From: Chloranthus sessilifolius
Lineage: Eukaryota > Streptophyta > Magnoliopsida > Chloranthales > Chloranthaceae
Direction: 5' to 3'
Length of the DNA: 64,000 nucleotides
Assembly (NCBI GenBank): GCA_021018995.1
Contig: CM037590.1
Location: forward strand, 64,451,597 to 64,515,596
The notes under the pieces: generated by a model
Databases searched by the model: none
What the model was told of the DNA's origin: nothing
Seen by the model: only the letters and a program-made list of their open reading frames with translations
Made by a program: the position numbers and the translations under genes
Part shown: piece after piece, positions 1 through 64,000 of the stretch
Layout of the letters: every line of letters starts with the position of its first letter
Position numbering within the stretch: position 1 is the first letter of the stretch

Positions 1-811
1 ACTCTCATTTCGATTAGTCAATTTCTCCATGCTCTTTTCTTTCCTCCACTGGGGTTCACTGTAGGTTCCTAGTCGATTAGCCGATACCCAAATCGATTAA
101 TCGAAATTCAAAGTCGATTAATCGAAACTCAATTCGATTAATCGAGATCGGGGTCCTCTGACTTTTCAACTTCTTGGCCAAAATCGATTAATCGAAACTT
201 AATCGAAACTTAATTTCGATTAATCGAAATGGCCAGATTCAGCCCCTTTTTGGGCTGTTCTTCCAAGTCTTTCCCCATTTATTTTTCTTTCATTTTTCTA
301 AGCCTTTAATCTATGATTTTAACCATTCCTAACTACGACTCCCATAACTTATGCATTTAATTCACAAGAAATTTACCTCAATCCAATCTCAATTTGATTA
401 GATCTAGTGGTTGGAACGGCTAGGGTTCCAGCTTTGGCTCTAACGGATCCAAACCGTGTCGAATCTGGCTTTTATTGGTTGAATCCCCCTTCCAATCAGC
501 TGCGATAACTCCTCTCTTTACTCCTCTCTCTCTCTCTCTCTCTTCTTTACTCTCCTTCAACAACCAAACAATTTATTTTAGGGTTATTAAACCCTTTTAT
601 CTCTCCTCTCACTTGTGTGTTAAGCACATGCACCGCGATAGGTATATGTGACTTCGCATTCACATCATACACCACACAGTCAGTCAAACCATCACATCTC
701 ATCCGTTCATCACACTCTATGCTCACCATTGAACTCCTAATTGGTCAAACCTATGACCAATCGGTACAGATCCTGAGGTCACTGTTTAACATGATTTTTC
801 GGGTTATTACA
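1..811 (-). repeat. 3' LTR of the Tekay-like element, partial
   Basis: This closely matches 10624-11425 of the other LTR, including the palindrome cluster (1-230), the CT-rich tract at 510-545 and the terminal sequence ending TTATTACA at 811. The outer part of the LTR lies left of the window. Indels and substitutions relative to the 5' LTR show that the insertion is not brand new. Confidence 0.92.
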
Positions 812-2653
812 TCCTCCCCACCTTGGGAAATTTCGTCCTCGAAAATAACCCAAAGGTGTGTAGGTCTGGGTTTCCCCCCCCCACACTCTTGGGTGAGGTG
901 GTCCAGTCAAGTTACACGAAATAGAACAAACACAGAGACATCGCATAACAGATAACAGTCGTAGAAAAGTAACAAAATATTTATATGGATGAACAAAAAT
1001 TTTTACAAAATGTTTACATGGATTGAAACCAAAGTACAAACAAAATGTTGCTATAAAACCAAAATACAATGCAAAGTATGGTAGTCTAAGACTCATGCCG
1101 TCCCCTCGTCTGGCTGGTCCGATGGTGGAACTATGAAATTTGTGGAATTCTGTGAAGCTAGTCTGCTGATTGTGAAATCTGTCTTTGGGTGGTGGGAGGT
1201 GGCGGTGCTGTAAGTCTGACATCTCGGTGTGAGCTGATGTAGATGTGGAAGGAGCAGTGCCGGTAGTGGTGGAGGTTGGATGGAAGATGGGACCTCTGTG
1301 GAAGGCGGTCCGTCCCGCAGTCCACTCCTCCTCCTGAGCAAGGTAGCGGTGGTAGTCCGACGGGTAGATATAGCGGAGGGTATGGAACAGAAGGAAGTCC
1401 ATCCTCCGGTTCATTCGCTCGTTGTTGGCCTCCATGCGAGCCAACACCTCCTCGATGGTAGGACCGGATGGAGCTGCGCGCCGGCGGTATGATGATGTGG
1501 GTGTAGCGGGCGCGGAGTGAGCTGGCGGTGTCAGTGAGGCTGTGGTATGAGAGGTAGCCCTCTCCACTGATGGCTCGGCTGGGTGTGCCCCACCCACGGG
1601 TGGGTCCTGATGTGGTGGTGGGGGTGGTGGTGGTGCTACTGCTGGAGCCAGAGCCGGAGCCGGTAGGGTTCGCTTTAACAAGTTATAGCTACGCGTCCAT
1701 GAAGACTTGGAGAATGTCTTCATGCAATTCGTAGCCCTCACCTCGTGAGGCGAGATGGTGTAGGAGGGATCGTCGGAGTAGCACTCCAACATGCTCGAGA
1801 TGAGCCGAGCATATGGCATCTTCTCCTTGGGCCTCAAGTTGCCCTTCATCAATTTTCCCTTGATGTACCTCATCCCTTCTAGGACGACCATGGTAGCATC
1901 AAACCATCGGCCACAGAAGGCCGCATAAAGTGCCTGTTGCACTTTGTCTACGCGCTTCGTATCGTGGCGCATCGGGTATAGGTTACACTTGATTACTGAA
2001 TCAAGCATCCACATGTAGTGGGGAAGGTCAACCCTCTTGATGGAGGATACCGACCCCTTCTTCCCGTTGGTCATATGGGTCATGATCTCCTCAAATCGAG
2101 GGTCCTCCTCAAAGGGTGGAAATAGGGTGGTCTCAGGGGTGAAATCGAGGTAGCACTCGAGCACCTCGTGTATATGGCGACGTGTGATCGTGTATTCTCG
2201 ACCCTCGATGGTGGTCTTGATAACGTCGTCAGTAGGGCCATCCACAAGCCCTTGGTAAAACAATCTCACCAATCTAGGGTAGTAGGAACCCCGGATTGGT
2301 TTGAGAAGGTTGCCGAGATCGGCATTGATAAGGTAGTTAGGAGCCCATTGGGTCTCGCTCGGTACATCGGGATTTGCAAAAAGGGTAGGGTCAATGAGGT
2401 ACTCGACCTCAAAGGTCTTTGCGGCCCACCACTCATTAGGTTGTACGACATTAGTGGGTGGTGGCGGCATGGGTGTGGATTCTCGTGAAGACCCGCGCGA
2501 AGACGCGCTTGTCGACCCGAACGTGGTGTCCGATGTCGATGGTGACGGGGTCCTCACGGGTGATGGGGTCGGTGGTGGCGGTGCGGCGTTCTTATGCCGG
2601 ACCGGTAGCTTGGAGGTTGCCTTCTTCGAAGACAAATGGGTTTTGGGTGGCAT
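779..2653 (-). CDS. Additional retrotransposon ORF (putative plant transposon protein-like)
   Basis: A 624-codon ORF in the sense orientation between integrase and the 3' LTR, with ATG at 2653. Residues 1-70 are rich in Pro/Ser/Thr. Residues about 72-340 look like the 'putative plant transposon protein' domain found in many plant retroelements (WWAAKTFEVEY, FYQGLVDGPTDDV, MPYARLISSMLECY). A Pro-rich linker (about 340-395) follows, then a short helical stretch around VLARMEANNERMNRRMDFL. The last 100 residues look unconstrained and the frame runs through the polypurine tract, stopping inside the LTR, so the original stop may have been lost. No catalytic motif is visible and the function is unknown. 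Unlike pol, the frame is uninterrupted. A cluster of 12-bp palindromes lies just upstream (2885-3660). The family call is from memory of the domain pattern. Confidence 0.7.
   Translation of the reverse strand: MPPKTHLSSKKATSKLPVRHKNAAPPPPTPSPVRTPSPSTSDTTFGSTSASSRGSSRESTPMPPPPTNVVQPNEWWAAKTFEVEYLIDPTLFANPDVPSETQWAPNYLINADLGNLLKPIRGSYYPRLVRLFYQGLVDGPTDDVIKTTIEGREYTITRRHIHEVLECYLDFTPETTLFPPFEEDPRFEEIMTHMTNGKKGSVSSIKRVDLPHYMWMLDSVIKCNLYPMRHDTKRVDKVQQALYAAFCGRWFDATMVVLEGMRYIKGKLMKGNLRPKEKMPYARLISSMLECYSDDPSYTISPHEVRATNCMKTFSKSSWTRSYNLLKRTLPAPALAPAVAPPPPPPPHQDPPVGGAHPAEPSVERATSHTTASLTPPAHSAPATPTSSYRRRAAPSGPTIEEVLARMEANNERMNRRMDFLLFHTLRYIYPSDYHRYLAQEEEWTAGRTAFHRGPIFHPTSTTTGTAPSTSTSAHTEMSDLQHRHLPPPKDRFHNQQTSFTEFHKFHSSTIGPARRGDGMSLRLPYFALYFGFIATFCLYFGFNPCKHFVKIFVHPYKYFVTFLRLLSVMRCLCVCSISCNLTGPPHPRVWGGETQTYTPLGYFRGRNFPRWGGCNNPKNHVKQ
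812..823 (-). other. Polypurine tract of the Tekay-like element
   Basis: On the minus strand AGGTGGGGAGGA lies directly against the LTR terminus TGTAATAACC. This is the expected position for the plus-strand priming site of an LTR retrotransposon. Confidence 0.85.
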
Positions 2654-3816
2654 TATGGCAAAATTTTCGGTAAAATTAGGGTTTTCAACTTGAAATTGAA
2701 GAAATACGCGATCCTAGGGTTTACCTTAGGTTTTGAATGCGAATGTGTGCGATTGCGGATGCAAAATCGACGGAAATCCAAACCCTAGATCCCTCAGTCG
2801 ATTGGAGAAGAAGGAGAAGAAGAAACGCCCAAATCAACAAAAAAAATAATTGATTTCGAATGGGGAGTGAAATCCCCAATTTTTATATATATAGGCCCCG
2901 ACTCGATTAATCAAAATCCAAAGTCGATTAATCGAGATTCAAAACTAGGTTAAGCCGCGGAAAATCGATTAATCGATTTCCAAAATCGATTAGTCGAAAG
3001 TCAAAATCGATTAATCGAAATAATTTCAATTAATCGAAATCGTATCCGTTTAAAAATTCAAGTTTTAGAGCTCACTGGCGCGAGCCAGTCGATTAATCGA
3101 AATCTATTTTGATTAATCGAAATTTCAAAATCGATTAATCGAAATTCACTTCGATTAATTGAAATCGTGCAGTCCCTTCCAAAATTTTCAGGACTCTTTA
3201 TGTTCTTCGATTAGTCGAACTATGGTTCGATTAATCGAAATCTCAAATCGATTAATCGAATTTCTCCTCGATTAATCGAAATCGTTTCTCTGACTTAAAA
3301 TTTCCATAAGTCCCTTAAGTTATTCGATTAATCGAACTCCAAGTTCGATTAATCGAACTCTCAAATCGATTAATCGAAATCTCCTCGATTAATAAAAAAA
3401 TTCAGAAATTCCCTCTAAATTCTTCTAACATTCCTAGTTTGTTCGATTAATCGAACATGCAGTTCGATTAATCGAAAACCAAAATCGATTAATCGAAACC
3501 GAAATCGATTAATTGAAATTTCATTCTGTACATTTTCTAACTCTTACTCAAGTTTTCAGTCACTGGCACATGCCAGTCGACTAATCGAACAAAATCGATT
3601 AATTGAAATTCCAAATCGATTAATCGATTTGAAATTCGATTAATCGGTTTTGCCCAATTTTTGCAAATTCTCAAGTTCTTTGTTTATTTGATCTCTCTTG
3701 GTAGTTTATGACATCAAGTGATCCTTAGTTCATTTATCATACCTTGATCAAAACTTCCATTGAATTACAAGTATTGTTGAGATTCCACAGACATGCTTGT
3801 GGTTTACATTGGATTC
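2654..3816. repeat. Palindrome-rich spacer between integrase and extra ORF (TCGATTAATCGA array)
   Basis: About 15 perfect copies of the 12-bp palindrome TCGATTAATCGA, plus many one- or two-base variants, lie between about 2885 and 3660. Short A/T-rich spacers separate them. The same motif array occurs in the LTRs of this family. On the minus strand it sits 230-1000 bp upstream of the extra ORF and downstream of the integrase stop at 3817, so it may be a second regulatory region for that ORF; this is inference. No coding frame is supported here. Confidence 0.8.
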
Positions 3817-5561
3817 TCAAGTCGTTGGAAACAAGGATGGATATTGTTCTTTCACATCGGCCTCTCGTTCCCAAGTAGCTTCTTCGTGATTTTTCCATCG
3901 AACAAGCACTAAGGGGATCACTTTAGTGCGCAATACTTGTTCCTTTCGATCCAAGATTTCCACTGGTTCCTCTATCATGCTCATGTCCTCACACATCTCC
4001 ATAGGTTGACTTCCTAACACATGAGATGGATCGTCCACATACTTTCTGAGCATCGATATGTGGAAAACGTTATGTACCCGATCAAATAGCGGTGGTAAGC
4101 CAATGCGATACGCAACTTCACCAACGCGTCCCAAAATGTCAAATGGTCCTACATAACGGGGACTTAGCTTCCCTGTCTTGCCAAATCTCATTACGCCTTT
4201 CATAGGCGACACTTTCACAAACACGTGCTCACCCACTTTATAGTCGACACTAGTCCGCTTGATGTCGGCGTAACTTTTATCTACTTTGTCTTTGACTTGA
4301 CCTCTCTCGATTATTGAGCAGCGGTGGCGTTGTCTTCAAGTAGTTTTGGCCCTAAAATAAATTTCTCACCTGTTTCTTCCCAATTGAGGGGTGATTTGCA
4401 TCGTCGTCCATACAGAGCTTCATACGGTGCCATGCCAATGCTCGTTTGGAAACTGTTGTTGTATGCGAATTTGATCAACGGTAGATACTCATCCCAGTAT
4501 CCTTGCATATCCAGCATGCACGCTCTGAGCATGTCTTCTATCACTTGGTTCACTCGCTCTGTCTGCCCATCAGTTTGAGGATGGAAAGCCGAACTAAAAT
4601 CCAGTCGCGTTCCTATTCCTTCTTAAAATTTCTTCCAAAACTTGGACGTATATAGTGGGTCACGATCTAAAACTATGCTGCTTGGAATCCCGTGTAGTTT
4701 TACAATCTCCTTCATGTATAAGTCTGCCAGTCTTCCTGCCATATACATAGTATTGTACGGCAAAAAGTGCGCTGATTTGGTCAATCAATCCACGACGACC
4801 CAAATTGCATTGTGTCTCTTGGCAGTACGTGGCAATCCAACAATGAAATCCATCGAGATCGATTCCCACTTCCATTCTGGTATTGGTAAAGGCTGTAATA
4901 GTCCAGCAGGATGTCGATGATCAATCTTCACATGCTGACAAGTCAAACACCGTGACACGTATTCGGCCACGTCTTGCTTCAAACCTCTCCACCAGTAGTT
5001 CTTTTTCAAGTCTTGGTACATTTTGGTGCTACCAGGGTGGATAACATAATTTGACTTATGGGCTTCATCAAGAATCGTGCGTCTTAGATCGGCATTGTCC
5101 GGAATGCAGAGACGGCCCTTGAATAATAAAGAACCATCTTCTTTTACTGAGAAGTCCGGCCTGATGCCCTCAATCACGTCTTGATGAATCTTTGTTAATG
5201 TTGGATCTTTCATCTGTAGATCGTGGATATGCTCAAATATTACTGGCTTCACTGATATGTTAGCCAAAAAGGATCCTGTAGCTTTCCACTCAATGTTCGC
5301 ATCATAAAGTGCTAGGTCTTCCAATAATTTCCACCGGTGCATACCCAAAATCAAACAAGCTAACTGAACTGAACCCTTCTAACTCAAGGCATCGGCTACT
5401 ACGTTCGCCTTGCCTGGATGGTACTGTATGGAACAATCGTAATCTTTGAGGAATTCCATCCATCTGCACTGTCTCATGTTGAGCTCTTTCCGTGTAAACA
5501 GGTATCTGAGGCTTTTATGATCGGTGAAAATTTCAAACGTCTCACCATACAAGTAATGTCT
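3817..5561 (-). pseudogene. Tekay-like pol, RNase H C-terminus, integrase and chromodomain (disrupted)
   Basis: This continues the frame of the upstream PR-RT segment. It contains the end of RNase H, the integrase zinc-binding region (HKSNYVIH, CLTCQ), catalytic-core segments (MDFIVGLP, LDRDP, HPQTDGQTERVNQ), the GPY/F-like stretch near KLSPRYVGPFDIL and a C-terminal chromodomain (VLVRWKNHEEATWE). In-frame stops lie at 5562-5564, 5379-5381, 4785-4787, 4623-4625 and 4311-4313. A frameshift at about 4270-4310 puts the C-terminal part (4236 down to 3817) in another frame. The stops at 5562 and 4785 fall at residues normally Trp and Arg, which fits C-to-T or G-to-A transitions. Integrase would insert the cDNA and the chromodomain would guide targeting, but this copy cannot make either as one protein. 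Confidence 0.88.
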
Positions 5562-7222
5562 CTAAATCTTCAGTGCAAAAATGACTGCTGCTAGCTCCAA
5601 GTCATGAGTCGGATAATTTTTCTCGTGTTCTTTCAGCTGTCTTGATCCGTAAGCTATCACCTTCTTGTGTTGGTTGAGCACACAACCCAAAACATTGTAT
5701 GACGCATTGCTGTACACTGCGTATCCTCCACTGCCTGAAGGAATTGCTAGTACTGAAGTTGAAGTGAGTCTCGTCTTGAGTTCTTGAAAACTCTTCTCGC
5801 ATGCCTCACTCCACTCAAATCTTGAATCCTTTCGTGTCAGCTTCGTGAGAGGTCCCGATATCTTTGAAAACCCCTCGACGAAACGTCGATAATAGCCTGC
5901 TAGCCCAAGAAAACATCGGACATCGGTCACTGTCTTTGGCTGCTCCCATTTAACCACTGCTTCTATCTTTGCTGGATCTATAGTGACGCCATGCTTTGAG
6001 ACGACATGTCCCAAAAAGCTAACCTCTTCCAACCAAAACTCACATTTACTGAGTTTGGCGTATAATTGGTGTTCACGTAGCGTCTGTAGAGCAATCCTCA
6101 AGTGTTCTTCGTGTTCCGTCTTGGATTTGGAGTATATCAAGATATCATCAACGAACACTACGACGCAGGAGTCCAAGTGTGGTTTAAACACTCGATTCAT
6201 CAGATCCATAAACGACGTCGGAGCATTCGTCAACCCAAACGGCATCACAAGGAATTCATAGTGTCCATACCGTGTCCTGAAAGCTGTCTTCTGAATGTCC
6301 TCTGCCTTGACTCGCGACTGATGGTATCCAGATCTCAGATCAATCTTGGAAAAATATCTTGCTCCTTGCAGTTGAACGAACAAATCATCAATTCTAGGCA
6401 AAGGGTAGCGGTTCTTCACAGTGAGTTTGTTCAATTGTCGATAGTCAATGCATAGTCGCATTGACCCATCCTTCTTCTTGACAAACAAGACCGGTGCTCC
6501 CCATGGAGACACGCTCGGTATAACAAACCCCTTGTCCATGAGCTCTTGCAGTTGTTCTTTCAATTCCTTCAACTCAGCAGGAGCCATTCTATATGGCGCT
6601 TTCGAAATAGGCTCCGTTCCCGGTGCTAAATCGATGGCGAATTCTACTTCTCTCTCTGGAGGTAATCCAGGCAATTCTTCTGGAAACACGTCGGTGAAGT
6701 CTCGCACAACTGCTATCTCAGAGATGATGTTCTTTTCTTCCTTGTCCTCTTTTAAGAAAGCCAAGTATCCACTGCAACCCTTTCTGATCATTTTCTCGGC
6801 CCTTACTGCTGAGATCAGTGGCATAGACGACGACCTCACTCCTTGAAACCGAAATGATCTTCTTGTGTTGGGTCTGAAAATGACTACCTTCTTTTTGCAA
6901 TCGACTGTTGCACAGTGCTGCGCCAACCAGTCCATGCTAAGGATCACATCAAACCCTTGCATGTCCAGTAGTATCAACTTTGCTTCCAACTCATGCACCT
7001 CTAGGTCTCGAACTGCTATAATGACGGATTTGCAAGCTAACTCCGTGTCCACTAACTCTCCAGTCGGAATAGACACAGATAGGACGAAGTCCAACATCTC
7101 TGGAACAATCTTCATCCTCTTGGCAAAATGTGGAGTGACGAATGAGTGTGTAGACCCTGGGTCTATCAACACTCTAGCGTCATATCCAACGAAGCATCCT
7201 TTCTCATATATAGTTAAAGTAC
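5562..7222 (-). pseudogene. Tekay-like pol, protease, reverse transcriptase and N-terminal RNase H
   Basis: The frame is open from the proposed intron acceptor at 7223 to a TAG at 5562. The aspartic protease is seen as [12 protein letters not shown] (DPGS at the active site). Reverse transcriptase motifs are [35 protein letters not shown] and the catalytic FVDDILIYS, followed by FLGHVVS and the connection region. RNase H begins at [14 protein letters not shown], where the usual Asp of the DAS motif is Asn, a change expected to damage the active site. The frame is also open upstream to a Met at 7262, but that Met lies inside the proposed intron. The true product would be a gag-pol fusion. The RT reading frame itself is uninterrupted. 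Confidence 0.88.
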
Positions 7223-7391
7223 CTATAAAATACATACATACATACAATAATTTACACCTCAATTTACACCCCTAATTCAGATATAAATTTAGTATTGAGA
7301 AAAAAGAATCTATACAAATTCCTAATGCATGCAGTCTCTCTATCTAAAATTTTAATGAAGTGGAAATTTCTTTAATTTAAAAGAGTCTCAC
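7223..7391 (-). other. Probable spliceosomal intron between gag and protease
   Basis: On the minus strand the sequence runs CAAG|GTGAGA ... TTTTATAG|GTACTT. Removing 169 bp (7391 down to 7223) joins the linker ...EAGNVHDIIQ to GTLTIYE... in frame and restores the usual gag-to-protease linker of this clade. The insert is A/T-rich with stops in the linker frame, as in a plant intron. The linker exon (7479-7392, 29 codons plus one base) is in the same frame as gag and is separated from it only by the gag TGA at 7480-7482. An alternative is a small random insertion, but its precise frame-restoring GT-AG borders favour an intron. Confidence 0.6.
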
Positions 7392-7479
7392 CTTGGATGA
7401 TGTCATGCACGTTCCCTGCTTCCTGAGCAGTGACTACATAGGCTCTCCACTGAACGATCGACTTCCTTGCTTGAATGGG

Positions 7480-8784
7480 TCATGGTGCTGCAACCGAAGT
7501 CGTCTTTCTTTTATCCGTCTCGGGGCAATCCTTGATCAAGTGGCCCACCTTGCCACATCGAAAACAACCCCTAGTCCCTGCTCTACAATCCACCGTTCTA
7601 TGAGGCTTGCCACACTTTGCACAAGTCTCTCGAGGCGCAGAAGAAACTGTACGAGAACCCTGTGTGATAGTAGCGCCAGTAGACATGGCAGGGCTCTCAT
7701 AGCGTAAAGGTCTCCCCGACGCAAGTAATGGAAACCTCTGTTGGTGTTGTTGTTGCGCCGGCCTTTCGAAACCTCCTTGGACCTGTGGTCTCTGATGTTG
7801 GGTCAGGAACCTTGGCTTTTTATTCACCGGTTCGTAGTTCCCCAACCTTCCTTGATCATTTCCTCCTCTCTGTTGCTCTCTTTGTCTATATCTATTCGTA
7901 TTCTTTTCTTCTACAACCAATGCCTTGCTCATGACCTCTTCATAGGTCCTCAGCTGAAATGGAGCTACGCCTCCCCTAACGTCAGGCTTCAAACCTTGCT
8001 GAAACCTCTTGGACTTCATCACATCGGTAGCGACGTAATCCGGAGCAAAACGGGCAAGTCGTAGAAACTCCACCCCATATTCTCTCACTGTCATTCTTCC
8101 TTGCACTAATTGTAGAAATTGTATTTCAAGCTGATTCCTTACCACTTCCGGAAAATATTGCTTGTTGAACTCCTCAACAAACTCCTCCCAAGTCCAGGGC
8201 AACTCCGGGGTCTCCTGAGCCCGAGTCCGTATCACAGACTTCCACCAAGGCCCAGCCTCCCCATCTAGCATGTAGGCTGCCCATCTCACACTCTCATCTT
8301 CCGTACATGCCAGCACGCTAAAGACCTTCTCCATTTCCATCAGCCAATTTTCAGCTGCCATCGTGTCTGCCTGCCTAGAAAATGAAGGAGGTCTCATCCT
8401 CCTAAACTCTGTAAAGGATGAGGGCACAGGCAGTGCGGGTCCTACAGGTGGTGTAGGTGGTTGTTGTTCTCTCGCTGCATGAGCTGCAAAGGATGCGGCT
8501 TGTTGTGCCATGGCAGCTGCCATGGTCTCCATGGTATGCATCATCCTTTGTCGCTCCTCTCTATCCTCTTGTCTTTCTCTAACTCTTTCCTGTTCCCTTT
8601 GATCTTGATCCTGACGATCTCGATCCTCCTCATCATGCTGTCTACTACTACTTCCCCCTGGGGCCTCGGTACCTCCTAAAGGCACTCTATTGGTAGGAGA
8701 GATGTAATCATCTCCACTACGCAGACTCCTCTGTTGGCCTCCCCTCGGTCGGCCTCTCCCTCTAGATGACATTTGTGGCTGCAT
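7480..8784 (-). CDS. gag: Gag polyprotein of the Tekay-like element
   Basis: A 434-codon ORF starting at 8784, 78 bp inside the PBS. The N-terminus is Arg/Gly-rich and then strongly charged (Glu/Arg/Asp/Gln repeats, about residues 45-85). A retrotransposon gag domain spans about residues 130-275 (ENWLMEMEKVF, WTWEEFVEEFNKQYFP, MTVREYGVEFLRLARF). Two zinc knuckles end the protein: CAKCGKPHRTVDC (about 388, with a shortened spacing) and the canonical CFRCGKVGHLIKDC (about 407-420). It would form the virus-like particle and bind the genomic RNA. The frame is intact. It stops at a TGA after SVAAP, and the downstream linker continues in the same frame, so the stop is either a readthrough point or a CGA-to-TGA mutation. 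Confidence 0.92.
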   Translation of the reverse strand: MQPQMSSRGRGRPRGGQQRSLRSGDDYISPTNRVPLGGTEAPGGSSSRQHDEEDRDRQDQDQREQERVRERQEDREERQRMMHTMETMAAAMAQQAASFAAHAAREQQPPTPPVGPALPVPSSFTEFRRMRPPSFSRQADTMAAENWLMEMEKVFSVLACTEDESVRWAAYMLDGEAGPWWKSVIRTRAQETPELPWTWEEFVEEFNKQYFPEVVRNQLEIQFLQLVQGRMTVREYGVEFLRLARFAPDYVATDVMKSKRFQQGLKPDVRGGVAPFQLRTYEEVMSKALVVEEKNTNRYRQREQQRGGNDQGRLGNYEPVNKKPRFLTQHQRPQVQGGFERPAQQQHQQRFPLLASGRPLRYESPAMSTGATITQGSRTVSSAPRETCAKCGKPHRTVDCRAGTRGCFRCGKVGHLIKDCPETDKRKTTSVAAP

Positions 8785-8861
8785 TTGAAACTAAAGTTTC
8801 GTTAGCAGAAGTCCCTATGTTCCGACAAAAAGAGTGATTGTCAGAATTGCTAAAAGAAATT

Positions 8862-8873
8862 GCTTTGATACCA
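8862..8873 (-). other. Primer binding site, initiator-Met tRNA type
   Basis: On the minus strand TGGTATCAAAGC lies two bases inside the 5' LTR. It differs by one base from the usual plant iMet-type site TGGTATCAGAGC. This fixes the element's orientation and the inner LTR border. Confidence 0.88.
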
Positions 8874-8875
8874 AC

Positions 8876-11425
8876 TGTGACAGCTCGAATTTCAACACCC
8901 CGAAATCCGTGCCATCAGCACGATCATCTTGACCGTGCCCCTTAACTATGCATGGAACATTGGCATATCAAGCAGTGAATTAAATTTGAAATAGTAATTG
9001 AAGCTGTAGAATTAAATTACTATATAAGCATTTCTCAAAATACAGTTCTACCCTCATGCCTCTACATGAACGGAGAACCGATCCGAACCATCGATGATAG
9101 CTAATCATCATAGATGGTTCACCCAAAAGGAATATCTCAATTCTATTTATATACATTGTTTAATCAAAACAAGGCTTGACATACCAAGCCGTACAAAAAT
9201 CTCTCAAAAACCCTCAAAGCTGCATAACGGAGTCCTCTAGAAGAAATCCTCAGGAGGTGGCTCCAACTCGTCACCAGGTGCTGGGTCAGGTCATCAGGTC
9301 GGCGTCTCTGAAAGCCTCGTGTTGCTTAGTGGACTGCGACGTATAGTCTATAGGGTGAGCTACATCCTAGCTCAATAGGGAACAGAACACAGTTGAACAT
9401 ATAAATTATCACTCACATATATTCCATGATATGCCATTCATGATGTGTCTATGCAGTTACTGATGAAAAACAGTTGAAAAGCATCACGTTTTACTGGTAG
9501 TTTACTCATGTCTTTTACTTATTCATGAATGATGCTAAAAAGGCCTAAAACAAAACTTAAACTTTCAACTTAAGTAATCCCCGAGCAATATAGCATCGAG
9601 CCCCGATGAGATACCCATCATCCTCATCTATATAGATAGCTTTAAAAGTATTCTCTGGGAATACAAATAGTACCCAAGCCCCTTTCCCCTGAGGATTGGT
9701 GGCGGGGTTTCACTTGTCTCAAATCAACACCCCTGGGGTGTGCTTACTGTGTACGGATAAGCCTCCGCACTGGCCTACGGTTTCGCCGCCGTATCGGTCA
9801 CGGATATCCTGCCGTGTCAGTCTTGGATATCCCGCCACGTCGGTGGGGTACCCTATCAAACCTCAAATAACAAAAGTATCAGGTGCTTTACATATAGTTA
9901 TTCACCGTGTAAGTGTGCTATCTTATATCAGTTAGGCCCTATCAAACATGATTCAATCTTGGATACATCCCTGGGATGCATCCATTCACTTGCATCACAC
10001 CTGATGCTCTTATCTCTTTACTTCCTCACCCCCTGAGGATGGCTCATTATAATTACTCTTATTGATGTCACACACACATACTTTTCACAAACTCTTAAGC
10101 AATAAAACATTTTGAATTGAATTCTATATCACTACATACATGCTCTTGCAAAATAAAGTACATGTTCAAGGTGTTCCCTACCTCAAGTCTCTGTCGGATC
10201 ATGCATCAAGGTCCCACATGGCTCCTTGTGACCAAGCTCACACGTACCACCTATGGTACCATATAATGTGTGAAACACATAACTAAAGATGTAATAAAGA
10301 AGGTCCAAGACCCTCCAAGAATCTTAAAGTCAAACTCAAAAGTCAACATAAACTGGCACAGTCGATTAATCGAACTCCAAAATCGATTAATCGAATCTGA
10401 TTCGATTAATCGATTTCCAAAATCAATTAATCAAAATTCAATATCGATTAATCGATTATCAAATCGATTAATCGAGATTCCCATTCGATTAATCGAACTC
10501 CCATTCGATTAATCGAATTCCCATTCGATTAATCAAAATTCTCCATTCTATCCAGTCGATTCTCAATTCGAGTAATCGAGTTCCCAAAATCGATTAATCG
10601 AAATTCTAAATCGATTAATCGAACTCTCATTTCGATTAGTCGATTTCTCCATGCTCTTTTCTTTCCTCCACTGGGGTTCACTGTAGGTTCCCAGTCGATT
10701 AACCGATACCCAAATCGATTAATCGAAATTCAAAGTCGATTAATCGAAACTCAATTCGATGAATCGAGATCGGGGTCCTCTGACTTTTCAACTTCTTGGC
10801 CAAAATCGATTAATCGAAACTTAATTTTGATTAATCGAAATGGCCAGATTCAGCCCCTTTTTGGGTTGTTCTTCCAAATCTTTCCCCATTTATTTTTCTT
10901 TCTTTTTTCTAAGCCTTTAATCTATAATTTTAACCATTCCTAACTACGATTAAACTCCCATAACTTATGCATTTAATTCACAAGAAATTTACCTCAATCC
11001 AATCTCAATTTGATTAGATCTAGTGGTTGGAACGGCTAGGGTTCCAGCTTTGGCTCTAACGGATCCAAATCGTGTCGAATCCGACTTTTATTGGTTGAAT
11101 CCCCCTTCCAATCAGCTGTAATAACTCCTCTCTTTACTCCTCTCTCTCTCTCTCTCTTCTTTACTCTCCTTTAACAACCAAACAATTTATTTTAGGGTTA
11201 TTAAACCCTTTTATCTCTCCTCTCACTTGTGTGTTAAGCACATGCACCGCGATAGGTGTATGTGACTTCGCATTCACATCATACACCACACAGTCAGTCA
11301 AACCATCACATCTCATCCATTCATCACACTCTATGCTCACCATTGGACTCCTAATTGGTCAAACCTATGACCAATCGGCACGGATCCCAAGGTCATTGTT
11401 TAACATGATTTTTCGGGTTATTACA
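8876..11425 (-). repeat. 5' LTR of the Tekay-like element (2550 bp)
   Basis: It starts on the minus strand with TGTAATAACCCG at 11425 and ends GCTGTCACA at 8876. The part covered by the window matches the left LTR. It holds a palindrome cluster (10358-10850), a CT-rich tract (11140-11160) and a long non-coding half (8900-10350). Short open frames here, including one at 10270-10512 that reads out the palindromes, are not considered genes. Confidence 0.93.
10358..10850. repeat. Phased array of the palindrome TCGATTAATCGA in the LTR
   Basis: Successive GATTAATC cores from 10358 onward are spaced 21, 19, 21, 21, 20, 21, 20 and 20 bp apart, about two helical turns. Spacers vary (ACTCCAAA, ATTCCCAT and similar) while the 12-bp palindrome is kept. 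Similar arrays lie at 1-230, 11680-12145 and 46305-46790 in the other LTR copies. Confidence 0.9.
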
Positions 11426-13619
11426 CAAACATTAAAGAGACCGATTCAACGCGAAGGATCCGTTCAAGCCAAAGCTGGAACCCTAGCCTTTCCAACCACT
11501 TGATTTAAATCAATTTGAGATTTATTGAAGGTAAAATTCTTGTAGTTTAAATGCATAGATTGAAAGGTTAGATTGTAGTTAGAAATGGGTTAAAGTATAG
11601 GATAAAGGCCTAGAAAAAATGGAGGAAAAAGTAAGGGAAGAGATTGGGAAGAACAGCCAAAAGGGGGCTGAATCTGGCCATTTCTATTAATCGAAAATGA
11701 GTTTTGATTAATCGATTTTGGCTAAGAAGTTGAAAAGTCAGAGGACCCCGATCTCGATTAATCGAATTGAGTTTCGATTAATCGACTTTGAATTTTGATT
11801 AATCGAATTGGGTATCGATTAATCGACTGGGAACCTACAGTGAACTCCAGTGGAGAAAAGAAAAGAGCTTGGAGAAATCGACTAATCAAAATGAGAGTTC
11901 GATTAATCGATTTAGAATTTCGATTAATCGATTTGGGATCGATTAATCGATTTTGGAAACTCGATTACTCCAATTGAGAATCAACTAGATAGAATAGAGA
12001 AAATCGATTAATTGAATGGGAATCTCGATTAGTCGATTTGAGAATCAATTAATCGATATTGAATTTTGATTAATCGATTTTGGAAATCGATTAATCGAAT
12101 CAGATTCGATTAATCGATTTTGGAGTTCGATTAATCGACTGTGCCAGTTTATGTTGACTTTTGAGTTTGACTTTAAGATTCTTGGAGGGTCTTGGACCTT
12201 CTTTATTACATCTCTAGTGATGTATTTCACACGTTATGTGGTACCATAGGTGGTATGTGTGAGCTTGGGCACAAGGAGCCATGTGGGACCTTGATGCATG
12301 ATCCGACAGAGACTTGAGGTAGGGAACACCTTGAATATGTACTTTATTTTGCAAGAGTATGTATGTAGTGATATAGAATTCAATTCAAAATGTTTTATTG
12401 CTTAAGAATTTGTGAAAAGTGTGTGTGTGTGACATCAATAAGAGTAATTATAATGAGTCATCCCCAGGGGATGAGGAAGTAAAGAGATAAGAGCATCAGG
12501 TGTGATGCAAGTGAATGGATACATCCCAGGGATGTATCCAAGATTGAATCATGTTTGATAGGGCCTAACTGATATAAGATAGCACACTTACACGGTGAAT
12601 AACTATATGTAAAGCACCTAATACTTTTGTTATTTGAGGTTTGATAGGGTACCCCACCGACGTGGCGAGATATCCACGGGACACGGAGGATATCTGACCA
12701 AATATGGCGGAAATCGTAGGCTTATCCAGTCACGGAGGCTTATCCGTGTCTGATTGAGACAAGTGAAACCCCGCCGCCAATCCCCAGGGGAAAGGGCTTG
12801 GGTACTATTTGTATTCCCAGGGAATACTTTTAAAACTGTCTATATAGATGACGATGATGGGTATCTCATCGGGGCTCGATGCTATATTGCTCGGGGATTA
12901 CTTAAGTTGAAAGTTTAAGTTTTGCTTTAGGCCTTTTCAGCATCATTCATGAATAAGTAAAAGACATGAGTAAACTACCAGTAAGAATGTGATTCTTTTC
13001 AACTATTTTTCATCAGTAACTACATAGACACATCATGCATGGCATATCATGGAATATATGTGAGTGGTAATTTATATGTTCAACTGTGTTCTGTTCCCTA
13101 TTGAGCTAGGATGTAGCTCACCCCTTTAGACTATACGTCGCAGGTTCACTATTAGCAGCTGTCGAGGCTTCAGGAGACGTTGACCCCGGTGAGTCGAACC
13201 TTGCACCTGGAGACGAGTTGGAGCCACCTCCTAAGGACTTCTTCTAGAGGACTCCGTTGTGCAACTTTGAGAGTTTTGAGAGATTTTTTTCGGCTTGGTA
13301 TGTCAAGCCTTGTTTTGATTAAACCATATATATATATATATATATATATATAGATTTGGGATAATTCTTTTGAGCGACCCATCTGTGATGATTAGCTATC
13401 ATCGATGGTTCGGATCGGTTCTCCGTTCATGTAGAGGCATGAGGGTAGAACTGTATTTTGAGAAATGCTTATATAGTAATTTAATTCCGCAGCTTTATTT
13501 ACTATTTCAATTCAATTCATTGCTTGATATACCAATGTTCCATGCATAGCTAAGGGGCACGGTCAAGATGATCATGCTGATGGCACGAGTTTCAAGGTGC
13601 CGAAATCCGGGCTGTCACA
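11426..13619 (+). mobile_element. Older Tekay-family LTR, opposite orientation, interrupted by the 1-11425 element
   Basis: This is the reverse complement of the adjacent 5' LTR from about 345 bases into the LTR to its end (GGGCTGTCACA at 13619). It includes the palindrome cluster (11680-12145) and the region with TCCCCAGGGGA (12460-12800). It starts exactly at the end of the minus-strand element, so that element inserted into it. The missing first part should lie left of the window. After 13619 no PBS follows, so it is a solo LTR or a 3' LTR. With 8876-11080 it forms a long inverted repeat. Confidence 0.88.
13325..13352. repeat. (AT)n microsatellite
   Basis: An uninterrupted AT dinucleotide run inside the older LTR, at a site where the younger LTR (about 9145-9160) has only a few AT-rich bases. 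It is a copy-specific expansion. Confidence 0.95.
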
Positions 13620-14480
13620 AGGGACTTTGTAACATTACCAAAAATGACAGGAATACCCCTCTTTTGCCAATTTATTTTTATTTCTTCAAGAATTTTCCCT
13701 CATTTTCTAAATACTGTACAATTCCTATTTAACGGTGAAAATCAATTTTTTTTTGAAGTAATTTCCTTGAAATTTGGACCAAAGAAGGGGGGGAGTTCAA
13801 CCAAAATTCTTCAAAAACTCGAGCCATATGAACCAAAGCTAGTAAAAGGAGAGGCCTTGGCATATTTTTGCATACTGCAAATGCACTATGTGGTATGGGC
13901 CTAAGTCATTCTGCATAATTTAACTCCCCTTCCACATCCGCTACAATCTCTCTCATTCTCTTTGCTTCTAATTTTCCATTGAACTCCATATGTGTCACTG
14001 ATTTTAGGCCCTTTTCGACCACTTTTCTTTAGATTTTTTTATAACTATCCTTAACCTTGTAACTATCCCTACGGCCTGTATATAGGCCATTCCTTGGCCA
14101 TTGTAAGGATCCTACACTTTTGAAGCCCCAGTACAAATCAGAATTTGGATTTTCCATAACTTTTGTGAATGTGATCTCTCTTCCTAGCCTTGGCTAGCAT
14201 AGCCCTTGAGGTCCCTCGCAGACCCTGAGGTTCAAATCTTTGCTTTATTAGAAGGTGCATTCATCCAAGACAGGATCTTCCCCTCATTAGATAGCAAAAT
14301 AATTGGTCTAACTCTAGTTTTTGGTCCTTCAATAATAAATATTACTTTAACTCTATTTTTTCTTATGGTTCAATTTTCTTTTCAACTTTTATTGAAAATC
14401 TTCTCACTAATTTTTTTAGATATCATCTTGGTTAACTAACTATTTTTTTTTGTCTTATAATTAATTTTTGTTTGTAGAAG
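13620..14480. other. Unassigned stretch upstream of the transposase gene
   Basis: No coding frame is supported. It holds a small hairpin, GGCCTGTATATAGGCC (about 14075-14090), and the string CACTATGTGGTATGGG at 13884, whose first nine bases equal the CACTA terminus at 23486. That could be the 5' end of the CACTA element, but the match fades after base 9 and the adjoining trinucleotide (ATG) does not match the ATC beyond the other end. A possible 5' leader exon ends at an AG at 14477-14478, just before the transposase ATG. Confidence 0.4.
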
Positions 14481-17400
14481 ATGCCTTCAACAATTTCAAA
14501 CAAAGAGTGGATGGCTATAGAAAATAGAATGACTACTGAATACATGCAATGAGTTGGATCATTTATTTCATTCGCCAAACAAAACGCAGAAGATGTCGAT
14601 CGGTATTTTTGTCCTTGCGTCAAATGTCGTAACCTTAGAAAACGTAGCCTAGAAGTCATTACAGAGCATTTAATTTGTGATGGAATAGATAAGTCATACA
14701 CAACATGGATCTATCACGGGGAACTATTTTTGAAAACTCCGATCAACGTTGGGGCTCCTGGTACATCAACTAGTGATCGAAATGAAAATGTATCCACAAG
14801 ACTGATAGATATGTTGGATGACACATTTGGACATGTTCGTCCTGTTGACCTAGATGCATGCTTAAATGAAGCTCATAGTGAAGATGATTGTCAAGCTCCA
14901 CATGATTTACATGGGAATGTGGAGTACGATAAGTTGATGAAAGATGCATTAGAACCCTTATATCCTTCATGTCAAGATGAGCATACGAAATTGTCAATTA
15001 CAATTGAGTTGTTGAGTATGAAGTCTAGACATCAATGGTCTAACGATAGCTTTACAGAGTTATTAAATCCGATAAAAAAAATTTTGCTTGAACAAAATAT
15101 TTTACCCGATAGCACTTACAATTCGAAGAAGTTAATCAAGTCTTTACGTTTGAAGCAGGAGATTATTCATGCATGCCCCAATGACTGCATATTATATTGG
15201 AAAGATCATGCAAATAAGGACAAGTGTCCTACGTGTGATCATAGTAGATGGAAACCAATGGATCCTTCAAAGCCTAGGACGAAACAATTACCATGGAAGA
15301 AGTTAAGATACTTTCCGTTAACTCATAGGCTACAAAGAATGTATAGTGTTCCACGGATTGCAGAGCAAATGACATGGCATGCAAGCTCAGTTGAAAATGA
15401 AAATTACATGCGCCATCCTGTCGATTCTTCATGTTGGAAATCAATAAATATTCGCTGGAGTGATTTTTCTTTAGAGCCACATAATGTTTGCCTAGGACTT
15501 GTAACATATGGATTTAATCCTTTTCGGAATAAAAATAATTCTTATAGTTGCTGGCCCGTTATGATTGTTCCTTACAATCTTCCTCCATATTTATGCATGC
15601 GAAAGGAATTTACAATGTTAACACTATTGATTCCTGGCCCAAAAGGTCCAGGGCATGACATTGATATCTATTTGCAACCGTTGGTAGCAGAGTTGAATGA
15701 ATTATGGTCCACTGGAGTCAATACATATGACTCCTACACAAAGTCTAACTTCAATATGAAAGCAATTTTATTGTGGGCTATACACGATTTTCTAGCATAT
15801 GGTCATCTTTCAGGTTGTAAGATAGCGGGACAATATGCTTGTCCTGTTTGCAGTGAAGGGATTGATTCAGTATGGTTATCACATGGAAAGAAATTTGCTT
15901 ACATGGGTCACAGAAGATTTCTTGCAGATCTAGGTCATCCTTTCAGAACACAAAAGTCACAATTTAATGGGAAGGAAGAACATGAGAAGCATCCACGTCG
16001 TTTGAGAGGTTCTGAAGTACTATCTAAAATGAATACTGTTCAGACAAACTTCGGAAAGGTTGCAGGAAAGAAGAGGATGAGGGCTACAAATGAGGAGAAC
16101 AGTGCATGGTCAAAGAGATCAATCTTATTTGACTTACCATATTGGAGGATAATAAATAATATATTTTATTATATTAATGTGACCTCTCATGTAGATCGCT
16201 TGAATACTAACATAAATATTTTATATGCGTAGGATCTACCTATTCGTCATAATTTGGATGTAATGCACGTAGAAAAGAATGTTGTAAAAAACTTAATTGC
16301 AACTATTATGGACACAAAGGGCAAAACTAAGGACGGTATTGAAGCCTGTCTTGATCTCAAACAAATGAAGATAAGGAAAAAATTATGGCCTGTACAAAAG
16401 AATGACAAGTGGCATTATCCTATAGCTCCATTTTGCTTGTCTCAAGAGGAAAAAGAAATAATTTATAAAACCTTGCATAACTTGAAGGTTCCTATTGGAT
16501 ACAGTGCTAATTGGAAACATAACGTAAGTTTGGAAGATTTTCAATTCAAGAGTCTGAAGTCACATCACTACCATATACTCATACAACAATTGTTGCCAGT
16601 GTTATTGATGCATGTATTTAAAAAGGAAAAGCCATTGAGAGCCGCTATTCGACAATTGTCGATATTTTTCAATGTCTTATGTTCTAAGGTCATAAACCGT
16701 TTTGAGCTATTGAACATGAGAGTACGCATAGCCGAAACACTATGTGTTTTTGAAAAATACTTCCCACCTTCATTTTTTGTTTCTATGACCCACCTTGTTG
16801 TGCACTTGGCAGAGGAGGCACTAGTATGTGGTTCTGTTCGATATCGATGGATGTATCCCTTTGAGAGGTAAAATTTTATTATAGACTTCGTAAGTTCTTT
16901 TATTTAATATATCAACGTTAATATCTCAATAAATATATATAAAAATGTGTAGGATGATGAAGATATATAAACATTACGTAAAGAATCAGACTTACCCAGA
17001 GGGATCTATTGCAGAGAAATATCTCATGGAAGAATGTATAAGGTATTGCATGGAGTACATGCCGGATAGTCATAAAGGAACCCATAAGCACAGAGAAGTG
17101 GCATTCGTGGATCACGATGTCACACATGGGTACCCTATCGATAAAAAGGGTATAGTCTACTGTCTTCAAACTATGCAATATCAGCAAGTGCGTAGATGGG
17201 TCCTAGAGCATTCACCAGAAAATGTTCGGTGGGAGGAGTAAGTAATATTTTTTCCATATTTTGCTAATTGTATATTTAGTTTTCATACATAAATATTTAA
17301 TCTAATTAAATTTTAGCTTTTATAGGAAGTATCAATCTTACCTTCAATGCCACAAGACAAGCGAAAAGCAACGAAGGAATAATTACATTCCTTGGTTAAG

Positions 17401-18010
17401 AGAATAATTAAAAAATGAACAAACTACTTCTTTGAAGAGGCTTGTTGATGGTCCGAGCTTTAATGCCATATCATATAGGGCTTACGTGATTAATGGATAT
17501 CTTTTTTATACAACAGAGTCAGAAATGAGTACAAGCACACAAAATAGTGGGGTCTCAATGAAGGCTTTAACTAGTTTCAGATCGAGTGCAAAGGATAAGA
17601 GCCCTGTTGAAGAAGAAGTCACCTATTATGGTATTATCAAGCAAATACTTGAATTAGATTATGGTGGCTTTAAAGAAACAGTCTTCTATTGTGATTGGGT
17701 GTGTATAGAAGATAGAGTAAATGGATGCGTAGTTGATCCAGAAACAAACTTAGTGTTTGTTAATTTTGGGAGGTTGATGAAGACTTCACATGAAGATAAT
17801 GAGCCTTATATCCTTGCTTCTCAAGCCACTCAAGTATTCTACTGCAAAGATCATACTAGGGATGATTGGTATGTCGTCTTAGATGCTCCAAAGAGATTGA
17901 ATCAGGATGTGGATGCTTATGAAGATCCTTTAGTATTTGAAGCAAGAACAAAAACAGATGCTTTAGCATCAACGTTAGTCACTGATGTCGTAGATGAAGA
18001 TGGAGAGTAA
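14481..18010 (+). pseudogene. CACTA TNP2-type transposase, four exons, disrupted
   Basis: Proposed exons are 14481-16148, 16233-16867, 16953-17237 and 17326-18010. Their lengths keep one frame of 1090 codons. The domains in order are a transposase-associated domain (CPCVKCRN, TTWIYHGE, about residues 40-80), the TNP2 core (CPNDCILYWKDH, about 230; HDIDIYLQPLVAELNELW, about 391; HNLDVMHVEKNV across intron 1), a DUF4218-like region across exons 2-3 (RIAETLCVFEKYFPPSFF, PFERMMKIYKHYVKN) and a DUF4216-like region in exon 4 (YYGIIKQILELDY, ILASQATQVFYCKD). Two in-frame stops (TGA at 14550-14552, TAA at 17405-17407) and a donor reading AT instead of GT at 16149 make it a pseudogene. The other donors and acceptors are GT-AG. 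The protein would cut the element at its CACTA termini. Confidence 0.88.
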
Positions 18011-19557
18011 TTTATAGAACCATCTCTTGGGGATCTTTTTTTTAATGTTATATTTACTTTTTGTGTCATAGGATTTTCCTTTTTTTTTTGTAATAGTACA
18101 AAGGACAAACACTACAAAATATACAGTTTCTAGTGGCAAAGTACACAAGTGACTATAATTTCTATTATGAAAATATCCTAACAGTCTATCTAGAGACGGG
18201 TTCTCTGCTTGTTTGGTTTGATCGTTGTTCAAAGTGTTAAATTTCATAGCTACATTCATTTTCCATTTTACATATAGTTTATTGTTTTAAGATTTTCAAG
18301 GAAATGCTAAATTTTATGGGAAAGTGTATTAGCTAAGGATTTTCATTGATGAATTGAGAACTGGTTTAAAACCCTCTGTTTTCTTGAGGTTTAATGAAAT
18401 GGTGAGGACCTTACGACCATCTCTTTTCTGTTCGATATCTTGGCACATACAAAATTCTTTGTTCCTTTTATTGTCATCACATGTTACTTCAAGCTGTCTA
18501 TGCAACCCACCATCTCTTTTCTGTTGAATTTTGGGCTTAACTTGTAATATTTTGCATGATTATAATGTATAACGTGTGTAGAAGGATATTGTGTCATATT
18601 GCATGTTCAGGATATTTAGGTGCTTTAGTAACTTAAGAAATCTCCTAGATCAGGTTATTTAGGTTTTTTTGCATTGGAGTTTGGGTGACACGGCTTCTAG
18701 TTCACATATATTAAAAGTCTCTCCTATAGGCTGCATGCATTTAGTTTTAGCCTTATAATATACATATCTTGAACATTTTATTGGAATTGTGCATCTTGTA
18801 TGAGGTTGTTGAAGGCACATCTATAGAATCAATAATGGTTGGACATCTAGCTATGGTAATTATATATACAGAACAAATGAACTCAAAGACTCTATCTTTT
18901 TGTAATCTTGAGCTCTCTTTTCTTCTTGATTTCTTGTTTTGCTGTCGCCTTGGGCATGTAGGCATATTTTAAATCAGATAATGGAAATCGTGTTTCGCTC
19001 TAATCTTCCACACAAGTGATCCTGAGGCCATGAACGTTAGTTTTCAACATGACTTTAGGGCCATGTTTTTGGAATTTGTGTCATGTGGAATAAAAAAACT
19101 AACCGTCTGATAGTATCGTCCTACCCTCAAGATCCCTATTGTAGAAGATTGGAGCAAAAAATGATCTCCATCGTCTAATATAAAACAATCAATAATTTTT
19201 AGTATGGGCGTATTTCAAGATTCAGTTGGTATATTTAAAAGGAACTCTATTTTTATTCTTATTTTATTATTTTACTACTAGAAAGAGAAAGAAAAAGAGT
19301 TATCCTTAAAAAAAATTATTATTTTAATGTTTAACTACTGCTACAGTAATAGCTGTAGCAAATATCTATTTTAGATAGTAGGATAGCGTCTCTGTTGGAG
19401 CCCGTTTTTTAATAATTGGATAGCTAAACTAGCTTTAGTGTATGTAATAGCTCTCCTGCTGGAGATGCTCTAATGGGGATCAGCTTCAGTTGCCATGTTT
19501 TTACTTGAATTAATGTTTAACTCATCTTCTTTTATTAATAAAACTTTGCTTAATTCT

Positions 19558-19593
<36 letters not shown>

Positions 19594-21003
19594 GAGCCCG
19601 TTTCGTCCTCCATGAGAGGACGGTCACTGTCCTCCAAAGTCCATATGGAGATACACATGACACCGAAAATACTCTTTGGTTGTCACGTGGAGCACGGGTG
19701 GATGGTTTAGATTAATTTTATAATAAAAAATTAGAAAAAAACTTTTTAAAAGCATAAATCAATGTTTAACTAGTTTCAATGGTCTACATTTTACGACTCA
19801 AAAAATTTGAACCGTAATGCACTAAAAATCACTCGACCTAACACACTATTTTAGCTACTTTTTTCTTTAAAATATTATTTTTCACTCTTGTTTTATTATA
19901 TTTTACTACCCATACTTAGGAATGCAAGTTTGGTATACCGAACCAAATTTTTAAAAGCATAAATCAATTTCAATTTGGGGAAAAATTGAAATTGAATCGA
20001 AACTTATTTAGTTCGGTTCAAACTTTTTTTTTTCTAAAATCGAAACTGATTTGGTTCAGTGTAGGTAAACTACCTACTTTTTATTTTTTTAGGGTATCTT
20101 TTCATGAGTAGCCTAATTGTGAGAATTTCCCTTGATGCATAGAAACTAGTGCTCCTAGGAACATTAGATGGCAACTCTTTCTATTTATTTATTTTTATTT
20201 AATATTTGATCAAATTATGACCATAATTTCCTTGATGTCACTGAATTCTGGTTTTACTTTGCATGATTCAGTGGCGCTGATAAGAAATCATTTCTTGTTT
20301 GTCATTGAGAGATGGAGGTGTTGAGCAGTGATATTTATAATTGACAACATGGAAGAAAAGGGAAGCATCTGATGGAGTTGAGTTGTACACACGATTGGTG
20401 TCGGAAGTATGAGCAATGCTCGTGTCTTAGCATTCTATATCACCATATCTGTTATGGCTTTTGTTATACTTGATAGTCCTACCCTTTAACTGACCGTTAG
20501 ATAGTGACCACTGCCACATAGCATCACAAAAAAAAGTGGGACCACCAGTTTTCCTATCAGTTACTGTCCCCAGTCAGATGTCTCTTTACTCTTTGTGATG
20601 CTTGAATGGCTATTCGATCACAAATTTAATGGCTAGTGAACAACCAGCTTATTATGGTATCAAAATTCCTCCAATATGTTTGCAGCTTCAAGCTAATCAT
20701 ATATTAATTTATTCTATTATTAATACACTTAACAAAAAACAACAAAATATCACACCTACCACAAGCAACTGTGGCATGGCCTTTTAGGTGTGAGAAGTCT
20801 ATCCAAGTTACAAAACAATATCTGCACAAAAAAAAAAAAAAGTTAAAAAAGAAGTTGACTGTTATGGTATGAGTTTTTACTATAGTCTGACTGTTATAGA
20901 GGTTTTTGTCTCTCTGTTCAATTATGAAGGCCTTAATGATAATCCTACACATTTTCAGTTATGACTAGTATTTACAGTTTTGTTGATTTTTAGCAAAGAA
21001 TTG
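18011..21003. other. Intergenic DNA between the two CACTA genes
   Basis: No coding frame is supported. It has a TA microsatellite at 19560-19591. Segments resemble small repeated elements, such as CTCCTGCTGGAGATGCTCTAA near 19450 and the GGTTCGGTTC-like text at 19930-20060, which recurs at 26540-26850. No terminal repeats could be fixed. A homopolymer A run lies at 20826-20841. Confidence 0.4.
19560..19591. repeat. (TA)n microsatellite
   Basis: About 15 uninterrupted TA units inside the CACTA intergenic region. Confidence 0.95.
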
Positions 21004-22877
21004 ATGACACAATTCAATTCTCATTCAAGTGGGTGTGGACCTCAAACAAGTGGATCTGAATCTCCATCAAATGGGACTGGATCATGATCAAACGGGTCTG
21101 AACAAATCAATATGCAAGCGAATGGGTCTGAAGAAAGGGAAACTCAAAATATTGGTTAGTTTGCTTAATTATATTTTTTTAAATAATGGTTATTAATGGA
21201 TTACTAACAACATGTTATTCATTTAGGTGTCCCTAAAAAATCACTACGTTTCAAGGAATATGGGCAACCTATTGGAGAAGGTTCATCAAAATTCTCCACA
21301 TTTGTAGGCAAACTGGCAAGAGCATATTGTTCACCAACATATAATACTTGGCATGATGTGCCAATTCCCAGTAAAGATCAAATATGGAGAGGCGTCTTAG
21401 TGAGTAGAAGTAAATCAATTAGAATTAATTTGGTTGTTCAAGTAATATTTTTGAATTAATAATTTTTTTTTCTTATCATAGGGGACATATGATGTTTCAG
21501 TGATTCACAAAAGCATGGTCTTGTTAAAAGCTAATAACTCTTGAAAACAATGAAAATATGACCTTCACAAGCAGTTTGATAAATATCAGACAAATGTAGA
21601 ACGAAAAGTTAATATACCAGATCGTGTAAAGAAAGATGAGTGAGAAGCTTTCGTTGATATGTGTTCAACAGAACAAGACTAGGCACGTCGAGAAAAACTA
21701 AAGTCTTCTAGGGAAAAGATGAAAAATTCACATACCACTGGTAGGCGAGGAGCAGCTAACACGGCAGAGGAGTTGGTAACATTTAATTCTAATATTTAAA
21801 TATTTGTATAAAAATAGAAATATATAAATAGAGGAGTTGATAACATCTATCCAATATTTCTATTTTCATCTAATTAATTAAAATATTAATTTTTTTTAAT
21901 GTAATTTCTATTATACAGAAAAAGCAGAATCCTGATGGTACAATTACTAGAACACAAATATATATAGCCTCCCACACCAAGAAAGATGGGACTTGCCCTT
22001 TTCCCGCTATGAGCAATCAGCTAGTAAGACTATTAATTTTAGTTCATTTTAAATGAAAGTTTTAGTATTGAAATATTTAATTATTATTTATTCTTTACTT
22101 GCAGGATGATATTAGGAGAATTATTTTGAATGATCCCCTTCTAGGGGAAAAGGATTTAGATAATGATCCTGTTGTTAAAGTAAATGATGCTCTCCTCTTC
22201 CCTTTTGTTCATTTTATTTTTCTTTTAGAAAAATTATAGTTCAAAAATTTTTTGTCTCAGGTTTGTGGCCGTGATGGAAGGGGTTGTGTTCACGGTATGG
22301 GTAGGGGTGTATCTAAAACCACTATACAAGCATCTGCGCCTTCTAGAGAGAACGCTCAACGGGAGAAGAGAGAACGTGAAAGCATTGAATCAAAGTATGA
22401 TATAATTATACAACAACTTGATGAGGAGCGTAAGGCATGCAAGATTCTCGAGGAAAAACAAGATGCATTATTAGGTCAACTTCTTTCTCAAGGGACACAT
22501 ATTTCTCATATTTCGGATTCAGGTTCTTCTCAGGTACCAATTTGAATTCTTTGTCTCATTTTTTTTTTATAAAATCATAAATTCTCAATATGAAGTAGTT
22601 ACATTCTTTTCCTAATTTTTTGTAGGCACAACAGGTTCTTCCTGATTCACCAATAAACCAATCATCCACGCGCTGCTTAATAAAGAACTTCAAGAGCAAA
22701 ATTGTTGCACTGGGACGTGTTAATAGAGAGACCACAATATCAACAGAATCATATAGCATCATAGTAGATGCCATTTATGATCTCAATGCAGAGCTGTATG
22801 CAACTGAAGGGACATTAGCAGATATTACACTTGGCGATATAATCTCCTGGCCAAAGGGGCTTCTAATTTTTATATGA
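21004..22877 (+). pseudogene. CACTA second gene, Transposase_24 (Ptta/En/Spm)-like, seven exons, disrupted
   Basis: Proposed exons are 21004-21154, 21227-21399, 21482-21775, 21919-22023, 22105-22179, 22261-22533 and 22626-22877. All six introns have GT-AG ends and the 1323 exonic bases keep one frame (440 codons plus stop). The pattern fits plant Transposase_24 proteins: TYNTWHDVPIPSKDQIW in exon 2, ARREKLKSSREKMKNSHTTG in exon 3, SHTKKDGTCPF in exon 4, a coiled-coil-like charged stretch in exon 6 (REKRERESIESKYDIIIQQL) and the C-terminal TLGDIISWPKGLL. In CACTA elements the second protein usually binds subterminal repeats. In-frame stops are TGA 21085-21087, TGA 21542-21544, TGA 21551-21553, TGA 21641-21643 and TAG 21680-21682. 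The stop at 21641 replaces a Trp usual in this family. The start ATG is provisional; an upstream exon could exist. Confidence 0.75.
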
Positions 22878-23195
22878 TTAATTATGTGTAATTTTTATTT
22901 GGACATATTTGGCTATGGTCATCTTGATAGATTTGGATGATTGGTATTTTTAAAAAAAAATTTAATGACTACTTATGTCAACATTGAAAGTTGTAATTAA
23001 GGGTTATGAATATAATGTTTCATCCAATTATTTAAAGATATGAATTTTCTTATGGTGAATTGGTAAATTTGTAGACTGGAATGATTATCAATTTTATTTT
23101 TTTCAGATAAAATTGGATAAAATGATGTTATATATACGTCTTTTCATAAAATTTAAATATTTAAAAAAAATATCAAAAAATGAGACTGCTCAAGA

Positions 23196-23486
23196 CTGTC
23201 ATTTTTTCTTTACACTCGAAAACAGTGACAGCTATAATATGTCGATTATAATGAAAATATGTCATCTTACTTTCGAAAAATGACACTTAAAACCACGGTC
23301 ACAAAATGTCGTTTCTGATCGACGGCTAAAGGCAGTCGTTGTCAAACGAAATAAACGACAGCTACAATACGTCATTAACAAATACTACGACATTTTTTAC
23401 GACAGCCCACTCGACGGTTAATAATTGTCGTTATTTTCAAAAATGATAGTCATCGGCTGTGATTTTTTTCGCATTTTCACATAGTG
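23196..23486. repeat. CACTA 3' subterminal repeats and terminal CACTA motif
   Basis: Several copies of ACGACA/TGTCGT and close variants in both orientations lie between 23196 and 23440. The end TTTCGCATTTTCACATAGTG (CACTA on the minus strand) follows at 23467-23486. Such subterminal motifs are the usual binding sites for the second CACTA protein. Confidence 0.8.
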
Positions 23487-24037
23487 ATCAATGAGACATT
23501 GACCACGGTGGATCTGATAAGAGTTGTTACATTGACCATGTGAACATATATATATATCATGTTGGAAAGCTAAGTCTCAACTAGTTTAGTGCTAAAGATG
23601 AAGTTCCAAGATAAGAGTTGTTACTTTGTAAACTACATGTTGAAAGTTCAAAAATATATCTCATTAATCAAATATGAGAGCAGAACATTTCTTTTTGTTT
23701 CTAGTTGGTAAAGATAGAATTCTATGCACCAGCTAGGAATTAAACCTGGATTGCTACCACAATAGGGTAGTATTAAATTTTATAACTAAGAAGTTAAGAC
23801 AAATAAAGGTCCTAAATTAGTAAGAAAATTAGAAATTACTAAAATTAGAAAGGAACGAAACCAAAAAGAAAGTAATATCCTAAAAACAAATTTAGAAAGT
23901 AATTGAAGTAGAAAGTCCTAAAAAGCAATTAAAATTAGAAAGTTCTAAGAAAAGAAACTAAACTAAGGTTAGAAACTAATTAGAATTAGAATGAAATTAA
24001 ATTTTCAAATAAAAATTCTAGATTTTATAACAAAGAT
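23487..24037. other. Spacer, partly leader remnant of an Athila-like element
   Basis: No coding frame. From about 23760 to 24035 it is strongly A-rich with repeated short AATTAGAAA-like text. Read on the minus strand it lies just downstream of a PBS (24038-24053), so it may be the 5' untranslated leader of that element, truncated on the left. Nothing else recognisable. Confidence 0.45.
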
Positions 24038-24053
24038 TCCTCGGCAGGGGCCA
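24038..24053 (-). other. Degenerate tRNA-Asp-type primer binding site
   Basis: The minus strand reads TGGCCCCTGCCGAGGA, preceded by AGTTTT, directly inside the LTR at 24060. It resembles the Athila/Tat tRNA-Asp site TGGCGCCGTTGCCGGGGA with a 2-base loss and two substitutions. Confidence 0.7.
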
Positions 24054-24059
24054 AAAACT

Positions 24060-25310
24060 TGTGATTATTTTTATGTTGTCCTTGCAAGTGCACAAGTGTT
24101 TATAGCTAGTATCAAATATAAGGGGTATCAAACCCACATAGAATCTGTAATAAAAAATTTATCTTGAAAAACTAACTCAAAACTAATTAGAAAAGAATTT
24201 GTAAAGAAATAAAAGAAGTATTATCCCCTTTAATTTGTAATCAATCACCATGTGAATAAACTTGAGATAAAGTACTCTCACAAATCATATCAAGTTGGCA
24301 TACAATATGTACTTTTTCTGGTCATAAAGTATCTCACCCACTCATAACTCATTCAAATAATTTACACAAAGCACATGAAAATCATTATTTGAATTATCTA
24401 TACTAGACTTCAAGTACTAATAGATAAGCATATCAAAATCAAACTTGTTCACACTCTACAAAATGAATGAATAAATAAGAAATTGAATTAAAACATTAAT
24501 ACCTAGTTCATAAAAGAATCCTCTATCAAAAAATACTTTTTAACAAAAAGAACCCACAATCAAACAATCATATTCACTAAAAAATCCAAATTACACATTA
24601 TAAGTTCAAACTAGTTCTTCATAGCTTCATGTCATACTAACCTAAAAATTCTACTATTTACTCTATCTTTTTGAATTATTCTTCCAGACTCCCCCTTTTT
24701 GGGACTTGGTCACTTATTTATATCCTTCAATCACTCGGTCTTGGGCTTGAATTAAAAGCATTCTTGAGTTAGAATTTGATTTGAAGAAGGAAATCTTTCA
24801 AAATAAGAAAGAGGCAGCTAACAATCGAAGGTTGGAGTCCAATCTCGTTCAAACGAGGTCTCTGGTTTGATCAATAGAATTCTAAGTCACTTGAAGCATT
24901 CTCGTCTGAAACAGTCGTTCAATCGACTTTCAGTCGATTGAAAGGTTCTTGTTCAAAGCATTCTACAAATCTCGCTTAAAGCAGCCATTTAAACGACTTT
25001 CAGCTTCTGATTCTCATTTGATTGCATTAAATTTTGTTCAAACGAATCCTAGATTCGTTCAAACGACTTGGTCAACTCTACAGCAACTCCAACTTTGACT
25101 GAGCATAACTTTTGATCAAGAACTCCAAATTTGATGATCTTTGGCTCGTTGGAAAGATCTTGAGTTCTTCTATTCTTTTGTTGGATCAACTTAATGTAAT
25201 TTTATAGGTTTATCTATAATCACTAAAAGACACTAAACATGAAATATTAGTAAAGCTTAGCTTTGGGATTTAATTAACATAATTTGGAGATATATCAATT
25301 GTCGATCACA
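24060..25310 (-). repeat. 5' LTR of an Athila-like remnant
   Basis: The borders are set by the PBS on the left and by matching termini TGTGAT...ATCACA. The stretch with GCAAGTGCACAAG and AGCTAGTAT (about 24085-24110) also occurs, diverged, in the LTR at 28587-30045. The interior at 24840-25060 is rich in TTCAAACGA and AATCGACT motifs, including the 9-bp inverted repeat CAATCGACT-TTC-AGTCGATTG near 24912. No coding. Confidence 0.65.
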
Positions 25311-27109
25311 GAGTTAGTTGCACAAAATTCGATAAACAATCAATTGCAATTGTAACACCCCGAATTTTGCTAGTGTTGAACCATTGACCTTCGATGGTAA
25401 TGCGACGGCCTTGACTATTTGACTTTGTTCAAGATGATTGACGACTATGATGAGGCCTCTGGCCCATCCACTTTGATTGGGTAAACGCGCCCGATTCCCA
25501 AGTTAACTATTGATATTTTTTCTAAAAGACTATAAAATACTCAATGGACTCTAATTATCATAAAAATAAGGCATGGTCGGGGATTTGAACTCGGGTTATT
25601 TGTTTCTACATGCATATACCTAACCAACAATTATCGATGTACTTCTCAGCCTACCAAGGGAATGACAATTTTAACTGTACAAATTTAAAACTTATATGCA
25701 ATGTCATAGGCTCATTATTTAAATTCATTAGTCTTTTATTGATCCAGTCAAGTCCAACCTTGTTGGACCTGGTCTGACTGGACCAATGCCCTTGCTAGTT
25801 TTTTTGTTGAAGCAGCACTGTCCAAGCGGACCAGTTCCCTTGTAAGTTGGTGTCCGGTCAGGTTTTTTAAAACATTGCCTTGCTTTTCATCACATTTTTC
25901 TATAAAAAATGGAGAATTTCAAATAATAATTATATCCAACAAATAAATAAATGAAATACAAGAAGTATATATATATAACTATGAATATTCAGTCAGATTT
26001 ACATACAGATCGGTTGAGAGAGAGAAAGAGGAGAGATTTACATACCGTGCTAGCAAGAGCATATGCGACAACAAGAGGAGGTGAGGCAAGATAATTAGCT
26101 CGAGTCAAGGGATGCACTCGTCCCTCAAAGATTCTCATATGCAAAGTGTAAACAAAAGTTACCCTAACAATGCAATTTGAGGATCTTACAAAAGAATGAA
26201 AGGAAATAATAATAATGAAACGGACTTTGACAAACGCAAGATTGATCAATGATTGCGAAGGCATAAAAGATAATGTTACCATTTTCAAATTGCGAAGCTA
26301 ATGACTCATCCAAATCCCCGAGAATATCGAGTTTATTGATCATATGATCCAGATGAACTCCAAGGTCCGAGAACGATGGTGATATGGAAAATAAATTGTT
26401 CGCCTAAGCATGATGTAGTGAACCTTCAGTCATGAAAACAAGTTGCAGCAGTGCTGCCATAGTGATGATGATGCTAAGGTTTTGTAGGTAGGAGATGGTG
26501 TTGCTAACCAGAGCTGTGAATTTCCTGATCACACTGATGTTGGCATAAACTGAACTGATTCAAAATTGAACCGACTCAAAACTGAACTGAACAAAACCAA
26601 TATCGCTTCAGTTTCGATTTTGGATGGCCCAAATTGAAAACCGATTAGCTAGCATTATAAAATAGAACCAAATTGGAAAACATGAAAAAAAAAATTGAGA
26701 GTGAGACTTAACCGAATCGGTATTTTTCGGTTTGAATTTGGGAAATTGAAAAAAGAAAAGAACAAAAGAAGGAACATAAGTCAAACTGATTCGTTTCAAT
26801 TTCAGTTCGGGCTAACTGAACCAAAAACTAAAATTTTTGGTTTCGGTTGTATCGGTAAGGCGATTAGCATCCCTTGTCGTAGCCTAGAAGGGGGTCACAA
26901 CAAAGGTCAAGGTAACCTCCCAAATATCAAAAATTGCCCTTAAAAAAAACACAAAACATACAATCCAAGTGATCCAATCAAAAACACATATCTAAATATC
27001 CTATATTTACAAAAAAAAAAACATAACGAAATCAGAAATAAACAGATCTGGAAGATTTTAGAGCAACAGATCACCGATTCAACATCAAATAATTAGGGCT
27101 TCATAGACT
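25311..27109. other. Unassigned non-coding stretch
   Basis: No gene is supported. TGTAACACCCCG at 25351 looks like the start of another LTR, but no matching end was found. A tRNA-like B box on the minus strand (GAGTTCAAATCCC, about 25573) preceded by a GTTGGTTAGG-like stretch could be a decayed SINE. 26540-26850 repeats GAACTGAAC/GGTTCGG-like text, also seen at 19930-20060. Confidence 0.35.
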
Positions 27110-27421
27110 TTACCTTTGAAGCTGAAGAATCCTCCACGGATCAATGAGGAGAGGGATCAAACCGGAGATCGAATTGTACGATGGATCGATCGCTTGGAGG
27201 TTGGTTAGGTTACCAATCGTCGCAGGGATTTCTCCGATGAGCTGATTGTGAAACAGAAATATCCCCTGTAAGCTGTTTAGATTCGTGATCCCTATCGAAA
27301 CTTCGCCAGAGAATCGATTGTGAGAGAGAGATCGTCGAGATCCTTGTCCCAATTTGGCATCGATCGTGCTCGTGAGAGGACCGGAGATATCGTCGAGGGA
27401 GAGGAAGAGGAAGGCTAGGTT
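27110..27421 (-). pseudogene. LRR receptor-like protein gene fragment (CLAVATA2-like)
   Basis: About 100 codons on the minus strand, open from a TGA at 27422-27424 to a TAA at 27110-27112. They read as plant-specific leucine-rich repeats: LSHNRFSGEVSIGITNLNSL, then LFHNQLIGEIPATIGNLTNL, then IDPSYNSISGLIP. The spacing of about 24 residues and the GEIPxxIGNLTNL motif are typical of extracellular LRR receptor-like proteins, and the succession recalls CLAVATA2. No signal peptide, transmembrane segment or kinase is present. Consensus positions are spoiled (for example IDP where IDL is expected). After ILQLQ the sequence AAAG|GTAAAG could be a splice donor. This looks like a single broken exon, perhaps captured by a transposon. 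It has no good start codon. Confidence 0.7.
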
Positions 27422-27529
27422 TCAGAGAGAAAATGATAGAGTTGAGAGAGGTCTGTTTTGTTAGGAGATAAAAACAGAATAGGGAGGCTCGATCGATTTC
27501 AAGGGAGGCCCGATGGTTTTGCACGTGAT

Positions 27530-27669
27530 GATGGCATCACACGCACGTGACGACTGATTTAACTTAAGAAGCCACTATTTTAGACAGTGGTATGTTGCAC
27601 CACTATGTTAAGCTGTGGTTTATTTTATGCTGTTATAGCATAAATTAAGAAGCCACTATTTTTGACGTA
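27530..27669. repeat. Candidate transposon terminus with short repeats
   Basis: GAAGCCACTATTTTAGAC and GAAGCCACTATTTTTGAC repeat directly about 90 bp apart. Between them are inverted motifs (CCACTATGTTAAGCTGTGG) and a hairpin. The second copy ends TTTTTGACGTAGTG, that is CACTACGTCAAAA on the minus strand, a CACTA-like end at 27669. No matching left terminus was found. Confidence 0.4.
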
Positions 27670-27869
27670 GTGTAGCGCTATGATTTTTCGTGCACTGGTT
27701 TTTCATTCAATAAGAAGGGTTTTTTGTGCACTAATTTTTCATTTAACAAGAGGAAGAAAAGATGAAGTGGCTGTGAAAGCTTATGCAATTTTTAAGACAA
27801 GTCATGCACAATCGTGATTGGTGATTTTGGTGGAATCTCACTTAAAGATTTTAAATGGTTGCAAGTCTA

Positions 27870-28290
27870 AACCAAGCTGGTGCGATCTTTCGCACTTACG
27901 ATATCAATGAATATAAAGACTAATCACCTGAAAGATTCTTCGTTCTTACTGTTTTTGAAATCCATAGGCAAAATCCCAAAAAGTACGATTTTAGGGTTGC
28001 AAGTACTAGAAAGGCTTGCAAGATCTGTAATTCCTTATGAAATCATGGTTACGATTTTGGGCTGCAGAGACAAAATGCATTGACGATTTCAGCATGAAAT
28101 CGCCTTTACGATTGAAGGTCACAAGGCATAAAAGTGTGCAATCGTGAGTACGATTGTAAGCTACCAAAAGCCAAAATCACAAGTACGATTTTGGGTTGCT
28201 GAAGCAGAATTGTGGGATGCAAATGCAGAATTGTCCATACGATTTTGGGTTGCAAATGCAAATCGTACATACGATTTTGATTTTTGGTGG
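27870..28290. repeat. Degenerate TACGATTTTGGGTTGC-type motif repeats
   Basis: Roughly ten occurrences of (T)ACGATT(TTGGG) and its complement AATCGT, often paired as AATCGTxxxTACGATT, as in 28140-28280. Short open frames across it are products of the repetition. Related ACGATT/AATCGT text occurs in the LTR at 28587-30045 and at 60765-60825, so it may belong to the same retroelement family. Confidence 0.55.
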
Positions 28291-28586
28291 CTGACCAGCC
28301 TTGATATTTTGACCAAAACATTCTGCTCGGAACTCCGATTGATGCAATTCTTACGGCGTTGAAAAAGGGACAACAAACCTTATAACTTTTGTGAATTAAC
28401 AATTGGATGAATCAAAGATTGTAACGGTCAAAATTGAGCGGAAAGTGAGTCAAGTTCCGAGTTAGCTCGAACTTACCCATTTCCGCCTCGATTTTAAGAG
28501 AACAATTAGTTGCGATAATAATTAAGATTGTAAGATTGATCCTTAATACATCGTCATGTATGCGATGTAGTTTGGGAATTGGGGAC

Positions 28587-30045
28587 TGATCGGCTTACTA
28601 TGTGTATCTAATTAAATCTTAACCTATTGCAAGCGCACAACGAAAATTGTAGAGCTAGTATAGGATCGTTCCTATAAAGATAGCTATTATTTTTATTAAT
28701 CTAGTTTTCTGAAAACCTATATTTATCTTTAAGATTCCTAAATTACTGGAGAAATATGAATAAAGAATTTTTCTATATCTAAAGTGCATAAAAGTAAATC
28801 CTAATCCTCCAACTTCAGATTATGGTCGTCAATCATAATTTTCTGCTATTGGATATTTATAAAATTAAACAGTATCGTTATACAATATATCAATTCTTCT
28901 AGTATTGGGCATCAATCAATACTAAAGTCCTATCAATATAAATTTAATCTAATCAACAATCAATCAGAAATTTGGGCATCAATCAAACTCTAAAAAATTG
29001 AAGATGAAAAAGTAAAAATCATTACACTAATCTGCAAATTCTAACCAGAGTTGTCGATTCAAATCAAAACTTAGAAATATTTACAAAGCAATAAATTTTA
29101 AACTAGAAAGCAATAAAAATTATAACTTTCACCCCTCAATCGCAGTCATCAATTGCTTCTAAGAAATTATAGATATCTACACTAATCTTCAACTCTCAAT
29201 CACAGGTGTCAATTGTTCTTGAGAAACTTTACATATCTAAACTACTCTAACTATAGTACACTATTGATTGGAAGAAAATCCAGCCTCAGTCGTCAATTGA
29301 TGCTGAAATTCTTCGATGTTTATTCCTATATCGGGCTCTCTTATTTATAGATCATAAGGAGTCGGTTTACAAACTTCTACGTCTAATAAAAGAAATAAAA
29401 ATATCCTAATATAACTCTACTTCTAATTTTATCCTTCCTTGCTTTCTTTGAATAGTTGATATACTTCTAGAATGTTCTTTAATCTTCAGAAACAGAGTCC
29501 TTCTAAAACATCTTCTTCATCAATCTTCTCGGATTCGTGACTTGTTAGACTTCTAATTCTGGTTCATGGCGGTGTAATATGCACGTGATCAATAGCAGTT
29601 CTGAGAAGTTTATGTTTTTAGAGAATCATGACTATCCTCTTTTTATGTAGCATTCTTTAGAAAATCGTAAATCATGATTTTCTCCTTCTCATAGTATTCA
29701 CTCTCAAGATGATTCTTCATTACGATTCTTCGCTTCGTTTGTATCACTTCAACTTTTTGAACGTATCTTCTCTGGAGAATTGTAAATTATGATTTCTCAT
29801 TTTGTCTCTTAGTATTGCGCTCAATCGTCCTTTACGATTTTCGGTCTTTAAGTGCTTAGCAAATCGTCTTTAATGCTCAATCGTCTTTCTTACTGCTTTA
29901 TAAGTTCATTTTGACAAATATTAACACTTTGACTCTATTTTACTATTTTTCCTTAATATCTGCATATCAACAACTTATTAGTAGGAAACTAAATCCTAGC
30001 ATCACTAAGTTAAGGTAATAAATTAATAAATTATGTGACTGATCA
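28587..30045 (-). repeat. Probable 3' LTR of the Athila-like element
   Basis: The termini TGATCGG (28587) and CTGATCA (30045) are near-perfect inverted repeats. A polypurine tract adjoins the right end. The GCAAGCGCACAA...GCTAGTATAGGATCGTTCC text near 28635-28670 is typical of Athila-type LTRs and is shared with the LTR at 24060. The interior contains AATCGT/ACGATT motifs (29640-29890). No coding. Confidence 0.65.
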
Positions 30046-30060
30046 CACCCCCAAACTTAA
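30046..30060 (-). other. Polypurine tract of the Athila-like element
   Basis: The minus strand reads TTAAGTTTGGGGGTG against the LTR start TGATCAGTCAC. Upstream GGGACTAGCAAAAC resembles the sequence before each concatemer LTR (GGACTAGCAAAGATTAGGTTTGGGG). Confidence 0.7.
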
Positions 30061-32331
30061 GTTTTGCTAGTCCCTAGCAAATAGGAAAAAATAACTCTTT
30101 TATTCTAAAAATAAAATTATCACTTTCGTAGGGAGCACGATTGCATTTAGCAGATGCAACAAGCCTTTAAACTCCTAGGTGATCCCTAGTAGAGGAGTTG
30201 TAGTCTCCTGAAGATATTCAGGGAAGTTACCTACAAACTTCAAATATTTTTAGATTTTTTAAAACTTTTTCAAAATCAATAGGTAAAAAAAATTAAAACT
30301 AAAGACTAACTAATTTAATCACCACATGGTTATTATGATTTTATAATTTACACATCTTTCATCTTTACTTTCCATCATGGCAATTATCCTTGACTAGAAC
30401 TCAAACAATATCGATTCTGTGTAGCGTGGGGTGTGTGCGTATCAGTGAACAGTTTATTCTTCATAAAATTTTCTAAACTGCTGATTTAGAAAATATTTTC
30501 ATCCAAACTCTCACTATTGGCATACTCTCAAAAAGAATATCAAAAGTTTTTGATTTTCTCAATATGATATATATGATAAATTCTAAGAATATTTGATTGA
30601 AAAGATAAATCTCATAGAATGGATAATCAAATCTGTTTATATGATTTCTTTGTTGATTCATAGTATCTACAACATATATCTCTACTAGACTCAAACTTTT
30701 GTAAATCGTAAATCACAAAGGTCTTTCTTTCAGCTTATAATGGGGCTTTGAGTTTCAGAACGTGCCAAAGAAAGGTAGATAGGATTCAAAGGTTTCTTTT
30801 TTGAGAATTTAGCTCTTCTTTCTCTATCTTCTTCTCTTTTCTTCTCATATCAGCATCAATAAGTATCCAAGAAGTTGGATAACTTCTTCCCATATTTTAT
30901 TTTTCTAAATCCCATTCTTCATTTTTTTCAGTTTGAAAACCTTTTCGCTTCTTTTTGTTGAATCGTATTTTTATCTTTAGAAATCATCTTTTTATGATTT
31001 TTCAATCCGTTCTCATATTTTCATCTTTTTTTCTGCTATACCCTTTTCTGCGTATCCCTTATTTCTTTTTAACTTATACTCCTTTCACTCCCTCTTCTTC
31101 CCTTTTCTTCTTCATTCTAAACTCTCAGAAAATAGTAAGGGCTAAAGGTTGAAAGCTTTGGGTAGTACTTATGGTTAAGGGTTTATAAAATCATGGTATA
31201 AAGAAATTTTGTTTAAGGCTTCTAATATGGGTTCAAAGGATAATATTTTTTTAAGATTTTACCTTTTTGGCTTTGATCTATCAAAAGATGCCCTTTGATC
31301 ATTTTGACAATTTACTAGAAATGATGTCTTATTGCTTTAATATATTTAATAGATAGTTCTAAACAAACAAATAGTCATACTCACAAAATATTTTGATTAT
31401 AATTTCAACAATATGAGATTTCTCAGTAGTAAAGAAGTTCAAAAAAGTAAAATTTTGAATAGATACCAGTCTCTCTAAATAAAACAGGAATAATGGCTCT
31501 AAAGCTCACTGGTTATATATTTTTGAAACTATATTCTAAATTTTACAGTTTAAATTAATTTATAGTTTCAAACATTCATTTTTTTGATACAGTGCTCAAA
31601 AGAGATTAAACATGAATTGCAACTGCTCTATCGTTATGATTGTTGAACTTTTACTATGATGGATCATAAAATTTCAGTTTTAAAATTTTCTATCATATTC
31701 ACATGTGATTGTTAAATCAAAAGAAAGAATTTTAAATTACTACTGAAAATAGAAAAAGGAAAAAAAATTTCTCTCCAAAAATAAGCTAAACTAATATATA
31801 CAAGTGTTTATCCCCCCAAACTTAAATCGGACAATGCCTTCATTGGCACAAATATAGGGGATACGGAAAAATTTACCTGAAAATTTTTGTTATCTCTGAT
31901 TTCTAACCGGTTGTGAAAAAATTCTGTAAGGAATATTTCCTCCAAACTTGAGGAAAACACAATTTTTTTATATCTCAGAGAAAAAAATAACAAAAATGTT
32001 AGTGGTTAGTAACAAAAAATAAAAGTTAGTCAGTTATAATTACTTACACCTATTGATATGGCACCGGTTGGAAAAAAATTCTTACGAATGTTCCTCCAAA
32101 CTTGAGAGTAAAAATAATTTGGTTTAATCACAGATTATAAGAAAAAATAAAAAAAAGTAAAAAGAAAAGTTAGTAACATTAGTTAGCCAAAAAGAAGAAA
32201 AAGAAAATTTTATATATTACCGGGTATTCACAGATATAGGAGCTAGAAAAAAAACTAAAAACTAATTACTAGAAACATTATTACATTGAAGAAAATAATC
32301 TTAGAAAAAATCTAGATAAACACTAAGTTAT
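30061..32331. other. Non-coding 3' region of the Athila-like element
   Basis: No coding frame of note. It contains further CCCCCAAACTTAA and CCTCCAAACTTGA motifs (31815, 31940, 32092), polypurine-like on the minus strand, and long A/T- and pyrimidine-rich tracts. The position between a pol and a 3' LTR fits the long untranslated 3' region of Athila elements, which may hold an env-like ORF; none is seen here. Confidence 0.45.
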
Positions 32332-32336
32332 ACTAG
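32332..32336. repeat. Left target-site duplication (ACTAG)
   Basis: ACTAG lies immediately before the first LTR base (TGTTATTC at 32337) and is identical to 60133-60137 after the last LTR. Confidence 0.92.
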
Positions 32337-35231
32337 TGTTATTCTCTGAAAAATACTATTTTTCACCTTCTAACCTGACCTTTGATGGACCTTTGAGCCA
32401 GTTAATAATGATTTTTAAGCATGTTTTGTAGATAACAGGAAAATAATAGCTTAGTGCTGCAATCCATCATTTTAGTGCCAAGAGGAATAAATTTTGTGTC
32501 AAGCTGTAGAGCTGATAGAGTTACATGGAATGCACCATGGTGGATCATACCATGTGTGCCATTTACCATGGTTTGGATCCTTTGAAGTCCTGCCAAGCAG
32601 AGAGGAGTACTGCTACAGTGTATAAAATAGAGTGGCTGTGGAGGAAATTACAGCTGCACACAACATCTTGAGCAGTTTATATGTTCAACAGTGCAGCAGT
32701 TCAAGTGGCACACATACAGTTGCTGCTAAAACAACCTTGAAACGCATGTGCTGCTGCAATAGACATGTCAAAGAGCACTCAGAAAACCAGCATCTTCAAC
32801 AGCTAAAGAACATGACCTGCCAAGTTGCTGCTATACTAAAGCCAGCAACTGTTGTACATAACTCGAGCGGCTGCACTATGAAATTAAAAGTGAACTCGAG
32901 AAATTCATAACCTTGAAAATGAAGCACTTGAGCAAATGGATGAAGCTGTCTTGAAAGAAGTCGAGCAGTTCAGAAATTCACTTGAGTTGTGCAATGATGG
33001 AGAGTTGTAGCTGGTGCAACTCGAGCAGTTTATGGTCCACAGAATAAACCTCTCGAGCTGAATGTTGAAGGTCTGAAGTCACTCGAGCAGTTCTGAAGTG
33101 AACTTGGTCCTGAAATGTGTTGAAATTCAACTTGTCAAGTGGTAGTGCAACGCTGAAAGGAGCTAAAACTTAAAGCACTTGAGTGGTTTATGCTGGAATT
33201 GAACCCCACGAGAGGTTCAAGCTGCTGAAACTTAAAGCACTCAAGTAGTTCATGCTGAAAGCCAACTACACGAGCTGTTTATGCTGCTGTTTTTCAACCC
33301 CATGAGTGGTTAATGGCTGAAGAGTGATCCTCTCGAGAGGTTTAAATACTGCTGGAGCAACCACTCGAATGGTTTAAAATGAAGAAAAAAAGAATAGCAC
33401 GAGCTTAATGTATGCTAAAGCATTAATCTCACGAGTTGCAGTGCTGAAAATAAGCTTAAATCAACCTGTCGAGCAACCTGTCGAATGGTTCATAACCTGC
33501 TGAGCAACCTGTTGAGTAGTGAAAGAGGCTTAAAGCTTAACCTATCGAGTGGTTATTTGAACCTGTCGAGTTGTGCATTCTGAAGCCATTCAACCTGTTG
33601 AACATTTGCCTGAACCTCTAGAGATTTGAAATCTGAAGCTTTAACTGCACGAGGCACGGGTTCCAACCCTCTATTTCATACTTCAGAGATATTTTGGGGA
33701 TTCCACTGCTTCTAGGGCACGCATCCCAATGTCCTACACATCTCAAGGCATCCAATGGCTGAAAATAGGCCACGACACCAGCTCCGAATTCCTCAGTTCT
33801 GATTCGCTATTGCACACAACTGATTTATGGATTGTATAAATAGCATTTCTGGTGTCTTGTAAAATTATCCAGGATTAGCCTAAGATCACATTTAGGTTTT
33901 CTATTTTTAGATTAGGATTTTATTTTCTCCTTTCTTCTTCTTCCTTAGCTCAGCAATCATACTGAGTTAAATCTATGTAGCAGCTAGGTATAATCTAGAT
34001 CTGTAATCTAGTTTTGTGTGAACATTGTGAGCAGAGCTTTGGGATTTCTTACACAGACTGCTGTCTTGAGGGCAGATCATTGTAAGTCTTTGTTGAATGA
34101 AATGATATTTTTAAAGTTTATAAAATTTATATTTTCTTTGTATTTTTACATAGATTTGTATTGATTTGTATTTTTACAGAGGAGGGCAGATCATTGTGTT
34201 TGTGTGCTTATAGCCATACACACATGGTGGCAGCAGTGGGTTTATTGTTCTGATTTTGATCCCATAGTTGAACCACATCTCTGAGATGATCTGTGACCAT
34301 TCAAGTAGAGAGATCATAGCCTTAAGATGAGTTCAGATCACACAGGGCTGAGGCTAGATTCTTTTTCCCAGCCTTTGTGCTTGTAGCCAAAGGAGGGATA
34401 GCTGCAGATCTAACTCCTCCTCTGTTTTGAAAGACTATTTTCAGTGAATAGATATGAGATCTTGTAGAGATTGTAGACTTGAGAGTTTGATCATTGCAGG
34501 CCACTTTTTAGCAATGACCAACTAATTCTAAGCCCCAAACAATCTATGAGATCTAGCGGTTCTCACCAGATCTACATGGAATGTTTGATCCTATGGTTGC
34601 ATGTGCTTGTAGCCTTACAAGTATAGTATCTGTAATGATTTTTTTGTTTTGACTTTAGCATCTGTGATTGGATCACCTCCACAGGATAATCTGTGACCAT
34701 TTAAGTGGATAGATTATAGTCTTAAGAGCAGTTCAAATTACAGGGTTGAGTCAGATTCTTATACCTTACACTTGTGCTTGTAGCTAAGTGAAGGAATGCT
34801 ACAGATCTAGTTTTTGATCTGAGTTGCAGTGAAGATTATCCCACAGCTGCTTACTTCTCATCACTTTTTCTTTCTTTTATCACTTTATCATCGTCCTTCT
34901 TCATCCCTTTTTTTTAGCTGTAGTTTTATTCCTGTTTTTAGTTTAGTTTAGTTTAGTTTCGTGACACCTAAACACTCTCTCTTTACCTTGCTTTATAGTG
35001 TAGGCTTAGAGTGGCCAAATCTAGAGTTTACTATGCGCCTTTAGGTTTTTAGATCATCACTCTCCGTGGGACAAACTCTTACTTATCAAACCATGCTACA
35101 ACAGCCCTGGATCTTGTAGGGTGCCAATTTAGAATGTTGTTTTTATGCTGATTTCATCTATTTCACTTCCTTTTATTAATTGTTTTACAACACATTTCAA
35201 TAAAATGTTAGCATATCATTTTAACACAACA
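32337..35231 (+). repeat. Concatemer LTR1 (2895 bp)
   Basis: It starts TGTTATTCTC and ends AACACAACA, the only copy keeping the canonical CA end. Like LTR5 it has the 11-bp direct repeat GACCTTTGATGGACCTTTG (about 32380-32400). It carries a unique patch at 34178-34205. CTCGAG-type motifs are dense from about 32860 to 33640. Confidence 0.92.
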
Positions 35232-38115
35232 AGTTTTTGGCGCCGCTGTCAGAGAGTTTCGATCTAAGTATAGTAATCTGAGTTTAGTTTTTATTCTTTG
35301 TAATTGTAGTGTTTGATTAAATTACAGCTGTAATTTGTGTTTGATTTTTTTTTCACTTTTTATTATTATTTTGTGTTGTAAAATAAATAAAGCATAAAAA
35401 AAATTTAATGATACATCCGCAGATGAGGACCAGCAGTACCTCATATGCCATTTCCTCATACTTTTCAAGAGCATTCTCCTTTTTTCAAGGGGAAGGCTAG
35501 ATGGAGGAAATGAGAACTGTTTGACAGTTGCTGTCCTGATGAGATTGTGGAAGACACCTCCCCACACTGCTGGAATGGGCTGAGGTATGTGCTGAGATTG
35601 TTGAAGTAGGGATTGAGGAGAACCCCACTTATGTGCTGAAAATATTAATCATCTTGGGCTTCTCAGTAGGGCTAGTACAAACGTCCATTTGAACACCTTC
35701 CCTGCTGCCCCTCCCTCAGCCTTTTATTGACTATCCACCTAATGTGGAGCTGGAGCTGCTCCCTATATCTTTCAAGCAACTGAAATTTCTGAGCTAGAAG
35801 AACTAAGGTTTTAACTTCTGTAATTACAATTCTTTCCAGTTCAGCTGAGTTCCAGATGAGATGCATAATTTACTGTCTTTCATGAACCCCCATATAGAAT
35901 TGTTGAGATCATGGAACTTATTTTTGGGGAAGAATCATGAAGGTTAATGAGCAGAGGCTCATATTCTGTTTTGAAAATTTTTTGGAGCCTCTGAATTCAT
36001 TTACTTTTAAGACCTTCCACTGATATTTGATCTTAGTTGTATAACATATGTAATATAACTTTTCATGTTTTTTAATTGTGTAGATAGTATGCTTGTGGGA
36101 TATGATTTTTTATGAATCTTGCTTCGAAATGTGAACCATTAACAATGATGATCCTTGGCCATTCATGTAGATTCATCATCAGATCATGTTTAGAAAGCTG
36201 CAGTTAGGATTTTACCGTGTTAGGAGTTAGTTGTAACTACTGTTTTTTATAGTTTTCTGTTTTAGGAGTCTGTGCAGCTGTTGTGTCTTCTTAGTGTTAG
36301 TGTTTACATATTCTTTTTGTTCTCTTTCGTAGTCTAATTTTCTGCATCTTTTAGTTTGTTTTAACACATTTTTGACCAAAACAAACATGCAAGGACACAA
36401 TTTTCTCAGACCTGACAATTTTCTCTGTTGTCCTTTAGTTATTTTTCTTTTATTAAAACCTACTGCCTCTATACATGTATGATGAAATAGTGAGGACACT
36501 ATTTATCATAGGTTGGGGGAATGACAGGGTAGGCCAATAGAATAGTTAATTTTAGTGCAGAAATGTTAGTTGAATTGAGATAAATAAAGTAAATTCTTAC
36601 CTAACATGTTAGAATGAGGAAATTTAAAATTTTTTACAGACATTTAAAACTGAAAATCTTTGAACATTAGCACTACCATGAGGCTAACATCAAGAAAAGT
36701 TTTTCAATTAGTACTTAGTGAACAAGAGAGGAGAGAAAAAGGTGAACATTTACCTCATGGGTTAAATTGAAATGCCATACCCAGTGAGATTTTGGCCTAC
36801 CAATTTTCTTTTTAAGAGTGTTTGTGGTAATTTTTCTGCTCTATGGACTGATTAACTCAATATCTTTTCACTAGAAGTTAGGCACCTAGAATTGAAATTG
36901 ATGGACAACACTCATGACACTAAGGAGATGATTTAAGGCCTTCATTTGGACAGTTTGAGCTTAAGATTTTCTACCCAGTCAATTGCCCTTTGCATATACT
37001 CTTTGAGCCTTTAAAATCTCATTTTTCTTCAACAAACACTAGAATACTTGAACCTAAATCTTTTGATCGGATTTGGCCTTACCCTCATTCTGAGAATTTA
37101 GAAGGTGAAAGAAAAGAAGTGAAGATAGGTGAGTGGGTTCAACATTTGGTGAGAAGGAGAAGAAAAGAAAGAAAAAAAAATAGCAGTGTAGTAGTGGTAT
37201 ATGTGAGATTTTATTAAAAAAAAAAAAAAAAAAAAAGAAAGCAAGAGAAGTCACTTCATTTGAAAATTAATAAGAAGATAAGAAGCTGATCACTTCGGAT
37301 CTGAAAAATATTAAGGAGGATGAAGTTGTGCTGAAATGAAGAAGGTGAAGTCATGAATCACCTCTTTACCTTACTGATTTCTCAATTTTGATCCATTCTA
37401 CCCTTTATTCTTTATAAACCTCACCCATAAGCTACATTACAACCCATCAAAAAGGCCTTGTTGATCCAAAGTGAAATGAGCTGTCATGTGGAGATGAAGA
37501 GATGTCTAATCTATAGTGAAAGTACTTGACTATATCAAAATTTAGATGCAATGCCTATGCTCATGCTTGCTGGCCTATTTGAGGTCTGTGACTGATCTTG
37601 AGTTGATGAGAATGTGAACACCCTTGAATTTTCATTGTGAGAGATAGCCCTGGTGAGGATTGGGTTTGAAATTTAATTTCATTGGGATGGTATCTAAACC
37701 TGATTTTTGAATTTATAGTGAACTTAGTATTGATTTGTGTATAGTATTTTCCTGATGTGAACTGAATCGTGGTGATGTAACCACATGTTGATTTGTGTAC
37801 ATTATTTTCCTGATGTGAACTGAATCATGGTGATGCAACCACATGTTGATTTTAGTTTTAAATTGCTTGCATTACTGCTGTAATTTCCTCTGATTTTTAA
37901 AGAATAGGTGTGGACAGAAGTTTTATTCATTTAAATCTGTTTTGTCATTGACTGCACTCTACTTAACTGTTTTAATGGTGAAGTTTGTGGGTATCTTCAC
38001 CGTAAACCCTTAGGAGACTTCACTCCTCTCCTAGGGAAGTGGCATATACTGTTTTGAATAATTATTTTTAATTTTTTCTTTGTTCGAGGACTAGCAAAGA
38101 TTAGGTTTGGGGCTG
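35232..38115 (+). repeat. Concatemer internal domain 1 (non-coding)
   Basis: The PBS TGGCGCCGCTGTCAGAGA is at 35238-35255. No gag or pol. Two tandem copies of a roughly 58-bp unit lie at about 37735-37852. Relative to domains 2-4 it lacks about 60 bp near 38035 (the TATGGGTTTAAAAGGCTTGA segment). Polypurine tract just before 38116. Confidence 0.88.
35238..35255 (+). other. Primer binding site, tRNA-Asp type, of internal domain 1
   Basis: TGGCGCCGCTGTCAGAGA follows the LTR end by six bases. It matches the Athila/Tat tRNA-Asp-type site in its first eight bases (TGGCGCCG) and is partly degenerate after. The same site recurs at 40971 and 48566; at 54433 it reads TGGTGCCG. Confidence 0.8.
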
Positions 38116-40964
38116 TGTTATTCTATGAAAAATACCATTTTTCACCTTCTAACCTGACCTTTGAGCCAGTTAATAACAATTTTTAAGCGTGTTTTGTAGA
38201 TAGCAGGAAAATAATAGATTAGTGCTGCAATCCATCCTTTTAGTTCCAAGAAGAATAAATTTTGTGTCAAGTTGTAGAGCTGAAGGAGTTAAATGGAATG
38301 CACCATGGTGGATTATACCATGTGTGCCATTTAGCTTGGTTTGGATCCTTTGAAGTCCTGCCAAGCAGAGAGGAGTGCTGCTGCAGTGTACCAAATAGAG
38401 TAGCTATGGAGGAAATTACAGCTGCACGCAACATCTTGAACAATTTATATGTTCAACAGCGCAGTAGTTCAAGTGGCACACATACAGTTGTTGCTAAAAC
38501 AACCTCGAAAAACATGTGTTGCTGCAATAGACCTGTGAAAGAGCACTCAAAAAACCAGCATCTTCAATAGCTAGAGCACATGACCTGCCCAGCTACTGCT
38601 GTACTGAAGCCAACAACTGTTGTACATAACTTGAGCTATTGCAATATGAAGTTAAAAGTGAACTCGAGCAATTCATAACCTTGAAAATGAAGCACTCGAG
38701 CACATGGCTGAAGCTGTCTCGAAAGAAGTCGAGTAGTTCAGAAATTCACTCGAGTGGTGCAATGGAGAGTTATAGCTGGTGCAACTCGAGCAGTTTATGG
38801 TCCAAAGAATAAACCTCTAGAGCTGAATGTTGAAGGTCTGAAGCCACTTGAGCAGTTCTGAAGTGAACTTGGTGCTAAAATGTGTTGAAATTCAACTTGT
38901 CGAGTGGTAGTGCAGTGTTGCAAGGAATTAAAACTTAAAATACTCGATTGGTTTATGCTGGAATTGAACCCCACGAGAGGTTCTAGCTGCTGAAACTTAA
39001 AGCACTCAAGTAGTTCATGCTGAAAGCCAACTACACGAGTTGTTTAAGCTGCTATTTTTCAACCCCACAAGTGGTTAATAGCTGAAGAGTGATCCTCTCG
39101 GGTGGTTTAAATACTGCTGGAGTAACCACTCGAGTGGTTTAGAATGAAGAAAAAAAGAATCCCACGAGCTTAATGCATGCTGAAGCATTAATCTCATGAG
39201 TTGCAGTGCTGAAAATAAGCTTTAATCAACCTGTCGAGCAACCTGTCGAATGGTCCATAACCTGCTGAGCAACCTATTGAGTGTTGAAAGAGGCTTAAAG
39301 CTGAACCTGTTGAGTGGTTATTTGAACCTATCAAGCTGTGCCTTCTGAAGCCATTCAACCTGTCGAAAGGTTCATAACCTCTAGAAATCTGAAGCTCTAG
39401 CTGCACGAGGCATGAGTTCCAACCATCTATTTCATACTTCGGGGATATTTTGGGGATGCCACTGCTTCTTGGGCACGCATCCAAATGTCCTACACATCTC
39501 AGGGCATCTAATGGCTGAAAATAGGCCACGACACCAGCTCCGAATGCCTCAGTTCTGATTCGCTATTGCACACAACTGATTTATGGATTGTATAATTAGC
39601 ACTTCTGGTGTCTTGTAAAATTATCCAAGATTAGCCTAAGATCACATTTAGGTTTTCTATTTTTAGATTAGGGGTTTATTTTCCCCTTTCTTCTTCTTCC
39701 TTAGCTCAGCAATCATCCTGAGTTAAATCTATATAGCAACTAGGTATAATGTAGATCTGTAATCTAATTTTGTGGAGCATTGTGAGCAAAGCTTTGGGAC
39801 TTCTTACACAGACCGCTGTCTTGAGGGCAAATCATTGTAAGTCCTTGTTCAATGAAATGATATTTTTAAAGTTCATAAAATCTATATTTTCTCTGTATTT
39901 TTACATAGATTTGTATGGATTTGATGCTCCCGTGGGTGTATGTGCTTATAGTCATACACACATGGTGGTAGCAGTGGGTTTATCGTTCTGATTTTGATCC
40001 CGTGGTTGGACCCCATCTCTGAGATGATCTGTGACCATTCAAGTGGAGAGATCATAGCCTTAAGATGAGTTTAGATCATAGGGCTAAGGCTAGATTCTTT
40101 TTCCCGGCCTTTGTGCTTGTAGCCAAAGGAGGGATAGCTATAGATCTAACTCCTCTATTTTGAAAGACTATTTTCAGTGAATAGATATGAGATCTTGTAG
40201 AGATTGTAGACTTGAGAGTTTGATCATTGCAGGCCACTTTTTAGCAATGACCAACTAATTCTAAGCCCCAAACAATCTGTGAGATCTAGCGGTTCTCACC
40301 AGATCTACATGGAATGTTTGATCCTATGGTTGCATGTGCTTGTAGCCTTACAAGTATAGTATCTGCAATGATTTTTTTGTTTTGACTTTAGCATCTGCGA
40401 TTGGATCACCTCCATAGGATAATCTGTGACCATTTAAGTGGACAGATTATATCTTTAAGAGCAGACCAAATTACAGGGTTGAGTTGGATTCTTTTACTTT
40501 ACACTTGTGCTTGTAGCCAAGTGAAGGAATGCTACAGATCTAGTTTTTGATCTGAGTTGCAGTGAAGATTATCCCACAGGTGCTTACTTCTCATCATTTT
40601 TACTTTATTTTATCACCTTATCATCGTCTTTCTTCATCCCCTTTTTTTAGCTGTAGTTTTGTTCCTGTTTTTAGTTTAGTTTAGTTTAGTTTCGTGACAC
40701 CTAAACACCCTCTCTTTACCTTGCCTTATAGTGGGGGTTTAGAGTGACCAGATCTGGAGTTTACTATGCGCCTTTAGGTTTTTAGATCATCACTCTCCGT
40801 GGGACAAACTCTTAGTTATCAAAACTTGCTACAACAGCCGTGGATCTTGTAGGGTGCCAGTTTAGAATGTTGTTTTTATGCTGATTTCATCTATTTCCCT
40901 TCCTTTTTTTAATTATTTTACCACACATTTCAATAAAATGTTAGTATATCATTTTAACACAATA
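38116..40964 (+). repeat. Concatemer LTR2 (2849 bp)
   Basis: TGTTATTCTA to AACACAATA. It shares the inner-LTR state with LTR3 and LTR4: one copy of the GACCTTTGA repeat and GCAATGGAGAG in place of GCAATGATGGAGAG. It is near identical to LTR3 over long stretches (for example 38920-39180 against 44755-45015). Open frames of 74-111 codons inside are also found in degraded form in other copies and are not treated as genes. Confidence 0.92.
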
Positions 40965-43952
40965 AGTTTTTGGCGCCGCTGTCAGAGAGTTTTGATCTAA
41001 GTATAGTAATATGAGTTTAGTTTTTATTCTTTGTAATTATAGTGTTTGATTAAATTACAGCTGTAATTTGTGTTTGTTTTTTTTCACTTTTTTTTTTAAT
41101 TTTCTGTTTTAGATTTTTTGTATCTTTATAGTATTTGTTGAAATTACAGCTGTAAAATAAAATAAAAAATAAAAATTTTTTAATGATACATCCGCAGATG
41201 AGGACAAACAGTACCTCATATGCCATTTCCTCATACTTTTCAAGAGCATTCTCCTTTTTTCAAGGGGAAGGCTAGATGGAGGAAATGAGAACTATTTGAC
41301 AGTTGCTGTCCTGATGAGATTGTGGAAGACACCTCCCCACATTGCTGGAATGGGCTGAGGTATATGCTGAGATTGTTGAAGTAGGGATTGAGGAGGACCC
41401 CACTTATGTGCTGAAAATATTAATCATCTTGGGTTTCTCAGTAGGGCTAGTACAATAGTCCATTTGAACACCTACCTTGCTGCCCCTCCATCAGCCTGTT
41501 ATTGACTATCCACCTGATGCGGACCAGGAGCTGCTCCCTATATCTTTCAAGCAGCTAAAATTTCTGAGCTAGAAGAACTAAGGTTTGATGCCTATGCATC
41601 TGAAAAGGTATGGCTTTTTAACTTCTGCAATTACAGTTCTTTATAGTTTAGCTGACTTCTAGATGGGATGCATAATTTACTATCATTTGTGAATCTTCAT
41701 CTAGAATTATTGAGATCATGGAGCTCATTTTTTGGGAAGAATCATGAAGGTTAATGAGCAGAGGCTCATATTCTGTTTTGAAAATTTTTTGGAGCCTTTG
41801 AATTCATTCACTTTTAAGACCTTCCACTGATATTTGATCTTAGCTGTATAACATATGTAATATAACTTTTCATGTTTTTTAATTGTGTAGATAGTATGCT
41901 TGTGGGATCAGATTTTTTATGAATCTTGCTTCGAAATGTGTACCATTAACAATGATGATCCTTTGCCATTCATGTAGATTCATCATCAGATCATGTTTAG
42001 GAAGTTGCAGTTAGGATTTTATTGTTTTAGGAGTTAGTTGTAACTACTGTTTTATATAGTGTTAGTGTCTTCTTAGTGTTAGTGTTTACATATTCTTTTT
42101 GTTCTCTTTCGTAGTCTAAATTTCTGCATCTTTTAGTTTGTTTTAACACATTTTTTACCAAAACAAACATGCAAGGACACAATTTTCTCAAACCTGACAA
42201 TTTTCTCTGTTGTCCTTTAGTTATTTTTCCTTTATTAAAACCTACTGCCTCTATACATGTATGTTGAGACAGTGAGGACACTATTTATCTTATGTTTGGG
42301 GGTATGACAAGGTAGGCCAATAGAATAGTTAATTTTAGTGTAGAAATGTTAGTTGAATTGAGATAAATAAAGTAAATTCTTACCTAACTTGTGAGAATGA
42401 GGAAATTTAAAATTTTTTACAGACATTTAAAACTGAAAATCTTTGAACATTAGCACTACCATGAAGCTAACATCAAGAAAAGTTTTTCAATTAGTACTTA
42501 GTGAACTAGAGAGGAGAGAAAAAGGTGAACATTTACCTCATGGGTCAAATTGAAATGCCATACCCAGTGAGATTTGGGCCTACCAATTTTCTTTTTAAGA
42601 GTGTTTGTGGTAATTTTTCTGCTCTATGGACTGATTGACTCAATATCTTTTCACTAGAAGTTAGGCACCCAGAATTAAAACTGATGGACAACACTCATGA
42701 CACTAAGGAGATGATTTAAGGCCTTCATTTGGACAGTTTGAGCTTAAGATTTTCTACCCATTCAATTGCCTTTCGCATATACTCTTTGAGCCTTTAAAAT
42801 CCTATTTTTCTTCAACAAACACTAGAATACTTGAACCTAAATCTTTTGACCGGATTCAGCCTTACCCCATTCTGAGAATTCAGAAGGTGAAAGAAAAGAA
42901 GTGAAGATAGGTGAGTGGGTTCAACATTTGGTGAGAAGGAGAAGAAAAGAAAAAAAAAAATAGCAGTGTAGTAGTGGTATATGTGAGATTTTATTAAAAA
43001 AAAGAAAAAAAAAAGAAAGCAAGAGATGTCACTTCATTTGAAAATTAAAAAGAAGATAAGAAGCTGATCACTTCGGATCTGAAAAACATTAAGGAGGATG
43101 AAGTTGTGCTGAAATGAAGAAGGTGAAGTCATGAATCACCTCTTTACCTTACTGATTTCTCAATTTTGATCCATTCTACCCTTTAGTCTTTATAAACCGC
43201 ACCCATAAGCTACATTATAACCCATCAAAAAGACCTTGTTGATCCAAAGTAAAATGAGTTGTCATGTGGAGATGATGAGATGTCTAATCTATGGTGAAAG
43301 TACTTGACTATATCAAAACGTAGATGCAATGCCTATGCTCATGCTTGCTGGCCTATTTGAGGTCTGTGACTGATCTTGAGTTGATGAGAATGTGAACACC
43401 CTTGAATTTTCATTGCGAGAGATAGCCCTGGTGAGGATTGGGTTTGAAATTTAATTTCATTGGGATGGTATCTAAACCTGATTTTTGAATTTATAGTGAA
43501 CTTAGTGCTGATTTGTGTACAGTATTTTCCTGATGTGAACTGAATCATGGTGATGTAAGCACATGTTGATTTGTGTACATTATTTTTCTGATGTGAACTG
43601 AATCGTGGTGATGCAACCACATGCTGATTTTAGTACTAAATTGCTTGCATCACCGCTGGAATTTCTTCTGATTTTTAAAGAATAGGTGTGGACTGAAGTT
43701 TTATTTATTGAAATCTGTTTTGTTATTGACTGCACTCTACTTAACTGTTTTAATGGTGAAGTTTGTGGGTATCTTCACTGTAAACCCTTAGGAGACTTCA
43801 CTCCTCCCCTAGGGATCACATATGGGTTTAAAAGGCTTGATGCATATGCTAAATGCATCCGTGCTCTCTACGAAAGTAGCATTTACTGTTTTGAATAATT
43901 ATTTTTAATTTTTGCTTTGTTCGAGGACTAGCAAAGATTAGGTTTGGGGCTA
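40965..43952 (+). repeat. Concatemer internal domain 2 (non-coding)
   Basis: PBS at 40971. It has the same order of non-coding text as domain 1 plus the TATGGGTTTAAAAGGCTTGA segment near 43825. Two copies of the roughly 58-bp unit lie at about 43508-43628. No coding potential beyond short frames. Confidence 0.88.
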
Positions 43953-46900
43953 TGTTATTCTCATAAAAATACCATTTTTCACCTTCTAACCTGACCTTTG
44001 AGCCAGTTAATAATAATTTTTAAGCGTGTTTTGTAGATAGCAGGAAAATAATAGATTAGTGCTGCAATCCATCCTTTTAGTGCCAAGAAGAATAAATTTT
44101 GTGTCAAGTTGTACAGCTGAAGGAGTTAAATGGAATGTACCATGGTGGATTACACCATGTGTGCCATTTAGCATGGTTTGGATCCTTTGAAGTCCTGCCA
44201 AGCAGAGAGGAGTGCTGCTGCAGTGTACCAAATAGAGTAGCTGTGGAGGAAATTACAGCTGCACGCAACAACTTGAACAATTTATATGTTCAACAGTGCA
44301 GTAGTTCAAGTGGCACACATACAGTTGTTGCTAAAACAACCTCGAAAAACATGTGTTGCTGCAATAGACCTGTGAAAGAGCACTCAAAAAACCAGCATCT
44401 TCAATAGCTAAAGCACATGACCTGCCCAGCTACTGCTGCACTAAAGCCAGCAATTGCTGTACATAACTTGAGCTATTGCAATATGAAGTTAAAAGTGAAC
44501 TCGAGCAATTCATAACCTTGAAAATGAAGCACTCGAGCACATGGCTGAAGCTGTCTCGAAAGAAGTCGAGTAGTTCAGAAATTCACTCGAGTGGTGCAAT
44601 GGAGAGTTATAGCTGGTGCAACTCGAGCAGTTTATGGTCCAAAGAATAAACCTCTAGAGCTGAATGTTGAAGGTCTGAAGCCACTTGAGCAGTTCTGAAG
44701 TGAACTTGGTGCTAAAATGTGTTGAAATTCAACTTGTCGAGTGGTAGTGCAGTGTTGCAAGGAATTAAAACTTAAAATACTCGATTGGTTTATGCTGGAA
44801 TTGAACCCCACGAGAGGTTCTAGCTGCTGAAACTTAAAGCACTCAAGTAGTTCATGCTGAAAGCCAACTACACGAGTTGTTTAAGCTGCTATTTTTCAAC
44901 CCCACAAGTGGTTAATAGCTGAAGAGTGATCCTCTCGGGTGGTTTAAATACTGCTGGAGTAACCACTCGAGTGGTTTAGAATGAAGAAAAAAAGAATCCC
45001 ACGAGCTTAATGCATGCTGAAGCATTAATCTCATGAGTTGCAGTGCTGAAAATAAGCTTTAATCAACCTGTCGAGCTACCTGTCGAATGGTTCATAACCT
45101 GCTGAGCAACCTATTGAGTGCTGAAAGAGGCTTAAAGCAGAACCTGTTGAGCGGTTATTTGAACCTGTCAAGCTGTGCCTTTTGAAGCCATTCAACCTGT
45201 CGAATGGTTCATAACCTCTAGGTATCTGAAGCTCTAGCTGCACGAGGCACGAGTTCCAACCATCTATTTCATACTTCGGGGATATTTTAGGGATTCCACT
45301 GCTTCTAGGGCACGCATCCAAATGTCCTACACATCTCAAGGCATCTAATGGCTGAAAATAGGCCACGACACCAGCTCCGAATGCCTCAGTTCTGATTCGC
45401 TATTGCACACAACTGATTTATGGATTGTATAATTAGTACTTCTGGTGTCTTGTAAAATTATCCAGGATTAGCCTAAGATCACATTTAGGTTTTCTATTTT
45501 TAGATTAGGGGTTTATTTTCCCCATTCTTCTTCTTCCTTAGCTTAGCAATCATCTTGAGTTAAATCTATGTAGCAACTAGGTATAATGTCGATCTGTAAT
45601 CTAATTTTGTGGAGCATTGTGAGCATAGCTTTGGGATTTCTTACACAGACCGCTGCCTTGAGGGCAAATCATTGTAAGTCCTTGTTCAATGAAATGATGT
45701 TTTTAAAGTTCATAAATGTAATAGCCCGAAAAATCACGCTAAACTATGACCTTAGGATCCGTGCCCGATCGGTCACAGGTTTGACCAATTAGGAGTTCGA
45801 TAGTTAGCATAGAGTGTGATGAGTGAATGTGATGTGATGGTTTGTGTAGCAATGTGGTGTGTGTTAAATCTAAAGTCACATACACCTATTGAGGTGCATG
45901 TGCTCAACACACAAACCGTGAGGTAAGAGATAAAAGGGTTTAATAGCCCTAAAATCAAGAGTTTGGTTGTTGAGAGAGAAGTAAAGAAGAGAGAGAGAAG
46001 AGTAAAGAGAGTGATTAATACAAGGAGTAAATGCTAGTTGAGGAAGGGAGATTAGAGCAATAAACGTCGGATTTGACGCGAGGATTCCGCTAGAAGCAAA
46101 GCTGGAACCCTAGCCTTCCAACCGCTTGACTTGAAGTCAATTTGAGATTGATTCAAGGTAAATTTTTGTGAATAAAATGCATAGATCGTAGAGGCTAAAT
46201 TATAGTTGAAAATGGTTTAAATCATAGGATAATGGTTTAGAAAAATAGAGGAAAAAGTGTGGAAAAGGATTGGGAAGAACAGCTCGAAATGGGCTGAGTC
46301 TGACAATTTCGATTAATCGAAATTGGGTTTCGATTAATCAAAATTGGCCAGGAAGTTGAAAAGTCAGAGGACCCTGATTTTGATTAATCGAATTGGAGTT
46401 CGATTAATCGACCTTGGATTTCGATTAATCGATTTGGATATCGATTAATCGACTGGGAACCTCCAGTGGACCCCAGGGGCTGGAGGAAAGGACTTGAGGA
46501 AAATCGACTAATCGAAATGGGATTTCGATTAATCGATTTCAATTTTTGATTAATCGATTTGGGATCGATTAATCGATTTTAGGAACTCGATTACTCGAAT
46601 TGAGAATCGACTTGGCTGAACAGAGAATTTCGATTAATCGAATTAGAATTTGATTAATCGAATGAAAATCTCGATTAATCGATTTGAGAATCGATTAATC
46701 GATATTGACTTTTGATTAATCGATTTTGGAAATCGATTAATCGAATCAGATTCGATTAATCGATTTTGGAGTTCGATTAATCGACTGAGATAAATTACGT
46801 TGACCTTTGAGTTTGACTTTAAGATTCTTGGAGGGTCTTGGACCTTCTTTATTGCATCCTTTGTGATGTGTTTCACCTGTTATGTGGTACCATAGGTGGT

Positions 46901-48559
46901 ACGTGTGAGCTAGTGCACAAGGAGCCACGTGGGACCTTGATGCATTGATCAAATGAAGACTTGAGGTAGGGAACACCTTGAACATGTACTTTATTTTACA
47001 AGAGCATGTATGTAGTGATATAGAATTCAATTCAAATGTTTATTGCTTAAGAATTTGTGAAAAGTGTGTGTGTGTGACATCCATAAGAGTAATCATAATG
47101 AGCCATCCCCAGGGGATGAAGAAGTAAAGTGATGAGAGCATCAGGTGTGATGCAAGTGAATGGATACATCCCAGGGATGTATCCAAGATTGAATCATGTT
47201 TGATAGGGCCTAACTGATGTAAGATAGCACACTTACACGGTGAATAACTATATGTAAGGCACCGATATTTTTGTTATTTGAGGTTTGATAGGTTACCCCA
47301 CCGACGTGGCGGGATATCCACGACTGACACGGCAGGATATCTGTGACCGATTGAATCATGTTCTATTGCATGCTTGATATACCAGTGTTCCGTGCTTAGC
47401 TAAGGGGCACGGCCAAGATGATCGTGCTGATGGCACAGGTTTCGGGGTGCCGAAATCCGGGCTGTCACAATAAAATTTGTATTTTCTTTGTATTTTGACA
47501 TAGATTTGTATGGATTTGATGCTCCCGTGGGTGTATGTGCTTATAGTCATACACACATGGTGGTAGCAGTGGGTTTATTGTTCTGATTTTGATCCCGTGG
47601 TTGGACCCCATCTCTGGGATGATCTGTGACCATTCAAGTGGAGAGATCATAGCCTTAAGATGAGTTCAGATCATAGGGCTGAGGTTAGATTCTTTTTCCC
47701 GACCTTTGTGCTTGTATCCAAAGGAGGGATAGCTACAGATCTAGCTCCTCTATTTTGAAAGACTATTTTCAGTGAATAGATCTGAGATCTTGTAGAGATT
47801 GTAGATTTGAGAGTTTGATCATTGCAGGCATCTTTGTAGCAATGACCAGTTGATTCTAAGCCCCAAACAATCTGTGAGATCTAATGGTTCTCACTAGATC
47901 TACATGGAAAGTTTGATCCTATGGTTGCATGTGTTTGTAGCCTTACAAGTATAGTATCTGCAATGATTTACTTATTTTGACTTTAGCATCTGTGATTGGA
48001 TCAATTCCATCGGATAATCTGTGACCATTTAAGTGGATAGATTATAGCCTTAAGAGCAGTCCAAATTATAGGGTTGAGTCGGATTTTTCTACTTTACACT
48101 TGTGCTTGTAGCCAAGTGAAGGAATGCTACAAATCTAGTTTTTGATCTGAGTTGTAGTGAAGATTATCCCACAGGTGCTTACTTCTCATCATTTTTACTT
48201 TATTTTATCACTTTATCATCGTCTTTCTTCATCCCCTTTTTTTAGCTGTAGTTTTGTTCCTGCTTTTAGTTTAGTTTAGCTTAGTTTCGTACCACCTAAA
48301 CACCCTCTCTTTACCTTGCTTTATAGTGTGGGTTTAGAGTGACCAGATCTGGAGTTTACTATGCCCCTTTAGATTTTTAGATCATCACTCTCCGTGGGAC
48401 AAACTCTTAGTTATCAAAACTTGCTACAACAGCCCTGGATCTTGTAGGGTGCCAGTTTAGAATGTTGTTTTTATGCTGATTTCATCTATTTTACTTCCTT
48501 TTTTTAATTGTTTTACCACACATTTAAATAAAATGTTAGTATATCATTTTAACACAATA
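43953..48559 (+). repeat. Concatemer LTR3, interrupted by a solo LTR
   Basis: TGTTATTCTC to AACACAATA. Removing 45717-47474 (solo LTR plus one target-site copy) leaves 2849 bp, exactly the length of LTR2 and LTR4. Confidence 0.92.
45717..47469 (+). mobile_element. Solo LTR of the Tekay-like family
   Basis: It starts TGTAATAGCCCG and ends GGGCTGTCACA, flanked by ATAAA at 45712-45716 and 47470-47474. It matches the plus-orientation LTR at 11426-13619 but lacks about 0.8 kb near its 3' end (junction about 47340-47360). It includes the palindrome array at 46305-46790. No internal region remains, so it presumably arose by recombination between the two LTRs of a full element. Confidence 0.93.
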
Positions 48560-51500
48560 AGTTTTTGGCGCCGCTGTCAGAGAGTTTTGATCTAAGTATA
48601 GTAATCTAAGTTTAGTTTTTATTCTTTGTAATTATAGTGTTTGATTAAATTACAGCTGTAATTTGTGTTTATTTTTTTTTCACTTTTTTTTTAATTTTCT
48701 GTTTTAGATTTTTTGTATCTTTATAGTATTTGTTGAAATTACAGCTGTAAAATAAAATAAAAAATAAATTTTTTTTAATGATACATCCGTAGATGAGGAC
48801 CAGCAGTACCTCATATGCCATTTCCTCATACTTTTTAGGAGCATTCTCCTTATTTCAAGGGGAAGGCTAGATGGAGGAAATGAGAACTGTTTGACAGTTG
48901 CTGTCCTGATGAGATTGTGGAAGACACCTCCGCACATTGCTGGAATGGGCTGAGGTATGTGCTGAGATTGTTGAAGTAGGGATTGAGGAGGACCCCACTT
49001 GTGTGCTGAAAATATTAATCATCTTGGGTTTCTCAGTAGGGCTAGTACAACAGTCCATTTGAACACCTACCCTGTTGCCCCTCCCTTAGCCTGTTACTGA
49101 CTATCCACTTGATGCGGAACTGGAGCTGCTCCCTATATCTTTCAAGCAGCTAAAATTTTTGAGCTAGAAGAACTAAGGTTTGATGCCTATGCATCTGAAA
49201 AGGTATGGCTTTTTAACTTTTACAATTACAGTTCTTTCTAGTTCAGCTGAGTTCCAGATGGGATGCATAATTTACTGTCATTCGTGAATCTCCATCTAGA
49301 ATTATTGAGATCATGGAGCTCATTTTTTGGGAAGAATCATGAAGGTTAATAAGTAGAGGCTCATATTCTATTTTGAAATTTTTTTGGAGCCTTTGAATTC
49401 ATTCACTTTTAAGACCTTCCACTGATATTTGATCTTAGCTGTATAACATATGTAATATAACTTGTCATGTTTTTTAATTGTGTAGATAGTATGCTTGTGT
49501 GATCTGATTTTTTATGAATCTTGCTTTGAAATGTGTGCCATTAACAATGATGATCCTTTGCCATTCATGTAGATTCATCATCAGATCATGTTTAGGAAGT
49601 TGCAGTTAGGATTTTACTGTTTTAGGAGTTAGTTGTAACTACTGTTTTATGTAGTTTTCTGTTTTAGGAGTCTGTGTAGCTGTTGTGTCTTTTTAGTGTT
49701 AGTGTTTACATATTCTTTTTGTTCTCTTTCGTAGTCTAATTTTATGAATCTTTTAGTTTGTTTTACACATTTTTTACCAAAACAAACATGCAAGGACACA
49801 ATTTTCTCAGACCTGACAATTTTCTCTGTTGTCCTTTAGTTATTTTTCTTTTATTAAAACCTACTGCCTCTATACATGTATGTTGAAATAGTGAGGACAC
49901 TATTTATCATAGGTTTGGGGCTATGACAGGGTAGGCCAATAGAATAGTTAATTTTAGGGCAGAAATGTTAGTTGAATTGAGATAAATAAAGTAAATTCTT
50001 ACCTAACTTGTTAGAATGAGGAAATTTAAAATTTTTTACAGACATTTAAAATTGAAAATCTTTGAACATTAGCACTACCATGAAGCTAACATCAAGAAAA
50101 GTTTTTCAATTAGTACTTAGTGAACTAGAGAGGAGAGAAAAAGGTGAACATTTACCTCATGGGTTAAATTGAAATGCCATATCCAGTGAGATTTGGGCCT
50201 ACCAAATTTCTTTTTTAAGAGTGTTTGTGGTAATTTTTCTGCTCTATGGACTGATTGACTCAATATCTTTTCACTAGAAGTTAGGCACCCAGAATTGAAA
50301 CTGATGGACAACACTCATGACACTAAGGAGATGATTTAAGGCCTTCATTTGGGCAATTGGAGCCTAAGATTTTCTACCCATTCAATTGCCCTTTGCATAT
50401 ACTCTTTGAGTCTTTAAAATCCTAGTTTTGTTCAACAAACACTAGAATACTTGAACCTAAATATTTTGACCTGATTCAGCCTTACCCTCATTCTGAGAAT
50501 TCAGAAGGTGAAAGAAAAGAAGTGAAGATAGGTGAGTGGGTTCAACATTTGGTGAGAAGGAGAAGAAAAGAAAGAAAAAAAAATAGCAGTGTAGTAGTGG
50601 CATATGTGACATTTTATTAAAAAAAAGAAAAAAAAAAAAGAAAGCAAGAGAAGTCACTTCATTTGAAAATTAAAAAGAAGATAAGAAACTGATCACTTCG
50701 GATCTGAAAAACATTAAGGAGGATGAAGTTGTGCTGAAATGAAGAAGGTGAAGTCATGAATCACCTCTTTACCTTACTGATTTCTCAATTTTTATCCATT
50801 CTACCCTTTATTCTTTATAAACCTCACCTATAAGCTACATTACATCCCATCAAAAAGACCTTGTTGATCCAAAGTAAAATGAGCTGTCATGTGGAGATGA
50901 AGAGATGTCTAATCTATGGTGAACATACTTGACTATATCAAAACTTAGATGCAATGCCTATGCTCATGCTTGCAGGCCTATTTGAGGTCTGTGACTAATC
51001 TTGAGTTGATGAGAATGTGAACACCCTTTAATTTTTATTATGAGAGATAGCCCTGGTGAGGATTGGGTTTGAAATTTAATTTCGTTGGGAAGGTATCTAA
51101 ACCTGATTTTTGAATTTATAGTGAACGTAGTGCTGATTTGTGTACAGTATTTTCCTGATGTGAACTGAATCGTGGTGATGTAATCACATGTTGATTTGTG
51201 TACATTATTTCCTTGATGTGAACTAAATCTTGGTGATGCAATCACATGCTGATTTTAGTTTTAAATTGCTTGCATTACTGCTGTAATTTCCTCTGATTTT
51301 TAAAGAATAGGTGTGGACTGAAGTTTTATTTAATGAAATCTGTTTTGTCATTGACTGCACTCTACTTAACTGTTTTAATGGTGAAGTTTGTGGGTATCTT
51401 AACTGTAAACCCTTAGGAGACTTCACTCCTCCCCTAGGGATCACCTATGGGTTTAAAAGGCTTGATGCATATGCTAAATGCGTCCGTGCTCTCTACGAAA

Positions 51501-51577
51501 GTGGCATTTACTGTTTTAAATAATTATTTTTATTTTGTTCTTTGTTCGAGGACTAGTAAAGATTAGGTTTGGGGCCG
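48560..51577 (+). repeat. Concatemer internal domain 3 (non-coding)
   Basis: PBS at 48566. Two copies of the roughly 58-bp unit at about 51130-51250, and the TATGGGTTTAAAAGGCTTGA segment near 51447. No gag or pol. Confidence 0.88.
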
Positions 51578-54426
51578 TGTTATTCTCTGAAAAATATCAT
51601 TTTTCACCTTCTAACCTGACCTTTGAGCCAGTTAATAATAATTTTTAAGCGTGTTTTGTAGATAGCAGGAAAATAATAGATTAGTGCTGCAATCCATCCT
51701 TTAGTGCCAAGAAGAATAAATTTTGTGTCAAGCTGTAGAGCTGAAGGAGTTAAATGGAATGTACCATGGTGGATTACACCATGTGTGCCATTTAGCATGG
51801 TTTGGATCCTTTGAAGTCCTGCCAAGCAGAGAGGAGTGCTGCTGCAGTGTACCAAATAGAGTAGCTGTGGAGGAAATTACAGCGGCACGCAACATCTTGA
51901 ACAATTTATATGTTCAACAGTGCAGTAGTTCAAGTGGCACACATACAGTTGTTGCTAAAACAACCTTGAAACACATGTGTTGCTGCAATAGACCTGTGAA
52001 AGAGCACTCAGAAAACCAGCATCTTCAACAGCTAAAGCACATGACCTGCCCAGCTACTGTTGTACTGAAACCAGCAACTGCTGTACATAACTTGAGCTAT
52101 TGCAATATGAAGTTAAAAGTGAACTCGAGCAATTCATAACCTTGAAAATGAAGCACTCGAGCACATGGCTGAAGCTGTCTCGAAAGAAGTCGAGTCGTTT
52201 AGAAATTCACTCGAGTTGTGCAATAGAGAGTTATAGCTGGTGCAACTCAAGCTGTTTATGGTCCAAAGAATAAACCTCTTAAGCTGAATATTGAAGGTCT
52301 GAAGCCACTCGAGTAGTTCTGAAGTGAACTTGGTGCTAAAATGTGTTGAAATTCGACTTGTCGAGTGGTAGTGCAGTGCTGAAAGGAGCTGAAACTTAAA
52401 ATACTCGAGTGGTTTATGCTGGAATTGAACCCCATGAGAGGTTCTAGCTGCTGAAACTTAAAGCACTCAAGTAGTTCATGCCGAAAGCCAACTACACGAG
52501 TTGTTTAAGCTGCTGTTTTTCAACCCCCACGAGTGGTTAATAGCTGAAGAGTGATCCTCTCGAGTGGTTTAAATACTGCTGGAACAACCACTCGAGTGTT
52601 TTAGAATGAAGAAAAAAAGAATCCCACGAGCTTAATGCATGCTGAAGCATTAATCTCATGAATTGCAATGCTGAAAATAAGCTTCAATCAACCTATCGAG
52701 CAACCTGTCGAATGGTTCATAACCTGCTGAGCAACCTATTGAGTGCTGAAAGAGGCTTAAAGCTGAACCTGTTGAGTGGTTATTTGAACCTGTCAAGCTG
52801 TGCCTTCTGAAGCCATTCAACCTGTCGAATGGTTCATAACCTCTAGAAATCTGAAGCTCTAGCTGCACGAGGCACGAGCTCCAACCATCTATTTCGTACT
52901 TCGGGGATATTTTAGGGATTCCACTGCTTCTTGGGCACACATCCAAATGTCCTACACATCTCAAGGCATCTAATGGCTGAAAATAAGCCACGAAACCAGC
53001 TCCGAATGCCTCAGTTCTGATTCGCTATTGCACACAACTTATTTATGGATTGTATAATTAGCACTTCTGGTGTCTTGTCAAATTATCCAGGATTAGCCTA
53101 AGAACACATTTAGGTTTTCTATTTTTAGATTAGGGGTTTATTTTCCCCTTTCTTCTTCTTCCTTAGCTCAGCAATCATCCTGAGTTAAATCTATGTAGCA
53201 ACTAGGTATAATGTAGATCTGTAATCTAATTTTGTGGAGCATTGTGAGCAGAGCTTTGGGATTTCTAACACAGACCGCTGCCTTGAGGGCAAATCATTGT
53301 AAGTCCTTGTTCAATGAAATGATATTTTTAAAGTTCATGAAATCTGTATTTTCTCGGTATTTTTACATAGATTTGTATGGATTTAATGCTCCCGTGGGTG
53401 TATGTGCTTATAGTCATACACACATGGTGGTAGCAGTGGGTTTATTGTTCTGATTTTGATCCCGTGGTTGGACCCCATCTCTGAGATGATCTGTGACCAT
53501 TCAAGTGGAGAGATCATAGCCTTAAGATAAGTTCAGATTATAGGGCTGAGGCTAGATTCTTTTTCCCGGCCTTTGTGCTTGTAGCCAAAGGGGGGATAGC
53601 TACAGATCTAGCTCCTCTATTTTGAAAGACTATTTTCAGTGAATAAATCTGAGATCTAGTAGAGATTGTAGATATGAGAGTTTGATCATTACAGGCATCT
53701 TTGTAGCAATGACCAGTTGATTCTAAGCCCCAAACAATCTATGAGATCTAATGGTTCTCACCAGATCTACATGGAATGTTTGATGTTATGGTTGCATGTG
53801 CTTGTAGCCTTACTAGTATAGTATCTGCAATGAATTTTTTGTTTTGACTTTAGCTTCTGTGATTGGATCACCTCCATAGGATAATCTGTGACCATTTAAG
53901 TGGACAGATTATAGCCTTAAGAGCAGTCCAAATTATAAGGTTGAGTGGGATTCTTCTACTTTACACTTGTGCTTGTAGCCAAGTGAAGGAATGCTACAGA
54001 TCTAGCTTTTGATCTGAGTTGCAGTGAAGATTATCCCACAGGTGCTTACTTCTCATCATTTTTACTTTATTTTATCACTTTATCATCGTCTTTCTTCATC
54101 CCCTTTTTTTAGCTGTAGTTTTGTTCCTGTTTTTAGTTTAGTTTAGCTTAGTTTCGTGACACCTAAACACCCTCTCTTTACCTTGCTTTATAGTGTGGGT
54201 TTAGAGTGACTAGATCTGGAGTTTACTATGCGCCTTTAGGTTTTTAGATCATCACTCTCGGTGGGACAAACTCTTAGTAATCAAAACTTGCTACAACAGC
54301 CTTGGATCTTGTAGGGTGCCAGTTTAGATTGTTGTTTTTATGCTGATTTCATCTATTTCACTTCCTTTTTTTAATTGTTTTACCACACATTTCAATAAAA
54401 TGTTAGTATATCATTTTAACACAATA
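51578..54426 (+). repeat. Concatemer LTR4 (2849 bp)
   Basis: TGTTATTCTC to ACACAATA. It has the inner-LTR markers of LTR2 and LTR3 but more private substitutions, for example GAGTTGTGCAATAGAGAG near 52215. Confidence 0.92.
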
Positions 54427-57375
54427 AGTTTTTGGTGCCGCTGTCAAAGAGTTTTGATCTAAGTATAGTAATCTGAGTTTAGTTTTTATTCTTTGTAATT
54501 ATAGTGTTTGATTTAATTATAGCTGTAATTTGTGTTTATTTTTTTTTCACTTTTTTTTTTAATTTTCTGTTTTAGATTTTTTGTATCTTTATAGTATTTG
54601 TTGAAATTACTGCTATAAAATAAAAAAAAATAAAAATTTTTTTTAATGATACATCCGCAGATGAGGACCAGCAGTACCTCATATGGCATTTCCTCATACT
54701 TTTCATGAGCATTCTCCTTTTTTCAAGGGGAAGGGTAGATGGAGGAAATGAGAACTGTTTGACAGTTGCTGTCCTAATGAGATTGTGGAAGACACCTCCC
54801 CACATTGCTGGAATGGGCTGAGGTATGTGCTGAGATTGTTGAAGTAGGGATTGAGGAGGACTCCACTTATGTGCTGAAAATATTAATCATCTTGGGTTTC
54901 TCAGTAGGGCTAGTACAACAGTCCATTTGAACACCTACCCTGCTGCCCTCCCTCAGCCTGTTATTGACTATCCACCTGATGCGGACTCCCTATATCTTTA
55001 AAGCAGCTAAAATTTCTGAGCTAGAAGAACTAAGGTTTGATGCCTATGCGTCTGAAGAGGTATGGCCTTTTAACTTCTGCAATTACAGTTCTTTCTAGTT
55101 CAGCTGAGTTCCAGATGGGATGCATAATTTACTGTCATTCGTGAATCTCCATCTAGAATTATTGAGATCATGGAGCTCATTTGTTGGGAAGAATCATGAA
55201 GGTTAATGAGCAGAGGCTCATATTCTATTTTGAAAATTCTTTGGAGCCTTTGAATTCATTCACTTTTAAGACCTTCCACTGATATTTGATCTTAGCTGTA
55301 TAACATATGTAATATAACTTTTCATGTTTTTTAACTGTGTAAATAGTATGCTTGTGTGATCTGATTTTTTATGAATCTTGCTTCGAAATGTGTGCCATTA
55401 ACAATGGTGATCCTTTGCCATTCATGTAGATTCATCATCAGATCATGTTTAGAAAGTTGTAGTTAGGATTTTACTGTTTTAGGAGTTAGTTGTAACTGCT
55501 GTTTTATATAGTTTTCTGTTTTAGGAGTCTGTGTAGCTGTTGTTTCTTCTTAGTGTTAGTGTTTACATATTCTTTTTGTTCTCTTTCGTAGTCTAATTTT
55601 CTACATCTTTTAGTTTGTATTAACACATTTTTGACAGAAACAAACATGCAAGGACACAATTTTCTCAGACCTGACAATTTTCTCTGCTGTCCTTTAGTTA
55701 TTTTTCTTTTATTAAAAGCTGCTGCCTCTATACATGTATGTTGAAACAGTGAGGACACTATTTATCTTAGGTTTGGGGGTATGACAGGGTAGGCCAATAG
55801 AATAGTTAATTTTAGTGCATAAATGTTGATTGAATTGAGATAAATAAAGTCAATTCTCACCTTACTTGTTAGAATGATGAAATTTAAAACTTTTTACAGA
55901 CATTTAAAACTAAAAATCTTTGAACATTAGCACTACCATGAAGCTAACATCAAGAAAAGTTTTTCAATTAGTACTTAGTGAACTAGAGAGGAGAGAAAAA
56001 GGTGAACATTTACCTCATGGGTTAAATTGAAATTCCATGCCCAGTGAGATTAGGGCCTACCAATTTTCTTTTCAAGAGTGTTTGTGGCAATTTTTCTGCT
56101 CTATGGACTGATTGACTCAATATCTTTTCACTAGAAGTTAGGCACCCCGAATTCAAACTGATGAGCAGCACTCATGACACTAAGGAGATGATTTAAGGCC
56201 TTCATTTAGACAGTTTGAGCTTAAAATTTCCTACCCATTCAATTGCCCTTTGCATACACTCTTTGAGCCTTTAAAATCCTATTTTTCTTCAACAAATACT
56301 AGAATACTTGAACCTAAACCTTTTGACCTAATTCAGCCTTACCCTCATTCTGAGAATTCAGAAGGTGAAAGAAAAGAAGTGAAGATAGGTGAGTGGGTTC
56401 AACATTTGGTGAGAAGGAGAAGAAAAGAAAGAAAAAAAAATTACAGTGTAGTAGTGGTATATGTGACATGTTATTAAAAAAAAGAAAAAAAAATAGAAAG
56501 AAAGAGAAGTCACTTCATTTGAAAATTAAAAAGAAGAAAAGAAGCTGATCACTTCGGATCTGAAAAACATAAAGAAGGATGAAGTTGTGCTGAAATGAAG
56601 AAGGTGAGGTCATGAATCACCTCCTTACCTTACTGATTTCTCAATTTTGATCCATTCTACCGTTTATTCTTTATAAACCTCACCCATAAGCTATATTACA
56701 ATTCATCAAAAAGACCTTGTTGATCTAAAGTGAATTGAGCTGTGATGTGGAGATGAAGAGATGTCTAATCTATGGTGAAAGTACTTGACTATGTCAAAAC
56801 TTAGATGCAATGCCTATGCTCATACTTGCAGGCCTATTTGATGTCTGTGACTAATCTTGAGTTGATGAGAATGTGAACACCCTTGAATTTTCATTGTGAG
56901 AGATAGCCCTGGTGAGGATTGGGTCTGAAATTTAATTTCATTGGGATTATATCTAAACCTGATTTTTTAATTTATAGTGAACTTAGTGCTGATTTGTGCA
57001 CATTGTTTTCCTGATGTGAACTGAATGGTGGTGATGCAACCACATGCTAATTTTAGTTTTAAATTGCTTGCATTATTGCTGTAATTTCCTTTGATTTTTA
57101 AAGAATAGGTGTGGACTGAAGCTTTATTTATTGAAATCTGTTTTGTCATTGATTGCACTCTACTTAGCTGTTTTAATGGTGAAATTTGTGGGTATCTTCA
57201 CTGAAAACCCTTAGGAGACTTCACTCCTCCACTAGGGATCGCCTATGGGTTTAAAAGGCTTGATGCATATGCTAAATGCATCCGTGCTCCCTACGAAAGT
57301 GACATTTACTATTTTGAATAATTATTTTTAATTTTTGCTATGCTCGAGGAGTAGCAAAGATTAGGTTTGGGGCTG
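54427..57375 (+). repeat. Concatemer internal domain 4 (non-coding)
   Basis: The PBS is mutated to TGGTGCCG (54433). It has only one copy of the roughly 58-bp unit (about 56985-57050), whereas the other domains have two. No coding. Confidence 0.88.
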
Positions 57376-60132
57376 TGTTATTCTCTGAAAAATACCATTT
57401 TTCACCTTCTAACTTGACCTTTGATGGACCTTTGAGCCAATTAATAATGATTTTTAAGCGTGTTTTGTAGATAGCAGGAAAATAATAGCTTAGTGCTGCA
57501 ATCCATCCTTTTAGTGCCAAGAAGAATAAATTTTGTGTCAAGCTGTAGAGCTGATGGAGTTACATGGAATGCACCATGGTGGATTACACCATGTTTGCCA
57601 TTTAGCATGGTTTGGATCCTTTGAAGTCCTGCCAAGCAGAGAGGAGTGCTGCTGCAGTCTACCAAATAGAGTAGCTGTGGAAGAAATTACAGCTGCACAC
57701 AACATCTTGAGCAGTTTATATGTGCAACAGTGTAGCAGTTCAAGTGACACATATACAGTTGCTGCTAAAACAACCTTGAAACACATGTGCTGCTGCAATA
57801 GACCTGTGTAAGAGCACTCAGAAAACCAGCATCTTCAACAGCTAAAGCACATGACCTGCCAAGCTGCTGCTATACTGAAGCCAGCAACTGCTATACATAA
57901 CTCAAGCTGCTGCAATATGAAGTTAAAAGTGAACTCGAGCAGTTCATAACCTTGAAAATGAAGCACTCGAGCACATGGCTGAAGTTATCTTGAAAGAAGT
58001 CGAGCAATTCAGAAATTCACTCGAGTTGTGCAATGATGGAGAGTTGTAGCTGGTGCAACTCAAGCAGTTTATGGTCCAAAGAATAAACCTCTCGAGCTGA
58101 ATGTTGAAGGTCTAAAGTCACTTGAGCAGTTTTGAAGTGAACTTGGTGTTGAAATTTGTTGAAATTCAACTTGTCGAGTGGTAGTGCAATGCTGAAAGGA
58201 GCTAAAACTTAAAGCACTCATGTGGTTTATGCTGGAATTGAACCCCATGAGAGGTTCAAGCTGCTGAAACTTAAAGCACTCAAGTAGTTCATGTTGAAAG
58301 CCAACTACACGAGCTATTTATGCTGTAGTTTTTCAACCCCACGAGTGGTTAATGGCTGAAGAGTGACACTCTCGAGTGGTTTAAATACTACTGGAGCAAC
58401 CACTCGAGTGGTTTAGAATGAAGATCCCCCACGAGCTTAATGCATGGTGAAGCATTAATCTCTGAGTTGCAGTGCTGAAAATAAGCTTAAATCAACCTGT
58501 CTAGCAACCTGTCGAATGGTTCATAACCTGTTGAGTGCTGCAAGAGGCTTAAAGCTGAACCTATCGAGTGGTTATTTGAACCTGTCAGGCTGTGCCTTTT
58601 GAAGCCATTCAACCTGTCGTGCAGTTGCCTGAACCTCTAGAGATTTGAAATCTGAAATTCTAACTGCATGAGGCACGAGTTCCAACCATCTATTTCATAC
58701 TTCGATGATATTTTGGGGATTCCACTACTTCTAGGGCATGCATCCCAATGTCCCACACATCTCAAGGCATCCAATGGCTGAAAATAGGCCACGACACCAG
58801 CTTCGAATGCCTCAGTTCTGATTGGCTATTGCACACAACTGATTTATGGATTGTATAATTAGCACTTCTGTTGTCTTGTAAAATTATCCAGGATTAGCTT
58901 GAGATCATATTTACGTTTTCTATTTTTAGATTAGGGTTTTATTTTCCCCTTTCTTCTTCTTCCTTAGCTCAGCAATTATGCTGAGTTAAATCTATGCAGC
59001 AACTAGGTATAATGTAGATATGTAATCTGGTTTTGTGTGAGCATTGTGAGCAAAGCTTTGGGATTTCTTACACAGACTATTGCCTTGATGGCAGATCATT
59101 GTAAGTCCTTGTTCAATGAAATGCTATTTTTAAAGTTGATTAAATCTATATTTTCCCTGTATTTTTATATAGATCTGTATAGATTTGATGCTCCCATGGG
59201 TGTATCTGCTTGTAGCCATACACACATGGTGGAAGTAGTGGGTTTATTGTTCTGGTTTTGATCTCGTGGTTGGACCACATCTCTGGGATGATTTGTGACC
59301 ATTCAAGTAGATAGATCATAGCCTTAGGATGAGTCCAGATTACAGGGCCATGGCTAGATTTTTTTTCCAGCCTTTGTGCTTGTAGCCATAGGAGGGATAG
59401 CTGCAGATCCAACTCCTCTATTTTGCAAGACCATTTTCAGTGAATAGTAGTTCTCACCAGATCTACATGGAATGTTTGATCCTATGGTTGCATGTACTTG
59501 TAGCCTTGCAAGTATAGTGTCTGCAATGCTTTTCCTGTTCTAAGTTTAGCATCTGTGATTGAAGCACCTCCCTTGGATAATTTGTGACCATTTAAGTGGA
59601 CAAATTATAACATTAAGAGCAATCAAAATCACAGGGTTGAATCGGATTCTTTTACCTTACACTTGTGCTTGTAGCCAAGTGAAGGAATGATGCAGATCTA
59701 GTTCTTGATCTGAGTTATAGTGAAGATTATCCCACAACTGCCTCCTCATCATTTTTACTTTATTTTACCACTTTATCATCATCCTTCTTCATCCCCTTTC
59801 TTTAGCTGTTGTTTTATTTCAGTTTTTAGTTTAGTTTAGTTTTGTTTTGTGACACCTAAACACCCTCTCTTTACCTTGCTTTCTAGTGTAGGTTTAGAGT
59901 TGTCAAATCCGTAGCTAGATCTGGAGTTTACTATATGCCTTTACGTTTTTAGATCATCACTCTCCGTGGGATAAACTCTTACTTATCGAAACTTGCTACA
60001 ACAGCCTTGGATCTTGTAGGCTGTCAGTTTAGAATGTTATTTTTATGCTAATTTCATCTATTTCACTTCCTTTCTTTTAATTATTTTACCACATATTTTT
60101 ATAAAATATTAGCACAATATTTTAACACAATA
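57376..60132 (+). repeat. Concatemer LTR5 (2757 bp)
   Basis: TGTTATTCTC to ACACAATA, followed by ACTAG. It shares the outer-LTR markers of LTR1 (11-bp direct repeat near 57420, GCAATGATGGAGAG near 58030). A deletion of roughly 110 bp near 59440 explains its shorter length. Confidence 0.92.
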
Positions 60133-60137
60133 ACTAG
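60133..60137. repeat. Right target-site duplication (ACTAG)
   Basis: Identical to 32332-32336. Together they show that the whole five-LTR structure occupies a single integration site. Confidence 0.92.
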
Positions 60138-60921
60138 ACACCGACAGCAACATCTGAGAGAAAGGTTCTTCGATAAAGATCGGTCATCGGCTTCTAACCA
60201 AAATTTTATCCCCCTCCAAAAATAAGGACACCTTCTAATGGTGGATGCGTCCAATAGAAAAGGGAAAAGAACGGTTTAAGAAGATTTAAGAGGGGGTGGT
60301 GGGGTAGAATGATTAGGGGATGAAGGCGGTGTTTCATTATTCTAGTTTGGAATAGGGAGAGAGGATAAGAGAGTGATGATTTCACTGATTATCCGCCCTC
60401 TTTCTTCTACGATTGTGGTAATCTCCTCCTCATGGCGTTGAATGAGGCTAGTGAAAGCCTCTATGATTTCAAACCAAGTTGGTGGATTCGCCATGGTAAG
60501 AAAGTTGGGAGTAGAAGAAAGATGCAAAAGGAACAGAATGAAGTTGTTGGGGGTGTACTTCCTTATTTATAAGCTATCCAGAATTTTGAATAGTCGCCAT
60601 AAATGGAGGTTATGGCCGGTGTTGAAGAATGTAATCGGTTGGTATTTTGGTTAATGCTGAGGGACGTGGCTGTGAAGTGTACATCAAGCCAACGCTTTTG
60701 TTATCGGAGATTGTGCCATAGGATAGCAATATACGCGGTCACATCAATACGTTCTTTCAATAATCGTAATCGCTATGATTGTTCGATAGTTATGAGAAAT
60801 CATAATCACTATGATTTTTCATGACATATGCTGAAAATAATTCTATGCTTAAAATTGTATATTGAAAAGGTTTACAAAAATGCTATGGATGAGTCGGTAG
60901 CTCGACGGTACTCCTGGGTTG
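60138..60921. other. Non-coding 3' flank of Athila-like pol
   Basis: No convincing gene. A 61-codon minus frame (60342-60527) has a charged sequence but no recognisable domain and could be a remnant of a downstream ORF. ATGATT/AATCAT motifs lie at 60765-60825. Confidence 0.45.
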
Positions 60922-61502
60922 TCAGTAATATTTTGGATCTTTCAGTGTCAGTGCGATCACCGTCCCATTTTCTTCTAACGATATCATCAGGCTAAGTCTC
61001 TGTCCATTAACCTTAAAAGTACGATTGTCCTTGCGATCTCTGATAGAGACAACCCTGTGAGGGAATATTTCTATAACTGTGTAGGGACCATCCCAACGAC
61101 TTCGTAATTTTTTTGGGAATAACTTTAACCTTGAATTATACAGCCAAACTTGTTGACCAGGCTTAAAACTCTTTCTCAGAATATGTTTATCATAGAAGGC
61201 TTTGGTTTTGGCTTTATAGATTCGAACATTTTGATATGCATCGTTTTGAATTTCCTCGAGCTCATTGAGTTCGAGTTTCCTCTGCTCTCCTAATGCGGTT
61301 ATTTCAAAATTGAGTGCTTTAATAGACCAAAGGGCTCTATGTTCTAATTCCACAGGAAGGTGACAAGCTTTACCATCCATCAGGCGGAAAGGTGACATTC
61401 CAATGGGGGTCTTATAAGCCATTCTGTATGCCCACAGAGCATCATTTAATCTTATGGACTAGTCTTTTCTATCAAGGCGAACAATCATTTCTAATATTTT
61501 CT
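60922..61502 (-). pseudogene. Athila-like integrase C-terminal part
   Basis: On the minus strand the frame runs from about 61545 through the integrase core end ([12 protein letters not shown]), a TAG at 61459-61461 and a clean 166-codon stretch to 60922. [34 protein letters not shown] and [20 protein letters not shown] are the Athila-clade integrase C-terminus with its GPY/F-like region. The TAG probably replaces a Trp. No chromodomain follows, in contrast to the element at 1-11425. Confidence 0.85.
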
Positions 61503-62765
61503 TTATTTCTCTATTAGAAACCTCAACTTGACCACTAGATTGTGGATGATAGGTTTATGTGTGACACTGTATTTCTTGAGCAAGCTTTCAAAGTACCTAT
61601 TGCAGAAATGGCTTCCTTCGTCGCTAATTATAGCACGTGGGGTTCCAAACTGAGAAAATATATTTTCTCTGATAAAAGAGACTACCACCTTGTGATCACT
61701 TGTCCTCGTGACTGCTGCCTCGACCCATTTTAAAACATAATCTACAGCTACGAGTGTATATATGAATTCGAATGAAGGTGGAAATGGGCTCATGAAATCT
61801 ATGCCCCATATGTCGAAAGGCTCTACAACCAAGATCGGTTGCAGGGGCATCATATTTCTTCGGGACATGGCTCCTGACTTTTGACAGCATTCACAGGCTT
61901 GACAAAAGTTACGGGCATCCTTAAATAGTGATGGCCAATAGAATCCACATTGTAGTACCTTAGCAGCAGTTTTCTTTCCTCCGAAGTGGCCCCCACAAGA
62001 GTAAGTATGACAAAATTTTAGAATATCGTGGGTGTCACTGTCGGAGATACATTTCCTAATTATTTGGTCAGGGCATATTTTAAATAAATCTGGGTCCTCC
62101 CAAATATAGTACTTGACATTTGAAAAGAAAATATACTTATCTTGTTTGGAGCAATTTGGAGGGATCTTACCTGTGGTGAAATAATTGACAATGTTCGCAC
62201 TCCATGGTACGGTGGCTTGAATGGTGAAAAGTTGATCATCGGGGAAGGTATCGTGTAGAGACTCTGTACAGGTGGTTCCAGGTATTTCAATTCTTGAGAG
62301 ATGATCAACTATCACATTTTGAACTCCCTTCTTATCCTTGATTGTAAAATTAAATTCTTGCAAAAGAAGAATCCATCTTATTAGTCTTGGTTTGGAGTCC
62401 TTTTTAGCTAGTAAATACTTCAGTGTAGAATGATCCGAGAAGATGACGATCTTTGATCCCAATAGATATGGTCGGAATTTATCCAAAGGAAAGACGATAG
62501 CAAGAAGCTCTTTCTCAGTAGTAATATAATTAACCTGAGTTTCGATTAAGGTCCGGCTCACATAATAAACTACGTGAGGGATCTTATCTTTTCGCTGCCC
62601 CAAAACAGCACCTATTGCATAATCAGAAGCATCGCACATTACTTCAAGAGGCAAGGAATAATCAGGTGATTGAATAATTGGTGCAGAAGAGAGAAGTGCT
62701 TTAAGCTTATCAAATGCGCCAAAACAGGCATCATTAAAATCAAAAGGTACATCTTTAGCTAACAA
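61503..62765 (-). pseudogene. Athila-like RNase H and integrase
   Basis: A 420-codon open frame on the minus strand. RNase H retains its acidic residues (VMCDASDYAIGAVL, TTEKELLAIV, FSDHSTLKYLL, VDHLSRIE). The integrase zinc finger is HTYSCGGHFGGKK...CQACECCQ. The catalytic core shows WGIDFMSPFPPS and RAIISDEGSHF. The frame is lost at about 61545, just before the catalytic Glu region, which continues in the next frame toward 60922. It would process RNA/DNA hybrids and insert the cDNA, but it is interrupted. Confidence 0.87.
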
Positions 62766-62840
62766 GTGGCACAGAGGTCTTGAGATCTTTGAAAAATCTT
62801 TAATAAAACGGTGATAGAAACGACATGGCTAAGTTCAAAT

Positions 62841-63304
62841 CTATCGTACTGAAGTGGGTGTTGACAGATTCACTATTATATCGATTTTAGCCCTGTCAAT
62901 TTCTATTCCTCTTTTAGATACAATGTGTCCTAAAACTATGCCTTCCTGAATCATAAAATGATTATTTTCCCAACTCAACACTAAATTAGTCCCTTCACAT
63001 CTCTCTAGGGCAAGGGCTAGGTGTTCAAGATCAGAATCAATGGTTTGGCCAAATACTAAAAAATCATCCATGAATACTTCCAAGAACCTGTTTATCATAT
63101 AAAAAAAGATGCCGCCATGCATCTTTGGAATGTTGCAGGTGCATTGCATAATCCAACAGGCATGCGATGATATACAAACGTTCCAAAGGGATACGTGAAG
63201 GTAGTCTTTTCATATCTGTCCAGAAAGCAAAAATATTCTTGATCCGCTAGTTTTTCCAAAATTTGATCAATGAATGGCAATGGAAAATGATCTTTGCAAG
63301 TCAT
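62841..63304 (-). pseudogene. Athila-like reverse transcriptase, palm region
   Basis: Two overlapping frames on the minus strand. The first (63304-63095) has CKDHFPLPFIDQILEKLA and CNAPATFQRCM. The second (63149-62841) has the catalytic FMDDFLVFG and GIVLGHIVSKRGIEIDRAKI. A frameshift at about 63110-63120 separates them. After YFCFLDRY about 15 residues usual in the family are missing, so part of the active-site region is deleted. Reverse transcription from this copy is not possible. Confidence 0.85.
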
Positions 63305-63433
63305 AGAGTTAAGTTTTCTATAGTCGATACATGCACGTCAACCGGTAGTTTCGGATAGGGGTACCAGCTCACTGACTGCATTTTCTTTAAATGTAATCCC
63401 AGATTTATTTGGGACTACTTGAATGGAGCTAAC

Positions 63434-64000
63434 TCACTCACTATTGGAAATCGGGTAAATAATGCCTGCATCAAGGAGCTTCACGATTTCCTTTTGAACC
63501 ACGTCCCTCATATTTGGATTCAACCATCGCTGACTCTCCTGTGAGATTTTGCCATTATCCTCTAAATGAATATGGTGCATGCTGATTGAGGGATCAAGTC
63601 CTTTTAGGTCTGCGACAGTCCACCCTACTGCACGTGTATGCTTTACGAGTATGGCTAATAATTTACTCTCTTGTTCCTTGTTAAGAGCGGATGAGATGAT
63701 TACTGAGAGAGTTTTATTAGGCCCAAGAAAAATGTACTTAAGGGTGTTGAGAAGTAATTTCAACTCCAAAGTTGGTGCTTTTTCACTAGATGGCAGTAGT
63801 GGTTCTCTTGTAATATCGGGAAGGGGCTTTATCCATGGCTTCCAACTTTGTGATTCGAAATCACGGAGAGAGGAATTCAACAGATAAGTCTTTTCTTCAG
63901 ATTGGAATTCAATTCCTTCCATGTTTGGGTACCATAATGCAACTGGGAGTACATCTTTGGATAAAATTAGGGGCAATGCTTCTTCTACCAATTCTTCAAT
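63434..64000 (-). pseudogene. Athila-like pol, protease-RT linker and RT N-terminus
   Basis: The open minus-strand frame reaches the window edge, so it continues to the right. It contains YIFLGPNKTLSVIISSALN, AVGWTVADLKGLDPSISMHH and LNPNMRDVVQKEIVKLLDAG, conserved in Athila pol before the RT fingers. The frame ends at a TGA or other stop near 63434 after IIYPISNSE, where Trp is usual. The segment to 63305 continues with recognisable but broken RT sequence. Confidence 0.85.

Follow-up and report, generated by a model that had tools for sequence, protein, structure and literature searches.

How does an LTR retrotransposon come to occupy one site as a run of five LTRs and four internal domains, and did it arrive in that form or grow in place? 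We addressed this question for an array at positions 32337-60132 of the window, the whole 64,000-nucleotide stretch of Chloranthus sessilifolius DNA analyzed here. A sequence-only reading had named either unequal recombination or integration as a concatemer. A positional mosaic and nested divergences favor in-place unequal exchange, and the same data disfavor integration of five LTRs in one step. We consider it likely that a single insertion came first and that unequal exchange at the site then raised the unit number to four.

The proposed architecture proved exact, with five LTRs alternating with four internal domains (I1-I4), all on the plus strand. LTR 1 (32337-35231), with TG...CACAACA ends, precedes I1 (35232-38115), which has a PBS at its start and a PPT at its end. 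There follow LTR 2 (38116-40964), I2 (40965-43952), LTR 3 (43953-48559), I3 (48560-51577), LTR 4 (51578-54426), I4 (54427-57375) and LTR 5 (57376-60132), LTRs 2-4 being the inner ones. Units measure 5.8 kb and LTRs 2.8-2.9 kb; LTR 3 reaches 4.6 kb because it is split by a nested 1,753-bp solo LTR of another family (45717-47469, plus strand, TG...CA), itself flanked by the duplication ATAAA. The single outer target-site duplication, ACTAG, is read directly at 32332-32336 and 60133-60137. When the five bases on either side of each single LTR were compared, none matched, so that inner target duplications, previously named as the sign of independent insertions, are absent as claimed. Each inner LTR is directly preceded by a PPT (GGTTTGGGGCTG or near) and directly followed by a PBS (AGTTTTTGGCGCCGCTGTC or near), both elements being retained at every inner junction. 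Identity between units is ~86-98%, depending on the stretch, and indels are many, so a chance origin of the pattern is not at issue.

The array lies within an older Ty3-type element of opposite orientation. On the right, this host occupies 60922-63209 (minus strand), comprising frames (61503-62828) in which Pfam finds RNase H and integrase domains, a weak integrase C-terminal match below Pfam’s cut-off (60922-61458) and a frame without a Pfam match (62841-63209); no end of the host on this side was found within the window. On the left, its remaining 3′ part up to the PPT (30046-32331, minus strand) was read by eye and from similarity to the 3′ end of the array, and the host 3′ LTR appears, also by eye, to begin at ~30045 and extend leftward. 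We take the host to be Athila-like, Pfam giving RNase H and integrase domains only. Its left and right flanks are continuous in paralogous copies. Eleven of 39 outside matches were examined for the empty site: ten aligned across it, including one (L034) that shows a gap there, and five of the eleven fetched copies carry exactly one ACTAG there. In addition, an 800-bp LTR core (32740-33540) found full-length matches, at 90-91%, only in the five array LTRs among the 40 of 165 candidates scored; its other matches in that set were ~200 bp or shorter, and no further array of the subfamily was found there. The empty sites and the core support one insertion, multiplied at or after integration, in line with the single site originally proposed. 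A genome-wide junction-pattern search returned 317 matches, of which 100 were listed. Two same-strand LTR matches 17.8 kb apart on contig C3 were considered as a second array and rejected, as two fetched stretches covering most of the interval held no further unit.

The internal domains had been described as non-coding. None of the four contains a stop-to-stop frame of at least 120 codons, and their longest stop-free stretches (96-108 codons) fall within the range of 100 shuffles per domain. What they do retain is a decayed integrase C-terminus, traceable only weakly (best E 9e-5 versus 0.06 in reversed controls), and a relaxed translated search for further coding remnants gave nothing clearly beyond it. 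Three frames of 122-139 codons are located in LTRs 2 and 4; a Pfam search with one of them, from LTR 2 (39194-39562), gave no match. The 3′ ends of I2-I4 are 76-80% identical to the flanking host element over ~195 bp, and that of I1 matches it over 60 bp at 80% and 84 bp at 70%. The PBS presumably corresponds to plant tRNA-Asp. Most likely, the array element is a non-autonomous Ty3-type LTR element with an LTR core that is private in the search made. LARDs (for example, Sukkula), which PMC7215508 names, are large non-autonomous LTR elements. By description only, the array element resembles them in its long LTRs, its ~3-kb internal domain without intact coding in any unit and its retained PBS and PPT; set against LARDs, it is similar to the adjacent Athila-like host. 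We saw no function and regard the array as a recombination by-product.

To polarize differences among units, outgroups were hand-chosen from 23 loci (L006-L028) where their match covered the region, giving 13, 15, 6, 5 and 5 rows for five regions; a separate polarized-site analysis including the first 402 bp of the LTR used 13, 6 and 4 rows. The underlying match listing comprised matches of >150 bp for four of nine query pieces, and near-duplicate or overlapping loci (L011, L026, L027), along with further loci, were omitted from some sets. Outgroups were mostly 70-88% identical and did not extend over the LTR core. Sites entered the counts only when three or more outgroups showed a base there, with 70% agreement, and columns with gaps within the array were dropped.

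Rooted in this way, both middle internal domains are hybrids. In the 5′ part of I2 and I3, derived sites side with the last unit (12 versus 3), and in the 3′ part with the first (20 versus 1); the contrast of 12 versus 3 on the left with 1 versus 20 on the right is significant (Fisher, 4e-6). AU tests reject the opposite rooting in the 5′ part (p 0.006) and in two 3′ parts (p 0.0008 and 0.019). A change-point analysis of I1-only versus I4-only differences gave 42 versus 17 on the left and 28 versus 72 on the right, with a permutation p of 0.0002, the floor of 5,000 permutations, and an identical direction under all three gap filters. Depending on the filter, the change-point falls at alignment columns 1062-1187. 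Among polarized sites, the last shared by inner and last units is at domain position 834 and the next, shared by inner and first units, at 1280, which places the crossover zone of I2 at 41799-42244. A run of 19 polymorphic sites shared by I3 and I4 (columns 664-762, p 0.0005) agrees with the left-part affinity. Three of the five change-point comparisons (I2 versus I3, I1 versus I2 and I3 versus I4) were not significant (p 0.10-0.79). A star tree of the internal domains, drawn from unrooted splits, was replaced after the positional analysis. Unequal crossing-over inside the internal domain would be expected to leave a mosaic in this direction, which favors stepwise exchange; conversion tracts rather than crossovers could account for parts of it. 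Once rooted, the internal-domain comparison, which the sequence-only reading had recommended together with LTR trees for separating crossing-over from one-step insertion, favors the former.

Divergences within the array are nested (0.133, 0.07-0.09 and 0.04-0.05), with three separate estimates agreeing for the middle exchange (0.047, 0.043 and 0.041-0.049). An 11-bp deletion found only in LTRs 2-4 is derived, the bases being kept in all 13 outgroup rows. LTRs 2 and 3 are identical along a tract of 619 alignment columns, a run of 91 polymorphic sites with p 0.0005, the floor of 2,000 permutations. In the LTR 3′ part, where LTR 5 bears a private 105-column deletion, 19 derived sites are common to LTRs 1-4 and none to LTRs 2-5, and LTR 5 is basal (AU p ~2e-6 and 3e-6 for the alternatives). 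Other signals in the LTRs are less sharp. Their change-point is a gradient of unstable position (columns 1866, 1349 and 603; p 0.004-0.022); for a run of sites shared by LTRs 1 and 2 in the 3′ part (columns 311-509, p 0.06) we claim no conversion; and the 3′ runs between LTRs 3 and 5 (p 0.016) and LTRs 3 and 4 (p 0.045) are weak given 26 pairs tested.

These data suggest a sequence of events in which we infer the exact order, the first step and crossover rather than conversion at each step. A single element copy would have inserted once into the 3′ region of the related host, and unequal exchange, between either sister or homologous chromosomes, would then have enlarged the array. An LTR-by-LTR exchange may first have turned one unit into two, after which the new inner LTR lineage would have gathered changes of its own, including the 11-bp deletion. 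Exchange between two internal domains, near the change-point, would then have duplicated the inner LTR and produced a middle domain with its 5′ part from the last unit and its 3′ part from the first. Four units were probably reached through another exchange, of one unit and of similar age. Later, the 619-column tract would have been copied between LTRs 2 and 3, and the other-family element would have inserted in LTR 3 and been reduced to its solo LTR.

The first step is uncertain, as the simple model predicts that in the 5′ 60% of the LTR, LTR 5 groups with the inner LTRs and LTR 1 is basal, which is not what we see. Instead, there is a three-way split (LTR 1-LTR 5 0.080, LTR 1-inner 0.088, LTR 5-inner 0.087). 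Polarized sites common to LTRs 2-5 versus LTRs 1-4 number 1 versus 0 in the first 268 bp, 2 versus 3 in the first 402 bp and 4 versus 3 at 1256-1782; AU tests accept all three rootings in the first 268 bp and, at 1256-1782, accept LTR 5 or LTR 1 as basal and reject the inner LTRs (0.022). The split requires either extra conversion or insertion of a two-unit element whose LTR 5 3′ part was altered later. We regard as unlikely, while giving it real weight, the latter course, in which a three-LTR element made by template switching or read-through in reverse transcription integrated and then grew to four units in place. The near-equidistance of LTR 1, LTR 5 and the inner LTRs looks as if they had been identical at integration, and PMC1950507 describes, in grasses, template-switch insertions that have flanking 5-bp duplications and outer LTRs similar to each other. 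Our array shares with those complexes the flanking duplication and outer LTRs with common states against the inner ones; it differs in that the inner states, where rooted, are mostly derived (inner-only versus outer-only, 22 versus 1 in three regions and 6 versus 3 in the first 402 bp) and in that the LTR 3′ part, with LTR 5 basal by 19 sites to 0 and AU p below 1e-5 for alternatives, contradicts identical outer LTRs at integration. This main counter-evidence could itself be an import from another copy, because over 313-995 the identity of the LTR 5 3′ part to its siblings (86-87%) barely exceeds that to outside copies (82-87%), and only 72% support separates it from the clade of those copies. 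Insertion as a dimer, however, requires that LTR 5 alone changed afterwards, and the 40 of 9,966 candidates scored included no recent donor (best outside match, 87%). As no second lineage with the private core appeared among the 40 of 165 candidates scored, a heterodimer would lack a known second parent.

The remaining explanations fare worse than the two-unit insertion. Integration of the whole five-LTR array at once as a concatemer would account for one outer duplication and none inside but would leave all units with a single age and without a positional mosaic, whereas divergences differ ~threefold and the mosaic is directional; we judge it very improbable. Recombination between separate neighboring family insertions, or ectopic import of units, is the explanation given by Devos et al. 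for Arabidopsis multi-LTR elements, as reported in PMC1950507, and would suit the closeness of the LTR 5 3′ part to outside copies. It is extremely improbable here given the flanking duplication matched by empty paralogous sites, a core without a full-length match outside the five LTRs in the 40 of 165 candidates scored and internal domains that form one clade against the outgroups used, with a bootstrap of 100 for each of the two main parts. The locus is known here from the assembly; artefacts would duplicate near-identical sequence, and these units differ (K2P 0.026-0.14, with private indels, a solo LTR nested in one unit alone and a rooted history that is coherent), so we reject an assembly artefact as next to inconceivable, as the divergence between units had already suggested.

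The array belongs to a known kind, the tandem LTR elements, and its history is readable. TRIM units are much smaller than 5.8 kb. Such arrays had been thought uncommon; published surveys contradict this, reporting tandem LTR elements as common in plants and some as longer than ours (PMC11899658, PMC4528315, PMC7215508). According to PMC11899658, Athila is over-represented in the tandems of A. thaliana, almond and cotton, and the discussion of that 2025 IDENTAM survey leaves tandem insertion versus later recombination undecided. Our array resembles the tandem LTR-retrotransposon insertions (TLI) described there in its LTR/internal alternation, an LTR at both ends, a single flanking duplication with none inside and Ty3/gypsy affiliation. 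Unlike the two TLI detailed in that survey, which have two units, and the selected rice tandems, 80% of which have LTRs >95% identical, it consists of four units without intact coding, is more diverged and shows readable growth. It shares non-autonomy and shared LTRs with the multi-LTR TRIMs Wukong of maize, two elements of which have six and seven LTRs (PMC4528315), and Cassandra, with ~12 repeats; in contrast to Cassandra, whose units are described as nearly identical (PMC7215508), its units are not.

This locus is old enough for the steps to have left marks. On balance, we favor the view that old arrays keep a directional mosaic by which exchanges can be dated and ordered and that, here, one or both of the later two steps went by exchange inside the internal domain, LTR-by-LTR pairing, the usual proposal, being needed only for the first. 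If true, the same test applied genome-wide would settle how tandem LTR elements form; the outgroup-rooted positional affinity of inner units can be examined in any array of at least three units, although the array at C1:88.94 Mb may be too recent for this purpose. The suggestion that the array might seed satellite DNA is a possibility only. Its repeated exchange and local homogenization could lead toward satellite-like arrays, from which it is far removed: a satellite is a long, homogenized array of many units, and here there are four diverged units with no other core array among the 40 of 165 candidates scored. Elsewhere in the window, the solo LTR in LTR 3 is matched by two reversed stretches, 9793-11425 at 85% identity and 3-812 at 78%.

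Self-comparison and motif searches resolved positions 32337-60132 (plus strand) into five LTRs (LTRs 1-5; 2895, 2849, 4607, 2849 and 2757 bp) and four internal domains (I1-I4; 2884, 2988, 3018 and 2949 bp) in a single orientation, and the coordinates proposed for this array in the sequence-only reading proved exact. Every internal domain starts with AGTTTTTGG(C/T)GCCGCTGTC and ends in a PPT (for example, GGTTTGGGGCTG). The entire array is bordered by ACTAG, and comparison of the flanks of each LTR revealed no matching five-base words around any single one. Nested in LTR 3 is a solo LTR from a different family (45717-47469, 1753 bp), flanked by a separate ATAAA duplication. This insertion contains many copies of a ATTAATCGA-type motif, and stretches of similar repetitive sequence were detected by self-comparison at 2900-3650, 10359-10770 and 11750-12143. 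The LTR 3′ part carries a ~210-bp direct duplication (34203-34412 and 34602-34809, about 70% identical), with comparable cross-matches in several outside copies.

The array is embedded in an older element on the minus strand, with RNase H and integrase domains identified by Pfam at 61503-62828 (minus strand) and a frame at 60922-61458 (minus strand) whose integrase C-terminal match lies under Pfam's cut-off. Sequence left of the array looks like the 3′ end of this putatively Athila-like host element. Over about 195 bp, the host PPT region and that of I2-I4 are 76-80% identical; in I1, the similarity is confined to two stretches, one of 60 bp (80%) and one of 84 bp (70%). Joined array flanks were compared with 11 loci of the same genome (L030-L040, from 39 outside matches), which are paralogues of the host, not alleles of the array's site. 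Alignments crossed the junction in ten of the 11, one of which (L034) is gapped at this position; exactly one ACTAG was present there in five (L030, L032, L033, L036 and L037), the remainder having a near-form or none. We take the array to have entered by one insertion.

No internal domain contained a stop-to-stop frame of 120 codons, and the longest frames (96-108 codons) fell within the range of 100 shuffles per domain. LTRs 2 and 4 contain three frames of 122-139 codons, of which the one tested had no Pfam match. A relaxed translated comparison aligned the integrase C-terminal frame of the host with two short, collinear segments in I2-I4 and with one in I1 (best E 9e-5 versus 0.06 with reversed queries), a weak sign that the internal domain is a decayed derivative of a host-like element.

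Unequal exchange inside an internal domain would generate a new middle domain with the last unit's sequence on the left and the first unit's on the right. The distribution of I1-only versus I4-only differing sites (42 versus 17 left and 28 versus 72 right of a change-point at columns 1090-1187) shows this expected mosaic (p = 0.0002, 5000 permutations, columns ≤5 from a gap left out); without the gap filter or with a stricter one, the break fell at 1062-1082, with p likewise 0.0002. A change-point between LTR 1 and LTR 5 had the same direction (p = 0.004-0.022) and an unstable break position, and those for three internal-domain pairs were non-significant (p = 0.10-0.79). Rooted with outside copies, the 5′ part contained 12 derived states common to I2, I3 and I4 and three common to I1, I2 and I3, versus one and 20, respectively, in the two 3′ parts combined (Fisher 4e-6). 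The conflicting groupings each received a bootstrap value of 99, and AU tests rejected the opposite rooting for each part (p = 0.006, 0.0008 and 0.019).

When the first 1001 bp of LTR 1 served as the query, the five array LTRs aligned along almost its full length at 90-100% identity; for the best outside copies, identity was 74-84% and the alignment was limited to roughly the first 250-440 bp (40 of 3939 candidates scored). With 32740-33540 as the query, full-length matches were confined to the five array LTRs (90-91% to LTR 1) among the 40 of 165 candidates scored; the sixth match spanned 119 bp, and no scored outside match was longer than about 200 bp. As far as these scored candidates show for this core, the LTRs thus share an origin within the array locus. 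Elsewhere in the genome, three equal-score matches to part of the core lie about 28.6 kb apart (G000:C5:57793010, 57821616 and 57850292), which suggests a large tandem repeat.

In the 5′ part, 40 sites separated the inner LTRs (2-4) from LTRs 1 and 5, as did 14 sites in the 3′ part; an 11-bp deletion marks the same split and is derived, because LTRs 1 and 5 and 13/13 outgroup rows retain the bases. In the 3′ part, 19 derived sites were common to LTRs 1-4 and none to LTRs 2-5, and LTR 5 was basal, as expected if the inner LTR's right part came from LTR 1; a 12-bp deletion common to LTRs 1-4 is consistent with this placement, although 3/15 outgroups likewise lack such bases. The main results against the simple model of stepwise unequal exchange in place come from the 5′ part and from the closeness of the 3′ part of LTR 5 to outside copies. 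In the 5′ part, LTR 5 did not group with the inner LTRs as predicted: LTR 1, LTR 5 and the inner LTRs were about equidistant, polarised sites split 1 versus 0, 2 versus 3 and 4 versus 3, and rooting tests accepted both LTR 1 and LTR 5 as basal. The 3′ part of LTR 5 was hardly nearer its siblings (86-87%) than outside copies (82-87%; 40 of 9966 candidates scored), and its position outside the outside-copy clade had only 72% support. Given both results, the first step may instead have been a two-unit insertion.

For the middle unequal exchange, three age estimates agree: K2P 0.047 on the left side (I4 versus I2/I3), 0.043 on the right (I1 versus I2/I3) and 0.041-0.049 for LTR 4 versus LTRs 2 and 3. 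The other K2P divergences were 0.133 (bootstrap interval 0.112-0.153) between LTR 5 and LTRs 1-4 over the 3′ part, 0.083-0.088 between LTR 1 and the inner LTRs, 0.0715 between I1 and I4 and 0.046 between I2 and I3. Assuming 1.3e-8 substitutions per site per year, a figure that is uncertain for Chloranthus sessilifolius, the three levels of divergence translate to about 5, 3 and 1.7 million years. LTRs 2 and 3 are identical across 5′-part alignment columns 517-1135, a tract of 91 consecutive polymorphic sites (permutation p = 0.0005) with flanks at K2P 0.037 and 0.042, which we name a putative later exchange.

The LTR-PBS junction pattern (≤3 mismatches) matched 317 places in the genome, and its reversed control none. 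Among 100 matches listed of the 317, unit-spaced same-strand series comprised the studied array (four junctions) and one on contig C1 (three junctions at 88939242, 88945528 and 88951792; spacing 6.26-6.29 kb). Within 10 kb covering two of these three junctions (G000:C1:88936500-88946499), the comparable 1.6 kb of two units was 99.1-99.6% identical, and one unit was interrupted by about 2 kb of extra sequence. We take this locus to be another tandem LTR array, young and from a related family. With a second junction series and near-identical units, elements with the array's PBS seem to have formed tandems on two or more occasions in this genome, one of them recent. A 2025 survey describes tandem LTR elements as common in plants, with Athila over-represented among them in three dicots, and leaves their mechanism open (PMC11899658). 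Other reports give six and seven LTRs for two maize Wukong elements (PMC4528315) and about 12 repeats for Cassandra (PMC7215508); four A. thaliana elements with >3 LTRs are recorded within the set PMC11899658, PMC7215508, PMC4528315, PMC5379124 and PMC1950507. A limited literature search, which is no proof of absence, found no directional-mosaic test named in earlier work.

Elsewhere in the window, 8876-13619 holds two head-to-head copies of one LTR with adjoining sequence, forming a 2.2-kb inverted repeat (8876-11097 versus 11426-13619, 88%). Open frames at 14553-18010 encode a tnp2-type (CACTA-like) transposase with DUF4218 and DUF4216 neighbours. Two near-identical family copies about 153 kb apart on contig C2 (L010 and L011) have the same match pattern, which suggests a segmental duplication.
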